Position numbers and translations under genes: made by a program. This document shows positions 1 through 64,000 of a stretch of 64,000 nucleotides of DNA, piece by piece; the first letter of the stretch is position 1, and each line of letters begins with the position of its first letter. The notes under the pieces are model-generated. The model had not been told where the DNA came from. It was given only the letters and a program-made list of their open reading frames with translations, and made no database searches. The stretch covers positions 62,001 through 126,000 of the forward strand of contig JAKARI010000001.1 in assembly GCA_021819245.1 (NCBI GenBank), given 5' to 3'. The DNA comes from Pseudomonadota bacterium. GTDB lineage: Bacteria > Pseudomonadota > Gammaproteobacteria > Acidiferrobacterales > Acidiferrobacteraceae.

Positions 1-240
1 ACCCAGTCGAGCCCCGCCGGACGCAGGAGCGTGTCGATCCGGGCCTGGGTGAGCATGCCCCGCCCCGCAACAACACCTTCAGTCCCTCGATGACGTCCTC
101 GGAGAGCGCCGACAGATTGGCCAGCGTGCGCTTGATAACCTTCTTGCCCTCGCGGCGGGACTCGCGCAGGAGGACCGCCGGCGGGGAGTTGCAATTGGGC
201 GCGCGCTCGATAGACAGGGACACACCACTACGACATGCAT
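1..240 (-). pseudogene. IS1634-family transposase remnant (N-terminus joined to an internal piece)
   Basis: Read on the minus strand from an ATG at 238-240, the translation contains SPPAVLLRESRREGKK and KRTLANLSALSEDVIEG, the typical N-terminus of IS1634-type transposases. Past about position 65 the frame changes and MLTQARIDTLLRPAGLDW follows, a segment that in intact members lies far downstream near the first catalytic Asp. The copy has therefore lost an internal part and been frameshifted; it runs off the window edge. Family recognised from memory, not by search. The adjoining 241-342 holds no gene I can support. Confidence 0.6.
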
Positions 241-342
241 CACGCCAATGCACTCCATATGTCCTTAACATACATGGGTACCCTCTCGGCCGAAAAAACC
301 ACCCCACTCCTTGTCGGAAAAGGGATTTTTCATTTTAGGGGG

Positions 343-2238
343 TCACAGTTCGGACTCAGGGGCGGTGACGATACGCGCGGGCTCCACGGGTGGCGGCTGG
401 GCAAGACCAATCATATCCCTCAAGACCTCGGCCACCCCCTGTTCGTCATCCTCTGCACACAGCGTACGCAGGCGATTGAGGCCCTCGGTGAAACGCGCCG
501 GATCGGCATAGGTCCCCGGGGTGACGCGAATCTTGGGATGCACGGTCTCAAGCAACGCCTCGTCTGCATAAAACAGCTCTTCGTAGAGCTTCTCGCCGGG
601 CCTAAGGCCGGTATAGATGATCTCGATATCCCGTCCGGGCTGCTTGCCCGATAAAAGGATCAGCTGCTCGGCGAGGTAGCTGATGCGCACCGGGTCACCC
701 ATATCCAGGACGAAGATCTCGCCGCCCTTGCCCATGACGCTCGACTGCAGGATGAGTCCGCAGGCCTCGGGTATGGTCATGAAATAGCGGGTGATATCCC
801 GGTGCGTGACCGTGACCGGACCGCCGCTTGCGATCTGGGTCTTAAAGAGTGGGATGACGCTGCCCGCAGAACCCAGGACATTGCCGAAACGCACGGTCAG
901 AAACCGCGTTCGCGAGCGGGCGCTGATCTGCTGGCACAGGATCTCTGCGGCACGCTTGGTGGCACCCATGACGTTGGATGGATTTACCGCCTTGTCGGTC
1001 GATATGAGGAGGAAGACCCCGCATCTATGCCGATCCGCGGCCTCGGCCAGGGTCTCGGTCCCAAACACGTTGTTCAATACCGCGGCGCGGCCCTGATTCT
1101 CCAGCATCGGGACATGCTTGTAGGCGGCCGCATGAAAGATCATCTCGGGGCGCTCGCGGTGAAGGACGCGATCGACGAGCACCGTGTCGCGGACATCGCC
1201 CAAGACCGGCAATAGTCCCAGATGCGGATGGTCACGGCGCAGTTCGAGCTCGATGTTATAGAGGTTGAACTCGCTGCGCTCAAACAGGATCAGCCGGCGG
1301 GGGCCAAGCTGCGCGATCTGCCGGCACAACTCCGACCCTATGGAGCCGCCGGCCCCCGATACCAGCACCACCTTGCCGCCTACGCCCTGTGCAATCTCCT
1401 CTTGATGCAGGCAGACCGGTTCCCGGCCGAGAAGGTCTTCGATGCGCACCTCGCGCAGCTCCCGAATGGTGACCTGGCCGTCGACTAGGCTCTGAAGGCC
1501 TGGCAGGATGCGAAACGGGCGACCGCTGCGCTCACAGAGCTCCACGAGACGGCGCATGCGATCGGCCTTGGCCTCGGTGACCGCAATAAATACGATATCC
1601 ACCTCAAGACCCGTAGCCACCTGCAACAATTGCCCGCAATCGGCGACCACCGGCACCCCATGAATCTCCTGGCCGATGCGCCGGGGATTGTCGTCCACGA
1701 AGGCCACCGGCCGGAAACCAATGGTCGCATCGCGCAGGAGATCACGCACCAGCATCTCGCCCGCGCGCCCGGCGCCTACGATGAGCGCCTTCTTGCCCGA
1801 GGTCTGATAGAGGCCCCGGTCCTTGAACAACCGGTAGAGAAATCGCGGGCCGCCCAGCAGCATGGTCAAGAGCATCGCGTCCAAGACGAACGCCGAGCGC
1901 GGCACCAAGACCAGGCGCTCTCCGAGAAACAAGACGAGGGCACTGGCCGCGGTGCCGACGATGATGGCCTTTAAGATACGCCACAGATCGGGCAAGGAGG
2001 CAAACCGCCATAACCCGCGGTACAGCCCCATGCTCCAGAAGACGAGGCCCTGAACCACCAGGACCACGGGCAACAACGTCAGACCTCGATGCCAAAAGCT
2101 CTGCGGGACATAGCCCATGTCAAAGCGCAGCCAGTAGGCGCCAAGCCACGCGAGCACGATGGCGACGAGATCGTGCCCGACCACTGCCCAGCGCCCGATC
2201 GGCGCCTTAACGCGCGTCCTTGCCGGAAATCTGCCCAC
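343..2238 (-). CDS. Membrane-bound nucleoside-diphosphate-sugar 4,6-dehydratase (WbpM/CapD/PglF-like)
   Basis: Polysaccharide-biosynthesis epimerase/dehydratase that makes a UDP-4-keto-6-deoxy-HexNAc for O-antigen or capsule. The N-terminal 130 residues form about four membrane helices (HDLVAIVLAWLGAYWLRF onward). A first Rossmann fold follows (ALIVGAGRAGEML), then the catalytic short-chain-dehydrogenase domain with GAGGSIGSELCRQI, FHAAAYKHVPMLE and STDKAVNPSNVMGATKR. The GTG at 2238 is preferred because GGGAGGGG lies just upstream and it leaves a normal-length N-terminus; an ATG at 2277 is possible. It overlaps the 3' end of the GT4 gene and is last in the block. Confidence 0.9.
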   Translation of the reverse strand: MGRFPARTRVKAPIGRWAVVGHDLVAIVLAWLGAYWLRFDMGYVPQSFWHRGLTLLPVVLVVQGLVFWSMGLYRGLWRFASLPDLWRILKAIIVGTAASALVLFLGERLVLVPRSAFVLDAMLLTMLLGGPRFLYRLFKDRGLYQTSGKKALIVGAGRAGEMLVRDLLRDATIGFRPVAFVDDNPRRIGQEIHGVPVVADCGQLLQVATGLEVDIVFIAVTEAKADRMRRLVELCERSGRPFRILPGLQSLVDGQVTIRELREVRIEDLLGREPVCLHQEEIAQGVGGKVVLVSGAGGSIGSELCRQIAQLGPRRLILFERSEFNLYNIELELRRDHPHLGLLPVLGDVRDTVLVDRVLHRERPEMIFHAAAYKHVPMLENQGRAAVLNNVFGTETLAEAADRHRCGVFLLISTDKAVNPSNVMGATKRAAEILCQQISARSRTRFLTVRFGNVLGSAGSVIPLFKTQIASGGPVTVTHRDITRYFMTIPEACGLILQSSVMGKGGEIFVLDMGDPVRISYLAEQLILLSGKQPGRDIEIIYTGLRPGEKLYEELFYADEALLETVHPKIRVTPGTYADPARFTEGLNRLRTLCAEDDEQGVAEVLRDMIGLAQPPPVEPARIVTAPESEL

Positions 2239-3244
2239 GCCCCTCCCACCGCTCGACCAGTGCGGCCAACGCCCCATACAGGGCCGCCAATGCCGCGATT
2301 ATAGCCCATTGCACAGGCACTGACGCTTCCGCCCCGCCGAAGGCTGCCAGCCCGCACACCGCCATCACGGCATACTCCCCGAGGACCGTGCGGCGATGGG
2401 ACAGGCCGGCACGCACCAGGCGCTGATAATAGTGCCCGCGGTGGGCCGCCGTGAGGCGCTCCCCGCGCGCCACCCTTCTGGCAAGTGTCACGGTCGCATC
2501 GACCAGAAACGGCGAAAACGCCGCAAGACCTGCCCACAAGGGAAAATCACCGCGGCCGGCCCCGACGAGTATCATGATGCCGGCCGCAAACCCAAGCAGG
2601 GTGGCGCCCATATCCCCCATGAAGAGCCGCGCAGGCGGAAAATTGGCCACGGTAAACCCAAGCGCCGCAGACGCCACCGCGAGCGCCATCCCGGCGAGAC
2701 CGGGGTCATGGGCCCGGTACGCGAGCGCCGCAAGCGTCGCGAAACCAAAGACCGCCATACCGCCCGCGAAGCCGTCCATGCCATCCATGAAGTTATAGAG
2801 ATTGATCCACCACACCAGAAACACCACGGTCGCGAGTATGGCAAGCGGGGCGCCGAGGGTGATCGCCACTCCCGGCAACCATAGCGCCGGCAACCGGGTC
2901 GCGCCCGCCGCCACCGCCAGGGCGGCGACGGCATGCACCACGAGGCGCGTGCGCGGGCTCACGCTCCATTGATCGTCGAGCCATGACACAAGCGCCACCG
3001 CCACCATGGCGGCGGTGATGACAAACCCAGGTTGCGTGAACCCCCACGAAAGCCCCATGGCCGCCACCAAGGCCCCGCACAGGATTGCAAGCCCCCCGGT
3101 GCGCGGCACCGGGCGATCATGCAAGGATCGCTCATTGGGCCAGTCCAAGACCTGCCAGGGATTGCGCGGGTGGGACAACAGCCAACAGGCGAGCCATGCG
3201 ACCGCCGCCCCGGCGGCATCCAGGGACCATGACCAGGCGCTCAT
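2207..3244 (-). CDS. Glycosyltransferase family 4 (WecA/WbpL/MraY-like) initiating sugar-phosphate transferase
   Basis: Polytopic inner-membrane enzyme of 345 residues that transfers a HexNAc-1-phosphate to undecaprenyl phosphate, starting O-unit assembly. Family motifs are present in order: SLHDRPVPRTGGLAI near residue 40, NLYNFMDGMDGFAGG around 150 (catalytic Asp loop) and FMGDMGATLLGF around 215. About ten hydrophobic segments. Starts with ATGA overlapping the stop of the GT2 gene, implying coupled translation. Together with the WbpM-like gene this is the usual pair that makes and loads the first sugar; exact substrate unknown. Confidence 0.9.
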   Translation of the reverse strand: MSAWSWSLDAAGAAVAWLACWLLSHPRNPWQVLDWPNERSLHDRPVPRTGGLAILCGALVAAMGLSWGFTQPGFVITAAMVAVALVSWLDDQWSVSPRTRLVVHAVAALAVAAGATRLPALWLPGVAITLGAPLAILATVVFLVWWINLYNFMDGMDGFAGGMAVFGFATLAALAYRAHDPGLAGMALAVASAALGFTVANFPPARLFMGDMGATLLGFAAGIMILVGAGRGDFPLWAGLAAFSPFLVDATVTLARRVARGERLTAAHRGHYYQRLVRAGLSHRRTVLGEYAVMAVCGLAAFGGAEASVPVQWAIIAALAALYGALAALVERWEGRGQISGKDAR

Positions 3245-3996
3245 GATGATCGGGCCCGGCGCGCGCGCAGCTTCCGATAGGCCGCTGATCGAAAAAATCG
3301 CAGCGCGCTTTGCACGTGCCAGAGAAAATAGCGCAGGCGGCGATGCGAGGCGCGCTGCCCGTCATGAATAACGACCGCCGCGTCCGCGCGTTGTACGCGT
3401 AGACCGGCAAGCCGCAGCCGGCAGCATAGGTCGCAATCCTCGTAATAGAGGTGGTAGCGGGGATCGAAGCCGCCGATGGCCTCAAAAGTAGCGGTTCGAA
3501 ACGCCATGAACATCCCGGCTGCCCAGTCTTCGCCCCGGTCCGCAGGGCGCGCGCCGGCGACAAACCGGCGCACCGTAGTCCACGGCGTCGGCCAAGACCG
3601 CATGCTGTCTTGCTCGTCACCCGCGCTGCCCACCACAAGCGGCACCGCCACCCCCACATCAGGATCCTCGAGTGCGGCCACGAGCGGCGCGAACGGATCG
3701 CGCATAAGGCGCACGTCGGGGTTTACGACACAAAAGATATCCGAAGGCACGGCGGCGGCCGCGGCATTGTGATTGGCGGCAAAGCCGCGCACGGCGGTAT
3801 TGCGCACGACCGTGACAGGAAACGGGGGCGCCAGATCCGGCAGCGGCTCGGGGCGATTTATGGTCAATACCACATGCACGGGGGTATGGCACACGGCCGC
3901 GATGTCGGCAAAAAGCCGCGCGATCTGCGCGCCCTGCCCGTGGCTTATCACCGACACGATGATGCGCACCTGGTCCCTTAAGCCGACGCGATTCAC
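3241..3996 (-). CDS. Glycosyltransferase family 2 (rhamnosyltransferase-like)
   Basis: Cytoplasmic GT-A fold enzyme of 251 residues. The N-terminal half reads as a nucleotide-sugar binding domain (RIIVSVISHGQG, ending in the metal-binding FCVVNPDVRL). The C-terminal half has GMFMAFRTATFEAIGGFD and HLYYEDCDLCCRLRLAGL, the ED/acceptor motif of WbbL-like rhamnosyltransferases. Overlaps both neighbours by four bases. Likely adds the second or a later sugar of the O-unit; donor and acceptor cannot be told from sequence. Confidence 0.85.
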   Translation of the reverse strand: MNRVGLRDQVRIIVSVISHGQGAQIARLFADIAAVCHTPVHVVLTINRPEPLPDLAPPFPVTVVRNTAVRGFAANHNAAAAAVPSDIFCVVNPDVRLMRDPFAPLVAALEDPDVGVAVPLVVGSAGDEQDSMRSWPTPWTTVRRFVAGARPADRGEDWAAGMFMAFRTATFEAIGGFDPRYHLYYEDCDLCCRLRLAGLRVQRADAAVVIHDGQRASHRRLRYFLWHVQSALRFFRSAAYRKLRARRARSS

Positions 3997-4898
3997 GGAT
4001 AGACCTTATGTCCGGTACGCGCGGCCACCATATCGGCAACCCCCGAAGCCAGCGTATACCGCGGGGCCATTCCGAGATCGCCCCACACGCGCCCATCATC
4101 GCTTACGCACGACTCGAGAAGCGGCGCGAGCGAGCGCGTGTCCCACGGGCACCGGCCCACCCAGCGCGCTACGTGATCGCCAAAACGCCCCACAGCCGCT
4201 AGCAGGCCCGCCGGCAGGGCGGTACGCCCCGGCGAACGACCCAGCGCATCCCGCATCACGTCATAGATATCGCGCAGGGTATAAGACGTGCCGTCGGTTA
4301 CGGTATAGACCGCGCCGCCGCCGCGCACCGCCACCAACGCCACCAGCACGCGCACGAGGTCATCGCGATGCACGAGGCTGCGGCGCGCGCCGGCGCGGGG
4401 AATCGGCAACGGCCACGGGAGATCCGCCGCCTTGAGCAGGCGCTCGAGATTTCCCCGCATGCCCGCGCCATACACGAGCGCGGGACGCACGATCACAACC
4501 GACGGCAGGCCGCAGGCCTGGACCAGACCCTCGGCCATCGCGCGGCTCTTTGCATAGGCATCGTGCGCGCACTCCACCTTGATGCTGCTTACGAACACGA
4601 ACCGGCCGACCCCCGCGCGGCGGGCCTCGGCCACAAGCGCGCGCGTGCCCTCGACAGTGACCGCCTGGTGCTCATGAGGGGCCGCGCGGGTGTGGGCCAC
4701 CCCGGCGAGATGGACGACGGCCTCGCAGTCTTCACAGGCGCCAGCGAGCGATCCGGGGACCCCCAGATCCGCGCGATGCCAGTCCTTCACCGCCCCCGGC
4801 CCCCGCCCCAGACCGCGCACCGTATGACCGGCGGCCTCCAGGGCGCTTGCCAGGGCGCCGCCGATGAAGCCCGATGCCCCGGTCACGAGCACACGCAT
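3993..4898 (-). CDS. NAD-dependent epimerase/reductase (extended SDR), polysaccharide locus
   Basis: Extended short-chain dehydrogenase of 301 residues with an N-terminal Rossmann signature GASGFIGGALASAL and the conserved VVHLAGVAH segment. By position next to WbpM-like and WbpL-like genes it could reduce the 4-keto sugar (WbpV/WbpK/Fnl role). The catalytic motif normally written YxxxK is YAKSR here: the nucleotide sequence clearly gives Arg at the Lys position. That is unusual and may affect activity. Overlaps the GT2 gene by four bases; ten bases follow the ABC transporter stop. Confidence 0.85.
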   Translation of the reverse strand: MRVLVTGASGFIGGALASALEAAGHTVRGLGRGPGAVKDWHRADLGVPGSLAGACEDCEAVVHLAGVAHTRAAPHEHQAVTVEGTRALVAEARRAGVGRFVFVSSIKVECAHDAYAKSRAMAEGLVQACGLPSVVIVRPALVYGAGMRGNLERLLKAADLPWPLPIPRAGARRSLVHRDDLVRVLVALVAVRGGGAVYTVTDGTSYTLRDIYDVMRDALGRSPGRTALPAGLLAAVGRFGDHVARWVGRCPWDTRSLAPLLESCVSDDGRVWGDLGMAPRYTLASGVADMVAARTGHKVYP

Positions 4899-4908
4899 GC
4901 CGCCTCCA

Positions 4909-6699
4909 TTAGGCCGCCGGTGTCGTGGCCAACGGCCCGCGCCCCTGAAAAAACGCGTGGCTACGCGCCAGTTCCGCGAATTCCCCGCGCGCCATGACCC
5001 GTCCGCCCTCGAGCAAGACGACCTGGTCGCAGCTTGCGACCGTACTCAGCCGATGGGCGATCACAATGAGTGTCTTGCGCCCGGCAAGGGCCGTGATGGC
5101 GGCGGTCAAATCGGCCTCTGTGGGCCCGTCGAGGGCCGAGGTGGCCTCATCCAGGACCAGTACCGAGGGGTCATGATAGAGGGCGCGGGCGATGCCCAGG
5201 CGCTGGCGCTGGCCGCCCGACAGACTCGTGCCGTGATCACCGATCCTGGTGTCGATGCCGGCCGGGAGATCGGCTACGAAGCGCGCAAGCTGCGCCGTCT
5301 CGAGCGCCCTTGCCACCGCGCCGCGATCGATCTCCTCTTCGGCCACGCCAAAGGCGACATTGGCGGCGATGGTATCATCCGCCAGATAGACCTGCTGCGG
5401 GACATAGCCTATCTGCCGCCGCCAGGCCTTGATGGCCCCGGCGCGAAGCGGCTCCCCGTCTACGAGCAGATCGCCCTGGCCCTGCAAGAGCCCCAACAAG
5501 ACATCGGCAAGCGTGCTCTTGCCCGCCCCCGACGGACCTACGAAGGCCACCGATGAGCCCTTGGCGATGGTCAGATCGATCCCGTCGAGCGCCTGCCGGG
5601 TGCTGCCCGGATAGGCATAGCTAAAACCGCGCAGGGTGATCTCGCGGGCAAACGACAAGGCCTCGACGCCGACCTCATCATCTGCAGCCGACCCCACCTC
5701 CGCGAGCGCCTCCGCGACGATGGCAATGGTCGCGCGATTGAAGCGTATCGACATCGCGGCATTCAGCATCTTGGTAAACGACGGCATGAGGCGAAACACC
5801 GCCATGGCATACATGGCCATGAGCGGAATGGCCGCCTGAGGCTGCCTAAGGACCCACTGCGCATACAAGAGGATGCCGATCAGGCCGGCGAACGCCAAGG
5901 CCTCTATGGCCAGTCGCGGCATGTGCACGGTGACCATCTGCGCCGCGCTCGCCTCGCTGTAACGGTGGGTCGCCTGCTCATGCTGCGACAACAGCCGGTC
6001 CTGCCGGTCCAGAACCGTGAGATCCTTGATGGCCGCAAGCCCCGTCGCCGCGTGCCGAAACATCGAGGTCAGCGCATCCTGGCGCGCGCGCCCGAGGCGC
6101 TCGCTGCGCGCGCGTGTGGCACGAAACACCATGATGAACGCCACCCCGAGGACGGCGCCGATACCAAGCGTCAGGGCCGGGCTTACCGCCATCAAAAGGG
6201 CAAACACGGCGAGCGACACCACGGACTCGCTTATGAGCTGCAGGCCCGGCAACAAGACGCCGTCGGTCAGAATCGGTATCTCGCCGCGCACATTCTTCAG
6301 AAGATCAGTGCTGTTACGCGCTAGGTGAAAGGCGTAAGGGGCGGCCATATAGCCCGCAAGCAAGCGGTCCGAGAGGTCCTTTTGCAGCCGGTAGAGAAAA
6401 CCAAACTGGCGGCGGTAGCCGCGCGACACCACCACAGCCTTGGTGCCTATGATGGCAAGCAGCATGAAGGCCAGAGCGACTGCGAACTCGCGGCCCGAAG
6501 AGATGCCGAAAAACCGGTCGAAGGTCCGCACTGCGGGCATGGCCATCACATGGCGCGGGTTTACGAGGAACATGGCCACCGGCAACACGATGCCCACACC
6601 CAGCATCTCAAAGCCCGAGGTGATCACCATCCACAGGAAAATCCGCAGCGCCTCGCGCCGCTCACCAGGCCTTAGGATTTTCCATAGCGCCTTCATCAT
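4909..6699 (-). CDS. ABC exporter, permease fused to ATPase (MsbA/PglK flippase-like)
   Basis: Half-transporter of 596 residues: six predicted membrane helices in the first 320 residues, then a nucleotide-binding domain. Walker A is GPSGAGKST, the signature is SLSGGQRQRLGIARAL, Walker B is VLVLDEATSALD and the switch His is in IVIAHRLST. The start (FEMLGVGIVLPVAMFLVNP) resembles PglK/WlaB, which flips lipid-linked oligosaccharide. That fits a block with glycosyltransferases but no visible Wzx or Wzy. The start may be the second of two adjacent ATGs (6696). A 204-base gap separates it from hldD. Confidence 0.85.
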   Translation of the reverse strand: MMKALWKILRPGERREALRIFLWMVITSGFEMLGVGIVLPVAMFLVNPRHVMAMPAVRTFDRFFGISSGREFAVALAFMLLAIIGTKAVVVSRGYRRQFGFLYRLQKDLSDRLLAGYMAAPYAFHLARNSTDLLKNVRGEIPILTDGVLLPGLQLISESVVSLAVFALLMAVSPALTLGIGAVLGVAFIMVFRATRARSERLGRARQDALTSMFRHAATGLAAIKDLTVLDRQDRLLSQHEQATHRYSEASAAQMVTVHMPRLAIEALAFAGLIGILLYAQWVLRQPQAAIPLMAMYAMAVFRLMPSFTKMLNAAMSIRFNRATIAIVAEALAEVGSAADDEVGVEALSFAREITLRGFSYAYPGSTRQALDGIDLTIAKGSSVAFVGPSGAGKSTLADVLLGLLQGQGDLLVDGEPLRAGAIKAWRRQIGYVPQQVYLADDTIAANVAFGVAEEEIDRGAVARALETAQLARFVADLPAGIDTRIGDHGTSLSGGQRQRLGIARALYHDPSVLVLDEATSALDGPTEADLTAAITALAGRKTLIVIAHRLSTVASCDQVVLLEGGRVMARGEFAELARSHAFFQGRGPLATTPAA

Positions 6700-6903
6700 C
6701 GCCCCCCTCGACTCAAGGCGATCCTCAATAAGGCCCGCCCGCGAAAACGCGCTGTACTCGGGCCTTCACCATGCGCTTGCCCGAGACGGGTCGGGGTCGC
6801 ACGAGAGATGGCGCGCCCGAGGCGGCCTGCCGGCCGCGTCACAAGGCCTGCGGCCGCCGGCCGCGCCCTGGCGTGGGGACGCGCACTCGTGGCCCACCCC
6901 CCC

Positions 6904-7902
6904 TTAGGCACCCTGCGCGCGGGCCAGCAGCCACTTCACATACCGCGCGACGCCCTGCTCGACATCGTAAGTGGGGGCCGTGTAGCCCGCCTGCCGCAGG
7001 GCATCCACATCCGCCTGCGTGTAGCTCTGATATTTGCCGACCAGGGCCTCGGGAAAGGGGATGTAGGTAATGATATCGCGCGCCACGAGATCCTTCGTCG
7101 CCATCGGTCCCTCGCCCTTGTCGCCCCGCAAGGCATTGACCACCGCGGTCGCCACGTCGTTGAAGGCCTGCGCGCGCCCCGTACCCACATTATAGATGCC
7201 ACTCAACTCCTTGTGATCGAGAAAGTGCAGGTTGATCTTCACCACATCCTCGACCGATACGAAATCGCGCCGCTGCTCGCCGGGGGCATAGCCGCCGCTT
7301 GCGCCAAACAGCCGCACCCGACCGGTATCGCGGTACTGGTGGAAAAAGTGATAGGCAACCGACGCCATGCGCCCCTTGTGCTGCTCGCGCGGCCCATAGA
7401 CGTTGAAATACCGGAAACCGGCCACCTGACAGGCTCCTGTCGCATGGCGCCGGACGTACTGATCGAAGAGAAACTTCGAGTAGCCATAGACATTCAATGG
7501 TGATTCGACCGACCGCTCCTCGCGAAACACGCGTCCGGCGCCATAAACCGAGGCCGACGATGCATACAGGAACTGCGCGCCCTCGCGCTCGCAAAATGCC
7601 AGCAGGCTCTTCGAGAACTCGAAGTTATTGCGCATCATGTACAGGCCGTCGTGGTTCATGGTGTCGGAACACGCACCCTCGTGGAATATCGCCTCCACGC
7701 GGCCGTCATAGACCCCCTTGGCGATATCGGCCAGGAAATCACGCTTGTCTTGATAATCAAGAATCTCGCAATCCGTGAGGTTCAGGAACTTGTCGCCGTG
7801 TTCGAGATTGTCGACGACAAGGATGTCATGGTGGCCGCGCTCATTGAGCGCCTTGACGATATTGGCGCCGATGAATCCGGCCCCACCGGTTACAACGATC
7901 AT
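6904..7902 (-). CDS. hldD: ADP-L-glycero-D-manno-heptose-6-epimerase
   Basis: Last step of ADP-heptose synthesis for the LPS inner core: converts ADP-D-glycero-D-manno-heptose to the L form. 332 residues, close to the usual 310-330. Shows the N-terminal [14 protein letters not shown] nucleotide-binding loop, YASSASVYG, the catalytic YGYSK, and the family stretch [21 protein letters not shown]. Its ATG overlaps the stop of the kinase gene upstream by four bases, so kinase and epimerase are coupled. Confidence 0.96.
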
Positions 7903-8867
7903 GACTGGTCCTCCCGGGCCAAGGCCCTCACCAACTCGTCTCGCGGCACGGCCACCGCCCCCAGATGCCCGACCACGATCCCAGCGGCGGCATTGGCGAT
8001 ATGTATGGCGTCAAGGAGGCTCGCCTTGACTGCTAGCGCCGCCCCTATCATCGCAATCACCGTATCGCCGGCGCCGGTCACGTCATAGACCTCATGGGCC
8101 CGCGCGGGGACGTGCGTGCGTGCGCCATCCTTCTGAAACAAGGTCATGCCCTCCTCGCTGCGCGTAACCAATAGAGCATCGAGCGCGAGATCGGCGATGA
8201 GACCGCGCGCCTTGCGCTCGAGCTCGTGCTCGTCGCGAAAACGGCCCGCGACCTGTTCGAACTCCTTGCGATTGGGGGTAATGAGGGTCGCGCCCTGGTA
8301 CGGGCTGTAGTCGTCTCCCTTGGGATCGACTACCACCGGTAGGCCGGCCTTGCGCCCATAGCTGACAATGTCACGCACGTGATTCAACCCACCTTTTCCG
8401 TAATCCGAAACAATCACAGCGCCCACATCGGCGAGCCCTTCCTTATAGCGGGCGACGAGGTCACGACAGCCATCAGGGGTCGCCTGAGTCTCGAAATCGA
8501 TACGTATGAGCTGCTGATTGCGTGATACGACCCGCAGCTTCACCGTGGTATTCACCAATGGATCGCGGATCAATCTATGGCCGACTCCCAAACCGGCAAG
8601 CAGCGCCGCGAGCGAATCGGCGGCGGCGTCGGCGCCGCATAGCCCGACGAGCAGGCAATGCGCGCCGATACCGGCAATGTTCTGGGCGACATTGGCCGCG
8701 CCCCCCGGCCGCTCTTCGACACGCCCGACCGCCACCACCGGCACCGGGGCCTCGGGGGAAATGCGCTCTACCCCCCCGTACCAGTAGCGGTCAAGCATGA
8801 CATCGCCGACCACCGTGACCCGCGCCTGTGCCATGCGGTCTAATACCATGGAAAGCTGATCTGTCAC
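7899..8867 (-). CDS. rfaE1: D-glycero-beta-D-manno-heptose-7-phosphate kinase (RfaE1 / HldE kinase domain)
   Basis: PfkB-family carbohydrate kinase of 322 residues. [11 protein letters not shown] and [16 protein letters not shown] lie near the N-terminus, [10 protein letters not shown] and [21 protein letters not shown] in the middle, and the ATP/anion-hole motif DVTGAGDTV near 260. Only the kinase half of HldE is present; the adenylyltransferase (RfaE2) domain is absent and must be elsewhere. The GTG at 8867 overlaps the pyrF stop as GTGA, which decides the start. Confidence 0.93.
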
Positions 8868-9598
8868 CGATATTCTCTCTCTGTGTCCGAAATCTCTGGC
8901 CTGCGCGCGGCCTGCGCCTCGGCAAGGCACACCGCAAGGGCCTGGGCCGGGTCGGGCGCACGGGTCACGGGCCGCCCCACGACCAGATAATCGGCCCCTG
9001 CCGCCAGGGCCTCGCTGATCGTTCGCGTGCGGCGCTGATCATCCGGCGGCGCCCCCTCGGGACGAATGCCCGGCGTGACAAGCATAAAACCGCCCGCACG
9101 CAGGTCTTGAAGCCCCGGGGCCTCGTGCGCCGAGCAGACCACCCCGTCTAGGCCCGCCTCGCGGCACAACAGCGACAGGCCGCGCACACGCGCATAGCCA
9201 TCACCTAGGCCAAGCGCCGCCAGATCATCGGGGCCATGGCTTGTCAGGATGGTGACGCCGATGAGCCGCGGGCCACCGGGTGGAATCGCGGCGCGCGCCG
9301 CTGCCAGCATGCGCGGCCCGCCCAGGGCGTGCACATTCACCATCCACACACCCATATCCGCGGCGCGCGCGCAAGCGCTCGCCACGGTGTTGGGGATATC
9401 ATGGAACTTGAGATCCAAAAATACGGAAAGCCCCAGATCATGCAGGGCGCGCACCACATCCGGCCCCGCGGCGCAAAAGAGCTCGAGGCCGACCTTGACC
9501 CGGCACTGCGCGGGGTCGAGTCGGCGCGCAAGATCGAGCGCCGACTCCGCGTTCGGAAAATCCAGGGCCACGATGATAGCCGGATCCTTACAAGACAT
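8864..9598 (-). CDS. pyrF: Orotidine 5'-phosphate decarboxylase
   Basis: Final step of de novo UMP synthesis. 244 residues, typical for the bacterial type I enzyme. Begins [17 protein letters not shown], contains the catalytic Asp-Lys-Asp segment [13 protein letters not shown], and ends with the phosphate-binding [17 protein letters not shown] and [15 protein letters not shown]. Overlaps lapB by 11 bases upstream and rfaE1 by four downstream. The pyrF-lapB adjacency is conserved in gammaproteobacteria. Tail residues past AVCLAEAQ are variable. Confidence 0.97.
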
Positions 9599-10763
9599 CG
9601 TCTTCCCCCGATGGTGTAACCGTGTTCCACCGGTGGCAGCCCGGGCACTGCCAATGCAGCGATTGCCCCGAGAACCCGCACTGGTGGCAAAGATAGCGCC
9701 GGCGGCCCTCGACGATCTTCTCGATAATCCCCTTTAAAATCGCCAGATCCTCGCGCGACTCCCCGGCCGCCTGCGAAAGATGCAGCCCTATGAGGCGGTT
9801 TAGGCCGCGCACCGAGGGTCGGCGGCGCAACCATGACACGATGAAGGCCTCGGCCTCGCGCGGCCCTTCGCGCCGCTCGACTACGTCCGCCAGGGCCAGC
9901 ACGAGCGAGATATCATGATGCCGGCCCAGGGCCTCCTGGAAAAACCGGTAGAGGCCGTCCTCGTCGCCCACCGCCCGATAGCTCTTCGCAAGCGACTGCG
10001 CCACCTCACCGAGATACAGCGGATTTTGAATCTCGACGCGCCGCCAGGCCTTTATGGCCTCCTTATGGCGACCGAGATCGGCCTCGATATTACCAAGAAG
10101 GATGCTCGCCCGCACACACGCCTTGTCGTTGGAAAGCGCCCGCCTGGCCTGTTCGCGCGCCACGTCATGCTCGTTGCGCTTGTAGGCCTCCTGGGCCAGT
10201 TCGCAATAGTACTGGGCGATGACATCCTGCAGACCCGGCCCACCGGACCGTCCGAGCCTGCGGCAGACACTGATCGCCTTCTCCCAGTCCTTCTCCTGCT
10301 GGTAGATATGCATGAGCAGCCGCAAGGCCTCTTCATTATGAAGGCGGATCTCGGCGAGCTCCAAAAACAGGTTCTCGGCGCGGTCGAGGAGACCTGCCTT
10401 CAGATAGTCCTGCCCGAGCTCGAGCAGCGCCCGGGCGCGCTGATGGCGATCCAGCGCCGGGCGCGCAATGATGTTTTGATGGACGCGGATCGCGCGCTCC
10501 ACCTCGCCCCGCCGGCGGAACAGGCTCCCCAGGGCAAGATGCGTCTCTACGGTCTCGGAATTGACCTCCAGGACTTTAATGAAGATCTCGATGGCCTTAT
10601 CGGCCTGTTCGTTCAACAGGAAGTTGAGGCCCTTGAAATAGGCGGTCGGAAGATCCTTGCGCGCGCGGTGGCGCTTTTGGTCGTAGCGAGCGGCAACCCA
10701 CCCCCAGCCGGCCGCCAGTGGGAGCAACAGCCAGATGAGGAATGAGGGGTGTTCAAAGAACAT
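9588..10763 (-). CDS. lapB: LPS assembly/regulatory protein LapB (YciM)
   Basis: Inner-membrane-anchored TPR protein that with FtsH controls LpxC turnover and so LPS synthesis. 391 residues (E. coli about 389). Layout: one N-terminal membrane helix ([15 protein letters not shown]), a string of TPR repeats over residues 35-340, and a C-terminal rubredoxin-like zinc ribbon with CHQCGFSG and WQCPGCHRW. Overlaps lapA and pyrF by 11 bases each. Placement next to heptose genes groups LPS functions. Confidence 0.96.
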
Positions 10764-11049
10764 CTTTTATGGGCAAGGCCCGCAGGTTCGCGACCTCCTG
10801 CTCCATCTGCCGCACCTGCTTGCGCGCGACGGCAAGCTGGTGGCGCACGCGAACCAGGCGGTTTAGCCCCGCCGCAAACCCGAGCATGATTCCCACCACG
10901 AGGGCCGCGACCAGCACCAGCGCGAGCGGTGCCCGCCAGGCGAGCCCTCCGTAGTAGCGCACGGTCACGTCGGTGGCGTTTTTATAGGCAAAACCAAGCC
11001 CGATGAAGACGACGAGAACCGCGATCGATCCGTACAGGACCCGTTTCAT
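10753..11049 (-). CDS. lapA: LPS assembly protein LapA (YciS, DUF1049)
   Basis: 98-residue inner-membrane protein with two helices (VLYGSIAVLVVFIGLGFAY and LALVLVAALVVGIMLGFAAG) followed by a basic coiled-coil tail (RHQLAVARKQVRQMEQEVANLR). This is the DUF1049 architecture. LapA partners LapB in LPS quality control. The stop overlaps the lapB start by 11 bases. The start is 84 bases after the ihfB stop. Confidence 0.93.
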   Translation of the reverse strand: MKRVLYGSIAVLVVFIGLGFAYKNATDVTVRYYGGLAWRAPLALVLVAALVVGIMLGFAAGLNRLVRVRHQLAVARKQVRQMEQEVANLRALPIKDVL

Positions 11050-11133
11050 AAAAAACCGCCACCCCCTTTAAAAAAAAACGGCACGGGGGCCGACCCATGC
11101 CGCTCTTTTCCTCATCCCGCCCAGGCGATCGCC

Positions 11134-11412
11134 TTATTGATCGACCCGCTCGCGCAACTCCTTGCCGGGCTTGAAGTGCGGAACATGCCGGTCCGGGACC
11201 TGCACGCTCACCCCGGTCTTCGGGTTGCGTCCGAGCCGCGCCGGGCGATGGTGCAGGCAAAAGCTCCCGAATCCCCGCACCTCGATACGCTCGCCCTCCT
11301 GCAGGGCGCTCGACATACGCTCCAGGATGCCCTTGACCGCGAGCTCCACGTCACGCTGATCCAACTGCGGCTGACTCGCTGCGAGACATTGTATGAGTTC
11401 GGACTTGGTCAT
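11134..11412 (-). CDS. ihfB: Integration host factor beta subunit
   Basis: Nucleoid-associated DNA-bending protein, half of the IHF heterodimer. 92 residues; starts [11 protein letters not shown] like E. coli IHF-beta and carries the DNA-binding arm [30 protein letters not shown]. Sits between rpsA (15-base gap) and lapA, the conserved gammaproteobacterial position. IHF commonly assists tyrosine integrases and relaxosomes, so it is a plausible host partner for the element at 34767-52002 (inference). Confidence 0.97.
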
Positions 11413-11427
11413 CGCCCTAAAGTCCCG

Positions 11428-13101
11428 TTACTCCTTTTGTCCCAGCTTCTCTTTCAGCTTGTCGCCCAAAGAGGAGGTCGCGACCGGGGCCCTGCGCGTA
11501 TACTCCTGCACGGCCTCGTTCTCGCGCTCCATGTCCTTGGCACGCACCGACAGCGTGATCTTCCGGTTCTTCCGGTCTATGGTCATGACCTTGGCCTCGA
11601 CCGTATCCCCTTCCTTGAACACCGCACGCGCGTCCTCGACGCGGTCGCGCGCCGCCTCCGCCGCCCGCAGATAACCCTCGACATCGTCGGCGAGCTTCAC
11701 CGTCGCGCCCTTGGCATCCACCGCCGTCACCACGCCCGTCACCACCGCGCCCTTGCCATACTCGGCACAGTAGTTCGTGAACGGGTCGCCTTCCATCTGT
11801 TTGACGCCCAGCGAGATCCGCTCGCGCTCCGGATCGACCGCCAGGACAACGGCCTCGAGCTCGTCACCCTTCTTCAGGTCGCGGACCGCCTCTTCTCCGG
11901 CGCGGCTCCACGACAGATCGGTCAAATGAATCAGCCCGTCGATACCGCCCTCGAGCCCCACGAACACACCGAAGTCCGTGATCGACTTGATCTGGCCCTT
12001 CACCAGATCGCCCTTATTGTGCGAGGCGGCGAACTCTTCCCAGGGGTTGGGCTGGCACTGCTTGATGCCAAGCGATATGCGTCGGCGCTCCTCGTCGATG
12101 TCGAGGATCATGGCCTCGACCTCGTCGCCCAGCTGCACGACCTTGGTCGGGTGCACGTTCTTGTTGGTCCAGTCCATCTCCGAGACGTGTACCAGGCCCT
12201 CGACCCCTTCCTCGATCTCCACGAATGCACCGTAATCGGTGATATTGGTGACCTTGCCGAAGATCCGGGTGCCAATCGGATAGCGCCGGGCCAGATCGAC
12301 CCAGGGATCATCACCCAGCTGCTTTAACCCCAGCGACACACGATTGCGCTCGCGATCGAATCGCAATACCTTGGCCTCGACCTCATCGCCGATATTGAGC
12401 ATCTCCGAGGGGTGCTTTACGCGCTTCCATGCAAGATCGGTGATATGCAAAAGCCCATCGACCCCGCCCAGGTCGACGAATGCGCCGTAGTCCGTGAGGT
12501 TCTTTACGACGCCCTTCACGACCTGGCCTTCCTCGAGATTCGCGAGCAGCTGGTCGCGCTCCGCCGATATCTCGTTTTCCACGACCGCGCGCCGCGAGAC
12601 CACCACGTTGTTGCGCTTGCGATCGAGCTTGATGACCTTGAATTCGAGTTCCTTGCCTTCGAGATAGGACGGGTCGCGCACCGGGCGCACATCGACCAGA
12701 GACCCCGGCAAAAATGCGCGGATGCTGTCGATCGCTATGGTAAAGCCGCCCTTGACCTTGCCCGTCATGATACCGGTCACGACCGTTTGCTTCTCGAACG
12801 CCTCCTCGAGCACATCCCAGGCCTTGACACGACAGGCCTTCTCGCGCGACAGGCGGGTCTGGCCGAAGCCGTCTTCCATGTATTCGATGACGACCTCGAT
12901 CCGGTCGCCTGCCTTGACGCCGACCTCGCCATTGGCATTACGGAACTGTTCTGCCGGGATCACACCCTCGGACTTGAGACCGGCATTGACCACCACGACC
13001 TCGTCATCGACACGCACCACCTCGCCCACGATCAGGCTCCCGGGGCGCATTTGGCAGGACTGCATGCTCTCTTCAAACAATTCGGCGAAGCTCTGGCTCA
13101 T
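11428..13101 (-). CDS. rpsA: 30S ribosomal protein S1
   Basis: mRNA-binding ribosomal protein with six S1/OB repeats, 557 residues, the same length as E. coli S1. Opens [14 protein letters not shown] and [10 protein letters not shown]; repeats 3-6 show the usual [20 protein letters not shown] and [10 protein letters not shown] pattern. The ATG at 13101 is chosen over 13119 by homology and by AGAGAGAT upstream. Ends in a lysine-rich tail. Sixty bases follow cmk. Confidence 0.98.
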
Positions 13102-13161
13102 GTATCTCTCTGGTCTCAAGGCCCCAAAGGGGCGGCTGGGCGGGCGATGGGCGCCGCGCCG

Positions 13162-13860
13162 TTAGTCTTTGATCCGGGGCGTGACCGCCGACTGGGACGA
13201 ATCGCTCGCCATGGCAAGCACCCGGTCGATGACGTCCTGAAGCCCCAGGGCCGACGAGTCGAGTACGATCGCGCCCGGGGCGGGTTTAAGCGGTGCGACC
13301 GCACGGCTTGCGTCGCGCTCGTCCCGCTCCCGAATCTCCTGTATAAGCTGTGGGAGCGTAACACTAAACCCCTTTGCCTTCAACTGATTGAGGCGGCGCG
13401 CGGCGCGCACCTCGGGGCTTGCGGTGAGGTAGACCTTGAGGAAGGCATCGGGAAAGACGTGACTGCCCATATCCCGACCATCCGCCACCAGCCCCGGGGG
13501 GCGGCGCGCGGCGCGCTGGCGCTCAAGCAACGCCTGACGCACGCCCGGAAGCACCGCCACCCGCGAGGCGGCATCCGCGGCCTCGCGGCTACGCAGGGCC
13601 ACGCCACATTCGCGTCCGTTGACATAGACCTCCGGTTCGGCCGCCGACCCCGCCACAAACCGAAGATCGAGCCCCGCCGCCAGCGTGCGCAAGCCCTGCT
13701 CATCGTCACAGCCTACCTGGGCCCACGAGGCGGCCAGACCCAGGGCCCGGTAGACCGCCCCGCTATCGAGGTAATGCCAGCCGAGCCGGTCCGCCACCCC
13801 CATACCGACGGCGCCCTTGCCAGACCCCGATGGACCGTCTATCGCGAGCACTGGGATCAT
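13162..13860 (-). CDS. cmk: Cytidylate kinase
   Basis: Phosphorylates CMP and dCMP. 232 residues; P-loop AIDGPSGSGKGAVG at the N-terminus, ALRSREAADAASRVA and VADGRDMGSHVFPDA in the NMP-binding part, and ERDERDASRAVAPLKPA near the C-terminus. Four-base overlap with aroA upstream. The aroA-cmk-rpsA order is conserved in many proteobacteria. Confidence 0.97.
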   Translation of the reverse strand: MIPVLAIDGPSGSGKGAVGMGVADRLGWHYLDSGAVYRALGLAASWAQVGCDDEQGLRTLAAGLDLRFVAGSAAEPEVYVNGRECGVALRSREAADAASRVAVLPGVRQALLERQRAARRPPGLVADGRDMGSHVFPDAFLKVYLTASPEVRAARRLNQLKAKGFSVTLPQLIQEIRERDERDASRAVAPLKPAPGAIVLDSSALGLQDVIDRVLAMASDSSQSAVTPRIKD

Positions 13861-15170
13861 GAACGGACCTCGAGGTCGAACCCGACTGCGCGCGCGCAGG
13901 CCACAAACCCCGGAAACGAGGTCGCCACATTCCGGCAGTCACGGACCTCGATTGCACCCGCCGCCCTAAGGCCCGCGACTGCGAACGCCATCGCCACGCG
14001 GTGATCGCCACCGGAATCGATGACCCCGCCCTGAATGGGCGCGCCGGTGATGGCAAGCCCGTCCGGATATTCCTCCACGGTCACCCCAAGGCGCGCAAGG
14101 CCCTGCGCCATGACCGCCAAGCGATCACTCTCTTTTACCCGCAACTCCTCGGCACCGTGGAGTACCGTCGTCCCTTGGGCGCAGGCGGCCGCTATGAAAA
14201 GCGCCGGGAATTCGTCGATGGCAAGCGGCACGAGCTCACGCGGTATGGCAATACCGCGCAAGGGGGCGGATCGCACTACCAGATCAGCCACCGGCTCGCC
14301 GCTCGCCACCGCCTCATTATGCGCCTCGATGTGCGCACCCATGGCACGCAGGATATCGATTGCGCCGCGTCGGGTGGGATTCATGCCGACCCGGCGCAGG
14401 CGCACGCACGATCCCGGCACGATACTCGCCGCCACCAGAAAAAACGCCGCCGAGGAGAGGTCCGCGGGGACATCCAGGTGGACGGCATGCAACGGTCCGC
14501 CGCCGCCTTCGAGGGCGACGCTGGCGCCATCGCGGGTCACGGGATATCCAAAGCCCGCGAGCATGCGCTCGGTATGATCACGGCTCGGGGCGGGCTCGAC
14601 CACCACCGTGCGCCCCTGGGCATACAAGGCAGCGAGCAGGATCGCCGATTTCACCTGGGCACTCGCCACCGGCATGCGATACTCGATGGCGTGCAGTGTG
14701 CGCCCGCCTGCGATGTGCAAGGGCGGCCGGCCGCCCGCTCCCGTCTCGATCACCGCACCCATGGAACGCAACGGGACCGCCACCCGCTCCATCGGCCGGC
14801 GCATGAGCGATTCATCGCCCACAAGACGCGTCGTAAACGGCTGCGCCGCCAACAACCCCGCGAGCAGGCGCATGCTGGTGCCGGAGTTGCCGAGATCGAG
14901 AACCCCTGCCGGGGCCTTCAGGCCATGGAGCCCGACACCATCGATCGTAAGCCGGCCATCGTGCGGTCCCTCGATGGCCACCCCCAGGGCGCGAAACGCC
15001 GCGACCGTCCCCAGGACATCCTCGCCCTCGAGCAGGCCCGTGACCTCGCTTCGTCCCTCGGCGAGCGCGCCCAGAATGACGGCGCGATGCGAAATCGATT
15101 TGTCGCCGGCCACCGTAATCGACCCGGAGAGCGGCCTGCCTACCCTGACCGTGTAATCAATGCTCGCCAT
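13857..15170 (-). CDS. aroA: 3-phosphoshikimate 1-carboxyvinyltransferase (EPSP synthase)
   Basis: Sixth step of the shikimate pathway. 437 residues with GDKSISHRAVILGALAEG, the phosphoenolpyruvate loop LDLGNSGTSMRLLAGLLA and the catalytic DEFPALFIAAACAQGTT plus RVKESDRL segments. The Gly-rich LGNSGT loop with Ala rather than Gly spacing downstream looks like a class typical of Bacillus and some proteobacteria. Overlaps tyrA by 14 bases and cmk by four. Confidence 0.97.
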   Translation of the reverse strand: MASIDYTVRVGRPLSGSITVAGDKSISHRAVILGALAEGRSEVTGLLEGEDVLGTVAAFRALGVAIEGPHDGRLTIDGVGLHGLKAPAGVLDLGNSGTSMRLLAGLLAAQPFTTRLVGDESLMRRPMERVAVPLRSMGAVIETGAGGRPPLHIAGGRTLHAIEYRMPVASAQVKSAILLAALYAQGRTVVVEPAPSRDHTERMLAGFGYPVTRDGASVALEGGGGPLHAVHLDVPADLSSAAFFLVAASIVPGSCVRLRRVGMNPTRRGAIDILRAMGAHIEAHNEAVASGEPVADLVVRSAPLRGIAIPRELVPLAIDEFPALFIAAACAQGTTVLHGAEELRVKESDRLAVMAQGLARLGVTVEEYPDGLAITGAPIQGGVIDSGGDHRVAMAFAVAGLRAAGAIEVRDCRNVATSFPGFVACARAVGFDLEVRS

Positions 15171-16053
15171 GAGCGGTCCTTTGCATCAAATCCCCGCGAA
15201 ACGCCCGGGCCTTCGTGAAATCGCTCAAAAGCCCCTCGAAATCCCCGCGCGCGAGGCGCTCACCGTAGCCCGCCAGGCACTGCCCAAAGGCCGCGAGCGC
15301 GGGCGCAAGGAATGCCGCGTTGGCCGTACAAATGTCCCGCCACATGACCGGATCACTGCCCGCGATACGCAGAAAGTCCTTGAGCCCGGCGCCGGTAAAC
15401 GGCGCCAGCGCCTCGGCCGGCGCGAACTCGGCGAGCAGTTCGGCGCACGCAAATGCCAGCAGGTGCGGGAGGTGGCTCGTGTAGGCCACGAGCCGATCAT
15501 GGGTCGCGGCATCGGCGCAGACGACCTGCGCCCCGGCCGCAACCCACATCGCGCGCACGGCCTGCACGGCGTCTTCGTCGGTGATCTCAGTGGGGGTCAG
15601 GATGACGTTGCGGTCCGCGAACAGATCCGCACGCGCGGCCCCGGGCCCGGAACATTCGCCGCCGGCCATGGGGTGGCCGGGGACGAACCGCGTCAGGCCA
15701 AGCGCGCGCGCCGACGCGGCGATGGACTCTTTGGCGCTGCCCATGTCGGTCACGAGCGCATGCGCCGGCAGGTGTGGCGCAAGACGCGTAAGGAGCCCCG
15801 GAATGGCCCCGAGCGGTGTCGCCAAGACCACGAGATCGGCCTTGGCCACGGCCGCCTCCAGGTCCCGCACGGCATCGATCAGGCCGAGCGCGCGCGCCGT
15901 CTTGAGCGCTTGCGCATTCTCATCGACACCTACGACCTCACCCGCGAACCGCGCCTTGCGCAAGGCCGCAGCCAGCGATCCGCCCATGAGGCCCACACCT
16001 ATCACCACCAGCCGCGGCCTACCCGCCGCGGCCTCGTGCGCCTTTTTGCTCAC
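15157..16053 (-). CDS. tyrA: Prephenate dehydrogenase
   Basis: NAD(P)-dependent oxidative decarboxylation of prephenate to 4-hydroxyphenylpyruvate for tyrosine. 298 residues; Rossmann GVGLMGGSLAAALR at the N-terminus, VTDMGSAKESI, and the active-site FVPGHPMAGGECSGPGAA with the catalytic His. No chorismate mutase or ACT domain, so it is the monofunctional form. Four-base overlap with hisC; forms the pheA-hisC-tyrA-aroA unit. Confidence 0.95.
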   Translation of the reverse strand: MSKKAHEAAAGRPRLVVIGVGLMGGSLAAALRKARFAGEVVGVDENAQALKTARALGLIDAVRDLEAAVAKADLVVLATPLGAIPGLLTRLAPHLPAHALVTDMGSAKESIAASARALGLTRFVPGHPMAGGECSGPGAARADLFADRNVILTPTEITDEDAVQAVRAMWVAAGAQVVCADAATHDRLVAYTSHLPHLLAFACAELLAEFAPAEALAPFTGAGLKDFLRIAGSDPVMWRDICTANAAFLAPALAAFGQCLAGYGERLARGDFEGLLSDFTKARAFRGDLMQRTAHGEH

Positions 16054-17159
16054 GCGGCCCTCGCGATATCGGCTAGCGCGCGCATGAGGCGCGCATTCTC
16101 CTCGGGCCGTCCCACCGTAATCCGCAGATGGGTGGCCATGCCGTAGGGTGCAAGCGGCCGGACGATGACCCCCGCGCGCAGGAGCGCGTCATAGAGGCGC
16201 GCAGCATCACCCACCTCCACGCACAGGAAATTCCCCGCCGACGGCAGGGTCATGAAACCACGTCCCTTAAGGGCCGTGGCCAAGGCCGCGCGCTCGGCGG
16301 CATTGGCATCGCGCATGCGCTCTACATAGCCCTCGTCGCCCAAGGCCGCCACCGCCGCCGCCTGGGCTACGCTATTGACGTTGAATGGCTGGCGCAGGCG
16401 ATTCATGAGCTCGGCGAGCGCCGGATCCGACACCGCATAGCCGACCCTGAGGCCCGCCAGTCCGTGGATCTTGGAAAAGGTCCGCACCACCACGAGATTG
16501 GGATGGGCGGCGAGATAGCGGCACCCATCGGGATAGTCGGCCTCGGTCACATACTCGCAATAGGCCTCGTCTAGCACCACGATCGTCGACGCCGGCACGG
16601 CCGCCAAAAAGGCCGCCAAGGCGTCTTTGCCAAACCAGGTCCCGGTCGGATTGTTGGGGTTGGCGAGAAACACCATGCGCACGCTCGGGCTTACGGCATG
16701 CGCCATGGCATCGAGGTCGTGGGCATAGCCACGCGACGGCACCTGAATCATGTGCGCCCCTATCCCGCGCACGCTGATCGGGTAGGCGGCAAAGGCATAC
16801 TGATCGCAGAGCGCGACCTCGCCCGGGCTCAAAAACGTACGCGCTATGAGTTCCAGGACATCATTGGACCCGTTGCCGAGCGTGATCTGACGCCCCGATA
16901 CCCCAAGACGCTGCGCCAGGGCGCGCTTTAACGCAAAACACCCGCCATCGGGATAGCGCTCCATCTGGGCAAGCGCTGCGGCCGCCGCATCCCGCGCCTT
17001 GGGTCCCGGGCCATAGGGGTTCTCGTTTGACGCAAGCTTGATCGCCCCCGTCACACCCAATTCCCGCTCCAGCTCCTCTATGGGCTTGCCGGGCTGATAG
17101 GGGACCAGGCCGCGCACGCCGGGGACCGCCAGAATCATGGGATCACACACCATCACCAT
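16050..17159 (-). CDS. hisC: Histidinol-phosphate aminotransferase (aromatic/histidine type)
   Basis: PLP-dependent class II aminotransferase, 369 residues. PYQPGKPIEELERELG is the characteristic start. It has LASNENPYGPGP, LANPNNPTGTWFG, VVLDEAYCEY, and FSKIHGLAGLRVGYA with the PLP lysine. Located between pheA and tyrA, so it probably also serves as the phenylpyruvate/4-hydroxyphenylpyruvate aminotransferase (inference from context). GGAGAG precedes the ATG at 17159. Confidence 0.95.
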   Translation of the reverse strand: MVMVCDPMILAVPGVRGLVPYQPGKPIEELERELGVTGAIKLASNENPYGPGPKARDAAAAALAQMERYPDGGCFALKRALAQRLGVSGRQITLGNGSNDVLELIARTFLSPGEVALCDQYAFAAYPISVRGIGAHMIQVPSRGYAHDLDAMAHAVSPSVRMVFLANPNNPTGTWFGKDALAAFLAAVPASTIVVLDEAYCEYVTEADYPDGCRYLAAHPNLVVVRTFSKIHGLAGLRVGYAVSDPALAELMNRLRQPFNVNSVAQAAAVAALGDEGYVERMRDANAAERAALATALKGRGFMTLPSAGNFLCVEVGDAARLYDALLRAGVIVRPLAPYGMATHLRITVGRPEENARLMRALADIARAA

Positions 17160-17188
17160 CGCACTCTCCGTTATTCGGTTGCGCCATG

Positions 17189-18283
17189 CTAGAGCGCCTG
17201 AGGGTAGGAGCCGAGGCGGCGCACGACGCCCCCGCGCTGCTCGAGCTCGGCCAGCGCCTCTTCGATCACCGGATCCTTCTCATGACCGGCAATATCGACG
17301 AAAAACACATACTCCCACAAGGCACGCTGCGCCGGGCGCGACTCGATGCGCAAAAGGCTTATGCCGCGCCGGGCAAAGGGCTCGAGCAGGGCATGCAGGG
17401 AGCCCGGGGTGTGGGGGGCTGTCAACAAGAGGCTGGTCTTGTCCTGCCCGCTCGGTCCCACGGCATGCCGGCCGATCACGAAAAATCGCGTGGCGTTATC
17501 CGGGGCGTCCTCGATGTTCGCCGCCAGGATCGGCAGGCCCCAGTGGGCCGCCGCCTCGCGCGAGGCGATCGCCGCCAGATGCGGTTCATCCGCCGCGCGG
17601 CGCGCCGCCTCGGCGTTGTTCGATACCGCCACCTGCTCGCACTGGGGGAGGTGGCGCTCTATCCATCCGCGGCACTGGGCCAGGGCCTGGGGGTGCGCGG
17701 CCACGCGTTCGATATCATCGAGCCCCTGTGCCCGCGACAAAAGCTGGTGATGGATCCGCAACACCACCTCGCCTACGATCACAAGCGGTGAACGGATGAG
17801 CAGGTCATGCGTGTGATTGACGATGCCTTCGGCCGAATTCTCGACCGGCACGACACCGAAATCGGCGGTCTTGGCCGTGACCGCGCGAAACACCTCACCT
17901 ATGGTTGCCTGCGGCAAGGCCGCGACCGCGCCGCCAAAATGCTTACGCAAGGCGCCTTCCGTAAAGCTCCCCTCGGGCCCGAAATAGGCCACCGTCAGGG
18001 TCTGCTCGAGGGCCAGGCACGCGCCCATGATCTCCCGGAAGATGCGCAACACCTCGTCTTCGGGCAGCGGTCCCTGATGGCGCGCGCGCACCTTGGCGAG
18101 CACCTGACGCTCGCGCTCCGGCCGGTAGAACACCGGGTCCCCGCACGCCTCCTTGACCCGTGCGATCGCCTGCGCCGCGCGCGCACGATCGGCGAGCAGG
18201 GCCTGAATCTGCTCATCGATCACGTCTATGCAGGCGCGATACTCGTCCAGTCGCCATTCGGGGTCATCGGGACGATGGGACAT
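17189..18283 (-). CDS. pheA: Bifunctional chorismate mutase / prephenate dehydratase (P-protein)
   Basis: Makes phenylpyruvate from chorismate. 364 residues: chorismate mutase domain in residues 10-90 (LDEYRACIDVIDEQIQALLADR), prephenate dehydratase from TVAYFGPEGSFTEGAL to about 275 (with NATRFFVIG), and a C-terminal ACT domain with the Phe-binding ESRPAQ motif. Allosteric feedback by phenylalanine is expected from the ESRP motif. Four bases separate it from serA, 29 from hisC. Confidence 0.96.
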   Translation of the reverse strand: MSHRPDDPEWRLDEYRACIDVIDEQIQALLADRARAAQAIARVKEACGDPVFYRPERERQVLAKVRARHQGPLPEDEVLRIFREIMGACLALEQTLTVAYFGPEGSFTEGALRKHFGGAVAALPQATIGEVFRAVTAKTADFGVVPVENSAEGIVNHTHDLLIRSPLVIVGEVVLRIHHQLLSRAQGLDDIERVAAHPQALAQCRGWIERHLPQCEQVAVSNNAEAARRAADEPHLAAIASREAAAHWGLPILAANIEDAPDNATRFFVIGRHAVGPSGQDKTSLLLTAPHTPGSLHALLEPFARRGISLLRIESRPAQRALWEYVFFVDIAGHEKDPVIEEALAELEQRGGVVRRLGSYPQAL

Positions 18284-18287
18284 GGTT

Positions 18288-19457
18288 TCAGGCCAGGATC
18301 TTGCGCGCCGACATCACGCCGGGAATGGCTGCGATCTCGTCATAGACCGCATCGGGAAGCATGCTATCGAGATCAACGAGCGTATAGGCGAGATCGCTGC
18401 GCGATTTGTTGACGAGGTTATGGATATTGAGCCCGGCCCGCGCCATGGCGGTCGAGATCTGCCCAACCATATTGGGGACATTGGCATGAGCCACCACCAG
18501 GCGGCACGCCCCCTCGCGCGCCACCACGACCTCGGGGAAGTTCACCGCATTGCGGATATTGCCGTTTTCCAGAAAATCACACAGCTCATCGGCCACCATG
18601 ACCGCGCAATTGTCCTCGGCCTCGCGGGTGGATGCGCCCAGATGAGGCAAGGCCACGACCTTCGGGTGGCCCTTTAACCGGTTGGTCGGAAAATCACACA
18701 CATAGGCATGCAACCGCCCGGCGTCCAGGGCCGCGACCACCGCCTCATCATCGACGACCCCCTCGCGCGCGAAATTGAGCACCGTCGCGGAGGACTTAAG
18801 CAGCCCCACGGTATCGGCGTTGATCATGTGGCGGGTAGCATCGACAAGCGGCACATGAAAGCTTACGAAATCCGCCTCGCGCAAAAGCGTCGCGACACTG
18901 CCGGCCTTCTGGACATCGGCCGACAGCTGCCATGCCCCTTCCACGGTGAGCTCCGGATCGAACCCGATGACCTTCATGCCGAGCACAAGCCCGGCATGGG
19001 CCACGAGCCGTCCGATCGCGCCCAGGCCCACGACCCCAAGGACCCGGCCCGGCAGCTCGAACCCGGCGTAGACCTTCTTGCCGGCCTCCACCGCGCGACT
19101 GATCTCAGCATCCGTCCCGGTGAGTGTGGCCGCAAACTCCCAGGCCGTGCGCAGATTGCGTGAGGCGATCAAAAGCCCGGCTACCACGAGCTCCTTTACG
19201 GCATTGGCATTGGCCCCCGGGGCGTTGAAGACCGGCACGCCGCGCGCACTCAACAAGGCCACCGGGATATTGTTGACTCCCGCCCCGGCGCGTCCCACGG
19301 CCTTGAGCCGCGCCGGCAGGGGCATATCATGCATCTTGAATGAGCGCAGCATGATGGCATCCGGATCCGTCACATCCGCACCCACCAAAAAACGCTTGGC
19401 GTCGAAACGTGCAAGGCCCAGCGGCGAAATCTGATTCAGCGTCTGGACCTTGAACAT
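18288..19457 (-). CDS. serA: D-3-phosphoglycerate dehydrogenase
   Basis: First step of serine synthesis. 389 residues; substrate domain, NAD-binding domain with LGVVGLGAIGRLVAHAG, catalytic FAREGVVDDEAVVAALDAG and LPHLGASTREAEDN (His-Glu pair), and a short C-terminal ACT domain (LVVAHANVPNMVGQISTAMA). This short form ending in one ACT domain is typical where serA neighbours serC. Shares one base with the serC stop. Confidence 0.95.
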   Translation of the reverse strand: MFKVQTLNQISPLGLARFDAKRFLVGADVTDPDAIMLRSFKMHDMPLPARLKAVGRAGAGVNNIPVALLSARGVPVFNAPGANANAVKELVVAGLLIASRNLRTAWEFAATLTGTDAEISRAVEAGKKVYAGFELPGRVLGVVGLGAIGRLVAHAGLVLGMKVIGFDPELTVEGAWQLSADVQKAGSVATLLREADFVSFHVPLVDATRHMINADTVGLLKSSATVLNFAREGVVDDEAVVAALDAGRLHAYVCDFPTNRLKGHPKVVALPHLGASTREAEDNCAVMVADELCDFLENGNIRNAVNFPEVVVAREGACRLVVAHANVPNMVGQISTAMARAGLNIHNLVNKSRSDLAYTLVDLDSMLPDAVYDEIAAIPGVMSARKILA

Positions 19458-20525
19458 CAGCCGTGTCTCCGCGCAAAATCCCGCATGAAGTCGACGAGCG
19501 CTGCCACCCCTTCCTCGGGCATCGCGTTGTAAAGGCTGGCGCGCATGCCGCCCACGGAACGATGGCCCTTCAGTTGAAGCAGGCCCGCGGCCTTGGCCTC
19601 CTTCAGAAAGGCCTCGTCCTTGCCGGCATCCTTCAAGGTAAAGGGGACGTTCATCCAGGACCGGCAGGTCTTGGCGACGGGACAGGCGTAGAAGCCGCCC
19701 GAGGCCTCTATGGCGTCATACAGGACCCGCGCCTTGCGCTCATTGACCCGCGCCATGCCGGCCAGGCCACCCTGTCCTTTGATCCAATCAAAGACCAGGC
19801 CTGCGATATAGATGGGGAATGTCGGCGGGGTGTTGTACATCGAATCGTTTTCGACGTGGATCTTGTAGTCGAGCATGGTCGGCATGCCCGCAAGCACCTC
19901 CCCCACCAGGTCCTCGCGCACGATCACCACGGTCAGGCCCGAGGGTCCGATATTCTTTTGCGCGCCGGCATAGATCAGGCCGAACCGGCTGACGTCGACC
20001 GGACGCGACAGGATCGTCGAGGACATGTCGGCCACAAGCGGTACCGCGCCCGCGTCAGGGACAAAGGGGAACTCCACCCCGCCTATGGTCTCGTTCGGGG
20101 TGTAATGCAGATAGGCGGCCTGTGGGTCGAGCCGCCAGTCGCCAACCGGCGGGATATCCGTAAAACCGCTGGCCTCACCGCTCGCGGCGACGTTCACCTC
20201 GCAAAAACGCCGCGCCTGGGCAATGGCCTTCTTGGACCATTCGCCGGTATGCAGGTAATCGGCGCGGCGCTTGCCGCGCAACAGGTTGATGGGCACCATG
20301 GCAAACTGCAAAGACGCCCCACCCTGAAGGAACAGGACCTTATATGAGTCCGGGATGCCCATGAGCGCGCGCAAAGACGCCTCGGCGCGCGCGGCGATGT
20401 CCAGGAACTCCTTGCCCCGATGACTCATCTCCATGACCGACATGCCGCTGCCATGCCAGTCGACAAGCTCTTCCTGGGCCTTGCGTAGAACCGCCTGCGG
20501 CATCACCGCAGGTCCCGCCCCGAAA

Positions 20526-20542
<17 letters not shown>
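19457..20542 (-). CDS. serC: Phosphoserine aminotransferase
   Basis: Second step of serine synthesis and, in gammaproteobacteria, also used for pyridoxal phosphate synthesis. 361 residues; begins [19 protein letters not shown], has the PLP lysine in [16 protein letters not shown] and ends with [17 protein letters not shown]. There are three consecutive ATGs; the third (20542) matches family N-termini and is preferred. The first 17 bases overlap the gyrA 3' end. Confidence 0.96.
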
Positions 20543-23135
<2,593 letters not shown>

Positions 23136-23198
23136 CGGGTTTGGGCTGCGGGGCAGCCTTAAGGACCTCTATAAGGGAGCACTCAAAAGTAGTCCCCC

Positions 23199-23226
23199 AG
23201 CATACCATAACGGGTCTTTGCGCCAA
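23199..23226 (-). promoter_or_regulatory. Predicted sigma-70 promoter of gyrA
   Basis: On the minus strand, TTGGCG (23226-23221) and TATGCT (23204-23199) are 16 bases apart, and TGG precedes the -10 as an extended -10. The -35 overlaps a GCGCC-AAA-GGCGC inverted repeat. The start point would be near 23192, about 57 bases before the ATG. Confidence 0.5.
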
Positions 23227-23489
23227 AGGCGCCGCCCGCTCCCTGCGCGTGACCCATCCGGCCGGCGTACCCATCACGACCCAGACCCGAGACATGGGCC
23301 AATCGGCGCGGACTTGCGGCCCGGGCCCGCACCACCCGGCGTCGCGGAAAGCAGCCCCTCACGGGGCGCCCTCGCCCCCGCAGAGAGACTATGCAGCCGC
23401 CCCATGGCCCGGGATACCATGGCAAACCCAAGGGGGCCATGATCGCCCCGCCGGCAGGGCCCATGGGCGCGGTCACAATCGCATCGCAA
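23227..23489. other. Intergenic region upstream of gyrA, no gene seen
   Basis: Very GC-rich. Short frames are present on both strands but none has a credible ribosome site or recognisable protein. It lies between the gyrA promoter and the 3' end of the convergent-free zinc-ribbon gene. Confidence 0.5.
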
Positions 23490-23789
23490 TCACCGCAGTC
23501 CCGCGGACTTGCGCCAGCGCCTGAGCGTGGCGAGGCGCCAGTGCATATAGAAACGGACAAGTACCGGGGCCTTGCGGTTTTTGAGCAGACCTCGCACCCG
23601 CACCCGCATCTCGGCAAGCTTCATGTCCTTTATGAAGGACCGGCCATCATGGCAATAACTGCAATAATCGCTGCCCGGCCGATACTTCTTGTCATATATG
23701 ACCGGCATACCGCAACTCTGGCAACGCGTGCGCTCCGCTATCCACTGCTTTTTCAGCGCTGCCACCAACGCCTTGAGGCTCATTCTCAT
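23490..23789 (-). CDS. Small zinc-ribbon protein (zf-ribbon_2-like)
   Basis: 99 residues with CQSCGMPVIYDKKY followed by DYCSYCHDGRSF, the pair of CxxC knuckles of the putative zinc-ribbon family often found in small transcription-associated proteins. The rest is strongly basic (RVRVRGLLKNRK, WRLATLRRWRKSAG), suggesting nucleic-acid contact. Start ATG at 23789 chosen because GGGTAGGGGT precedes it; a longer upstream extension looks non-coding. Function unknown. Confidence 0.7.
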   Translation of the reverse strand: MRMSLKALVAALKKQWIAERTRCQSCGMPVIYDKKYRPGSDYCSYCHDGRSFIKDMKLAEMRVRVRGLLKNRKAPVLVRFYMHWRLATLRRWRKSAGLR

Positions 23790-24320
23790 ACCCCTACCCA
23801 GCCTGACACGTCCCACACAAACTATAAGGCCACCGCCGATTGCAAGCGGGCGAACCACCTGCGATCCGGATACGCCGCGCCGCCTTAGAATAACAGCCGG
23901 GGCACAGGCCCGGCCAGATGCAGTCTCTTCTCACATGGCATGAGCCTGAACGGGGGACGTATTTCTCACCAGGCGTGAGGTCTGAACACGGGTGTTTGGG
24001 TCGATCATGGCCCCCATGGTGATCGACATGAACGAGGGGCGACGAAACGCAAGGGCGCAGATCCGCGCCCTTCTCGATGGCACCCCGGAGGTGCCTTGTG
24101 AGCCGCCGGGCGAGGATGCGCAGCGCTATGCCGTCATGGCCGCGGCGGTGAGGCGCCTTCGCTCTGGCGGTCGTCCCCGGCCCGACCGGGGGTCGTGATG
24201 TGCGGTCTTCAGTGCACCACCGGGTATGCGCGCCCGCAGCCGACCCGCGTGGTGCGCCGCGCACCCCGGGGGGAGACGCCGGTGAAACGCTTAAGGGGCG
24301 CCCCACGGCCTTGCCCACCG
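23790..24320. other. Gene-poor stretch before a decayed transposase
   Basis: About 530 bases with one plus-strand frame (24007-24198; MNEGRRNARAQIRALLDGTP) that could be a degraded 5' part of the transposase downstream or chance. No promoter or RNA feature I can defend. Confidence 0.4.
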
Positions 24321-24324
24321 GTTT

Positions 24325-25140
24325 ACGGCCGTGGAGGGGGCGCTCTTGGCCGAAACCGCTGCCCTGCACGGCACCCTCCTCGAAGCCGGCCCCGAGATGC
24401 CTGATGCAACGGACCGTGGCGGTCTTCGGAGATGCCCGCTACGCACGCCTTTCCACGATCTCGGCAGCGCCTCTCTACCGGTTGCGCCCTGCCCGTAGCT
24501 ACGAGATGAGACGCCGCCACGGGACGAAGACCCGGGGCCACGGCGTGCCCCGTGCCGAGCGCCGGGCCCCGATGCCTGAGAATCGCCCCGGGTTCCCGCA
24601 TCGATTCCGTCCACCAGGACGGTCCGGACGGGGGGTAGGGGGACCCTACCCCATCAGTGCGATCGACTCTGTCACCGAGCCCGAGACCCGCGCCACCTGC
24701 GAGCTTGCGTAAAGCCTGCCTGCGTGCGGTGACAGAAACCCTGCTGGCGGGCGTTCCCTGGGGGATCCCGGGGTGTCATGCCGACAACGGCTCGGGGTGC
24801 ATCAACCCCACGGTGGCGGGGGTCTCGAGAGGCTGCGCATCGAGCCCCCCCATCGCGCCCCCGGCACGGCCACGACAAGGGGCCGGCGGAGGCTAGGAAC
24901 GGGGCCATCGGGCGCATGCCCTTGGGGTGCCAGCCCTATCCCGAGCCGCCGTGCCGGGCCGGTCAACGCCTTCTGCCGGGATGATCTCAACCCCTCCGTC
25001 ACCTTCCGCCGGCCGTGCTTCTTTGCTAAGTCCGTGACCGACGCCCAGGGCACAATCAGGAAATGCCACCTCCTCGAGGACAGGATGACGCCGTATGAAA
25101 CGCTCGGATCACTGCCGGCGGCCGGGCCGTCTCTCACGCC
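24325..25140 (+). pseudogene. Decayed DDE/integrase-core transposase (IS481/ISNCY-like)
   Basis: A multi-frameshifted transposase. Successive pieces in different frames match one family in order: LLAETAALHGTLLEAG, then FGDARYARLSTISAAPLYRLR, RIDSVHQDGPDGG with the catalytic Asp region, ISAIDSVTEPETRATCE, CHADNGSGCINPTVAGV (DNGSE-type second Asp motif), HDKGPAEARNGAIGR, and finally FCRDDLNPSVTFRRPCFF with EDRMTPYETLGSLP. An in-frame stop follows PDGG near 24638 and several frame changes are needed, so it cannot be functional. No terminal repeats were located. Confidence 0.7.
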
Positions 25141-25471
25141 CGGAATCCCCCGGGGGCATCGGGAAGGAAACCGCCACCCAGAAAAACGCTGACGCAGCCG
25201 CCGAAGCGCTCCCATGAGGCCCGAAAGACGCTTCCCATCCATCAACCGTCGATCTCACCATGCCGCCTGACGGGTTCTTCCCCCTTGAGACCTTCGTTGA
25301 GACTCAAACCTCGATGAGAGTGGACTGATGCGCCATGCGGAATCCTGCGCTCGCGTGGGCTTCGCCCATCGGCGGCCGCGATCGAGGCGCTTGCCGCCGG
25401 CACGAATTTGCTAGACTGCGGTCCCAAGGGGTGATGGGCCGAGCCAGGGCACCGCATATCAAGGGGGATCG
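25141..25471. other. Intergenic region, no gene seen
   Basis: 331 bases between the transposase remnant and the MFS gene. Contains only the ribosome site AAGGGGGA (25461-25468) of the next gene and short frames without support. Confidence 0.4.
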
Positions 25472-26851
25472 GTGGGACATATCCATGACGCAGGCGCGCC
25501 AGACGAGGATTCTGCACCATCGGCGGCCGGCGGCGCGTCCCCCGATCGCTTGACGTATCAGGCCGTGCGCGCCGCGAGCCTCGGCATGTTTCTCGACGGC
25601 TTTGACTTAAGCATCATGGCCGTCGCCCTGCTGCCCTTGCGTACCCAATGGCGATTGGGGACAGGGGCCATCGGGGACCTCATGGCCGCCGCGCTCATAG
25701 GGTCGTTGTTGGGCGGCCTCCTGGGGGGGCGTCTGGTCGATCGCTTTGGGCGGCGCGCCCTGCTTTTGCCCAATGTCGCCCTGTATGCCCTCGGGGCCAT
25801 CACCAGCGCCGCAAGCCCTGATCTGACGACCTTATGGCTCGGCCGCTTCGTGGTGGGGCTTGCCGTCGGCATGGACTACCCGCTGGTGGCCACGGTCGTC
25901 GCCGAGTACAGTGCCGAAGGCGATCGCGGACGGGGCTTTGCCGGCATCAACATCGCCTGGTACCTGGGGGCCTTCACCTCGACACTGCTGGGACTTATGC
26001 TGTTGCCCATCGGACCAGACTCCTGGCGCGCCATGCTCGGGGCCGCCCTGTTGCCGGCGCTCGTCCTGCTGTGGCTGAGGCGGCGCATCCCCGAATCGCC
26101 GCGCTGGCTCATGCGACGCGGGCAGCACGAAGCGGCGCGCGCGGCCCTGCGGCAGTTGCACCCTGCCTGGGGCGAATCCGACATCACCCACGCCCTGGCC
26201 CGCTTTTCCGGGGTCATACGACCCGTCTCCGTGGTGTTTCAGAAACCCTGGCGCAGGCGCCTGGCCTTGAGCCTCATCCCATGGGCCTGTCTTGATATCG
26301 TGGGGCTGGGCATCGGCCTCTATTTCCCGCTTGTCCTGCGCATGCAGGGGCTGGCTCACAACAACACCGCGGCGGCCGGCATCAACGCCGCGTTCCTGCT
26401 GATCTCGACGGCCGGCATCCTGTTCATCTATCGGCGTCTCGACCGCTGGGGCCGCATCTCCCTGCAGATCGCGGGGTTTGCCCTCATGGTCGCGGGCCTG
26501 CTGCTCTTCGCCATAGGTATCGCCACCCATGAGGTCGCGGGCGTCTACGCGGGATCTGCCATCTATTCGTTGGGCACGGGTATCGGCCCCGGGGTCACGG
26601 CCATGGCGCTTTCCGTCGAGATATTCCCCACCGAACTGCGCGCGAGCGCGGGCGGCCTTGCGACCGCGGTCTCGCGGCTTGGCGCGGCGTTCTCGGCGAT
26701 CCTCTTCCCGCGGCTCGAGGCCGCCTGGGGCCTGCCCATGGTCCTCATCCTCATGGCGGGGGTCTCGCTGATCGGCGCCTGGGTGACACGCGGCTGCCGG
26801 ATCGAGCCCGCCGGGCACAGCCTCGAGGCCCTTGAGAACCATGGGCACTAA
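25472..26851 (+). CDS. MFS transporter (sugar/organic-acid porter type)
   Basis: Twelve-helix inner-membrane permease of 459 residues. The first helix reads MFLDGFDLSIMAVALLPL. The loop 2-3 motif is GGLLGGRLVDRFGRRALLL, and GLAVGMDYPLVATVVAEYS with RRRIPESPRWLMRRG are marks of the sugar-porter and aromatic-acid/H+ symporter groups. GTG start with AAGGGGGA four bases upstream. Substrate cannot be assigned. The end overlaps the next gene by 11 bases, suggesting co-expression. Confidence 0.88.
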   Translation: MGHIHDAGAPDEDSAPSAAGGASPDRLTYQAVRAASLGMFLDGFDLSIMAVALLPLRTQWRLGTGAIGDLMAAALIGSLLGGLLGGRLVDRFGRRALLLPNVALYALGAITSAASPDLTTLWLGRFVVGLAVGMDYPLVATVVAEYSAEGDRGRGFAGINIAWYLGAFTSTLLGLMLLPIGPDSWRAMLGAALLPALVLLWLRRRIPESPRWLMRRGQHEAARAALRQLHPAWGESDITHALARFSGVIRPVSVVFQKPWRRRLALSLIPWACLDIVGLGIGLYFPLVLRMQGLAHNNTAAAGINAAFLLISTAGILFIYRRLDRWGRISLQIAGFALMVAGLLLFAIGIATHEVAGVYAGSAIYSLGTGIGPGVTAMALSVEIFPTELRASAGGLATAVSRLGAAFSAILFPRLEAAWGLPMVLILMAGVSLIGAWVTRGCRIEPAGHSLEALENHGH

Positions 26852-27563
26852 ACGGCCCTCATCCGCCGCTGCGCGGCACACGGCCGGCCTCGTCACCGGC
26901 GCCATAACACTCCTCATCCTGGCTGGCTGCGCGCAGCCCCCGGCCTTGATCACAACCACGCCCGGGCCCGCGAGCGCCCGGCTGCCGGCCCTGGGGGTCG
27001 TGCGCGAGGGTTGGCACACGGGCCTGATCGTGCCTACACCCGCGTTAACAGGCCTCCTCAAGTCCCTGCGAACACGGTTTGCGTCCACACCCTTCGTGAT
27101 CATCGGCTGGGGGCAACGCCGCTATTACATGGCACGCGATCCCGGTTTCCTCATGGGCCTTGCCGCCCTGTTTCCGTCGGCAAGCGTCATTCACATCCGC
27201 GCCTGGCGGCCGCGGCCGAGCGTGCGGCGCTCGCCCCGCCGCATCTGGCTGCACCTGCCGGCGGGTGGCTGGCGCGGCCTGGAGGCCTTTCTCGACCACG
27301 CATTCCGGCACGACCGCCATGACCGCCTCGAATCCTTGGGGGCGCACGGCCGCCCCGGGGACTTTTTCGCGGCGTCCGGGACTTACGATGCCCTTCACAC
27401 ATGCAACACGTGGGTCATGCAGGCCCTGCGTGCCGCGCGCCTACCAGCCACCGGCACCGGTGTCCTCTTTGCCGGCCAGGTTGACAGTGCCTTGCGCGCA
27501 CAGCCGCTGCATCGCTTTTGGGCCTCTCCCACATTCATCTTCCGACATAGATTGTCGCCTTGA
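26841..27563 (+). CDS. DUF2459 (TIGR02117-type) lipoprotein
   Basis: 240 residues. N-terminal lipoprotein signal ending LLILAGC, then VVREGWHTGLIVP, FVIIGWGQRRYYMARDPG and HTCNTWVMQALRAARLP, the three conserved stretches of DUF2459, first described near urease genes. Conserved His, Tyr and Cys residues suggest a cysteine-peptidase-like fold, but the function is not established. Starts inside the MFS stop region. Confidence 0.8.
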   Translation: MGTKRPSSAAARHTAGLVTGAITLLILAGCAQPPALITTTPGPASARLPALGVVREGWHTGLIVPTPALTGLLKSLRTRFASTPFVIIGWGQRRYYMARDPGFLMGLAALFPSASVIHIRAWRPRPSVRRSPRRIWLHLPAGGWRGLEAFLDHAFRHDRHDRLESLGAHGRPGDFFAASGTYDALHTCNTWVMQALRAARLPATGTGVLFAGQVDSALRAQPLHRFWASPTFIFRHRLSP

Positions 27564-27734
27564 CAGCGGCCACTCAAAACCTATTATTGGAGGACTCACT
27601 CGCAGTCGCTGCGCTTAAAGAGGGGGCGCGCGGCTCACAACCGGCACCCCGGGGCAATCGGGCAATGCCGGCGCCAATGCGCCGACGGCATAAAACATAA
27701 GGGCAGCAGGCGAGATGCGAATCGGGGGGCATGC

Positions 27735-29852
27735 ATGACTGCTCAAAGCGCCTATGGATCGCGCGCGGCCAAGACACTTGCCGCCCTACGCCCCCATACG
27801 CATGCCCTGACCCGCGAACTCTGCGCGACGTTTTACAACAAGCTTTTAGCACACGCCGGCCGCGATGATGTCGTGCGACAACTCGATGCCGAGGAGTTCT
27901 GGGCAAGCGTGGGCGGCCACCCCCTGCATCAGCTGCTCGACCCTGATCTCAAGCGCCGCACCTTGCGGCAGTCGGCCGAGGACCTGGGACGCGTGCTCGC
28001 CTACCTCGGGGTGGAAAACGCAACGCTCGTCGAGACCTATGACGCCCTCATTACCACACTGCAACGACACCCCGTGATCCATTCGCTTCCCCCCGCAAAA
28101 CAGGGCCTGCTGGGAGACATCCTGATACCGCGCGTCATGACCTCGTTGAGCGGGATCGTCACTGGGCAACGGCAGATCGCGAACGGTCAACAGCGGGTGA
28201 TGAGCGCCGTCACCCGGCTGGCCGAGACCTGCACCACATTGGATGATCTGGCACAGGACTCGCTCGAGACCTTGCTCGCCCTAGACGGGATGGTGGCCGG
28301 GACGTTCGCACGACCCGACAAGACCGGCACTCTGCAATATGAGATCGTCGTCGGCGCCACGATGGAGCGTCATATCTCGACCTTTGCCAGCTATCAGAGT
28401 CTCCCGAGCATCTATGACAATACCCCCGTGGGCCGCGGCCCTTCGGGCCGCGCCTGGCGGTCGGGGAAACCCCAGTCCAGCCTCAACATTTCCCGCGAGC
28501 CGGCGCTCGCGCCCTGGCGCGAAGTCGCGCGCGAACTTGGTTATGGCTCCAACGCCGCGGTACCTATCCTCGACGACAATCATGAGACACACGCCATACT
28601 CTCCCTCTATCACGGCACGCCGGGCTATTTCTCGACCCCCGAACGCCAAAGGTTCCTCAGCCGGTTGTCCGCCATTCTATCGACCGCCCTGGTGCGGCTC
28701 GGCCCCAGCGCCCCGACCGTGCATTACACGACCCGCGCCGATTATCGCGCGCGCCTTGCGCAAGGCGCGCTCGTCATGCTGTATCAGCCCATCATTGACC
28801 TAAAGACCGGGCAGATCGCCAAGGTCGAGGCACTCGCACGACTGCGTAATTCCGATGGGACCTTTGTATCCCCCGCATACTTCCTGCCGGCCTTTGGCGC
28901 CCGCGACCTGCGGACGCTTTTCACTCTGGGTCTGCGCCAAGCCATGTCCGATCTCCGCGATTGGGAACGCCAGGGCCTGCGCACCTCCGTGTCCGTGAAT
29001 CTGCCGACCCAGGCGCTCTCTGATCCGGAATACCTGGCCATCGCGCAGGCCGCGCTGCGCGACTTGCCCATGGAGCCCCATCGCCTCACATTCGAGCTCC
29101 TGGAGACCAGCGATGTCACATCGCGGGAGACGACCGTGCGGCGGCTCATAAGCCGCTGGAGACACATGGGAGTGCATCTTGCCCAAGACGATCTCGGCTC
29201 GGGCTATAGCTCGCTTTTACGCATCGAACGGCTGGCCGTAGACGAAGTGAAGATCGATCAGGCCTTCGTTCGCACCGTTGCGCGCATGCCGCACAAGGCC
29301 CTGCAATTCATCCATCACCTCACACGCCTCGTACATGACATCGGCCTGCCCGTGGTCGTCGAAGGCCTCGAAAGCCGCGGCCTGTATGAAGCTGCCGCCA
29401 TTCTGGGTGCCGATGCCGGCCAGGGGTATGTGATAAGCCGCCCGCTCGCCGCGAGCGCCCTGCAATCCTGGTATCGCGACTTCCATATCTCCGTCAATCC
29501 CGGAAGCCCGACTACCGCGCTCGGGGCCTATGCAACCTTGCTTTTGCGTGGCGCCCTCATTCATCTCGCGCAATCGCGCCCCGCGCTCCTGCGTCAGGCC
29601 ATCACCGAGCCTTGCACAGTCGCCGCCTATATCGAAAACGCGGCTATCCCGGAACACGCGCCCCTGAAAAACGCTTATGGAAGGCTCGTCGCCGCCATCC
29701 GCACCGGCAGTGACCCGCAGAACTACCAAAAGACCCACAACAGGGTCGAGCAGCTTTTATGCGCCGAGATCCGCCGCGAGGAAAATACCATGGCCCGTGA
29801 CGGCACGAGCATGCATGGATCCGCACGCGCGTCGCCCCCTTCAGCCCCGTGA
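27735..29852 (+). CDS. Sensor-GAF-EAL protein, c-di-GMP phosphodiesterase (copy 1)
   Basis: 705 residues. Residues 1-140 are an all-helical sensor resembling globin-coupled sensors but with GRVLAYLGV where those have GxxHaxxGv, so the haem His looks absent. A GAF domain follows (about 165-325; GRGPSGRAWRSG, APWREVARELGYGSNAAVPI), then EAL (335-585): VEALARL, SVNLPTQAL, FELLETSD, QDDLGSGYSSL, VKIDQAF, EGLESRGL and GQGYVISRP. All metal and c-di-GMP ligands appear present. A further 100-residue helical tail is shared with copy 2. Soluble; no membrane segment. Confidence 0.88.
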   Translation: MTAQSAYGSRAAKTLAALRPHTHALTRELCATFYNKLLAHAGRDDVVRQLDAEEFWASVGGHPLHQLLDPDLKRRTLRQSAEDLGRVLAYLGVENATLVETYDALITTLQRHPVIHSLPPAKQGLLGDILIPRVMTSLSGIVTGQRQIANGQQRVMSAVTRLAETCTTLDDLAQDSLETLLALDGMVAGTFARPDKTGTLQYEIVVGATMERHISTFASYQSLPSIYDNTPVGRGPSGRAWRSGKPQSSLNISREPALAPWREVARELGYGSNAAVPILDDNHETHAILSLYHGTPGYFSTPERQRFLSRLSAILSTALVRLGPSAPTVHYTTRADYRARLAQGALVMLYQPIIDLKTGQIAKVEALARLRNSDGTFVSPAYFLPAFGARDLRTLFTLGLRQAMSDLRDWERQGLRTSVSVNLPTQALSDPEYLAIAQAALRDLPMEPHRLTFELLETSDVTSRETTVRRLISRWRHMGVHLAQDDLGSGYSSLLRIERLAVDEVKIDQAFVRTVARMPHKALQFIHHLTRLVHDIGLPVVVEGLESRGLYEAAAILGADAGQGYVISRPLAASALQSWYRDFHISVNPGSPTTALGAYATLLLRGALIHLAQSRPALLRQAITEPCTVAAYIENAAIPEHAPLKNAYGRLVAAIRTGSDPQNYQKTHNRVEQLLCAEIRREENTMARDGTSMHGSARASPPSAP

Positions 29853-30027
29853 CCGCCCCGGTACCCCCCGACCCCCGGAGATGGAGCGACAGGCCCGTCT
29901 AGGCTTGACAAAAGCGGCGCGGCCGCCACACTCATACGGTATGGGCGGCCTTTCCCCGCCTGTAAGGCGGTGTTTTGGCCGCAGATTTCAAGACGCCAGG
30001 AACCCCTTGTCACGGGAGTCTTTCATC

Positions 30028-32220
30028 ATGCATGAAGACCTCGATCCCTTTGGGCCGCGCGCGGCCTGTCTCCTGCGCACGGCGCAAAAGTATGTGTCGG
30101 ATAAAACCGACCAGCTGATCGCGGTCTTCGAGCAAGCGCTCCTGAGGCACGCCGGACCCAAGGGCGCCATCGCCCCGCTCACCCCAAAGCAGCTTACCTG
30201 GACACTGGCACGGCCGCTTGCGCAATTACGCCACCTCCTCGATCCCGACATGGACCGTAATGCCCATGAGGCGGAGGCGACTGCGACCGGACAGATCTAT
30301 AGCTTTCTAGGCGTCAAGACAAGCTGGCTTGTGGATTGTTACGCCCTGTATCTGGAACGGCTCCTGCAACACCTTGGCCCCTGGATCGGTGCGCCCGAGG
30401 AGCGTGTACACATTCGCTCGGTCATAACGATGCGGGTCATGAGCAATCTCGGCATGCAAGTGAGCGGCCAAGAGGGGCTTGCGCGCGCCGAGCAGGAGAC
30501 CGTCTCGCAGATATCCGGCCTTCTGCCAGATGCGACGACATTCAATGACCTCATCCGGCAGACCCTGAATCTCTTGGCGGCCCTGCCCGGCATGGTCGCC
30601 GGCACCTTCGCGCGGCCCGATAGCCGCGGCGACATTCAATACGAGATCGTGGTCGGGGAGACGATGGAGGACCATGTGGCCTCCATGATCGCACACAATG
30701 TGGTCCCGACCCTCCGCGACGACGATCCGCGCGGCCAAGGCCCCTCGGGTCGCGCCTGGCGCTCCAATCAGATCGAGCAGGCGATCGAAATCGCCTCGGA
30801 CCTCACGCTTGCCCCCTGGCGCGAATATGCAGCGAAGCTAGGCTATGTCTCCCAGGCCACCATCCCTCTGGCGGATCGCGCTGGCTGTCCGCGGGCGCTG
30901 CTCACCTTATATCACAGCTGGCCCGGATATTTCGCGCTACCCCATCGAGTCAATATCCTCAAGCACATACGCGCCGGGCTCGAGACGATAATTGCCCAGG
31001 GCGCGGCCGCGGGATACGCCATAAGCTATCCTGCGCGCGCCTCCTACCGCGAGGCCCTCGGCCGCGGCGACCTTGTCATGCTCTATCAGCCCGTGATCGA
31101 CCTGAAGTCCGGCGAGCTCGTAAAGGTCGAGGGTCTGGCACGGCTCGACAAACACGATGGCACCTACATCACCCCAGGCGACTTCCTTCCGGCGTTCGGC
31201 GAACATGAGCTGCGCCAACTCTTCGGGCTCGGCTTGCGCCAGGCGCTGCGCGACTTGCATGACTGGCAGGCCCAGGGTCTTTCCCCATCGGTGGCCGTGA
31301 ACCTGCCGACACAGGCGTTCATAGACGATGAATATCTGCGCATCGCCCGCGATATCCTGCGCGAGTCCCCAGTTGCGCCCGAACACATCACGCTTGAGCT
31401 TCTCGAAAATGGGGAAATCGACCACAAACAGGCGGCCGTAAACCTGCTACCGCAATGGAGGGCGCTCGGCGTACGCCTTGCGCAAGACGACCTCGGCTCC
31501 GGATATAGCTCGCTTATCCGCATGGAACAGATGGGGGTAGACGACGTCAAGATCGATCATGGCCTTGTGCGCACGAGCGCGCAAGCCCCGCACAAGGCGC
31601 TGCGCTTTATCTATCATCTCACACAACTCGCGCACGACGTCGGCATTCGCGTCACAGTCGAGGGCCTGGAGACCGCGGGCCTCGTAGAGGCCGCCGCCAT
31701 TCTCGGTGCCGACCAGGGACAGGGTTACGCGATCGCGCGTCCCATGGCCGCGCGCGACATCGGGCTCTGGCGCCATCCTGCACTGGCTATAGACCCCATT
31801 GCCCCTCAGACGGCCCTGGGCGCCTACGCCACCATGATTGTGCGTAACGCGCTCATGATCCTGGCAGGAACCCGGACCGAACACCTAAAGGTCATCCTCT
31901 CCAAACCCTGCGGGCTCAGATACTATCTGCGATCACAAGGCCTTGATACGACCGCGCTCGGCCGCGCGCACGCGCACCTCCATGACAGCGCCACGATGGG
32001 CGTTCGGAGCACGGCCTACGCCGAGGCCTATCAGGCCATGGAGACCTTACTACGCGCCCACATCCTCGAACAGGCCGTAGCCGCGCCCGCAGACGGCACC
32101 CCCCTCCGAAGGGCCGCCAAGGCCCCTCTTACGAGCCGGTCGCGGAAGGCCCCCTCGGAAAACGGCGCAGCCCGGTGCACCCCGCAGGCATTCAAAAACC
32201 CAGGGGGGCATAACGGATAG
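30028..32220 (+). CDS. Sensor-GAF-EAL protein, c-di-GMP phosphodiesterase (copy 2)
   Basis: 730 residues with the same architecture as its upstream neighbour over the full length, so a tandem duplication. Sensor 1-145 (GQIYSFLGVKTSWLV at the position of the globin His motif; Tyr there), GAF about 165-330 (GQGPSGRAWRSNQ), EAL 340-590. The signature is EGL instead of EAL (VEGLARL); the remaining catalytic residues (VNLPTQ, LELLEN, QDDLGSGYSSL, VKIDHG, EGLETAG, GQGYAIARP) are kept. ATG 30028 with GGGAG ten bases upstream. The C-terminal 40 residues after HILEQAVAAP look disordered. Confidence 0.87.
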   Translation: MHEDLDPFGPRAACLLRTAQKYVSDKTDQLIAVFEQALLRHAGPKGAIAPLTPKQLTWTLARPLAQLRHLLDPDMDRNAHEAEATATGQIYSFLGVKTSWLVDCYALYLERLLQHLGPWIGAPEERVHIRSVITMRVMSNLGMQVSGQEGLARAEQETVSQISGLLPDATTFNDLIRQTLNLLAALPGMVAGTFARPDSRGDIQYEIVVGETMEDHVASMIAHNVVPTLRDDDPRGQGPSGRAWRSNQIEQAIEIASDLTLAPWREYAAKLGYVSQATIPLADRAGCPRALLTLYHSWPGYFALPHRVNILKHIRAGLETIIAQGAAAGYAISYPARASYREALGRGDLVMLYQPVIDLKSGELVKVEGLARLDKHDGTYITPGDFLPAFGEHELRQLFGLGLRQALRDLHDWQAQGLSPSVAVNLPTQAFIDDEYLRIARDILRESPVAPEHITLELLENGEIDHKQAAVNLLPQWRALGVRLAQDDLGSGYSSLIRMEQMGVDDVKIDHGLVRTSAQAPHKALRFIYHLTQLAHDVGIRVTVEGLETAGLVEAAAILGADQGQGYAIARPMAARDIGLWRHPALAIDPIAPQTALGAYATMIVRNALMILAGTRTEHLKVILSKPCGLRYYLRSQGLDTTALGRAHAHLHDSATMGVRSTAYAEAYQAMETLLRAHILEQAVAAPADGTPLRRAAKAPLTSRSRKAPSENGAARCTPQAFKNPGGHNG

Positions 32221-32640
32221 CGGTCTGGCGGCAAGCGGGCAACGCCCTCCCCCCGCCCGACCGGCCTATGGCCGTGACTCACGCGACCGAGATATCCCTT
32301 TGCCGTAATGGCGGTGCAACAACGGACGCGCATAGTCCTCATGTCCTGGCACCAAAGCCCTAAACGGGCATAGGGCATCAGGGCGCAGGCGCCAAGGACG
32401 GCACAAGGCGCAGGGACGCGTTTCGTACCTATCTCCTCGCAACCACAGAGAGATGCCCAAGCGGGATCGACGATCACAGGGGGCGCGGTTTACCTCGGGG
32501 GCAGCATAGGTTCCGGCACGTGACTGGATAGAGACCCAAGGCGAGTTGGGGGTGTGATACGCATCGAGCAATGCCTTCAGCCTTGCGTCCACCAAGAGAC
32601 GCCCCCCCCTGCGACCGCCCCATCCGGCACCATAACGGCC
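32221..32640. other. Intergenic region between convergent genes, no gene seen
   Basis: 420 bases between the ends of the EAL gene (plus) and pyrC (minus). Minus-strand frames exist (for example VDARLKALLDAYHTPNSPW), but nothing recognisable and no ribosome site. Confidence 0.4.
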
Positions 32641-33693
32641 CTATGGCCCTGTCGCTATAATCCGGAAACCTACGCGCTCCCCGGCCCGGAATGGTATGAG
32701 GCTGTCTGCTATTCCCGATGGCGCCAAATCGATCTCGGCCGGCACCACCCATGGCTCCAAGACGAGCGTGATCCGTTTTCGGTTCGGCGCAAGCCCATAG
32801 AAAGCCGGGCCATGAAGGCTTGCAAACCCCTCAAGCCTCTCGATTGCGCCCGCCTCCTGAAAGGCCTCGGCGTAAAGTTCGATTCCGGCGTGCGCGGTGT
32901 AGAGTCCCGCGCAGCCGCATGCCGCCTCTTTCGTGTGGCGGGCATGGGGCGCGCTATCAGTACCAAGAAAGAATTTGGGGCTTCCGGAGATCGCCGCTGC
33001 CACCAAAGCCTCACGATGGCGTTCGCGCTTCAAGACCGGCAGGCAATAGGCATGCGGGCGCAGCCCCCCGCGAAACATCGCATTGCGGTTCAAAAGCAGA
33101 TGGTGAGCGGTAAGGGTGGCTGCGATCGTGGCGGGGGCTGCCTTCACGAACGCCACACCCTCACCTGTCGTCACATGCTCGAGCACGATCTTGAGGCGCG
33201 GGAAGCGCGCAACAAGCCTCGCAAGCACGCGATCGATAAAAACCGCCTCGCGATCAAAGATGTCAACCGAGGGATCGGTAATCTCGCCATGCACAAGCAA
33301 GGGCAGTCCCACGGCCTCCATGGCCGCAAGCGTATCGTAACAGCGCTCGATATCAGTGACACCAAGATCCGAGTGCGTTGTGGCACCCGCTGGATAATAC
33401 TTCACGCCATGGATGAACCCGCTCGCCTTGGCATCCTCGATCTCGGTGGTCGCCGTATTATCGGTCAAATACAGCGTCATAAGCGGTCTGAAGGCCGACC
33501 CGTCCGGCAGCACCGCCAGAATCCGCTCACGGTAAGCGCAGGCCTCGGCAACGGTCCGCACGGGGGATTTCAGATTGGGCATCACGATCGCCCGCGCAAA
33601 ACGCCGCGCCGTATCCGGCAAGACCGCGCGCAGCATGGCGCCATCACGCAGGTGGACATGCCAATCGTCAGGCTGTATCAACGTAAGCCGCAC
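32641..33693 (-). CDS. pyrC: Dihydroorotase (type II, PyrC)
   Basis: Third step of pyrimidine synthesis. 350 residues (E. coli 348). Metal-binding DDWHVHLRDGAML at the N-terminus, carbamylated lysine in GVKYYPAGATTHSDLG, His ligands in LLVHGEITD and VLEHVTTGEG, catalytic Asp in FLGTDSAPHARHTKE. A GTG at 33693 fits family N-termini (RLTLIQPDDWH); a GTG at 33741 would add 16 residues. Unlinked to pyrF. Confidence 0.95.
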   Translation of the reverse strand: MRLTLIQPDDWHVHLRDGAMLRAVLPDTARRFARAIVMPNLKSPVRTVAEACAYRERILAVLPDGSAFRPLMTLYLTDNTATTEIEDAKASGFIHGVKYYPAGATTHSDLGVTDIERCYDTLAAMEAVGLPLLVHGEITDPSVDIFDREAVFIDRVLARLVARFPRLKIVLEHVTTGEGVAFVKAAPATIAATLTAHHLLLNRNAMFRGGLRPHAYCLPVLKRERHREALVAAAISGSPKFFLGTDSAPHARHTKEAACGCAGLYTAHAGIELYAEAFQEAGAIERLEGFASLHGPAFYGLAPNRKRITLVLEPWVVPAEIDLAPSGIADSLIPFRAGERVGFRIIATGP

Positions 33694-34138
33694 GCTATCA
33701 GACCATTTAATTTGGATTCCAGGGCGCCCGAGGAGGTGCACACCCGCTATGCCCCCCGAGAAAGGCTCTCCTCATGATACGCGAGCTCGGGCCTTTGGAC
33801 ATCTAGAGCGGGCCTTAAGGATGCGCGGACATGGGGTGGTCCGCCCGCCGCCACCGGGGGCCTCGGGCCGCAGCGCCAGGACCCGGGGACCGCGCAAGAA
33901 TAGCGGTCCTGGGCGCTCGCCCGCCTTGAATCCATGAGTATATTAGAGAAGTTACAGGCCGGCTCTTGGGGCCGGTAGATCAGTATCGGAAACCGCGTAC
34001 AATGGCCCTTACATAAGGCGGGAGAGCAAGCCGCACAACGGCCCAAGATCAGGCAAAACCCAGGACGGGGGCCATTGCGATACGAGCATCCGCGACCTGT
34101 GAGTGGATCGATTGCAAGCAACGAGGGAGCCGAGGCCT
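33694..34138. other. Divergent intergenic region with a hairpin
   Basis: Between divergent pyrC and the host-attachment gene. Contains an inverted repeat GGACCGC/GCGGTCC (33887-33893 with 33903-33909), a TACAAT -10-like box at 33998-34003 reading rightward, and GAGGGAG before the ATG at 34139. No gene. Confidence 0.4.
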
Positions 34139-34600
34139 ATGGATTACACGTGGATATTGGTCGCTGATCGGATGCGCGCTCGAATTGTCGTCAAACCCAA
34201 TGCCGTGCCCGCCAACGGTCGCAGTTGGGAAGAGCTCGAACCCCTGATCTATTCAGAGGCCGGTTCACCCGAACATGTCCCAGGGGCCGATAAATCGGGA
34301 CACGTCCTTGACCATAAATTATCGGGACACCAAGCCATGAGGACCAGTACGTCACCCAAGGAAGAGGCTGCCGAACGCTTTGCAAAGACCGTGGCGCGGG
34401 TACTGGACAAGGCGCGAATGAACCACCTCTATGAATCCCTTATTCTCGTCGCCGAACCGCGCTTTTTAGGTACCTTGCATGCCAACCTATCCCCACAAAC
34501 CGCGAAGAAGGTCATCGACAAGATCCCAAAGGACCTCGCTGCGCGCCCGTACAAGGAGCTGACTGAAGACCTGCGCGCACTCCTGCGCCCCCACGGATAA
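34139..34600 (+). CDS. Host attachment family protein (baeRF/eRF1-like)
   Basis: 153 residues. MDYTWILVADRMRARI at the N-terminus and LYESLILVAEPRFLGTLHANL followed by VIDKIPKDL are the hallmarks of the family named after a plant-attachment protein and related to archaeal release-factor eRF1 domains. In free-living bacteria the role is unknown; a ribosome or RNA link has been proposed from fold. The ATG at 34139 follows GAGGGAG and fits the family start. Confidence 0.8.
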   Translation: MDYTWILVADRMRARIVVKPNAVPANGRSWEELEPLIYSEAGSPEHVPGADKSGHVLDHKLSGHQAMRTSTSPKEEAAERFAKTVARVLDKARMNHLYESLILVAEPRFLGTLHANLSPQTAKKVIDKIPKDLAARPYKELTEDLRALLRPHG

Positions 34601-34718
34601 TAAGACAGCCCGGGGTTCGGACCCGATCCTTGATCGCAGACGGGGCGTACCGAAGGCCCGCGCCGACCTCGACATGCGCCAAAGGCATCAAGCCCTATGG
34701 GCCCGGATGGGCATTGCG

Positions 34719-34724
34719 TATAAT
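34719..34724 (+). promoter_or_regulatory. -10 box of tRNA-Arg promoter
   Basis: Perfect TATAAT 11 bases before the tRNA 5' end, giving a start around 34731. The -35 (TATGGG at 34696-34701, 17-base spacer) is weak. It lies outside the element, so transcription of the tRNA survives integration. Confidence 0.55.
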
Positions 34725-34735
34725 AAGCGCCGTTT

Positions 34736-34811
34736 GCCCCGGTAGCTCAGTGGATAGAGCAGCCGCCTCCTAAGCGGCAGGTCGCACGTTCGATTCGTGT
34801 TCGGGGCACCA
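34736..34811 (+). tRNA. tRNA-Arg (anticodon CCT)
   Basis: 76-base cloverleaf. Acceptor GCCCCGG pairs with TCGGGGC (last pair G-U), D arm contains TAGCTCAGTGGATAGAGC, anticodon stem GCCGC/GCGGC with loop CTCCTAA, so anticodon CCT. The T arm has GTTCGATTC, and the 3' CCA is encoded. Its 3' 45 bases are the left copy of the attachment repeat. Confidence 0.97.
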
Positions 34812-34813
34812 TA
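34767..34813 (+). repeat. attL: left 47-bp attachment repeat
   Basis: Starts CTCCTAAGCGGCAGG within the tRNA anticodon loop and runs through CCA plus ATA. Identical over 47 bases to 51956-52002. One base upstream and one downstream the two copies differ, which fixes the limits. Confidence 0.95.
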
Positions 34814-34859
34814 AAATCAATGAGTTAAGCCATACACCCTCATATACAAACCTGCTTTT

Positions 34860-34878
34860 GCTGTAACGGCGCTGTAAC
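34860..34878 (+). repeat. Paired GCTGTAAC repeats near attL (candidate arm sites)
   Basis: GCTGTAAC at 34860-34867 and again at 34871-34878, start-to-start 11 bp. The same pair with the same 11-bp spacing occurs near attR (51832-51850). Symmetric placement inside both ends suggests integrase or excisionase arm-type sites. Confidence 0.5.
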
Positions 34879-34930
34879 TCGTCCGTAAAACGCGCTACAG
34901 TGCCCTTATAACAAACCTGGGGCAGGTATT

Positions 34931-35929
34931 ATGGCGTCGCTCATTCCGCGCAAGGGGCCGCACGGGCGGCGAGTCTGGCAGGCTCATATCCGACGCCGAG
35001 GCTATCCCACGCAAGTCCGCACGTTCGACACCAAAGCCGAGGCCGAGGCCTGGGCAGCCGTCATTGAATCGGAGATCGCTCGTGGAGTGTTTGTCTCACG
35101 AGTCGAGGCGGAACAAACAACCCTGGCGGACGCTCTCGATCGGTACCGCCGCGAGGTCTTGCCTGCCAAACGCAGTCAGCGCCAGATTGAGACAATGATC
35201 CGCCAGATGAGCGTCGACCGGATCGGCAGCCTCTCGCTCGCCGCCTGTACTTCATCGGTCATCGCCGACTACCGGGACCGTCGCTTGAAAAAGGGTGTAG
35301 CGGCACAAACCGCGAAACATGACCTAGCCCTCCTATCGCGCGTCTTTAATCTAGCCGCCAAGGAGTGGGGTATCGCCCTCCCATTCGGAAACCCCGTTTC
35401 GCTAGTCAAGATGCCGCGCATCGCCAACGCGCGCGATCGCCGCCTCGTGGACGACGAGGAAACACGACTCCTGGCGGCCGCGGCCACCTACGGCGGGGAG
35501 ATCGGCCCGATCATTACCTGGGCCATCGAGACGGCCATGCGCCGGGGGGAGATCGCCGCCATGCGCTGGGAGCATCTGGACAGGAAAGCGCGCGTCCTGC
35601 TCATACCAGAAACCAAGACCGGCACGCCCCGGCGCGTGCCGCTCTCCACGGCGGCTCTCGGGATCCTCGATACCCTCCCGCGCCGCCTGGATGGCAAGGT
35701 GTGGGGCATACGGCCGGACTCGATCTCCCAGGCCTTCGAGCGGGTCTGCAAGGCCGCTGGCATCGAAGGCCTGACCTTCCATGACCTGCGCCACGAGGCC
35801 ACATCACGGCTCTTTGAGAAAGGCCTGAACCCAATGCAGGTGGCCGCCATCACGGGACACAAGACCTTGCAGATGTTGAAGCGGTATACTCACCTGAGGG
35901 CCGAGGATGTGGTGGGGATGCTGGGGTAA
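34931..35929 (+). CDS. Tyrosine-family site-specific integrase
   Basis: Catalyses integration and excision at tRNA-Arg. 332 residues. An N-terminal AP2-like arm-binding region (GRRVWQAHIRRRGYPTQVRTFDT) is followed by a core-binding SAM-like domain (LADALDRYRREVLPAKRS) and the catalytic domain with ETAMRRGEIAAMRW (Arg I), [12 protein letters not shown] (His-x-x-Arg), [10 protein letters not shown] (His) and RYTHL (Tyr nucleophile). All catalytic residues are present. Transcribed away from attL with a TATAAC -10-like box at 34907-34912. Its last 150 bases are duplicated just downstream. Confidence 0.96.
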   Translation: MASLIPRKGPHGRRVWQAHIRRRGYPTQVRTFDTKAEAEAWAAVIESEIARGVFVSRVEAEQTTLADALDRYRREVLPAKRSQRQIETMIRQMSVDRIGSLSLAACTSSVIADYRDRRLKKGVAAQTAKHDLALLSRVFNLAAKEWGIALPFGNPVSLVKMPRIANARDRRLVDDEETRLLAAAATYGGEIGPIITWAIETAMRRGEIAAMRWEHLDRKARVLLIPETKTGTPRRVPLSTAALGILDTLPRRLDGKVWGIRPDSISQAFERVCKAAGIEGLTFHDLRHEATSRLFEKGLNPMQVAAITGHKTLQMLKRYTHLRAEDVVGMLG

Positions 35930-35966
35930 TTTTTTCGATTAGACTGATGGCTGAGGGGTGAAAAAA

Positions 35967-36137
35967 ATGCTATACGTTATTGTATGTAATAAAACAAAGC
36001 ACGGAGCAGCAATTGTGTCCGATTCGGCGCGCATCCCAAAGATTTTTCCCGATAAAGAATCCGCTATGGCATGGATTGCGGATAATCCAGATTTTAAGCA
36101 TTGTGAGCCGAAACCACAGGACAAGATTTGGAAATAG
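35967..36137 (+). CDS. Small AT-rich hypothetical protein (56 aa)
   Basis: ATG at 35967 with GAGGGG eight bases upstream; [20 protein letters not shown] leads into [20 protein letters not shown] and stops at 36135-36137. Base composition is markedly richer in A+T than its neighbours. It is wedged between the intact integrase and a second, broken integrase tail, so it probably arrived with another element. No family recognised; the fold looks like a small alpha/beta domain. Confidence 0.6.
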
Positions 36138-36140
36138 GGT

Positions 36141-36294
36141 TTTCACGACCTGCGCCATGAGGCCACGCCCCGGCCTTTTTGAGTGCGGGCTGAACCCGAT
36201 ACAGGTGGCCGCCATCACCGGCCACAAGACCTTGCAGATGTTGAAGCGGTATACTCACCTGAGGGCCGAGGATCTGGTGAGCATGTTAGGGTAA
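36141..36294 (+). pseudogene. Duplicate 3' fragment of the integrase gene
   Basis: Near-copy of the last about 150 bases of the integrase. One added T after GCC ACG CCC CGG CC shifts the frame, so HDLRHEA and [18 protein letters not shown] fall in different frames. The stretch encoding [17 protein letters not shown] is almost identical to the intact gene. It is a remnant of a second integrase from an earlier or tandem insertion. Confidence 0.85.
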
Positions 36295-36302
36295 GGCGGC
36301 GG

Positions 36303-36800
36303 TTATGTGGTGTTAACCGATTTGAGGTAGCCCCGCCAGAGCTCAAGACAGGTATGAGCAAGCTCCCGAACCTCGTAATTCTTATCGTCCGCTACAATCA
36401 GAAACCGCGCGTTACCATCGCAGTAACCGCCACGAAAATATGGACTATTTGGTGGACAGTACTCCCGCAGAATTGACACCTCGTGCGTCTGGCTAGCCGA
36501 TGTCAGCGTGTAATGTTTCGTGACGTTTGATACATCGCGGCAAACGCCAAGCTCTGGGTGTGCGCGCAGGAACGACGCCAAATCATCCTGGCAAACGGCT
36601 TTGGAATGCGTGAGCCAATCGGGCAGCATTGCGCACGACTGGAAGAATGCAAACGAGAAATCGAGGATGTCGTCCTTGTCACTGGCCCCCATGAGCCGCC
36701 CATACCAACGCTCCACGCGGGACCAATGAGCTTTCCACCCGCCTGTCTTGTGTAAACTACTAGGTAAAATCTTAGGTACCTGCGTGCGAACTTTACCCAT
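36303..36800 (-). CDS. Hypothetical protein, possibly HEPN-like
   Basis: 165 residues starting MGKVRTQVPKILPSS (ATG 36800, GGGGTG seven bases upstream); the frame extends further upstream but that part reads as non-coding. Mostly helical, with WSRVERWYGRLMGAS, LDFSFAFFQSCAMLPDWL, and CRDVSNVTKHYTLTS followed by a small beta-rich C-terminus. The N/S-x-x-K-H pattern after a helical bundle resembles proteins with HEPN-like domains, but this is a weak resemblance. Lower GC than the conjugation genes. Cargo of the element. Confidence 0.65.
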   Translation of the reverse strand: MGKVRTQVPKILPSSLHKTGGWKAHWSRVERWYGRLMGASDKDDILDFSFAFFQSCAMLPDWLTHSKAVCQDDLASFLRAHPELGVCRDVSNVTKHYTLTSASQTHEVSILREYCPPNSPYFRGGYCDGNARFLIVADDKNYEVRELAHTCLELWRGYLKSVNTT

Positions 36801-36904
36801 ATTTATCACCCCAGTTCCTTCTAGTCGGGCCACTTGGCAAGAGAACTGGATCCATTCTATGCAACCTCCCGGCAGGCTGACAACATCTGGCGAGGGGCGG
36901 CCTG

Positions 36905-37210
36905 TCACCGCAGGCCTGCGGCCTTGCACAGGTCGCGGCCCAGCGCATCGCGCATGGCCCAGACCTCGGCGGGCAGGCTGTCGCCGAGCTCCCGGGTGAT
37001 CCGTTCGCCCCGGCGCAGCAGCATCAGGAGCTCGCGCGCGGGTGTGGCGGGCGTGGTGGCCTTGCAACTCCGCCACCAGATGGCCACACGGATTACGTCG
37101 CGGACTGTGAGGCGTGACAGGATGTCCTCGAGGTCGTCCTGCGTCACCCCGTCAGAATCGAACCCCGAGACATGGTCGGCGGCGGCCAGAAGCGTGCGAA
37201 TGGGTGTCAT
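36905..37210 (-). CDS. Hypothetical element protein (101 aa)
   Basis: Helical, acidic N-terminal half (DGVTQDDLEDILSRLTVRDVIR), basic C-terminal half (LLMLLRRGERITRELG). No recognised domain. Two bases follow the DUF6573 frame and it reads in the same direction, so it is part of the 37849-to-36905 operon. Start ATG at 37210. Confidence 0.6.
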   Translation of the reverse strand: MTPIRTLLAAADHVSGFDSDGVTQDDLEDILSRLTVRDVIRVAIWWRSCKATTPATPARELLMLLRRGERITRELGDSLPAEVWAMRDALGRDLCKAAGLR

Positions 37211-37212
37211 GG

Positions 37213-37597
37213 TCAGTCCTCCACAGGCTGCATGATCGTGATCACCGGCTCGCCGGCATCACCGGGGCCGATAGCGAGCTTCAGGGTCACAAGGCGCGGC
37301 GTGATCGCGCGCCCGCCACGGGGCACGCGGTAAAGAGAAAAAAGCGTCTCGCTGCCTCCCCGCGCTGCCCGTGCGGCAAGGTGCGCCATCCAGAGCACGT
37401 CGTGAAGACGCCCGCGCTCGTCCTGGGTAGTCTGTCTGTGGCTGTCGGCGGGATCCCAGGCGTCGCAATCGGCCCAGGCCGCGGCCGTGAGTGCCACCGG
37501 GATCCGAAATCCGGCGTCCAAGGCCCTGCGCCGTCACATCCACCAGCACCCCGTCCTCGATGGCTTCCGCCCGGCTGTAGCGAAAAATGGTTTCCAT
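37213..37597 (-). pseudogene. DUF6573-like gene with a frameshift
   Basis: The first frame starts METIFRYSRAEAIEDGVLVDVTAQ at 37597. The second continues AGFRIPVALTAAAWADCDAW and RLHDVLWMAHLAARAARGG to the stop at 37213. Together they reproduce one common mobile-element family, but they lie in different frames. The switch is near 37516-37527, where one G too many (in CCTTGGACGCC, minus strand) would account for it. The 3' frame alone could be translated from an internal start. Real mutation or sequencing error cannot be separated here. Confidence 0.75.
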
Positions 37598-37600
37598 GGC

Positions 37601-37849
37601 TTAGCCCTCGCTGTCGGGGATGATCTGCACAGGCATGAGACACACCCCCTGCCCCCCATCCCTGCGGTACGTCATGACAGCGCGGACGCGCTTGCCATCG
37701 ACGACAAGCCAGTCCTTGTAGTCCTTCGGCGTCTTTCCCCATGCGGTACGGGTGATCTTGATTGGTTCCACCCCTGCGGATTGCTGAGGCTTGAGCCCCT
37801 CGCCTTTGACTTGGCTTCTGGCATCCTGCTTGCGCCCGTTCGTGTTCAT
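37601..37849 (-). CDS. Hypothetical element protein (82 aa)
   Basis: Basic, disordered first third (MNTNGRKQDARSQVKGEG), then a compact stretch IKITRTAWGKTPKDYKDWLV and AVMTYRRDGGQGVCLMPVQII with alternating beta pattern. First gene of a small minus-strand operon with the DUF6573-like frame three bases on. Function unknown; similar small proteins accompany relaxase modules. Confidence 0.6.
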   Translation of the reverse strand: MNTNGRKQDARSQVKGEGLKPQQSAGVEPIKITRTAWGKTPKDYKDWLVVDGKRVRAVMTYRRDGGQGVCLMPVQIIPDSEG

Positions 37850-38197
37850 GGTTCGTCTCCTGTTGTTGGTCCTGCGTCTTGCCTCGGCTCTCGCCCCTCA
37901 CGAGAAGCGCCGATAGCCGCGGGGTTTCAGCAAGCGGCAGACGGCATGACGCCCCGCGGTGTGTGCGGGGTGGCGTGACGGATGCAAGCGCGCGCCGCGG
38001 CCAGGCGCCTGGGGGCGGGAGTCGAGGCGTGCAGGACCAAGGGGACGGACAAAGAACGGGCGCGGATGCCGGTCCCGAGAGACGTAAGGCGCTCCTTGCT
38101 TTTTTGCAGACGCGGGTATTGAATGAGCCGCGACAGAACAACGACAAGCGGACAGGTGTTTTTGCTTTAGCGCCTCGGCTGCTAATTAGGAGGGCAC
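37850..38197. other. Divergent intergenic region in the element
   Basis: 348 bases separating the minus operon (to 37849) and a plus gene (from 38198). Holds an inverted repeat GCCCCGC/GCGGGG around a GGTGTGT loop (near 37951-37975) and AGGAGG at 38189-38194. No gene. Confidence 0.4.
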
Positions 38198-38416
38198 GTG
38201 AACGCACTGCGTATGCTGTTTTTGTCTATTGCGGGAGTGATTCTATTAGGGATTGGATTAACCGGGTTCGACCGAGTTAGTTGGGTCTTGTATGTCCCCT
38301 TCGCATTTCTGACCTTCGCCGGTATCACAGGAATTTGCCCCGGCTTGATCTTCTGGAGCAAGATGGGATTCAAGAACACACCCATGGCCTGTGACCTTCC
38401 CAAACAAAAACCCTAA
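38198..38416 (+). CDS. Small two-helix membrane protein (DUF2892/YgaP-like)
   Basis: 72 residues: helix MLFLSIAGVILLGIGLTGF, helix VLYVPFAFLTFAGITGICPG, then a short polar tail. The pair of helices with GICP resembles DUF2892, the membrane part of YgaP-type rhodanese proteins. GTG start after AGGAGGGCAC. Alone on the plus strand inside the element, with lower GC. Likely cargo. Confidence 0.65.
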   Translation: MNALRMLFLSIAGVILLGIGLTGFDRVSWVLYVPFAFLTFAGITGICPGLIFWSKMGFKNTPMACDLPKQKP

Positions 38417-38508
38417 ACGGCCGTCCATGGCCGCCCCCTATCGCATGCGTCACGGTAAGGAAGCCCGGCACTCTCGCGGGCACTAGGGGTTACGGAGTGC
38501 GCCGGGCG

Positions 38509-38754
38509 CTATGCGCGCACCGCCTGCGCGAGCCGCGCATAGTCCTCGCCGAAATGCTCGATGAGCCACGAATGCAGCAGCTCCAGGTCGACCCGCGCCC
38601 TGGTGCCCTGCAGGGACAGTGGGAGTCCCCTGCCCGCCTGGATCAATGCCTCGATCTGCCCCGGTTCGGGCAAACCCCCGCAGAGTTCGATGGTCGTAAA
38701 CCAGCCCTCCGCGGCGATGGCCCTGGCCTCCACATCCCGCGCCGCCGCACTCAT
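38509..38754 (-). CDS. Hypothetical protein (81 aa)
   Basis: MSAAARDVEARAIAAEGWFT leads into IELCGGLPEPGQIEALIQAG and LELLHSWLIEHFGEDYARLA; helical. The ATG at 38754 overlaps the preceding stop as ATGA, so it is translated together with the 127-residue protein upstream. A longer reading upstream is shadow. No domain recognised. Confidence 0.65.
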   Translation of the reverse strand: MSAAARDVEARAIAAEGWFTTIELCGGLPEPGQIEALIQAGRGLPLSLQGTRARVDLELLHSWLIEHFGEDYARLAQAVRA

Positions 38755-39134
38755 GACGGCTTCCTCAGGGTGGCGAGCTCCCGCTCGATCGTGGGCCAGT
38801 CGTGGCAGTCGTGCCCGCACTGCGGGCAGGGCTTGACATGGGCGGCGATCACCGCGCGCTCGCGGGCCTTCCGGAGCCAGGCGTCCAGCACGGTAATGAG
38901 CCCCGCCTCAGTCATCCAGTAGACGAGCTCGCCGAGCGCGCACAGCGCCGATTCCGGGCCGAGTGGGGAGTCATGCAGGACCCAGAAGAGGCCCGCCGCA
39001 TCCCCCGGCTGGGCGTCACGGCCGGCATATTCCATGACAGCCCTGCACCCCAGCATGATGACCTCTTGATGCTGGAACTTCGGGTTGGTGTGTGTGGGGA
39101 TTTCGGGTTCGTGGGCAACGCTTTGATCAGCCAT
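38751..39134 (-). CDS. Hypothetical protein with a C-terminal zinc knuckle
   Basis: 127 residues. The mostly helical middle (PLGPESALCALGELVYWMTE) leads to HVKPCPQCGHDCHDW, a CxxCxxxC cluster that could bind zinc. Strong AGGAGG seven bases before the ATG. It is the first gene behind the structured leader at 39148-39286, which may control it. Coupled to the next gene. Function unknown. Confidence 0.7.
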   Translation of the reverse strand: MADQSVAHEPEIPTHTNPKFQHQEVIMLGCRAVMEYAGRDAQPGDAAGLFWVLHDSPLGPESALCALGELVYWMTEAGLITVLDAWLRKARERAVIAAHVKPCPQCGHDCHDWPTIERELATLRKPS

Positions 39135-39147
39135 GATGGCCTCCTGT

Positions 39148-39286
39148 GCATTTGTTCAAATGCGCCTCCTGTTCAGGGAGGCGGCCGGGTACTTGAACAC
39201 GGTCACAGGGCCGCCCGCAGATTTCCCCTTTCGGGTCTTTTATGGCTGCGCGCTACCCGGCCATAGGAGCAATGTAAAACCTATGG
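39148..39286 (-). promoter_or_regulatory. Highly structured mRNA leader (candidate cis-regulatory RNA)
   Basis: Perfect complementary segments tile almost the whole stretch. From the 5' side on the minus strand: hairpin CCATAGG/CCTATGG (39286-39280 with 39267-39261); long-range 9-bp helix GGCCGGGTA/TACCCGGCC (39262-39254 with 39191-39183) enclosing CGCAG/CTGCG (39250-39246 with 39220-39216) and a CCC-GAAA-GGG tetraloop hairpin (39235-39226). Then hairpin CGCCTCC/GGAGGCG (39183-39163) and hairpin GCATTTG/CAAATGC (39163-39148), immediately before the ribosome site of the gene at 39134. Family not recognised. Confidence 0.6.
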
Positions 39287-39290
39287 ACGC

Positions 39291-39319
39291 AAAAAAACCG
39301 CAAAACTCTCGGGTGCGGT
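39291..39319 (-). terminator. Rho-independent terminator of the mobilization operon
   Basis: Minus-strand stem ACCGCA/TGCGGT (39319-39314 with 39302-39297), 11-base loop, followed by a run of seven T. It ends the relaxase-to-39405 operon and lies directly upstream of the structured leader, so it could also act as an attenuator. Confidence 0.65.
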
Positions 39320-39404
39320 CGGCCGCCTGTGATGGTGTGTTCAGCACCTGACAGCAAGGCTAGCACCGCAGGCCCGCGCAGTCCAGGGGTGCCCGCCGCC
39401 GCGC

Positions 39405-39596
39405 TCAGCGCCCGCCGGCGGCGCTCGCGAGCACCATCACGAAGTACAGGAACAGCATAAAGAGGATCAGCAGTTTGAACACAAACCGCATGCGCTTCTC
39501 CGTTTCTTTGCGCGTCCGCGTCAGTCCCGCCTGCCAGTCATCGAAAATCCACTTGCGCGCGTGCTCGCGCGCCTCTTTCTGATCGTGCAGATTCAT
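39405..39596 (-). CDS. Small single-helix membrane protein (63 aa)
   Basis: Charged N-terminal half (MNLHDQKEAREHARKWIF, then RTRKETEKRMR) and one C-terminal membrane helix (FVFKLLILFMLFLYFVMVLA). Excellent AGGAGG site before the ATG. Last gene of the relaxase/coupling-protein operon. Unknown; could be an entry-exclusion or anchor protein, with no direct evidence. Confidence 0.65.
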   Translation of the reverse strand: MNLHDQKEAREHARKWIFDDWQAGLTRTRKETEKRMRFVFKLLILFMLFLYFVMVLASAAGGR

Positions 39597-39622
39597 AGCA
39601 ACCTCCTGTGTGAGTAATGGAT

Positions 39623-39769
39623 TCAGCGCCGCCGGATCCGACTAAAAACGATCATCAGCGCCGCGCCCACGGCGAGGGCCACCCAGGGGCTTACGTGGTA
39701 CTCCCGCATGAGCCGCCACACCCCCGTATAAATGAGCGCGTGCGCAAGGACGACAAAAAGGGCGTGCAT
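39623..39769 (-). CDS. Small membrane protein (48 aa)
   Basis: ATG at 39769, overlapping the stop of the 103-residue gene (TGATG). Sequence MHALFVVLAHALIYTGVWRL, then a second hydrophobic helix WVALAVGAALMIVF and RIRRR tail. Two helices, positive-inside tail. Position in the mobilization operon is the main support; no family recognised. Confidence 0.55.
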   Translation of the reverse strand: MHALFVVLAHALIYTGVWRLMREYHVSPWVALAVGAALMIVFSRIRRR

Positions 39770-40080
39770 CAGCGCCCCGCCGTCAAGGCCTGGCGCGGCC
39801 GGCCGCGGCGTTTTGTTACATGCCGAAAGTGCTGGTCCGCTAGGAGAAGCACCCGGGAAAGCGCCTTGATTTCCTTACGCAGCTCGGCGATCGCCTGGCC
39901 GTGGCGCTCGACATCGAGCGGCCCCCGCGGCCACCATGTGCCCGTGGCAAGCGGTGCGAGCTCGCCGTGGGCGTTCGCGCGCAACAGTGTGTACGCAGTC
40001 TGGTAAAACGTGCGCGCCACATCATCCGCGCTCACGTTATTCCGCTTCCTGACTCCTGTCTTTGTCTGCATCATTTCCAT
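39769..40080 (-). CDS. Hypothetical mobilization-operon protein (103 aa)
   Basis: MEMMQTKTGVRKRNNVSADD begins a basic helical protein with GPLDVERHGQAIAELRKEIK and a basic tail HVTKRRGRPRQALTAGR. It follows the coupling-protein gene, overlapping its 3' end, where R388-like systems hold accessory DNA-binding factors (TrwA-like). A similar relaxosome role is inference from position and charge only. Longer upstream start rejected as it lies deep in the coupling-protein gene. Confidence 0.6.
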   Translation of the reverse strand: MEMMQTKTGVRKRNNVSADDVARTFYQTAYTLLRANAHGELAPLATGTWWPRGPLDVERHGQAIAELRKEIKALSRVLLLADQHFRHVTKRRGRPRQALTAGR

Positions 40081-42145
40081 GCTCCTCATCCGGATTGGTC
40101 GTGTCATTCTCCTCCCCCGGTACCGGGGTGATAAGCCGCGCCGGCGGGCCCGCGGGGGCCACAAGCCCCGCCGCATCGACGATGTGGCCCGCGGTCTTCA
40201 TAACCTCAAGCACCGCACCCACCCCGGCGGGGGCCACGGCGCCCGCGGCAGCATCGAGGGCGATCTCGAGCAGGTCTGGGATGGGGCCCTCGTCGTGACT
40301 CCCTACCGGGCGCGAGTTTTCTGCGGGCCCGGGCGTGGCGACTGGCACGGCCTGCGGCAGCTTCTGCGGGGGCTTATTCGTCCCCGTGACGGGCGGCTTG
40401 GGCGGCTCGTCATCCGCGAGCTCTGGAAGGTCTACCTTGGGCGGCTTCGCCCCCCAGATGGGCCGGTTGTAGCCGCGGGCAAGCCAGGCGGCGGGTTTCA
40501 GCATGGACCGCTGTGGGCTCGTGTCGATGAACGGGATCCGCACCATTGAGCGGATGTCGCCAGATATGAAGACAATGCGAGCGCCCGCGCGGGTGACATT
40601 GAGATCGTTCTGAAAATCCGACGGCAGCATCAAAGGTTCGCGCACGCGCTGATACTGGCTCGTGTGCTGGGCGGCCTGGTCGCCCATGGACGGCATGGAG
40701 ACCGACCGGGAGTACCGCTCGACCTCATGTTCGCCCACAAGCGTCGAGGCCCATTTTTGCTCTTCGACGGACTGGAGCTGGCATATGATTTTGGTGGCGC
40801 ATTGCCCTTCCCAGATGGTCGCGGTGTCCTTGTCGTAGGTCTTTCTGACCTGGGCGAGACTCTGTATACCCAGGACCACCCGCACGCCCTTGCTGCGGGC
40901 GGCCTCGAGCGCCTGGGTGATGGACGGCACCTGCCCGGCTTGTGACACCTCGTCGAGGACCAGCCAGATACGCCGCTCATGGGGTTTGCAGTCCGGCATG
41001 TCGAGGATCTGGCGCATGCACTGCTCGATGACACTGGATGCGTATGAGCGCGATGTGCGCTTGTCGCCGTTGGAATACCCGATGATGACCGTGGGAGGGG
41101 TCTTGCCAGAGAGCCAGTCGCGCACGGACCAGCGGGGCGCGTTACTGCGTAACGCATGGTCGGCAACACCCAGATCAATCACGGGCACCACGGCCCCCGC
41201 GAGATTCGCAAGGAAAGATGCGGTGGTCTTGCTGTCGGGACCACCTGCAAGGAACGTCGCGGCGACCGGGTTTTCCTGCTGCACGATGCCCTTCAAGATC
41301 CGGAACTCGGCGAGTGCCTGGCTCAGAACAACGGCCGCATCCTTTATGGTCCAGGTGCCCGCTTTCTTTTTTTGCAGGTACTTGAGTACACCAACGAGCA
41401 GCGCCTGGGCGCCCTGGGCCCACATGACCTCTTTATCGGGGAGGGGAATGAGGGTTTCGGCCAGGCTTTGCGCATCGGTATGACGATCAATATCCGCTCC
41501 CAGGATCCACCGCGCGGACCGGGCATCAAAAGGGCTCAGCAAGGTGAAATCCTTGCCCATCTGCCCCTGCCACCGCTCCTGGAAATCCCCCTTGAAGCTG
41601 AATATCAGCAGCTTGTCTCCGCGCGCAGCGGCCGTGCGCAGGATGGGCCAAAGGGCAGTGGTCTTACCCCCGCCGCTCGAGCCGATCAAGAGGATGTGGC
41701 GACACTCCAGGGTCTCCGGGATCCGGGATGTTCCCACGGTCACCCCGGGATTCTCCCCCCGGGCCACAGGGGAGAGGAGCGCGCGTTGCGACTCCCGCGT
41801 GCTCCACCAGCGCACGCCGCGCACATGGTGCTCGTTCGGGCGGGTGGCGAGGATCCACAGTCCGACCGCGCCCGCGAGGGCGCCGGCTGCGGCCAGCGCG
41901 ACCGGGATCCACCCGCCGGGCCCGGGGATGATTCCGTCACTGTGACGCAATACAGCCCAGGCCGCGCGCCACAGGGGAGACCAGGGGGCCCACACACGCC
42001 ACGGGGAAAAAAGGCGGTACCAGATCTCGAGGCCACCAAAGTAGCCGCCCAAGGCGCCTGCGGCGGCGCCGATTGCGGCCAGGATGGGACGCTCGGATGT
42101 CGCCCAGTTGATGTCGTTCTGTGCGTTCGTTGGTTTCTGTGCCAT
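40037..42145 (-). CDS. Type IV coupling protein (TrwB/TraD-like)
   Basis: Inner-membrane DNA pump linking relaxosome to a secretion channel. 702 residues: two N-terminal membrane helices (residues 18-40, 80-105), Walker A GSSGGGKTT near 152, the TraD/TrwB motif LLIFSFKGDF, IWLVLDEVSQAGQVPS as Walker B, and arginine-finger region VVLGIQSLAQVRKTY. The last 150 residues are low-complexity and acidic, a TraD-like tail. Six bases after the relaxase stop. Present although no secretion genes are found in the element. Confidence 0.93.
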   Translation of the reverse strand: MAQKPTNAQNDINWATSERPILAAIGAAAGALGGYFGGLEIWYRLFSPWRVWAPWSPLWRAAWAVLRHSDGIIPGPGGWIPVALAAAGALAGAVGLWILATRPNEHHVRGVRWWSTRESQRALLSPVARGENPGVTVGTSRIPETLECRHILLIGSSGGGKTTALWPILRTAAARGDKLLIFSFKGDFQERWQGQMGKDFTLLSPFDARSARWILGADIDRHTDAQSLAETLIPLPDKEVMWAQGAQALLVGVLKYLQKKKAGTWTIKDAAVVLSQALAEFRILKGIVQQENPVAATFLAGGPDSKTTASFLANLAGAVVPVIDLGVADHALRSNAPRWSVRDWLSGKTPPTVIIGYSNGDKRTSRSYASSVIEQCMRQILDMPDCKPHERRIWLVLDEVSQAGQVPSITQALEAARSKGVRVVLGIQSLAQVRKTYDKDTATIWEGQCATKIICQLQSVEEQKWASTLVGEHEVERYSRSVSMPSMGDQAAQHTSQYQRVREPLMLPSDFQNDLNVTRAGARIVFISGDIRSMVRIPFIDTSPQRSMLKPAAWLARGYNRPIWGAKPPKVDLPELADDEPPKPPVTGTNKPPQKLPQAVPVATPGPAENSRPVGSHDEGPIPDLLEIALDAAAGAVAPAGVGAVLEVMKTAGHIVDAAGLVAPAGPPARLITPVPGEENDTTNPDEEHGNDADKDRSQEAE

Positions 42146-42151
42146 GGTTGG

Positions 42152-44932
42152 TTACTCCATTTCGAGTTCGGTGGTGTGCTGGGCCCGCGCGGCCTGGTCG
42201 CGGGCGACGGCGAGATCGCCCGCCTCGCCGAGCTCGGCGGCGGCTTCCGCGCGGGCGGAGGCCAGGGCGGGAAGATCCGTGGTCTCATCGGTGTGGGCCG
42301 CCTCGAGCGCGGTCTGTCGCTCCGCCCACTTGCCCCACGATTTTTCGAGGCGGTCGGGGTTGTCTGTGATGATCTGGAGTTCATCGCGCGCACGCGAGCA
42401 GGCGACGTAGGCGCTCTCCGCAGTGGCCACACGCGAGGCCTCACCGGCCACGATGACGCGATCCACCGTCGCGCCCTGGGAAGCATGTATGGTGCGGCAC
42501 CATCCGTAGTCCAGGGCATGCCCGCGCCCGGGGTCGAGGACGATCTCGCGGCCATCGGATAGCGTTACCGTAACGCTATTATCTGCGGTGCTCGTCACCC
42601 GGCCCGACTGCCCGTTCGTGATCTTCTGGTCTCCGATCCGTTGGTTCTCCCGGAACAGGATCTCGTCGCCGGCGGCGAGACTCATGGCGCGCGCTTCATA
42701 CACGCCCTGCGCCTTCTCGCGGACAGGGTTCCAGCGCTTCTCCGTGCCGTCCGCATCGCGCAGAATGACGCGCTCGCCCTGCGTGCGGGCCACGATGTAG
42801 TCGGTGGTCTCGCGCCCCTGCCGGAGACGCACAACCATCCCCGGCGTGTAGCTCTCGGCGCGTGCCTGCCGCTCGCGGGTGAGATCAGCTTTGTGCAAGG
42901 CCGTGATCTGGATCTCGTCGTGTGCGGCCTCGCCGCGCGCCTGCATGGCCTTACGGATCCGGGCGTTCACCTGCTCGCGCACGGCGTTCGTGCCGCTCAA
43001 CACGAGCGTCCGGCCGCGCTCTTCGGGGGACAGGGAGAGATAGACCTGCGCGGTGTCCTGGGCGATCGCCGCGCGCCGCTCTTCCGTCGTGGGCTTCGCG
43101 GGACCCTTGGCCTCGATGGCCGCGGCTTGCATGTACGGGCGTGCTGCCTTCACCGCCTCTGCGGCCTTGCCATCCGCGAAGGCCTGCGCGACGGCGCGCA
43201 GTTGCGCATCGCGCTGCCTCTGGATCTCGTCTATGCGCGCGACGGCCGCCACCCGGGTCTGGATGATCTGCGCCATCGGGGAGCCTGCCTCCACGGCGGC
43301 GAGCTGCTGGGGATCACCCACGAGCAGGAGGCGGCCTCCTTCTCGCTCGAGTTTTTGTAGAATCTTGTCCATGTCGGACGCAGACACCATCCCGGCCTCG
43401 TCCAGAATAATCAAGCGGTTGTCGTTATGTTCATGGTCCTTGGCAAGCCAGGCCGCCAGGGTGTGGTTGGTGTCCGCGCCTGCGCCCGCGAGCTCGTCGC
43501 GCGCCTTCGCGCTGGGCCCGACGCCGACCACCTCGAAGCCCGCCTCGCGATGGGCGGCCACCGCCGCGGCCATGGCGGTCGTTTTACCCGCGCCGGCCGC
43601 ACCCACGATCACGTTCACCCCGTCCTGCGACGTCAAGGTGAGCGCCAGTGCGGCGCGCTGGCCGTCTGTGAGCGCGAAGCCCTGCGCGGCCTCGCGATGC
43701 TGGATGAAACTGGCGGCGGCGTGCGGGGTCATGAGGGGCCGCGCCTGACCTTGGCCTGCGCGGACGCGGGCGAGGATGGTTTGCTCACGAGTGAGCGCGT
43801 CGCGGGTGGTGAAGTTGCTGCCACCTACATCGATGAGGCCGGCGGCACCCTCATCCATGGATGATGTGATGGATTCCAGCGTTGCACTACCCATGCCCGC
43901 ACGCAGCGCCTCGAGCCGCACGGCATTGCGGTCGAACACGGTCTCACGCTCGCCCACATGGCGGACCGCGGCGGTCACGGCCTCATGCGTCAGATCGGCG
44001 GGCGCGGCTTGGCCCTGCGGCTCGACGTTCACCCCCATCTCGCGGGCCCGCCGGCGCCAGTCCCACGCCTGGTCGGTGCGCGCCACCTGGTGCTTGCCTT
44101 CGCGGGTGGCCAGACACGCCGCGGCACGCTCAGTGGCGCTGGCTGTGTCTCGCGTCAGCCCACGCGCGGCCAGGGCTTCATCCACCTGGGCGGCGCGCGC
44201 CGAAAAGTTTTTTATCTGTTCATCCGTGATGCCGGCCAGCTCAAACCCATCCGCGGTCCGGCGGATGGCGTAGCCCATGTGCTGAGCCGCGCGGGCGAGC
44301 TCATTTTTGTAGATGGCGTCGGCTGTGTGCATCAGGACCGACCCCTCCCCAAATTGCAGATCCAGGGCAACCCACGTGCCGTCCGCGCGCTGGGTGGCAT
44401 TGACCACACAACAGTGGGAATGGAGCTGCGGATCCACCCGGCCATCCACCGGCCGAGAATCTTCATGGCGATACACCCCGGCAACGAGGTTGCCGGTGCG
44501 CTCCGCCCCCTTGGATCCACCCTTGCCCATGCGGGCGGTCACGACCTCCTTTTCAATGAAATCCAAGGCCGCCCGCACAGCGGCATCGTGCGCGGCCTTG
44601 AAACGCTCGTCCCCGCCTGCGAGCGCCACGATGCTGATGGATTTGGGGGCGCTAAAGGTCAGGTCCACCCCCAGGCGGCGCGCCGCGCCAGCCCCGCCCC
44701 GCTCACTGAGATCCTGACCGGCCACCTGGCCGGACAGCAACGCCTCGAGCTCCTGCCCGTCCACGGGCCCGGCGAGGCCCAGGGCGGCGGATCCGCGCCC
44801 ATGCCAGAAAGAGGGCGCGCCACCGGCGCCCTCGTAGTACCCGGTTGCCCCGCTCGCCTCGCGGCGGTGTTCGAGGTAGCCGACCACCGCACCGGGGCCA
44901 CCGGCGCCTGTCAGGTTCTTGATGCTCAGCAT
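42152..44932 (-). CDS. MOBF conjugative relaxase-helicase (TrwC/TraI-like)
   Basis: 926 residues. Relaxase domain 1-300: MLSIKNLTGAGGPGAVVGYL, ATGYYEGAGG (tyrosine nucleophile region), and the metal His triad in DPQLHSHCCVVNATQRADG. A RecD-like helicase from about 400 has Walker A IVGAAGAGKTTAMAAAV, Walker B RLIILDEAGMVSASDM, LLVGDPQQLAAVE, and the C-terminal HASQGATVDRVIV with YVACSRARDEL. ATG at 44932 gives the canonical MLSI start. Reads away from the oriT on the minus strand. Confidence 0.95.
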   Translation of the reverse strand: MLSIKNLTGAGGPGAVVGYLEHRREASGATGYYEGAGGAPSFWHGRGSAALGLAGPVDGQELEALLSGQVAGQDLSERGGAGAARRLGVDLTFSAPKSISIVALAGGDERFKAAHDAAVRAALDFIEKEVVTARMGKGGSKGAERTGNLVAGVYRHEDSRPVDGRVDPQLHSHCCVVNATQRADGTWVALDLQFGEGSVLMHTADAIYKNELARAAQHMGYAIRRTADGFELAGITDEQIKNFSARAAQVDEALAARGLTRDTASATERAAACLATREGKHQVARTDQAWDWRRRAREMGVNVEPQGQAAPADLTHEAVTAAVRHVGERETVFDRNAVRLEALRAGMGSATLESITSSMDEGAAGLIDVGGSNFTTRDALTREQTILARVRAGQGQARPLMTPHAAASFIQHREAAQGFALTDGQRAALALTLTSQDGVNVIVGAAGAGKTTAMAAAVAAHREAGFEVVGVGPSAKARDELAGAGADTNHTLAAWLAKDHEHNDNRLIILDEAGMVSASDMDKILQKLEREGGRLLLVGDPQQLAAVEAGSPMAQIIQTRVAAVARIDEIQRQRDAQLRAVAQAFADGKAAEAVKAARPYMQAAAIEAKGPAKPTTEERRAAIAQDTAQVYLSLSPEERGRTLVLSGTNAVREQVNARIRKAMQARGEAAHDEIQITALHKADLTRERQARAESYTPGMVVRLRQGRETTDYIVARTQGERVILRDADGTEKRWNPVREKAQGVYEARAMSLAAGDEILFRENQRIGDQKITNGQSGRVTSTADNSVTVTLSDGREIVLDPGRGHALDYGWCRTIHASQGATVDRVIVAGEASRVATAESAYVACSRARDELQIITDNPDRLEKSWGKWAERQTALEAAHTDETTDLPALASARAEAAAELGEAGDLAVARDQAARAQHTTELEME

Positions 44933-44983
44933 GTCGCACGTCTCCCGATTCCTGGATTCGGGACCATTGCAGCAGGAAAGGCG

Positions 44984-45057
44984 GGCGCGTGAAGACGCGC
45001 CACGCAATCCACCCGGACGGGTGCGATTGTGTGGTTAGGCTACCCCTCGGGGTAGCC
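44984..45057 (+). other. Candidate origin of transfer (oriT) with MOBF-type nic
   Basis: Three inverted repeats in a row: GGCGCGT/ACGCGCC (44984-45001), CACCCG/CGGGTG (45010-45023) and GGCTACCCC/GGGGTAGCC (45038-45057). The second hairpin is followed directly by CGATTGTGTGGTTAGG. In R388 (recalled) a GGTGC hairpin arm is followed by GTATTGTCT and the nick, and F has GTGTGG around its nick. By analogy the cut falls between 45032 and 45033 on the plus strand, with the stb-like operon entering first. Between divergent relaxase and leading genes. Confidence 0.65.
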
Positions 45058-45186
45058 GTCGAGACTCGGGGTAAAGCGGCAGTGGAACGCTCACAAACGC
45101 GCGAAAACGGGAATGCCAGCTTGCGGCTTCACAGACCGCGCGTTTTTTGTACCTTGGAGATACGTAACCACGTGACAAAAAGCGTC

Positions 45187-45225
45187 GGCGAGCGAAAAAG
45201 CGCGACGGCGAGCGATGGTGAGCGA
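45187..45225 (+). promoter_or_regulatory. Phased 9-bp direct repeats, candidate operator
   Basis: GGCGAGCGA at 45187-45195 and 45207-45215, GGTGAGCGA at 45217-45225. Start distances are 20 and 10, i.e. whole helical turns on one DNA face. They lie 35-73 bases upstream of the StbA/TraK-like gene, as StbA boxes do in R388, so likely autoregulatory sites. Confidence 0.5.
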
Positions 45226-45259
45226 TTCGCCAACGCAAGCCAGCGGATAGGAGACGGAT

Positions 45260-45601
45260 ATGAAGCGACGAGCAAAGCGTCTGACGGCGCACGTTGCCCC
45301 TTACCGGGCAGCGATCAGCGAGGCCCGCCGGGCCGGGTTCACATGGGGGGAAATTGCCGCAGCGCTGGGAGTTAAAGGGGAGCATGCAGGGGATAGGGTG
45401 CGATGGGCGGTGAGGGAGTGCAGGTACGAAGTCCCGCAGGTGCCGCTCCCGGATCCGGAAGATCTTGGAGCGGCAGTGCCGGCAGCCAGCCCGGCCGCGC
45501 CGCACTCGGTCCCTGTGGCTGCGGCTCCGGAAACCGCCCAGGCCTCGGGCAACGAGCAAGACGAGATCGAAAACGTGATCAACAAACATCTAATCAAGTG
45601 A
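45260..45601 (+). CDS. StbA/TraK-like DNA-binding protein
   Basis: 113 residues. The basic N-terminus MKRRAKRLTAHVAPYRAAIS runs into a helix-turn-helix-like segment (EARRAGFTWGEIAAALGVKG), then a Pro/Ala-rich linker and an acidic tail (GNEQDEIENVINKHLIK). Length, charge and position next to oriT, followed by a ParA-like and a membrane protein, match StbA-StbB-StbC (IncW/IncN) or TraK-TraL-TraM (IncP). Probably binds the phased repeats upstream. Confidence 0.65.
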   Translation: MKRRAKRLTAHVAPYRAAISEARRAGFTWGEIAAALGVKGEHAGDRVRWAVRECRYEVPQVPLPDPEDLGAAVPAASPAAPHSVPVAAAPETAQASGNEQDEIENVINKHLIK

Positions 45602-45611
45602 GGTGGCAAAG

Positions 45612-46340
45612 ATGAAGCACATCTACATAAGCGACGGCGACAAGGGTGGCGTGGGCAAGTCAATGCTCTCCGCTACGATCTGCGAGGCGCTGCTTGCGCG
45701 CGGGGAGAAGATCGCCCTGGTCGAGGGCGACGATTCACAACCCGACCTGGCGTTGCGGTACCAGAACGACCCCGACGTGCTGTTGGGGGTCATGCCGCTC
45801 GCGATGGCTGGGGACGCTAACCGGGCAGTGAGCCGGTTCGGAGAATGGCTCGAAGCCAACCTCCCGAATGAGGTGGTTATTAACCTCCCAGCCGGGGCAG
45901 CCAAGACGCTGAACGAACATGCGGAGTTGGTGCGCCAGGTGGCAGACGCATTGGGTTACACAATAACTGCGTTCTACTCATTGGGGAAGGGTGACACACC
46001 CATGGCGGGACTTGTGAAAAGTATGGAGTCTGGGCTGCTGGCGCACGTCGATCCGGCGCGCAGAGTCATAGTGTACCCCGCATTTCAGGGGGACCCGCAC
46101 GATTTCGTCTGGTACGACCACAAGGCCCGAAAAACTTTTCAAGGCCGTGAGATCGTTCTGCCAGCCCTGGACAACCGCGATGTCGTCAAAAAGATGCTTT
46201 TGATGCGCGGTCGCCTGTCCGCGCTGGCATCGAGCGCCCCGCCTGCTGGCTGGATGATAGTAGACAAACTCAACCTTGCGCGGTGGCTAAAGTCCGCTGT
46301 TACCGCGGTCGAACCAGCACTAAATATCGAGGATGACTGA
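45612..46340 (+). CDS. ParA/MinD-like ATPase (StbB/TraL-like)
   Basis: 242 residues with deviant Walker A DKGGVGKSML near the N-terminus, then EGDDSQPDL (A' motif) and INLPAGAAKTLN. In StbB/TraL families this ATPase affects plasmid positioning and transfer rather than classic partition. ATG 45612 preferred (GAGG eight bases upstream) over an in-frame GTG at 45603. The end overlaps the next gene by eight bases. Confidence 0.8.
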   Translation: MKHIYISDGDKGGVGKSMLSATICEALLARGEKIALVEGDDSQPDLALRYQNDPDVLLGVMPLAMAGDANRAVSRFGEWLEANLPNEVVINLPAGAAKTLNEHAELVRQVADALGYTITAFYSLGKGDTPMAGLVKSMESGLLAHVDPARRVIVYPAFQGDPHDFVWYDHKARKTFQGREIVLPALDNRDVVKKMLLMRGRLSALASSAPPAGWMIVDKLNLARWLKSAVTAVEPALNIEDD

Positions 46341-46953
46341 CATGACGGAAGATCAAAACAACGAGGCCCCGCACGGGGACTTATCCCCGCGCGACGAGGC
46401 ACTGGAGATGGTGCCACCCGACCGCCGCGTAGACGTGCTAAAGGCAGGCGCCGACGCCGGTCTCACATCAAATGAAGACGCAGCGTGGCTCCTGTTGGGC
46501 CACGCGCTCGCGACCGATGCGGCACGCAAACAGACATTGGATATGGGCCTCGCTGTTGCTCGTGCAGCCCAGGATGTGGCGGACATGCTGCATGCCATGC
46601 AGACAGCAACGGCCAGCATCGCGCCGGAGGTACTGAAAGGCGCAGCCGCCGCCGGCCGCGACACCGCCGGAATGATCCGAACCGAGTCGGCGCAGGTGAC
46701 AGAAATGCTCAAGGCCGCCGTGGCGGAGGCGGCCAAGGGCGCGGCGGCCAGACTGGCAAAGGCGGCCGCCGCGAAAGGCCCAGACATCATCGAGGAATGG
46801 AAATGGGAACTGGCGCGCACTGTCCGCGCGCAGACGAACAAGTCGTCGATGCTGTTTGCTGTCGTCGGCGCCGCGCTCGCAATCGTGTGCGTGGGACTTG
46901 GCATACTGCTTGTCAAGGGTTTCCCGGCGTTTTTTGGCCTGCAATTGTTGTGA
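46333..46953 (+). CDS. StbC/TraM-like protein with C-terminal membrane helix
   Basis: 206 residues. Helical, Ala-rich coiled-coil body (MGLAVARAAQDVADMLHAMQ, AAVAEAAKGAAARLAKAAAA) and one membrane helix (LFAVVGAALAIVCVGLGIL). Third gene of the leading-region operon, where StbC or TraM sits. The residue order suggests it bridges the ParA-like partner to the inner membrane. Homology not certain. Confidence 0.65.
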   Translation: MTDMTEDQNNEAPHGDLSPRDEALEMVPPDRRVDVLKAGADAGLTSNEDAAWLLLGHALATDAARKQTLDMGLAVARAAQDVADMLHAMQTATASIAPEVLKGAAAAGRDTAGMIRTESAQVTEMLKAAVAEAAKGAAARLAKAAAAKGPDIIEEWKWELARTVRAQTNKSSMLFAVVGAALAIVCVGLGILLVKGFPAFFGLQLL

Positions 46954-47144
46954 TGGTGACGACTATGGAAATATCTGACAAATGGCGTGCGCGGATCAAG
47001 ACGGCGGTTACATGGACTGTGACCTTGTCCTTCACGATGTTGCTGGCATGGATGACCGCGCTGGTGGGTGTAGCGATCTGGATGAACGCGACGCACCCCC
47101 ATCAGTCTGCCACGGCCGCGCTATCTCTATCTTATAGGCCATAG
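46953..47144 (+). CDS. Small membrane protein (63 aa), end of leading operon
   Basis: Starts at the TGATG overlap with the previous stop. MVTTMEISDKWRARIKTAV is followed by one long hydrophobic helix (TLSFTMLLAWMTALVGVAIW). Coupled translation and composition support a real gene. No recognised family. Confidence 0.6.
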   Translation: MVTTMEISDKWRARIKTAVTWTVTLSFTMLLAWMTALVGVAIWMNATHPHQSATAALSLSYRP

Positions 47145-47281
47145 TGAAATGATGGGGGCGGCCACCCGCTACTTTCACCACCCCGGGAAGGCCGCCTGGG
47201 GGGCGGCCGCTTCCGGATCGACCTCGCCCTGTCCCTCTCGGGGCAGGAAATTATCGTGCGTCGACAGCAGGTGGCCGGCAT

Positions 47282-47884
47282 TCATGGCGCTATCGCGCAC
47301 TCTTCCATGGCCGTCTGTGGGGACCAGTGGGTAATACGACTCACACGATCAAATATCTGTGCCAGCGGATTGTTTAGCTGCGAATCCGCCGAAATCCGTG
47401 CCCCTGGCATTTTTGATTGCGATCGCTTAGACATGACCACGGCAAGCACCATTCCCACGAGCGCCAACACAATAAGTCCCGGCACCGTGTTGGCGAGCAT
47501 GTGCCCGTACATATGTCCCGCCGCCCGCAACCGAACATTCATGGCGAACGCCGCTAATTCCCGGTCATTTGTTTGGAAAGGCGCCTCGACTCTCAGCCGC
47601 AGCTGTTCCGCGTCGGTCGGATGTTTACTGTGCCAATGGGCCCAAAAAACAAACCGCGTCATGGTCAGGGATTCTGTGTAACGAAGATGGCCGTTAATGA
47701 GATCCCTTAAGGCAGCATATAGCGGATGATCCAAGCCCCGTCCACTCTTAAGAAAGTAGTCGCGTATCTCCTGGCGCAAATCAAACAGCTCATCGCGGGT
47801 CTTATCTAAGAGGCTTGGTTTATAGACAAACCGCCATGACAATAAGGTCAGTAAAATGGCAATGCCAAGCATGATGTCATTCAT
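47282..47884 (-). CDS. Membrane protein of unknown function (200 aa)
   Basis: N-terminal membrane helix (MLGIAILLTLLSWRF), a helical cytoplasmic part with RDELFDLRQEIRDYFLKSGR and RYTESLTMTRFVFWAHWHSK, then a second helix (VPGLIVLALVGMVLAVVMS). Lower GC than the transfer genes. ATG overlaps the stop of the other membrane gene by four bases, so the two are one operon and may form a complex. No known domain. Confidence 0.7.
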   Translation of the reverse strand: MNDIMLGIAILLTLLSWRFVYKPSLLDKTRDELFDLRQEIRDYFLKSGRGLDHPLYAALRDLINGHLRYTESLTMTRFVFWAHWHSKHPTDAEQLRLRVEAPFQTNDRELAAFAMNVRLRAAGHMYGHMLANTVPGLIVLALVGMVLAVVMSKRSQSKMPGARISADSQLNNPLAQIFDRVSRITHWSPQTAMEECAIAP

Positions 47885-48327
47885 ACATGTGATCCTCGGT
47901 CCTGCCGCGGAGTAGCGCCCGTCTCCGTCAAGCCACTTGTGCTTCGGTAGGCGTCCCCTCCCTCAACCAACTGTTGAAAGCGCGCCTTTTCCTTGATAGC
48001 GCGTTTCTTTCCTTGTCGCTCCCACAACCAAGCAATAGACGGAATGATACCCCATAGGGATTTCACTAAGGTACTGGTGGCCGAAATAACCGCGGCGGAA
48101 TGTCCCATAGCCGTACCGAGCCCCACCAAAATCATATGGAGAGCATAAAGGGCTGCGCCCAGGATAACTATCAGGCCGGCGAGATCCATCCATGCGTTAA
48201 AGCGATCCGCCCGCAGCCTCAGTTTCCTAATTTCTATCTCGAAATCGTGCGGATCCATCCGTTTTGCCCTGGTTGCCTCGCGGCTGATCAAAACAGCGTA
48301 GCATACGGAACTGAGCACCGCCGCCAC
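47881..48327 (-). CDS. Membrane protein of unknown function (148 aa)
   Basis: Two central hydrophobic helices (DLAGLIVILGAALYALHMILV and VISATSTLVKSLWGIIPSIAWL), a charged N-terminus and a basic C-terminus (ERQGKKRAIKEKARFQ). The start may instead be the internal ATG of MDPHDFEIEIRKLRLRAD. Partner of the 200-residue protein. A cargo or immunity role is conceivable but unsupported. Confidence 0.6.
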   Translation of the reverse strand: MAAVLSSVCYAVLISREATRAKRMDPHDFEIEIRKLRLRADRFNAWMDLAGLIVILGAALYALHMILVGLGTAMGHSAAVISATSTLVKSLWGIIPSIAWLWERQGKKRAIKEKARFQQLVEGGDAYRSTSGLTETGATPRQDRGSHV

Positions 48328-48815
48328 CAGATCATCTGGGGGTGGGATGGACCTTCACAACTCATCGGGTTCTTGCCCATGACCTCAGCTGTGTTGCCCC
48401 TGGCTCTTTAGCCGCCGTTGGCCCGCGCGGACGCCCGCGCGGGGGTACATAGTATGGATCATTTACAGTCACCGCGGGTGCCGGGGCCCCGGGCGGGTCC
48501 AGATCCGGATCCCCTGTAGCCTCCCTTGGCAACGCTGGTTCAGCAGGGAAGCGAAGGCCGGTACCGTCACCTCACCGTGACGCTATCTACCACTCCAAAC
48601 CCCTGGCTCCAGACCTCAACCCACCACCAACCCTGGCAGACCGGGCGGGCGGGGCCGGAACGGCCCAAAAACGCCCGCCCTAGACCCGCGTAAGCGGGCA
48701 CGGGTGGCGCCGCTTGCGGCGCGGGGGATGTTGTTGCCGGGGCGGCGGGCCCGAAGCCCGCCCGCCTCCGGCCAGGAATCTCCTGAAAGAGATTCCTGAA
48801 ATATCCTGCTCGCGC
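48328..48815. other. Hairpin-rich region, candidate replication origin part
   Basis: No gene. Perfect inverted repeats: CGTCAC/GTGACG (48565-48582), CCCGC/GCGGG (48685-48698), GCGCCGC/GCGGCGC (48707-48722), GCGGGC/GCCCGC (48745-48761) and AGGAATCTC/GAGATTCCT (48774-48797). They lead straight into the iterons. Such stems are common at single-strand initiation sites. Confidence 0.5.
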
Positions 48816-48893
48816 GGGCGTGGGTTACACGGGGGCGGGCGTCGGCTACACGCCGCGGGCGTGGGTTACACGGGGGCGGGCGTGGGTTACACG
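48816..48893 (+). repeat. Four iterons, 20-21 bp pitch
   Basis: 16-bp unit GGGCGTGGGTTACACG at 48816-48831, 48857-48872 and 48878-48893, with a two-mismatch copy at 48837-48852. Starts are 21, 20 and 21 bases apart, two helical turns. The last two lie inside the 3' end of the RepC-like gene and encode its repeated RVTHAR tail. Likely binding sites for that initiator. Confidence 0.7.
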
Positions 48894-49670
48894 CCCTCCA
48901 CTGTCCAAATCCACTCCGACCCGGTCACCCCGGACGATGATCCCCAGCCCGGCGAGTTCGGCGGCATCATGCCGCACTTCCCTGCGCCGATTCCTCATCC
49001 CCACGCTGTCTCTGGGGTCAATTCCAACCCCGACCAGCAGGGTATCGAGCCGCCACCCGCCGATTGGGATATCCCGGTGGGTAAGCACCAGCCGGGCCAG
49101 CGCCTGGGTCACCCCATAGCTCAAGCGCGCCAGGGGAGATGGGTCGTAGTGCAGTAGGATGGGGTCACGCTCGAGCCAGGCACGATAGGTTGGCGATATC
49201 TCTGCCCGATAAAGATGGCGGGCCTCGCCTGTGAACGGGTTGATTCTGGTCGCCGGGCTTGGCACGAGCCGGTCGAGCAGGCCGTCGACTGTGGGCAGGC
49301 CCGCACCCGGAACCTGCACACAGATGACAGCGCCCCGGAGATCGGCGGCCAGCGTGGCAAGCCCTTGCCCGCTGTAGCGACTATGCGCACTCATCGTGCG
49401 GCGCACGTTGTGCGGATCTATCAACAACTGGAGCGCGCCATTCTCGAGGACCCGTTTTTTCTCCGCATGGAAGCAAATGGCATCGAGCAACAACGCGTGC
49501 TGTTGTCCAAGTTTGCCTGTGATCGTGCCGCCCCCGTAGGGGGTTGCAATCTCCCGCGTCTGGAAGGTCGGCGCCCGTGTCGGCTGGAAGACCTGCAAGC
49601 GTGCCAAACGCGACACCGTCGTAGGCATAATGCGCTCGGCCCAGGGGATGATACGGTCCTCACCACTCAT
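48846..49670 (-). CDS. RepC-like replication initiator
   Basis: 274 residues. ATG 49670 (MSGEDRIIPWAERIMP) overlaps the helicase stop by 11 bases. LARLSYGVTQALARLVLTHR and GMRNRRREVRHDAAELAGLG match the winged-helix part of IncQ RepC/TrfA-type initiators in pattern; similarity is moderate. Ends in RVTHARPRVTHARGV, which is the iteron sequence being translated. With the helicase upstream it forms an IncQ-like repA-repC pair. Confidence 0.7.
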   Translation of the reverse strand: MSGEDRIIPWAERIMPTTVSRLARLQVFQPTRAPTFQTREIATPYGGGTITGKLGQQHALLLDAICFHAEKKRVLENGALQLLIDPHNVRRTMSAHSRYSGQGLATLAADLRGAVICVQVPGAGLPTVDGLLDRLVPSPATRINPFTGEARHLYRAEISPTYRAWLERDPILLHYDPSPLARLSYGVTQALARLVLTHRDIPIGGWRLDTLLVGVGIDPRDSVGMRNRRREVRHDAAELAGLGIIVRGDRVGVDLDSGGRVTHARPRVTHARGV

Positions 49671-50631
49671 CGTCGCCTCCCGCTCCGTCTTTGCTGATCT
49701 CCACCACTTTTTTCCGCCTTGATGGTCGCGTCGCGCTAGCCAAGCGATCCTCTGCGGATGGATCCACAAAAAGCGTCCCGCGCGGATCCATCGTCAAAAT
49801 GCGCGCGGGTTGTTCCGGTCCTTTGCTTATCTTCGAGCCCCGTACGATGCGCGACGTGCGTTGGTCGATGCCCGCTCGCTCGCACTCCAACTCCGCCGGC
49901 CGCCGGATTACCCAAACCGCACGAGCGGCGGATGCCAGGGCGGTCCCGCCGCGCCCCGCCTGATGGTCATCGCGCGCATTCAGTAAGCTATCCTGCGAGG
50001 TGTGATGAACGGCAAGAATGGATCCGCCCCCACATCCCTGCGCAAGCCGAATCAAAAGCCGCATGAAGACATCCAGGTGTCCGTTGTCTGACTCTGACAG
50101 TGAATGGAACATCACGAGGGGATCGAGGATCGCAAGCCGCGCGCCATTGAGCCGTTCACGCATCGCACCCACCCATTCTGTTTCAAGGGGCTCATCGGCC
50201 TGTCGGCTTGCCCGCAGGAGCGGCACGCGCATGCCGCCGAGGGCCACGATGTCCATCTGCTCCAGCGCGACGTCGATCCGTGCCGTGGATACGCCATGCT
50301 CAACCAGGGAAATCCGCAAATTCGCGAGCGCCCGATGATGATCGTCCAGGTCGTCTTCTCCCAGCAGCGCAACCACCCGCCCCCGCGACGATGGGGCATC
50401 GAGCGCGCCGCCGGCGATGGGCAGACCGCCGGCAACACCAAGCGCGGCTTGCAGGGCAAACCCCGTTTTGCGTGATCCGTCAGATCCAATCAGTAAACCG
50501 ACCTGCCGAGCTGGCAGACCGGGAAGCACCCAATCGATGGGCGGGGGCGCGCTGCGGGCAAGTAGGGAAGCCGCGGCGACCGCCTGCGGCAAGACTGTTT
50601 TTTGCTTCATCAGGCCCGCGTGCATTCTCAT
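49660..50631 (-). CDS. RepA-like replicative helicase (AAA_25/RecA-type)
   Basis: 323 residues. WVLPGLPARQVGLLIGSDGS with RKTGFALQAALGVAGG is the P-loop region; VVALLGEDDLDDHHRALANL, RLAILDPLVMFHSLSESD (Walker B) and GGSILAVHHTSQDS complete a RepA hexamer-type fold. The P-loop reads GSDGSRKT, with Arg where Gly is usual. The ATG overlaps the AlpA-like stop (ATGA). C-terminal 50 residues are basic and probably flexible. Confidence 0.8.
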   Translation of the reverse strand: MRMHAGLMKQKTVLPQAVAAASLLARSAPPPIDWVLPGLPARQVGLLIGSDGSRKTGFALQAALGVAGGLPIAGGALDAPSSRGRVVALLGEDDLDDHHRALANLRISLVEHGVSTARIDVALEQMDIVALGGMRVPLLRASRQADEPLETEWVGAMRERLNGARLAILDPLVMFHSLSESDNGHLDVFMRLLIRLAQGCGGGSILAVHHTSQDSLLNARDDHQAGRGGTALASAARAVWVIRRPAELECERAGIDQRTSRIVRGSKISKGPEQPARILTMDPRGTLFVDPSAEDRLASATRPSRRKKVVEISKDGAGGDDEW

Positions 50632-50861
50632 CCCCGCCCGCGAGGCCGCCCGACCGTCGCCGCCGCCGGCTCGCCGATTTGCTCGACCTGCTCGGTCCGT
50701 GAGCGAATCCAGTTGTCAATTTGTTCCCCGGTCCATCTGCGGTTGCGTCCAATCCGTATCGGCCGCGGAATTTCTCCCCGAGCAAGCATTCGCTCGATGG
50801 TCCGATGCGCTCCCAGGCCCCGCCGAACCCATTCCTGAATGTCGTACAGTTGTTCACCCAT
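50628..50861 (-). CDS. AlpA/HTH_17-type excisionase or regulator
   Basis: 77 residues. LYDIQEWVRRGLGAHRTIERM, then GEIPRPIRIGRNRRWTGEQID is the helix-turn-helix wing pattern of AlpA/excisionase proteins. Located at the non-integrase end of the element and heading the rep operon, so it may both promote excision and regulate replication. Start ATG at 50861; a basic RPRGRG end. Confidence 0.75.
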   Translation of the reverse strand: MGEQLYDIQEWVRRGLGAHRTIERMLARGEIPRPIRIGRNRRWTGEQIDNWIRSRTEQVEQIGEPAAATVGRPRGRG

Positions 50862-50995
50862 GTGCTTCTCCTGCCATGTTGATACATGCCAAGTGTCGTC
50901 CTTGCCTTTTCACTTCGATACGGCTAATTTCATCGGGAGGGTGACGAGGTAGTCCGTACCGTATACCTCGCGAACGAAGGGGGGTAGGGAGGGGT

Positions 50996-51838
50996 GTGAA
51001 AGACGACGTGGAAATGTTGATTGCAAAGCTGTTCCGCGCGCCGCGAGGGGGACAAGTCACCCCACAGATGGTCGCCTCGCGCGCACGGCGGCTGCTCCCC
51101 GCCGGCGACGCGTTCCGCACGACGCGCTGCCGGGCTGCGCGCATCGCGCGGGCGCGGCGAGAAATCGAGTGGCAAGAAATGGATCGGCTAGGTAAACAAA
51201 TCGCCCGCGAAGTCGATCTCGCGCCAATGGAGTCGCCGCGGTTAACGCCAGAAAATGAAGGGGTACTGCTTCAATTAAGCCAGGCTCTCATGTGGGGCTG
51301 GGGGCGCCACCTCGCTGATCCTAACCCACGCCCGCCGCTGTGCTTTTTTTGTCACCAGCCCGCGGCCCACGTCGTGCGTGGTGCCACCCCGGTGTGTGCG
51401 CAGCACGTTCCGCGCACCGCCGACGCCCAGCGCGCGGCGCGACTTGTGCGATGGGCCGGGAGTCCGGCTCGGCTGCATGAGATGGTGCTCCACCAGGCGG
51501 CGGAGATTCGCGCGACCGCCAGCAACGCGGAGCTTGAAAATGTGCTCGCCGCTGCGTGCACCGACCCTGTGACCCGCAGGTGGTGGTCCTTGCAGCCGGA
51601 TCTGGAACTGCCGATTCGCATCCTCGCACATCGGCACGTGGAAGCCCGGTACCACGCCTGGGTAAATGAGCAACGCATCGCCGGTGGCCGCGCCCGCGCG
51701 GTCCCTCGGCCTGTCCTCGAGCGTGCTAGAAAAAAAGTGCGGGGCGGCATGTCGCGGGCGGCAGCCGCCCGCGCGGTCGGTGTCAGCGAAGCGACGCTGC
51801 GGCGGCGCTGGCGCCGTGATCCCGTGCCTGTGCTGTAA
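50996..51838 (+). CDS. Putative DNA-binding protein with zinc knuckle and C-terminal HTH
   Basis: 280 residues. The N-terminal helical part begins MKDDVEMLIAKLFRAPRGGQ. CFFCHQPAAHVVRGATPVCA in the middle has a CxxC plus Cys/His pair. The C-terminus is a Hin/resolvase-type helix-turn-helix (MSRAAAARAVGVSEATLRRRW). GTG start next to GGGAGGGG. Divergent from the rep operon and last before attR, so a regulator of excision or replication is likely. No close family recalled. Confidence 0.65.
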   Translation: MKDDVEMLIAKLFRAPRGGQVTPQMVASRARRLLPAGDAFRTTRCRAARIARARREIEWQEMDRLGKQIAREVDLAPMESPRLTPENEGVLLQLSQALMWGWGRHLADPNPRPPLCFFCHQPAAHVVRGATPVCAQHVPRTADAQRAARLVRWAGSPARLHEMVLHQAAEIRATASNAELENVLAAACTDPVTRRWWSLQPDLELPIRILAHRHVEARYHAWVNEQRIAGGRARAVPRPVLERARKKVRGGMSRAAAARAVGVSEATLRRRWRRDPVPVL

Positions 51839-51850
51839 TCCTGCTGTAAC
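51832..51850 (+). repeat. Paired GCTGTAA repeats near attR (candidate arm sites)
   Basis: GCTGTAAT at 51832-51839 and GCTGTAAC at 51843-51850, again 11 bp apart, mirroring 34860-34878. The first overlaps the stop codon of the preceding gene. Confidence 0.5.
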
Positions 51851-51875
51851 GCGGGGGCGTTTTAAGACATTTTGA

Positions 51876-51927
51876 GGCATTAAGGGGCATTGGGATAGCG
51901 TTATAAATCATGCCATTAGATGCCATT
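51876..51927 (+). repeat. Two pairs of 10-bp-phased repeats before attR
   Basis: GGCATT at 51876-51881 and 51886-51891, then ATGCCATT at 51910-51917 and 51920-51927, each pair 10 bp apart and the two pairs inverted (GGCAT/ATGCC). The region between gene end and attR is AT-richer. Candidate binding sites for the AlpA-like factor or integrase. Confidence 0.45.
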
Positions 51928-51955
51928 GACTGCCTGAGAAAGCCAATTTCTGGGA

Positions 51956-52002
51956 CTCCTAAGCGGCAGGTCGCACGTTCGATTCGTGTTCGGGGCACCA
52001 TA
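51956..52002 (+). repeat. attR: right 47-bp attachment repeat
   Basis: Identical to 34767-34813. Only the anticodon loop to CCA part of tRNA-Arg is present, so this is not a second tRNA gene. Marks the right end of the element. Confidence 0.95.
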
Positions 52003-52089
52003 TCAATCAATAAAATAACGGGAACCCTGCCCCCCCTTTTTTTTCGTGGGCCAGACCATGTCGGCCCGACGGGTCGCCGCCATACAGTT

Positions 52090-52329
52090 TTAAAGAGCAT
52101 CTAACTGCAAAAGACCCTGAGTAGTCTCTGGGCCGCTACCGCTGTTTAGAGATCGGACATTTTCTAAATGCCGACACACCTTGCAATTATGGGGGCCGCG
52201 CACCGTACGTCGTTGGAAAGAATGGTCATCCATTGCTTTGCTAACAACCTGCTCGTCCAAGCTCTCAAACCGGCTGATGCGCACCGCCCCTTCGGGAGAC
52301 TTGGCAGCAATATCTAGTTCACCGGCCAT
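52090..52329 (-). CDS. Hypothetical protein (79 aa)
   Basis: MAGELDIAAKSPEGAVRISR leads to a CKVCRHLENV stretch with a CxxCxH pattern. Composition is plausible for coding, but the ribosome site (AAGGA two bases from the ATG) is poorly spaced and no family is recognised. Just outside attR, so chromosomal. Confidence 0.35.
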   Translation of the reverse strand: MAGELDIAAKSPEGAVRISRFESLDEQVVSKAMDDHSFQRRTVRGPHNCKVCRHLENVRSLNSGSGPETTQGLLQLDAL

Positions 52330-52381
52330 TCCTTATTTGCTACAGTGACGGCACCTATTTTTTCGTAACAAGTTGGGGCGC

Positions 52382-52738
52382 ATGCCAAGAATATGCCCAA
52401 TGTGCCGCAGCCACATCGCTAGATCAGCCGTATTGTCTGCGCGGCGATCACGTAAAAAGTGCAGGCATATATCGCCTCGCGTAGTGCAGTGCCAACACTG
52501 CGGCGCGAAGTTGCGCCAAATCGTGTATCCTGCGGGATATATTATCAATACGATCATGATAATACTAAGCGTGATATATGTGTTCTGGGTGCTTACACAC
52601 CCTGCCATTTTGCTGGCTACGCGTCTGCCGCCAATTGTCGGTCTATTTATTATAGTTCTTCCGTTATCAATGGCTTATGCGAGATGGGGTTTCGCCTACG
52701 TTGTCGTCGCCGATGACAATCAAACCGCAGATTTTTAA
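52382..52738 (+). CDS. Zinc-ribbon membrane protein (118 aa)
   Basis: MPRICPMCRSHIARSAVLSA, then RKKCRHISPRVVQCQHCGAK gives two Cys pairs of a zinc ribbon. Two membrane helices follow (INTIMIILSVIYVFWVLTHP and PIVGLFIIVLPLSMAYARWG). Start ATG at 52382 chosen over a TTG nine bases upstream. Lower GC than average. Role unknown. Confidence 0.6.
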   Translation: MPRICPMCRSHIARSAVLSARRSRKKCRHISPRVVQCQHCGAKLRQIVYPAGYIINTIMIILSVIYVFWVLTHPAILLATRLPPIVGLFIIVLPLSMAYARWGFAYVVVADDNQTADF

Positions 52739-53193
52739 TAATCATATCCACCCATTCGCTTTAATCGCCGCGCAGCCGCGAGGCGCCCACCGAGACTCCT
52801 TGTGGGTAAATCACCATCGACTACGAATAGCGGGGTCGGCTCTGCATCCCGGGCCGACACCGGAATCTGCGGATCGGTAGCCATCGGTCGAGGTCCGTAT
52901 CTTTAAGGGTCGCCTTGATCGGATAGGGAGTCCGTCACCAAGGCACTCGCCTATACGAAGCTGCATAACGACTACAGGTAACCATGGGGTCACCCCGCCA
53001 CCCCTACCCGCCAGCGTGTAGATGCCGTCATTGCTGGGCCATTGCGGCATGCCGGATCTCTTATCGACGGCAGTCCTTGCACAACATGGAGAGAGCCAAT
53101 AATGCAGGGGCGATTAATGGTACGCATATTCCCTCTTCTTAGTGGCCCGCAATCCTCCCTGCAGGCGTATCCAGCCTCGGAAAAGGCCGAGGA
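52739..53193. other. Intergenic region, no gene seen
   Basis: About 450 bases. Contains the perfect inverted repeat CCTCGG-AAAAGG-CCGAGG (53175-53192) just upstream of the predicted dienelactone hydrolase promoter, a possible operator. Otherwise nothing supportable. Confidence 0.45.
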
Positions 53194-53224
53194 TTGTCTC
53201 GAGCGTAAGCGGTTGCGCTATACT
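53194..53224 (+). promoter_or_regulatory. Predicted promoter of the dienelactone hydrolase gene
   Basis: TTGTCT (53194-53199) and TATACT (53219-53224) with a long 19-base spacer. Directly downstream of the CCTCGG/CCGAGG inverted repeat, and followed by GGAGG before the ATG. Confidence 0.4.
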
Positions 53225-53247
53225 GGCCGCTTTATGGAGGATCCTCG

Positions 53248-53967
53248 ATGACTGGTTCTGCGTTTGAATATAAGGATGGCAACACCATACTCGAAGGTTA
53301 TCTTGCGGTAGATCAGGCCAATCACAAGAAGCGCCCCGGCGTCCTCGTGTTCCACGAGTGGATGGGTGTCGCCGATCATGAAAAGGCGGCCTGCAACGAC
53401 CTCGCCAAGGCGGGCTACATCGCCCTTGCCGGTGATATCTTCGGCAAGGGTGTGCGGCCGACGACCATGGAGCAGGCGGCGCAGAACGCCAATCACTACC
53501 GGGCCGGCGACCGGGCGCTGATGCGCCAGCGCGCCGCGGCGGCGCTTGCCGCCCTGCGCGGCCACCCCCTTTGCGAAGGCAACAAGATCGCGGCCATCGG
53601 TTTTTGCTTTGGCGGCACTGTGGCCCTGGAGCTTGCGCGCTCGGGGGCAGACATCAAGGGTGTCGTGACATTCCACGGGGGGCTCAACACCCAGTCGCCC
53701 GCGGTGGCCGGCACCCTGAAGGCCAAGATTCTTGCGCTCCACGGGGCCGAAGATCCCTTCGTGCCGGGGCCTGAGGTCGCGGCCTTTCAGGAGGAGATGC
53801 GCAAGGCCAAGGCCGACTGGCAGTTCGTGCAGTATAGCGGGGCCGTGCATAGCTTCACGAACCCAGGCGCCGGTAATCAGCCCGAGAAGGGTTTCGCATA
53901 CAATGCCGTGGCGGCACGCCGCAGCTGGCAGGCGATGCTGAGCTTTTTTAGCGAGATCTTCGCCTGA
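53248..53967 (+). CDS. Dienelactone hydrolase family protein
   Basis: Cytoplasmic alpha/beta hydrolase of 239 residues. LVFHEWMGVADHEKAACNDL near the N-terminus, nucleophile elbow GFCFGGTVALELA (Cys), acid in LALHGAEDPFVPGPE and His in SGAVHSFTNPGAG make the Cys-Asp-His triad of the family. No aromatic-degradation genes adjoin, so a general hydrolase role is likelier than chlorocatechol metabolism. Confidence 0.9.
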   Translation: MTGSAFEYKDGNTILEGYLAVDQANHKKRPGVLVFHEWMGVADHEKAACNDLAKAGYIALAGDIFGKGVRPTTMEQAAQNANHYRAGDRALMRQRAAAALAALRGHPLCEGNKIAAIGFCFGGTVALELARSGADIKGVVTFHGGLNTQSPAVAGTLKAKILALHGAEDPFVPGPEVAAFQEEMRKAKADWQFVQYSGAVHSFTNPGAGNQPEKGFAYNAVAARRSWQAMLSFFSEIFA

Positions 53968-54245
53968 TGATGGGGCCTCCGTGCGCCTGGGCGGCCGCGG
54001 AGGATCTTTCCCAAAACCCCACCGCATAAGGCCCGAGAGCGGGCCTGTCGGCAGAAAAGGTGGGGTTGCGTCCCTATATCAGGACGCGCTCATGGCGTAG
54101 TTATGGGGCGCCACCGCACATGCCGATGCCCTTTACGGGTACAGCGGCGATCGGCTGAACGGCCATGTCAGCGCCTTGCGAGCGAACCAAACCCGGATGC
54201 CTCGGGCGCCCATCATGATCTTGCATGGGCATCGCGAGCGCCGAT

Positions 54246-55025
54246 CTACCCCACCTGCACCGCGAGCATGGAAAGCGATCCCCCTTCGATACCAGACACC
54301 GGGAAACGGATCGCCTCGTCCGATTGCGAGGCGCCCAATACATAGAGCAGCGGCAGATAATGATCCGGCGTCGGAATGGATAAGACGGCATCCGGTCCAA
54401 GCGCCTCATAATGGATGAGCCGTGCGTACTCGCGGGCTCCTATAAGCCCCTGCAGCCTATTTTCGAATCGTACCGCCCAATCGTAGGGCCCTTGCGATGG
54501 CCGGCCCCAGGCGTATGCGCGCAGATTGTGTATGACATTGCCGCTGCCGGCGATCAGCACGCCCTCGTCCCGCAGAGGCGCGAGCGCACGACCGGCCTCA
54601 AAATGGAATTCCGCCGGCTTGGTGGCATCGATACTGAGCTGCACCACGGGGATGTCGGCATTCGGATAGGCGTGGCGCAGGACCGACCAGGTCCCATGAT
54701 CGAGCCCCCAGCTGTCATCTGGCTCCACGGCAATGGGCGCCAAGAGCCGCTGGACCCGGGCCGCGAGCACGGGGTCCCCGGGCGCAGGATACTGAATCTC
54801 ATAGAGCTCGCGCGGGAAACCCCCGAAGTCGTGAATAGTGGGCGGGGCCGCCTGCGCGGTCACGGCCGTGCCAGGCCCATACCAGTGGGCCGAGATCGCG
54901 AGGATGCCCCGAGGTCTCGGCATACCCAGGGCCAGCCTGTGCCACGCCTCGGTGGTGTCATCGTGCGCCAAGGCACGCATGGGACTGCCATGCCCGAAAA
55001 AGACCGCCGGCTGTCTCGTGGCCAT
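54246..55025 (-). CDS. DODA-type class III extradiol dioxygenase (YgiD-like)
   Basis: 259 residues. AVFFGHGSPMRALAHDDT, ILAISAHWYGPGTAV and WGLDHGTWSVLRHAYPNADI hold the metal ligands of the LigB/4,5-DOPA dioxygenase fold; PTPDHYLPLLYVLGASQSDE closes the site. ATG 55025 follows AGAGGATG and matches the family start; the longer frame is not used. Oxidises catechol-type substrates; the physiological one is unknown. Confidence 0.88.
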   Translation of the reverse strand: MATRQPAVFFGHGSPMRALAHDDTTEAWHRLALGMPRPRGILAISAHWYGPGTAVTAQAAPPTIHDFGGFPRELYEIQYPAPGDPVLAARVQRLLAPIAVEPDDSWGLDHGTWSVLRHAYPNADIPVVQLSIDATKPAEFHFEAGRALAPLRDEGVLIAGSGNVIHNLRAYAWGRPSQGPYDWAVRFENRLQGLIGAREYARLIHYEALGPDAVLSIPTPDHYLPLLYVLGASQSDEAIRFPVSGIEGGSLSMLAVQVG

Positions 55026-55318
55026 CGCATGACATCCTCTTGTGCTGGTTCGCCCAATAGAACGGCCCGCCCGCGGATCGTCAGGGCGCGCCACGGACCA
55101 CCGTGCGCCCTGTGCGCCGCAAGGTCCGACCTCCCCCTGCCCTGTGGCGCCTTAAAGACCCCCATGGATGCCGAATGCACAGGACTCGTATCGGCGCAGG
55201 AAACCCACCGGCCACAAGGACAGGGGCACGACCGGCTGGCCCGGCGGCCGCGGGCTGCAGTGCCCGAATTGCGCTACCCCCAACCCAAGCACCTCCCGAG
55301 GGGATGCGTCCTGCGGAA
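55026..55318. other. Intergenic region, no gene seen
   Basis: 293 bases between two minus-strand genes; GC-rich, only short unsupported frames. Confidence 0.4.
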
Positions 55319-55813
55319 TCAGCGGTACCTCATCATAAACCGCATCGGCGGCATGTGATGATACAGGCGCATGAGCTTGTGCCACTGATCGGTCGTGAGC
55401 GTCTTACGCACGATACGCACCTGGGCGACTGCAAGATCCAGTAGGCCCGCGCGATCGCGATCTACGTGATCCACGAGTTCGTGCACGGCAGACGCGCTAG
55501 CGCCCTGAAGCAGGGCCTTATGGAGCGCCCTCTTGTCGGTCCGCAGACGCCTCATGAGCGGCACGGCAACGCGCATGTGGCGATTATGCCAGACGGCAAG
55601 CACACTCACCTGATGGTCGCTCATATGCAAACTGTAAGATCGCATCTCCGCCAACGGCAAGACCATAGGTATCATCCCATGACGAAAAAATCGCCGGTGC
55701 ATGGCAGGGTGGCACCCCGGAGACGGCGGGGCCATCGGCCTCATCGGCATGGCAAACGCAGACCCCGCGGCGAGCAGGCCGCACAGCGCAAACGTCAATC
55801 GCGACTTCGACAT
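55319..55813 (-). CDS. Periplasmic Spy/CpxP-like protein
   Basis: 164 residues. Signal peptide MSKSRLTFALCGLLAAGSAFA with cleavage after AFA, then a Met/His-rich segment (HPAMHRRFFRHGM) and helices with LHMSDHQVSVLAVWHNRHMR and TLTTDQWHKLMRLYHHM. LTxxQ-like motifs and Met/His richness are typical of metal-linked Spy/CpxP chaperones. Possible envelope-stress or metal-binding role. Confidence 0.7.
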   Translation of the reverse strand: MSKSRLTFALCGLLAAGSAFAMPMRPMAPPSPGCHPAMHRRFFRHGMIPMVLPLAEMRSYSLHMSDHQVSVLAVWHNRHMRVAVPLMRRLRTDKRALHKALLQGASASAVHELVDHVDRDRAGLLDLAVAQVRIVRKTLTTDQWHKLMRLYHHMPPMRFMMRYR

Positions 55814-56253
55814 GGTAGGCTCCTTTTCGGTGAGAGATAGACGCCATGATCACCATTATGCCCGGCCAGATTAACCCAGAACACCGCCACAAGATGTAGT
55901 GTTTTGCAACCGTGCAGCGCCCGCGTCCGGACCGGCCCCTCATGGCCCTGATGATGCGATTCGGCGGTCTCTGCATGCCGACAATGATGCACCGCGCAGA
56001 CCATGATCGGCCGCCGCTTGCCTGCTCGGGGCGGGATGGCAAGGCCGGGTGATTGGCGCAGGTCGAGGCCGAACCCCCGGCGATCGGCAACAGCCCCATG
56101 GCCCTTGCGAAACGCACCACACCCATCAGGCCATTTCACTGAGTGCGCCGACAGGGATGCCTTTTGTGCCCTCATGCACAGGGAGACGCCGGATGTCGCG
56201 CGAGACCCCTACAGGAAAGCGCCGCAGACACATGCCCCGCCTCACATCGCCGA
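55814..56253. other. Intergenic region, no gene seen
   Basis: 440 bases upstream of the Spy-like gene and downstream of the deaminase gene, both minus strand. No promoter of quality or RNA structure noticed. Confidence 0.4.
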
Positions 56254-57288
56254 TCACGATCCGGAATCAGCGGCCGCCAGGCCCTCGAGGGCCGCAATCC
56301 AGCGGCCCTTGTCATCCGCCCCGGCCCAACTTGCCTCGAGGCTATTGCGCCCAAGCCTGGCCCACGTCGCGCGGTCAAAACCGAAGGCCGCCTGCACGGC
56401 CTGGATATTGGCGTTCATGTAACCCCCGAAATAGGCGGGGTCATCACTATTGATCGTCACCGGCACCCCGGCGGCCATGAGCGCCGGCAGGGTATGATCG
56501 CTCATCGTGGAAAAGACCCGCAGGCGCACATTGGACAAGGGGCAGACCGTAAGTGCGATGCCCTCTGCCGCCAACCGCCGGACGAGCGCTGGGTCGTCTA
56601 CGGCGCGCACGCCATGATCTATACGTACCGCCTTCAAGACATCGAGGGCCTCGGTAATATAGGACGCCGGCCCCTCTTCGCCGGCATGGGCCACCACCTT
56701 CTTGCCCAGGGACCGCACGCGCGCAAACACCCGCGCGAACTTCGCCGGCGGATGGCCCCGCTCCGAGGAATCGAGACCAAAGCCATCGATATCTTCGAGA
56801 AACGGTTCGGCCGCGGCGAGCGTCGCAAACGCCTCGTCCTCGCTCAAATGCCTCAGAAAACAGAGGATAAGCCGGCTTGTGATTCCAAAGCGCCGTTTAC
56901 CCTCGGCACGCCCGGCGTTGAGGCCTTCCATCACCTCGGCAAGCGGGATACCACGCGCCGTATGGGTCTGCGGATCAAAGAAGATCTCGGCGTGGACCAC
57001 GCCGTCGGCGTGCGCCCGGCCGAGATAGGCCAGCATGAGATCGGCGAAGTCGCGGCTCGTGCGCAAGACATCCGCGCAGGCGTAATAGAGATCGAGAAAC
57101 GACTGCAGGTCCGTGAACGCCTTGGCGGCATGCAGCGCCTCCTCATTGGCAAAGGGCAGGACCAGCCGGTTGCGGCGCGCAAGGGCAAAGGCAAGATCGG
57201 GCTCGAGCGTCCCCTCGATATGCACATGCAATTCGGCCTTGGGCATGCGACAGGCAAACTCGAGAACGGACGGCGCAGACGATGGCAT
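56254..57288 (-). CDS. Adenine/adenosine deaminase
   Basis: 344 residues. KAELHVHIEGTLEPDLAFAL (zinc His pair), VVAHAGEEGPASYI, IDHGVRAVDDPAL, TVCPLSNVRL and TINSDDPAYFGGYMN are in order. The HVHIEGTLEP form matches the bacterial adenine-deaminase branch of the adenosine deaminase family (as in Pseudomonas) better than true adenosine deaminase. Start ATG 57288 with GGGAGGAG; the longer frame upstream is not used. 86 bases after the ilvB-like stop. Confidence 0.88.
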   Translation of the reverse strand: MPSSAPSVLEFACRMPKAELHVHIEGTLEPDLAFALARRNRLVLPFANEEALHAAKAFTDLQSFLDLYYACADVLRTSRDFADLMLAYLGRAHADGVVHAEIFFDPQTHTARGIPLAEVMEGLNAGRAEGKRRFGITSRLILCFLRHLSEDEAFATLAAAEPFLEDIDGFGLDSSERGHPPAKFARVFARVRSLGKKVVAHAGEEGPASYITEALDVLKAVRIDHGVRAVDDPALVRRLAAEGIALTVCPLSNVRLRVFSTMSDHTLPALMAAGVPVTINSDDPAYFGGYMNANIQAVQAAFGFDRATWARLGRNSLEASWAGADDKGRWIAALEGLAAADSGS

Positions 57289-57374
57289 GGCTCCTCCCAG
57301 GGACATAAGGCGCCCATTATGCCCGATACCACCGTATCGCGCAGGACTCTGTCCGGATCGCACCCGGCGCAGCC

Positions 57375-59027
57375 TTACCCCCCGATCGCCTCCCAGTGGG
57401 CAGCACCCGGGGGCACGATCGGCAAGGCCTGCTCGCGCGCGTCCACCGGCACGCGCACGAGACACGGTCCCGGCACCGTCAACACCTCAGACCAGAAATC
57501 CGCTGAGGCGGCGCCACCCGTGTCGAAGGCGGGTATGCCAAACCCCCGGGCGATGGTGACATAGTCGGCGGGCTGCTCGAAGCGCGAACAAAACCCGGGC
57601 GATTTATAGAAAAGGGCCTGCTGCTGGGCAACGAGCCCGAGCGATTGATTGTCGAGGACGATCACCTTCACATGGGCATCGATCTCGGCCAGCGTCGCCA
57701 ATTCCTGGATATTCATCAAAAGTCCGCCGTCACCCGTAAAGCAGATCACCGGGGCCTCGGGTCGCGCCTGGGCCGCACCGATGGCGGTCGGCAGCGCAAA
57801 GCCCATGGTGCCAAGGCCCCCGGACGTGAGCCAGTGCCTGGCACCGGCCAGCGGATAATGTTGTGCGACCCACATCTGGTGCTGGCCGACATCGCTCACG
57901 ACAATGGCCTGTGGGGGCGCGGCACGCGCGATGTCCTCCAGGAGGGCACGTGGGGCCGTGCGGCTGCCATCGTCCGGATATGCGGCCCGCAAGGCCGCGA
58001 TCCGCGCCCGCCACAAGGGCCGCTCGCAAGACCCAAGCCGCGCCAAAAGCGCCGTCAAGACCACGCCGAGATCACCTGCGATGGCGATATCCGGCCTCCT
58101 CAGCTTGCCAAGCTCGCGCGCATCGATATCCACATGAACCACCTTGGCATGCGGGCAGAAATCGGCAAGCCGGCCGGTGGCGCGATCGTCGAATCGCGCC
58201 CCCAAAGCCACCAGGAGGTCGGCCTCGCGCAGTGCGGCATGACTGGCGCGCGAACCATGCATGCCGAGCATGCCCAGGGACAAGGGGTGCCCCTTGGGGA
58301 GCGTACCAAGCGCCATGAGGGTCATGACCGAGGGGATGTCCTGGCGTTCGGCAAGCGTCCGCGCGAGCTGTGCCGCCTTCGCATGCACGAGCCCGCCGCC
58401 CAGATAGAGCATCGGGCGCTTCGCCTTGCCCATGGCCTCGACCACGGCCATGAGGGCCGTATCCGCCGGTAGCTGCGGCCCATCCGAGGGCAGGGCCTTT
58501 GGCGCGACACAGGCATCGGAGACGAGCTCGGTCTGCACATCCTTGGGAATATCGATCCACACCGGCCCGGGCCGCCCTGACAAGGCCTCAAAGAAGGCCG
58601 TCTCAAGGATATCCGGGAGCTCGTCGGCATGGCGCACCAGGGCGCTATACTTGGTGACCACGCGCGCGAGCGCGCAGGTGTCGACCTCCTGAAAGGCATC
58701 GGTGCCGATCAGAGGCCGCGGGACTTGGCCCGTGATCGCCAAAAGCGGTATGGAATCACGCCCGGCGTCGGCGACCGCAGTCAAGAGATTGGTGGCCCCC
58801 GGCCCGGATGACGCCAGACACACGCCGACCCTGCCGGTCGCGCGCGCATAGCCCTGCGCCACGAAGCCCGCCGCCTGCTCATGGCGGACCAGCAGATGGC
58901 GGATCTGCGTCGATTGCGCCAGGGCATCATAGATCGGCAGGACCGTGCCCCCGGGCAGGCCTGCCACCAGGCGCACCCCCTGGCGCTCAAGCAGGGTCAC
59001 AAGCAGTTCGGCACAGGTCGCAGACAT
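57375..59027 (-). CDS. ilvB: Acetolactate synthase large subunit
   Basis: ThDP-dependent condensation of pyruvate for branched-chain amino acid synthesis. 550 residues. LLVRHEQAAGFVAQGYARAT (catalytic Glu), the FAD-linked central domain, and the ThDP-binding CFTGDGGLLMNIQELATLAE with VIVLDNQSLG. No ilvN small subunit is adjacent, so regulation and partner are unknown; a catabolic or stand-alone form is possible. Confidence 0.9.
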   Translation of the reverse strand: MSATCAELLVTLLERQGVRLVAGLPGGTVLPIYDALAQSTQIRHLLVRHEQAAGFVAQGYARATGRVGVCLASSGPGATNLLTAVADAGRDSIPLLAITGQVPRPLIGTDAFQEVDTCALARVVTKYSALVRHADELPDILETAFFEALSGRPGPVWIDIPKDVQTELVSDACVAPKALPSDGPQLPADTALMAVVEAMGKAKRPMLYLGGGLVHAKAAQLARTLAERQDIPSVMTLMALGTLPKGHPLSLGMLGMHGSRASHAALREADLLVALGARFDDRATGRLADFCPHAKVVHVDIDARELGKLRRPDIAIAGDLGVVLTALLARLGSCERPLWRARIAALRAAYPDDGSRTAPRALLEDIARAAPPQAIVVSDVGQHQMWVAQHYPLAGARHWLTSGGLGTMGFALPTAIGAAQARPEAPVICFTGDGGLLMNIQELATLAEIDAHVKVIVLDNQSLGLVAQQQALFYKSPGFCSRFEQPADYVTIARGFGIPAFDTGGAASADFWSEVLTVPGPCLVRVPVDAREQALPIVPPGAAHWEAIGG

Positions 59028-59329
59028 CGTTCGGCTCCTTGCATCGCGAGGGCCGGAGTCCGCCGAGGAATGATGTCGTATAGGGACGTATCCGCCGGCG
59101 GCCTGCCGGCGGATTGAGTAGACGTTTACGTAAGGTCGCTCTGGCCGCCGGCGTTCGCTACGCGTACGACCAGTACCGCGCCGTTACAGCGGCACGCGAA
59201 TCCGGCACAAAAACGCAAGCGACAGGCAGTCATCGGTTCTCCTTAACGCCGGAACATTGTGCACGCCGGCCCAAGCCAAGACAAGGGGTCGCCTACCGCC
59301 CATCCGCCGCGTGACGGCACCGCCTGCGT

Positions 59330-59347
59330 CCTTGATGATCATCAAGG
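59330..59347 (+). promoter_or_regulatory. FNR/ANR/DNR-type binding site
   Basis: Perfect 18-bp palindrome CCTTGATGATCATCAAGG, containing TTGAT-N4-ATCAA, the exact FNR-family consensus. The centre (59338.5) is 41-45 bases from a predicted start near 59380-59383 behind a TATGGG -10 (59371-59376). That is class II activator spacing, pointing rightward to the DUF2249 gene. Confidence 0.7.
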
Positions 59348-59440
59348 AATACCTGACTGCATGAGTCAAGTATGGGCCCTGCGCCGCCCGCCCCAGGCAC
59401 CGGCGGCGCGCCCCATGACACCCAACGCGAGAGGACTCCG

Positions 59441-59722
59441 ATGACCATTGCCCCTAGCCACCTGCGCGATGACCGCACCTACCCATTCGATGCCCGGGGG
59501 ATTGCGAAGCGATTTCGCCACGCCGCGATCTTCGGCGCCCTAGACAGCTTAAACCCCGGCGAGGCCATGGACTTTCGCAATGACCACGACCCCATCCCCC
59601 TCCTTCAGCAGCTGGAGCAGCGCTACGGCCACGAGGTCGGCATCGAGTATCTCGAGCGCAGCGCCGCGGGCGTCCTGATCCGCTTTACGCGCCGCCCCAT
59701 CCAGCCCGCGACAACCCCTTAA
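59441..59722 (+). CDS. DUF2249 protein
   Basis: 93 residues. YPFDARGIAKRFRHAAIFGA, then the family core AMDFRNDHDPIPLLQQLEQR and EYLERSAAGVLIRFTRR. DUF2249 proteins accompany anaerobic/nitrosative-stress genes and hemerythrins; activity unknown. ATG 59441 follows GAGAGGA. Expected to be induced by the FNR-type site upstream (inference). Confidence 0.85.
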   Translation: MTIAPSHLRDDRTYPFDARGIAKRFRHAAIFGALDSLNPGEAMDFRNDHDPIPLLQQLEQRYGHEVGIEYLERSAAGVLIRFTRRPIQPATTP

Positions 59723-59753
59723 GAATGCGCAGGACCGCCCCCCTTGGGCCTGG

Positions 59754-60569
59754 CTACACGATGAGCCGTGCGCTGCCGGCCACAAGCGGCACCAGGACCC
59801 TGCGGAGGGGCGGGGGCAGATCGATCGGGGTGAGCAGCATCTTGACGGCCGGCTCGAAAGGGTAATAGCGCCGCATCCACACCCGTATCCGGTTGCGAAA
59901 GACCCGGAAATCGCGCCGTGTGTAGGCCGTGCGTGATTCCCACGCGAGGCTTACGTTCTTTACGGCCAGATAGGCGTCCTCGCTGTCTACCTCGACGACC
60001 CGCCGCCAGACCTCGCGCGCCACCGCCAGCCGTGATTGCGGTTCGCGTTGTTGATAGTCGCGATAGATGCGGTAAAAGCCCTTGTAGTGGCCGATCTCAT
60101 CGTCACGGATGTAGCCGGCCAATGTCGCCAGCACGGGCTCGGGGCTGGCGCGCGCGATCATCCCGTAAAAACTCGAGGTCCCGGTCTCGACCACGCACCG
60201 GGCCGCCATCTCGAGGGTCCGAGTGGGCCCAAGGAGCGCCGCCTGACAATACGGGGCGTAATCGGCCCGGAACCCATCGAATCCCCGTTGCCAATCAAAC
60301 GCCGGCCATACGGTCTCAACATAGCGGCGCAGGGCCTCGCCATGCTGCACCTCTTCCGGCCCCCATTTGTGGGCAAGCCACCCGCACGTCTCGTCATCGC
60401 CCGCGTAATAGTCGCCCAGATTGCGCGCATAGAGATCGGAGAAGATCTCCACGAACGAGGATGCGGCGAGCAGATAAAACCAGTCCTGATGGTCTGCGAT
60501 CGCCGCGCGATCCACCTGATCGTAGGCGATATCGCCCAATGACCACCGTCGGCCCAAGGCCCCCGCCAT
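59754..60569 (-). CDS. Di-iron ferritin-like protein
   Basis: 271 residues. FVEIFSDLYARNLGDYY, then WGPEEVQHGEALRRYVETVW (ExxH), TSSFYGMIARASPEPVLATL and IRDDEIGHYKGFYRIYRDYQ (ExxH) give the four-helix di-iron site of the ferritin-like/acyl-ACP-desaturase group. ATG 60569, with a GTG four codons upstream as alternative. C-terminal region is basic. Substrate unknown. Confidence 0.75.
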   Translation of the reverse strand: MAGALGRRWSLGDIAYDQVDRAAIADHQDWFYLLAASSFVEIFSDLYARNLGDYYAGDDETCGWLAHKWGPEEVQHGEALRRYVETVWPAFDWQRGFDGFRADYAPYCQAALLGPTRTLEMAARCVVETGTSSFYGMIARASPEPVLATLAGYIRDDEIGHYKGFYRIYRDYQQREPQSRLAVAREVWRRVVEVDSEDAYLAVKNVSLAWESRTAYTRRDFRVFRNRIRVWMRRYYPFEPAVKMLLTPIDLPPPLRRVLVPLVAGSARLIV

Positions 60570-60965
60570 CGTCCCCGCCACGACCCCTCCCCCCGAATCC
60601 GGTGCGGTCCCAACGCATGCTGCCGTCGCCCCCTGCGATTGTCGGCCGCCCCCTATGACAATTATAAGAAACGATCCCTGAGGCGACCAGTTGTCATCGG
60701 GTCGCAGAAAGGCCGCATCGGGAATCGACGCGCTCGGGACACAGTCCCCACGGCCTCGCGATACGGCATGATCCGTCGAACCCGAGGCTGCCACCCCTAC
60801 CCACAAACGGGCCTCGCGCACTTGACCCGCCAAGGCGGCCGTGTGGTATGAATGGGGCATGCAGGGCCGGGACCGCGGGGCCGGTCAGGCATGCAGGGGC
60901 CGCGGTGCGGCGCCAGGCCTGGAAAGACCCCGCGTCCCTGGGCCCTTTCTCAGAAGGAGACCGCG
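60570..60965. other. Divergent intergenic region, no gene seen
   Basis: 396 bases between divergent di-iron and msrA genes. Contains msrA's AAGGAG site (60955-60960). No palindrome or RNA element stood out. Confidence 0.4.
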
Positions 60966-61565
60966 ATGCACGATAACGACACCCCTGGATCACGCGATGG
61001 CACCGAATCGCCCGCCGGACCGGCAACCGAGACCGCGATCCTGGCGGGCGGCTGCTTTTGGTGTGTCGAGGCCGTATTCCAGGAGCTGCGCGGCGTCTGC
61101 GAGGTCGAGCCTGGATACTGCGGCGGGACGGCCGAGAGCGCCAACTATCACCAGGTGTGTACCGGGTGCACCGACCATGCCGAGGCGGTGCGCATCACCT
61201 ACGATCCGGGACAGATCCGCTACGACGATCTGCTCGACGTGTTTTTCACGATCGCCCACGATCCGACCCAAAAAGACCGGCAGGGCAACGACCGCGGGCG
61301 CCAGTACCGTTCAGCCGTTTTCTACACCCACGAACGCCAAAAAGCGGCGGCGGGCGCCATCATCGGGCAGCTGGCACGCAACCAGACCTACAAAGACCCG
61401 ATCGTAACCGAGATCGTGGCCGCGGGCCCCTTCTACCCGGCCGAGGCCTATCACAGGAACTACGCCGCCTGCCACCCCGATCAGCCATACATCGCGCATA
61501 TCGCGGCGCCCAAGGTCACAAAGCTCAAGCGGTATTACGCGCACATGCTGCGATGTGCACCATGA
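60966..61565 (+). CDS. msrA: Peptide methionine sulfoxide reductase A
   Basis: Reduces methionine-S-sulfoxide. 199 residues. ILAGGCFWCVEAVFQ with the catalytic GCFWC, GYCGGTAESANYHQVCTGCT, and HPDQPYIAHIAAPKV near the C-terminus. Start ATG 60966 with AAGGAG. A second msr type, msrB, follows 324 bases on the same strand, so both sulfoxide stereoisomers are handled by neighbouring genes. Confidence 0.96.
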   Translation: MHDNDTPGSRDGTESPAGPATETAILAGGCFWCVEAVFQELRGVCEVEPGYCGGTAESANYHQVCTGCTDHAEAVRITYDPGQIRYDDLLDVFFTIAHDPTQKDRQGNDRGRQYRSAVFYTHERQKAAAGAIIGQLARNQTYKDPIVTEIVAAGPFYPAEAYHRNYAACHPDQPYIAHIAAPKVTKLKRYYAHMLRCAP

Positions 61566-61889
61566 CCCCGCCCGCTTGGACGGCACAGCCGGCGGCGCGC
61601 GATGCCAACGCCAGGGGCCGCCATGACCGCCTTGGCGTTCCTGCCGGGATGCCTCGGGACCCCATTTGGGCATACAAACCAAAGCGCGCGAGGTACCCGG
61701 CTCAGCCGTTATGTAATCGCGCCTCACGGCCGACATGCGGCGTCCGCCCCTTGACGCCCCGACAGGCACCGGCGATCGTGTCATCGGGCGGCATAGCCAT
61801 CCCTCGTGGAGCAAGGGGCGCGGCCGGCGCATGACCATACCGCGACCCTCATGACGTCCAAAATCCCCTTTGTCTGACATGGAGGCCCC
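61566..61889. other. Intergenic region between msrA and msrB, no gene seen
   Basis: 324 bases, GC-rich. Only the ribosome site TGGAGG before msrB stands out. Confidence 0.4.
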
Positions 61890-62357
61890 ATGAGCGACCA
61901 CACATCCAAGCCCTATTCGGCATCGGGCTACGACCTCTCGCCTTTGCCCACCGTCATTTACGAGAGACGGGTCAGGGATCTCACCCCGGAAGAGCGGCGG
62001 GTCCTGCTGGCCTCGGGCACCGAGACACCGTTTTGCGGCGGCCTGCTCGATGAACACGGGACCGGGACCTTTGTCTGCCGCTTGTGCGCGCTGCCGCTCT
62101 TTCGGTCCGATGACAAGTTCGATTCCCGCACCGGCTGGCCGAGTTTCACACAACCCTTCGACCCCGACCATGTCGTACGAAGCGAGGATACAAGCCACGG
62201 CATGAGGCGTATCGAGATCCGATGTGCCCGCTGCCAAAGCCACCTCGGGCACGTCTTCCCCGACGGGCCGCCGCCGGTCGGTGAGCGCCACTGCGTCAAT
62301 TCCGTATCGCTGCGCTTCCTGCCGGAAGGCGCGGGCGGGGACCGGGACGACGACTGA
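61890..62357 (+). CDS. msrB: Peptide methionine sulfoxide reductase B
   Basis: Reduces methionine-R-sulfoxide. 155 residues. Zinc CxxC pairs in FVCRLCALPLFRS and IRCARCQSHLGHVF, TGWPSFTQPFDPD, and the catalytic Cys in RHCVNSVSLRFLP. Short, acidic tail. Start after TGGAGGCCCC. Confidence 0.96.
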   Translation: MSDHTSKPYSASGYDLSPLPTVIYERRVRDLTPEERRVLLASGTETPFCGGLLDEHGTGTFVCRLCALPLFRSDDKFDSRTGWPSFTQPFDPDHVVRSEDTSHGMRRIEIRCARCQSHLGHVFPDGPPPVGERHCVNSVSLRFLPEGAGGDRDDD

Positions 62358-62500
62358 AAGACGGCGCCTCGACATCGAGGCCAACCCCCCTGGCACGGTC
62401 CCCGAGACCTCGGGAAAGACCGCCCAACGAGACACGGGCCGCATGTCCTGTCGACCGGCCGCCCCAGGGGCCGCGGGACGGTGGCGGCATGCGCGCGGAA

Positions 62501-62965
62501 CTATGCGCGCGGCTTGAGCGGCCTATCGACAGGACCCTCTATCCCCTCCTCGACCGCCTCCAGGATCGGGCAGTGACAGGGGCTGTCACTATGCCGGCGA
62601 CAGTCGGCAAGCAGCGTCTCGAGCACGGACTCCATGAAGCGCAGCGCCTCGCTTTTTTCCCGCAACAGGGCCAGCTTGTCTTCGGCCAGGCGCTGGACCT
62701 CGCCGCAGGTCGAAGGATCGTCGGCCGATAGCGCCAGCATGTCGCCTATCTCGGCAAGCGTAAAGCCCAGGGACTTCGCATGCTTTATGAACTGGATACG
62801 GCGCACGAACGCCCCCGGGTAGCGGCGTATCCCGCCATAGGGCCGGGGTGGCTGCTTGATAAGGCCGCGGCGTTCATAAAAGCGGACGGTCTCGACCGAG
62901 ACATGAGCGGCCTTGGCCAGATCGCCTATCGTCATGCCGGCAAGCTTTGTCTCGTGATCCCCCAT
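62501..62965 (-). CDS. MerR-family regulator with a mercury-type Cys triad
   Basis: 154 residues. N-terminal winged helix TIGDLAKAAHVSVETVRFYE, GGIRRYPG, then the dimer helix with Cys87 (STCGEVQRLAEDK), Cys122 (LLADCRRH) and Cys130/132 (SPCHCPIL). Tn501 MerR binds Hg(II) with Cys82, 117 and 126; spacing of 35 matches, with one residue more in the second gap. ATG 62965 behind AAGGAG. No merT, merP or merA nearby in the window. Confidence 0.85.
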   Translation of the reverse strand: MGDHETKLAGMTIGDLAKAAHVSVETVRFYERRGLIKQPPRPYGGIRRYPGAFVRRIQFIKHAKSLGFTLAEIGDMLALSADDPSTCGEVQRLAEDKLALLREKSEALRFMESVLETLLADCRRHSDSPCHCPILEAVEEGIEGPVDRPLKPRA

Positions 62966-63130
62966 AGAGCGCTCCTTGTGCCTTGGGCCGGTAGAGCCGG
63001 CCTGCGGTCCCACACGGCCTCACGATCTTTAGATTCTAATGGATTTTCGGCATCGGGGGATCCCCACATTGCCTCTCGGCCGGGCGTCGTCTCCCCTTAA
63101 AGCATAAGGCCGCTGTGCGGCCGGAGGGGG

Positions 63131-63928
63131 ATGCGTCTGGCCCAAGCGTTCCGGGGATGCGCGTGGCTTGGGCTCACGGCATCCGCTATGGCCGCCCCGA
63201 TCGGATCGCCGATACCCGACAATGCCTGCCCGGTTGCGCACCGCCCCTGTCAGGCGAGCCGTGCTGAATCCGACCCCTCTCACGATGACCCGCCTGCCGC
63301 TTTTCTCATGCCGTTCCGCACCCAGCGCCCCATGCCCCTGATGCAAAAACTCGCTCAAGCCCCCGGGGACTCTTCAGTCCCGCCTTCGGGCCCCGCCCAT
63401 GCTCTTGTTGTGGGGGCCTTCCTGAGTGCAACACCAGGCGAGTGGCGGGCCATCGCAATCACCGAAATGCGGACCAACGATCTCAAATCGACCGCGGCGG
63501 GCCGGCAACTGATCCGCCAGATCAAGGTCGCGGCCACCGCACAAGGGGCCGCGACCACACCGCCCGGTGCGGAGGCCGGCGCCCCCTTTAAGCCGCAATG
63601 GACACCCGCCTCACGCATCGCAAGCGGGATGCTGGCAAGACGGCTGCGTGCCCTGCGCGTGGCCGAGGAACGGGCCACCATGCGCCGCGCGGGCGCGCCG
63701 GTCCCGCTCCCCACGGGGATCTGTCGGGCCACCCTGGTCCTGTCATCGGCAGGCGGGGTTCGTAAAATGACGAGGCCGGGTTGCTCAAATACTGGCCTGC
63801 AAAACGCCTTTTTGCGTGCGGTCTTTGCGCGAGAGACCTTGCGCGCCTTAGTCGGCCCGGGACCGCGGCTGGTACACGTCAATACCATCGCGCCGGTCAG
63901 CGAACCGGGCCTTGGCCCGTATCGTTAG
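63131..63928 (+). CDS. Secreted protein with TonB/TolA-like C-terminus
   Basis: 265 residues. Signal-like N-terminus MRLAQAFRGCAWLGLTASAM ending at AMAA, a Pro/Ala-rich low-complexity middle, and a C-terminal GICRATLVLSSAGGVRKMTR and NAFLRAVFARETLRALVG that fits the TonB/TolA C-terminal pattern loosely. Divergent from the MerR gene with 165 bases between starts. No function assigned. Confidence 0.5.
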   Translation: MRLAQAFRGCAWLGLTASAMAAPIGSPIPDNACPVAHRPCQASRAESDPSHDDPPAAFLMPFRTQRPMPLMQKLAQAPGDSSVPPSGPAHALVVGAFLSATPGEWRAIAITEMRTNDLKSTAAGRQLIRQIKVAATAQGAATTPPGAEAGAPFKPQWTPASRIASGMLARRLRALRVAEERATMRRAGAPVPLPTGICRATLVLSSAGGVRKMTRPGCSNTGLQNAFLRAVFARETLRALVGPGPRLVHVNTIAPVSEPGLGPYR

Positions 63929-63952
63929 GAACCGCGGCATGAGGTTGGATTT

Positions 63953-64000
63953 TTAGGCCGGTTGCGCCTCGAGATGCTTTACCAAGGGAATCAGCTTGGC
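63953..64000 (-). CDS. C-terminal end of an unidentified gene (partial)
   Basis: Minus-strand frame ending ...AKLIPLVKHLEAQPA with TAA at 63955-63953; the rest lies outside the window. Amphipathic helix; family not identifiable from 15 residues. Confidence 0.4.
   Translation of the reverse strand, partial: AKLIPLVKHLEAQPA

Follow-up and report, generated by a model that had tools for sequence, protein, structure and literature searches.

A probable integrative and mobilizable element with a MOBF relaxase, its own coupling protein and an IncQ-like replicon in the tRNA-Arg(CCT) gene of an Acidiferrobacter-type genome

The only tRNA that ARAGORN finds in the 64 kb stretch of Acidiferrobacter-type DNA analysed here (the window) is a tRNA-Arg(CCT), and the 3' half of its gene is the first copy of a perfect 47-bp direct repeat that bounds an element of 17,189 bp (Table 1). 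The GC content of the element is 63.3 %, as against 64.6 % for the remainder of the window. A tyrosine integrase begins 118 bp from attL, and near the other end, 1.1 kb from attR and separated from it by a 280-aa helix–turn–helix (HTH) ORF, lies an AlpA-like ORF with a match to HTH_17 (E 3.2e-5; 24.5 bits, below the Pfam cut-off of 27) and to a phrog family annotated as 'excisionase and transcriptional regulator' (1.7e-6). Downstream, at 54246, is a LigB-type gene that is also the neighbour of tRNA-Arg(CCT) in two genomes of the same genus, where the spacing between tRNA and LigB is 2.3 kb (G002) and 1.2 kb (G006), compared with 19.4 kb here. The intergenic part of that interval had no blastn match in these relatives, and the element-free site is known from gene order rather than as a base-exact attB. 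Because the integrase starts so close to attL, and because the tRNA and the LigB-type gene lie close together in the relatives, the repeat is not a product of chance. That the repeats are a tRNA fragment unconnected with integration is scarcely credible: older events can leave such fragments behind, but the integrase adjoins the tRNA, the order of the flanks is kept in the relatives, and further elements follow the same logic. The original prediction, which had named the repeat, an integrase at the tRNA end and an AlpA-like factor at the other, is borne out on each of these points, as is its linking of the repeats to integration.

Table 1. Features of the element and its integration site, with positions in the window
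Feature	Position	Strand	Evidence
tRNA-Arg (CCT), integration target, intact at attL side	34736..34811	+	ARAGORN
attL, first 47-bp copy, spanning anticodon loop to 2 nt beyond tRNA end	34767..34813	+	
Tyrosine integrase, 332 aa, intact	34931..35929	+	Phage_integrase E 1.8e-26; phrog_1 2.2e-71
Integrase 3'-end remnant, 88% copy	36175..36294	+	
DUF6573 protein	37213..37521	-	Pfam 6.2e-18
Small conserved ORF	38751..39134	-	
Small ORF adjoining coupling protein gene	39769..40176	-	65% in G013
TrwB/VirD4-type coupling protein, 702 aa	40037..42145	-	TrwB_AAD_bind 1.8e-65; TrwB in PDB 5.7e-26
MOBF relaxase-helicase, 926 aa from ATG 44932	42152..44932	-	TrwC 2.6e-74; MobF model; TraI/TrwC structures
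oriT core: hairpin, then ACACAATCGCACC	45020..45060	-	
Short tandem repeats in the oriT–stbA interval	45177..45226	.	
StbA-like small protein, named by position	45260..45601	+	relatives at same place
StbB-like ParA-type ATPase (ParA/CbiA)	45603..46340	+	CbiA 7.1e-7; 65-74% in four relatives
StbC-like protein, named by position	46333..46953	+	
Two-gene cargo; 47282-47884 matches candidate defence model 1TM-TIR	47282..48327	-	PADLOC 6.8e-10
Iteron array, ~4 x 20/21 bp, overlapping repC 3' end, putative oriV	48813..48895	.	
RepC-like initiator, ATG 49670, overlaps repA end	48846..49670	-	
RepA, hexameric-helicase type (RSF1010 family)	49660..50631	-	AAA_25 3.2e-20; PDB RepA 9e-16
AlpA/excisionase-like HTH protein, 77 aa, overlapping repA start	50628..50861	-	
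280-aa protein, C-terminal HTH (regulator?)	50996..51838	+	HTH_23 8.6e-4, below cut-off
attR, second 47-bp copy	51956..52002	+	

The centre of the element is occupied by a transfer module. The relaxase reaches 247.3 bits with the NCBIfam MobF model (cut-off 100), and its residues Y19, Y32, Y33, H156, H171 and H173, which we take to be catalytic, are invariant across 15 relaxases. Downstream of the adjoining coupling protein gene lies the small conserved ORF at 38751, whose relatives (38–39 % identical) stand directly upstream of the coupling protein gene in two elements of the one-contig genome G005. The oriT pattern occurs once in the window, where 0.13 occurrences per 64 kb are expected, and 17 of 24 loci have it at the corresponding position, a count that is not independent since the pattern was drawn up from 21 upstream regions; in a check set of other loci it was present in 3 of 21. 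The tandem repeats between oriT and stbA are possibly Stb-binding sites. StbB is recognizable as a ParA/CbiA-type ATPase, and its two partners, which had no curated family match in Pfam or NCBIfam, owe their names to position. A MOBF relaxase, a coupling protein and an StbABC-like operon had all been predicted and are all in place, the last with that qualification for StbA and StbC. So, too, is the predicted lack of a secretion channel: no VirB family was detected among the scanned ORFs of the element with Pfam or NCBIfam, and the window holds no homologues of the T4SS genes found elsewhere in the host chromosome (see below). An ICE, which would have its own mating-pair system, is accordingly rejected, and the combination of integrase, flanking att sites, relaxase and oriT with no mating-pair genes found is that of an integrative and mobilizable element (IME).

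The predicted repA–repC-like pair has likewise been upheld, by different routes for its two members. RepA has a single PDB sequence match, RepA 1g8y (E 9e-16), presumably the RepA of RSF1010. The RepC-like protein matched no family in Pfam or NCBIfam and nothing usable among PDB sequences, even with a RepC alignment search included; it is 39–40 % identical to the RepA-neighbouring protein of small plasmids of 5–9 kb, and its predicted model has the fold of the iteron-binding initiators of plasmids and of chromosome II. That fold evidence comes from a second aligner, VIA-align, as Foldseek alone returned no matches with E up to 0.001, and the nearest structures are RctB, pi and RepE54, with RSF1010 RepC not singled out. 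The iterons at the 3' end of repC recur in six of seven other repC loci (L101, L045, L102, L103, L104 and L035). IncQ plasmids need a RepB primase; no primase family was found among the scanned ORFs of the element, and matches of RepA to phrog primase/helicase families span the helicase part only. The replicon is therefore filed as IncQ-like rather than IncQ, and autonomous replication may need a primase from the host or a helper.

Taken together, these features make it very probable that the element is an IME with an IncQ-like replicon. In the proposed cycle, the integrase and the AlpA-like factor would recombine attL with attR, yielding a 17.2-kb circle and leaving the tRNA site restored; the action of RepA and the RepC-like initiator at the iterons, together with StbABC, could maintain that circle as a temporary plasmid; the relaxase would nick oriT at 45020–45060; and the element's TrwB-type coupling protein would dock the relaxosome on a mating channel that comes from elsewhere. 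The alternative, an ICE or integrated plasmid that has decayed, lost its mating-pair genes and become immobile, is quite improbable. The integrase 3'-end remnant does attest to some decay or accretion, but the key reading frames are all intact, the att repeats are perfect, and several related elements carry the same module set. The prediction that the element is mobilizable and would be plasmid-like once excised gains strength from this recurrence and from the oriT, the iterons and the RepC initiator fold; excision, replication, nicking and transfer are themselves inferred. A free circular plasmid among the contigs was sought and rejected, terminal overlap being 0 in 12 of 12 contigs. It counts against the IME reading that, for 8 of the 12 tRNAs tested near relatives, the fetched stretch showed no second copy. 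A search for relaxase relatives in viral contigs was without useful yield. What recurs is an IME class that unites a MOBF relaxase, its own coupling protein, partition genes, an IncQ-like replicon and a conserved oriT, thus blurring the line between IME and plasmid.

The search for VirB genes elsewhere in the genome that the original prediction had proposed was positive. A PF03743 match on contig C54 of the host genome (G000) led to a divergent, VirB2–VirB10-like T4SS cluster in the host chromosome, beside which no VirD4, VirB11 or relaxase was seen. Its VirB4-like gene is present, in one copy each, in all 14 genomes of the genus and in 17 of 18 in the family, and of the 17 loci in the family, 16 have the cluster next to bioC and/or rpoH, genes identified by eye. 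The gene is under purifying selection, with omega at 0.09–0.11 in four comparisons; values for B5 and B6 were left out owing to spurious N-terminal extensions of the frames. All 14 PDB matches of the predicted VirB4 model (E up to 1e-3; pLDDT 55.6 only) are chains of the R388 T4SS, with TrwK/VirB4 named in the top titles. By hhalign the VirB4-like protein gave 95.9 % with Maritalea TraC, 8.3 % with F TraC and 1.8 % with R751 TrbE, and its alignment had no matches among PDB sequences. The P-loop reads GKG, the usual VirB4 motif being GK[ST]. The VirB2 pilin scores 28.9 bits (Pfam cut-off 27.9) and VirB10 scores 33.3 bits (5.4e-8), just below its cut-off of 35, so that a VirB4 ATPase, a VirB2 pilin and a VirB10 have each been found; VirB3, VirB5 (with a question mark), VirB6, VirB8 and VirB9 are candidates of fitting size and order, without usable family or hhalign match. 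The same cluster occurs on a Ca. Tenderia plasmid, where a weakly matching TraG-like ATPase precedes it. That the genus has an ordinary VirB4 was rejected (PF03135 in 0 of 14 genomes of the genus and 3 of 60 overall; PF19044 in 0 of 14). Profile searches of this kind are of limited sensitivity: PF19044 failed to pick up the chromosomal VirB4 in any of the 14 genomes, and PF03743 caught the VirB10 locus in only 4 of 14. The divergent cluster is the sole T4SS found in the host genome and in G005, which holds several such elements; the host genome is ~91 % complete, and a helper could therefore be absent from the assembly.

As to the channel that would move the element, the chances are about even that it is supplied by conjugative elements or plasmids passing through the population, in the manner of classical IME hitchhiking. 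IMEs in general rely on co-resident helpers (PMC5704250, PMC11389934, in the parts drawn on here), and T4BSS-type genes do occur at other loci in some members of the genus (DotH/IcmK 5.9e-34 in G009; TrbI 2.6e-14 in G001), as does a TrbI match at another locus in G002. Against this stands the finding of no such system in the host genome or in G005, by searches that are not very sensitive. It is somewhat unlikely, at about half that weight, that the element instead uses the genus's own chromosomal T4SS (VirB2-B3-B4-B5?-B6-B8-B9-B10) and brings a coupling protein because that machine has none; other channels account for the remainder. The near-universal presence of the cluster, its conserved neighbourhood, its selection and its VirB4, VirB2 and VirB10 resemblances argue for a resident channel, as does its standing as the only T4SS found. 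The single coupling-protein match in the host genome is the element's own, and seven of nine T4SS-positive, relaxase-free genomes have no such match, those in G002 and G009 being weak and lying in frames of 868 and 989 aa. Among 60 genomes, 11 have both relaxase and T4SS, two the relaxase only, nine the T4SS only and 38 neither, but this co-occurrence is confounded by kinship. Also against this reading, G015 and G034 have a relaxase and no match to the chromosomal T4SS; outside the group, just 1 of the 21 named genomes with the relaxase gave a VirB4-like match, and a weak one; the element-bearing G026 also has a usual VirB4; the GKG of the P-loop is atypical; and the machine may itself serve to take up DNA or to secrete proteins. 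Acidithiobacillus ferrivorans and FK3.bin90, neither of which has a T4SS match, carry loci with coupling proteins 40–45 % identical to the element's, and specificity of the coupling protein for the chromosomal T4SS was rejected on the ground that related proteins occur where this T4SS was not found. The fullest version, in which Acidiferrobacter has a VirD4-less T4SS fixed in its chromosome and a whole family of MOBF elements, inserted in tRNA genes and equipped with a replicon, subsists by adding coupling protein and relaxase, is unlikely. If true, it would split conjugation between a host that provides the channel and an element that provides coupling, nicking and copying, with an autonomous conjugative element unneeded. 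The genus-wide, VirD4-less chromosomal T4SS is in any case a candidate helper, which bears on movement where no conjugative element is found.

Among known systems, the Dtr region of R388 has the order stbABC-oriT-TrwA-TrwB-TrwC, and the element resembles it in its Stb operon, oriT and adjoining MOBF relaxase, with homologues of TrwB and TrwC; unlike R388, it is integrated, with no Trw mating-pair genes found and no TrwA homologue named. IncQ replicons such as that of RSF1010 combine a RepA helicase, a RepC initiator and iterons of ~20 bp, all of which have counterparts here, whereas in the element no RepB primase was found and the iteron array overlaps repC at its 3' end. The chromosomal cluster recalls Helicobacter ComB and other VirD4-less T4SSs (PMC12857230, in part) in having VirB2–VirB4, VirB6 and VirB8–VirB10-like genes with no VirD4 or VirB11 seen; it differs in its very divergent sequence. 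With the IMEs covered in the parts of Guedon et al. 2017 (PMC5704250) used here, the element shares an integrase, att sites in a tRNA, its own relaxase and oriT, and the lack of a mating-pair system; it stands apart in joining a MOBF relaxase, a VirD4-type coupling protein and a RepA/RepC-type replicon. The view that this is not a textbook type agrees with that review insofar as none of the canonical IMEs known to it has MobF or MobH and it names VirD4-type coupling proteins in two Streptococcus IMEs only, with MobC. The same review nevertheless records coupling proteins of the TcpA type from IMEs of Streptococcus and lists GIsul2 with RepA and RepC. GIsul2 is thus a like case in being an IME with RepA/RepC, and an unlike one in lacking relaxase and coupling protein, having TrbJ/K/L and sitting in guaA. 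The IME of Acidithiobacillus caldus SM-1, as given in part of PMC3826726 (printed 2013), is also integrated in an acidophile host and has relaxase and coupling protein only. The element is a variant of the IME, a known kind, and precedent exists for each of its modules.

The 17,189-bp unit at tRNA-Arg(CCT) is a real and probably functional IME, representing a variant that is recurrent yet little described. The 47-bp direct repeat of the original prediction proved to be exact and lies where it had been placed; its left copy forms the 3' half of the tRNA gene and is separated by 118 bp from the start of a tyrosine integrase gene with an intact frame, and the right copy ends the unit. Among PDB sequences, the relaxase matched TraI and TrwC, the T4CP matched TrwB, and RepA matched RepA 1g8y alone. 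The repA and AlpA-like ORFs overlap by 4 bp, and the repC-repA-AlpA-like overlaps resemble those of a coupled operon. A 3' portion of the integrase is duplicated within the element, and a similar doubled integrase C-terminus occurs in an element of the related genome G001 (L111 13218-13679). The first protein of the two-gene cargo resembles the candidate defence model 1TM-TIR, and the 3' end of the cargo is 88% identical to a piece of G012 (L083) situated 1.65 kb from tRNA-Arg(CCT).

Features of the element in order from the tRNA, its flank, and the T4SS clusters discussed (window positions unless another sequence is named)
Feature	Position	Strand	Remark
Left repeat copy	34767-34813		
Integrase		+	
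Integrase 3' remnant	36175-36294		
Small ORFs			
T4CP	40037-42145	-	
MOBF relaxase	42152-44932	-	
oriT core	45020-45060	-	
StbABC-like genes		+	
Two-gene cargo	47282-48327		
Iterons			
RepC-like gene		-	ATG (49670) within repA end
RepA		-	
AlpA-like gene		-	
HTH protein		+	
Right repeat copy	51956-52002		
LigB-type gene	54246		outside element
Resident T4SS	G000:C54:41785-50435 (L112:3785-12435)		own genome; VirB2-VirB10-like genes and two more
Plasmid T4SS	L235 (CP013100.1) 19403-30461		Ca. Tenderia electrophaga, 107 kb

The window is part of contig C43 of a 2.25 Mb genome (54 contigs, 91.3% complete), and its insertion site was compared with 10 stretches around tRNA-Arg(CCT) from other genomes of the genus (L080-L089). 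In five of these, the tRNA is followed by the LigB-type gene, at 1.2 kb in G006, 2.3 kb in G002, 5.4 kb in G009, 6.8 kb in G003 and 7.8 kb in G005; in the window the distance is 19.4 kb, or 2.2 kb once the element is subtracted. The gene was not seen in the remaining five stretches, some of which stop at a contig end. Since blastn found no match for the intergenic bases, the evidence for an element-free site is one of gene order rather than a base-exact attB. Integrase-like pieces at the same tRNA in G005 and G009 indicate that the site is reused.

A relaxase search over 60 related genomes gave matches in 14, of which 13 were kept, G058 being excluded for a match (E 8.5e-7) that covered ~150 residues of the helicase part. 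Integrase, stb, relaxase, T4CP and repC matches occur together in the window, G012 (C29), G026 (C69) and G005 (near 3.02-3.05 Mb, ~23 kb, with a fragmented relaxase match), the element ends being undefined in the latter three. Near relatives, a second partial tRNA copy was present for four of 12 tRNAs tested (Glu, Leu, Thr and Arg), possibly bounding spans of 11 to 47 kb; the G026 tRNA-Arg span held no relaxase match, and two spans were directly followed by a second integrase. These two, the G005 tRNA-Glu (L029/L096) and tRNA-Leu (L098/L027/L099) elements, show tandem accretion, with the integrase right after the second repeat, and carry two coupling-protein-like matches apiece. T4CP-relaxase loci also occur in Betaproteobacteria and Acidithiobacillus, and the relaxase-coupling part therefore extends beyond the Acidiferrobacter-type genus. 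In three betaproteobacterial stretches (L147, L149 and L150) a MOBF relaxase comes right after the T4CP, and an integrase is weakly matched close by; VirB homologues of the R751 or F type were not found within the stretches fetched. These loci probably represent elements of this kind in bacteria other than acidophiles. A paper of 2022 that deals with mobile elements of Acidiferrobacter uses, in its main text, none of the terms 'relaxase', 'T4SS', 'type IV secretion' or 'conjugative'. Among the titles and abstract openings listed, which covered only a minority of papers from subscription journals, no published description was recognised of either a MOBF-T4CP-RepA/RepC IME or the resident T4SS considered below.

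An oriT pattern was drawn from 21 relaxase-upstream regions, in which a hairpin with stem bases covarying by eye is followed by ACAC[AC]NN[CT]GCACC. This pattern occurs once in the window, against 0.13 expected per 64 kb, and precedes the relaxase ATG by 100 nt. Across 24 loci, the pattern lies on the same strand within 700 nt upstream of the relaxase in 17 and elsewhere in one; it is absent from six, in two of which the contig begins <300 bp from the relaxase. Among 21 additional loci, it is upstream in three and elsewhere in three. Its reverse complement is, we presume, similar to the R388 nic region.

No VirB4 was found in genus genomes with PF03135 or PF19044, the former matching three of the 60 relatives, including the element-bearing G026. 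PF03743, however, led to a VirB10-like gene on contig C54, within a divergent T4SS cluster of ~10 genes. Its VirB2 exceeds the Pfam cut-off, and the VirB10-like protein scores slightly below that of its family. The VirB4-like protein, whose P-loop reads GKG, gave a poor AlphaFold model (mean pLDDT 55.6), for which all 14 PDB matches at E<=0.001 were R388 T4SS chains, the top ones titled TrwK/VirB4; hhalign gave 95.9% for Maritalea TraC, 8.3% for F TraC and 1.8% for R751 TrbE. Omega for this gene was 0.09-0.11 in comparisons with four species. The locus, between bioC and rpoH-ftsX-ftsE-ftsY (neighbours named by eye), is genus-conserved. The VirB4-like gene occurs in 14/14 genus and 17/18 family genomes; two more genomes from the order and a further one from the class bring the total to 20/60. 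Either or both of bioC and rpoH adjoin 16 of the 17 family loci, G001 showing neither on a contig that stops downstream; such neighbours were not found at loci outside the family. The same cluster is carried by the Ca. Tenderia plasmid, its genes annotated merely as hypothetical proteins, behind ParB genes and a protein that matches TraG-D_C weakly (a weakly TraG-like ATPase), which suggests a conjugative ancestry. Apart from this core T4SS, T4BSS-type genes were seen in G009 (DotH/IcmK, L113) and G001 (a TrbI-type gene and a 994-aa protein, L114).

Might the element be transferred through this chromosomal channel? It is the sole T4SS found in the genome, where no T4CP, VirB11 or relaxase was seen adjoining it and the single T4CP match belongs to the element; a T4CP match is likewise missing from seven of the nine T4SS-positive, relaxase-negative genomes. 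However, the co-occurrence of relaxase and T4SS (11/2/9/38) is confounded by kinship and has exceptions in G015 and G034, and the resident T4SS was not matched in 20 of the 21 genomes elsewhere that carry the relaxase, among them A. ferrivorans and FK3.bin90, which have loci with T4CPs 40-45% identical to that of the element. Given these points and the gene set of the cluster, which resembles that of a DNA uptake system, use of the resident channel by the element is rather unlikely. For the native role of the channel, DNA uptake would, by analogy, be a serious rival, since its gene set, VirB5 and VirB7 excepted, equals that of the Helicobacter pylori ComB uptake system. As described in a 2025 review (PMC12857230), ComB has the set VirB2-B4, B6 and B8-B10 without VirD4 or VirB11, to which the VirB-like genes of the resident T4SS correspond, VirD4 and VirB11 not having been seen there.
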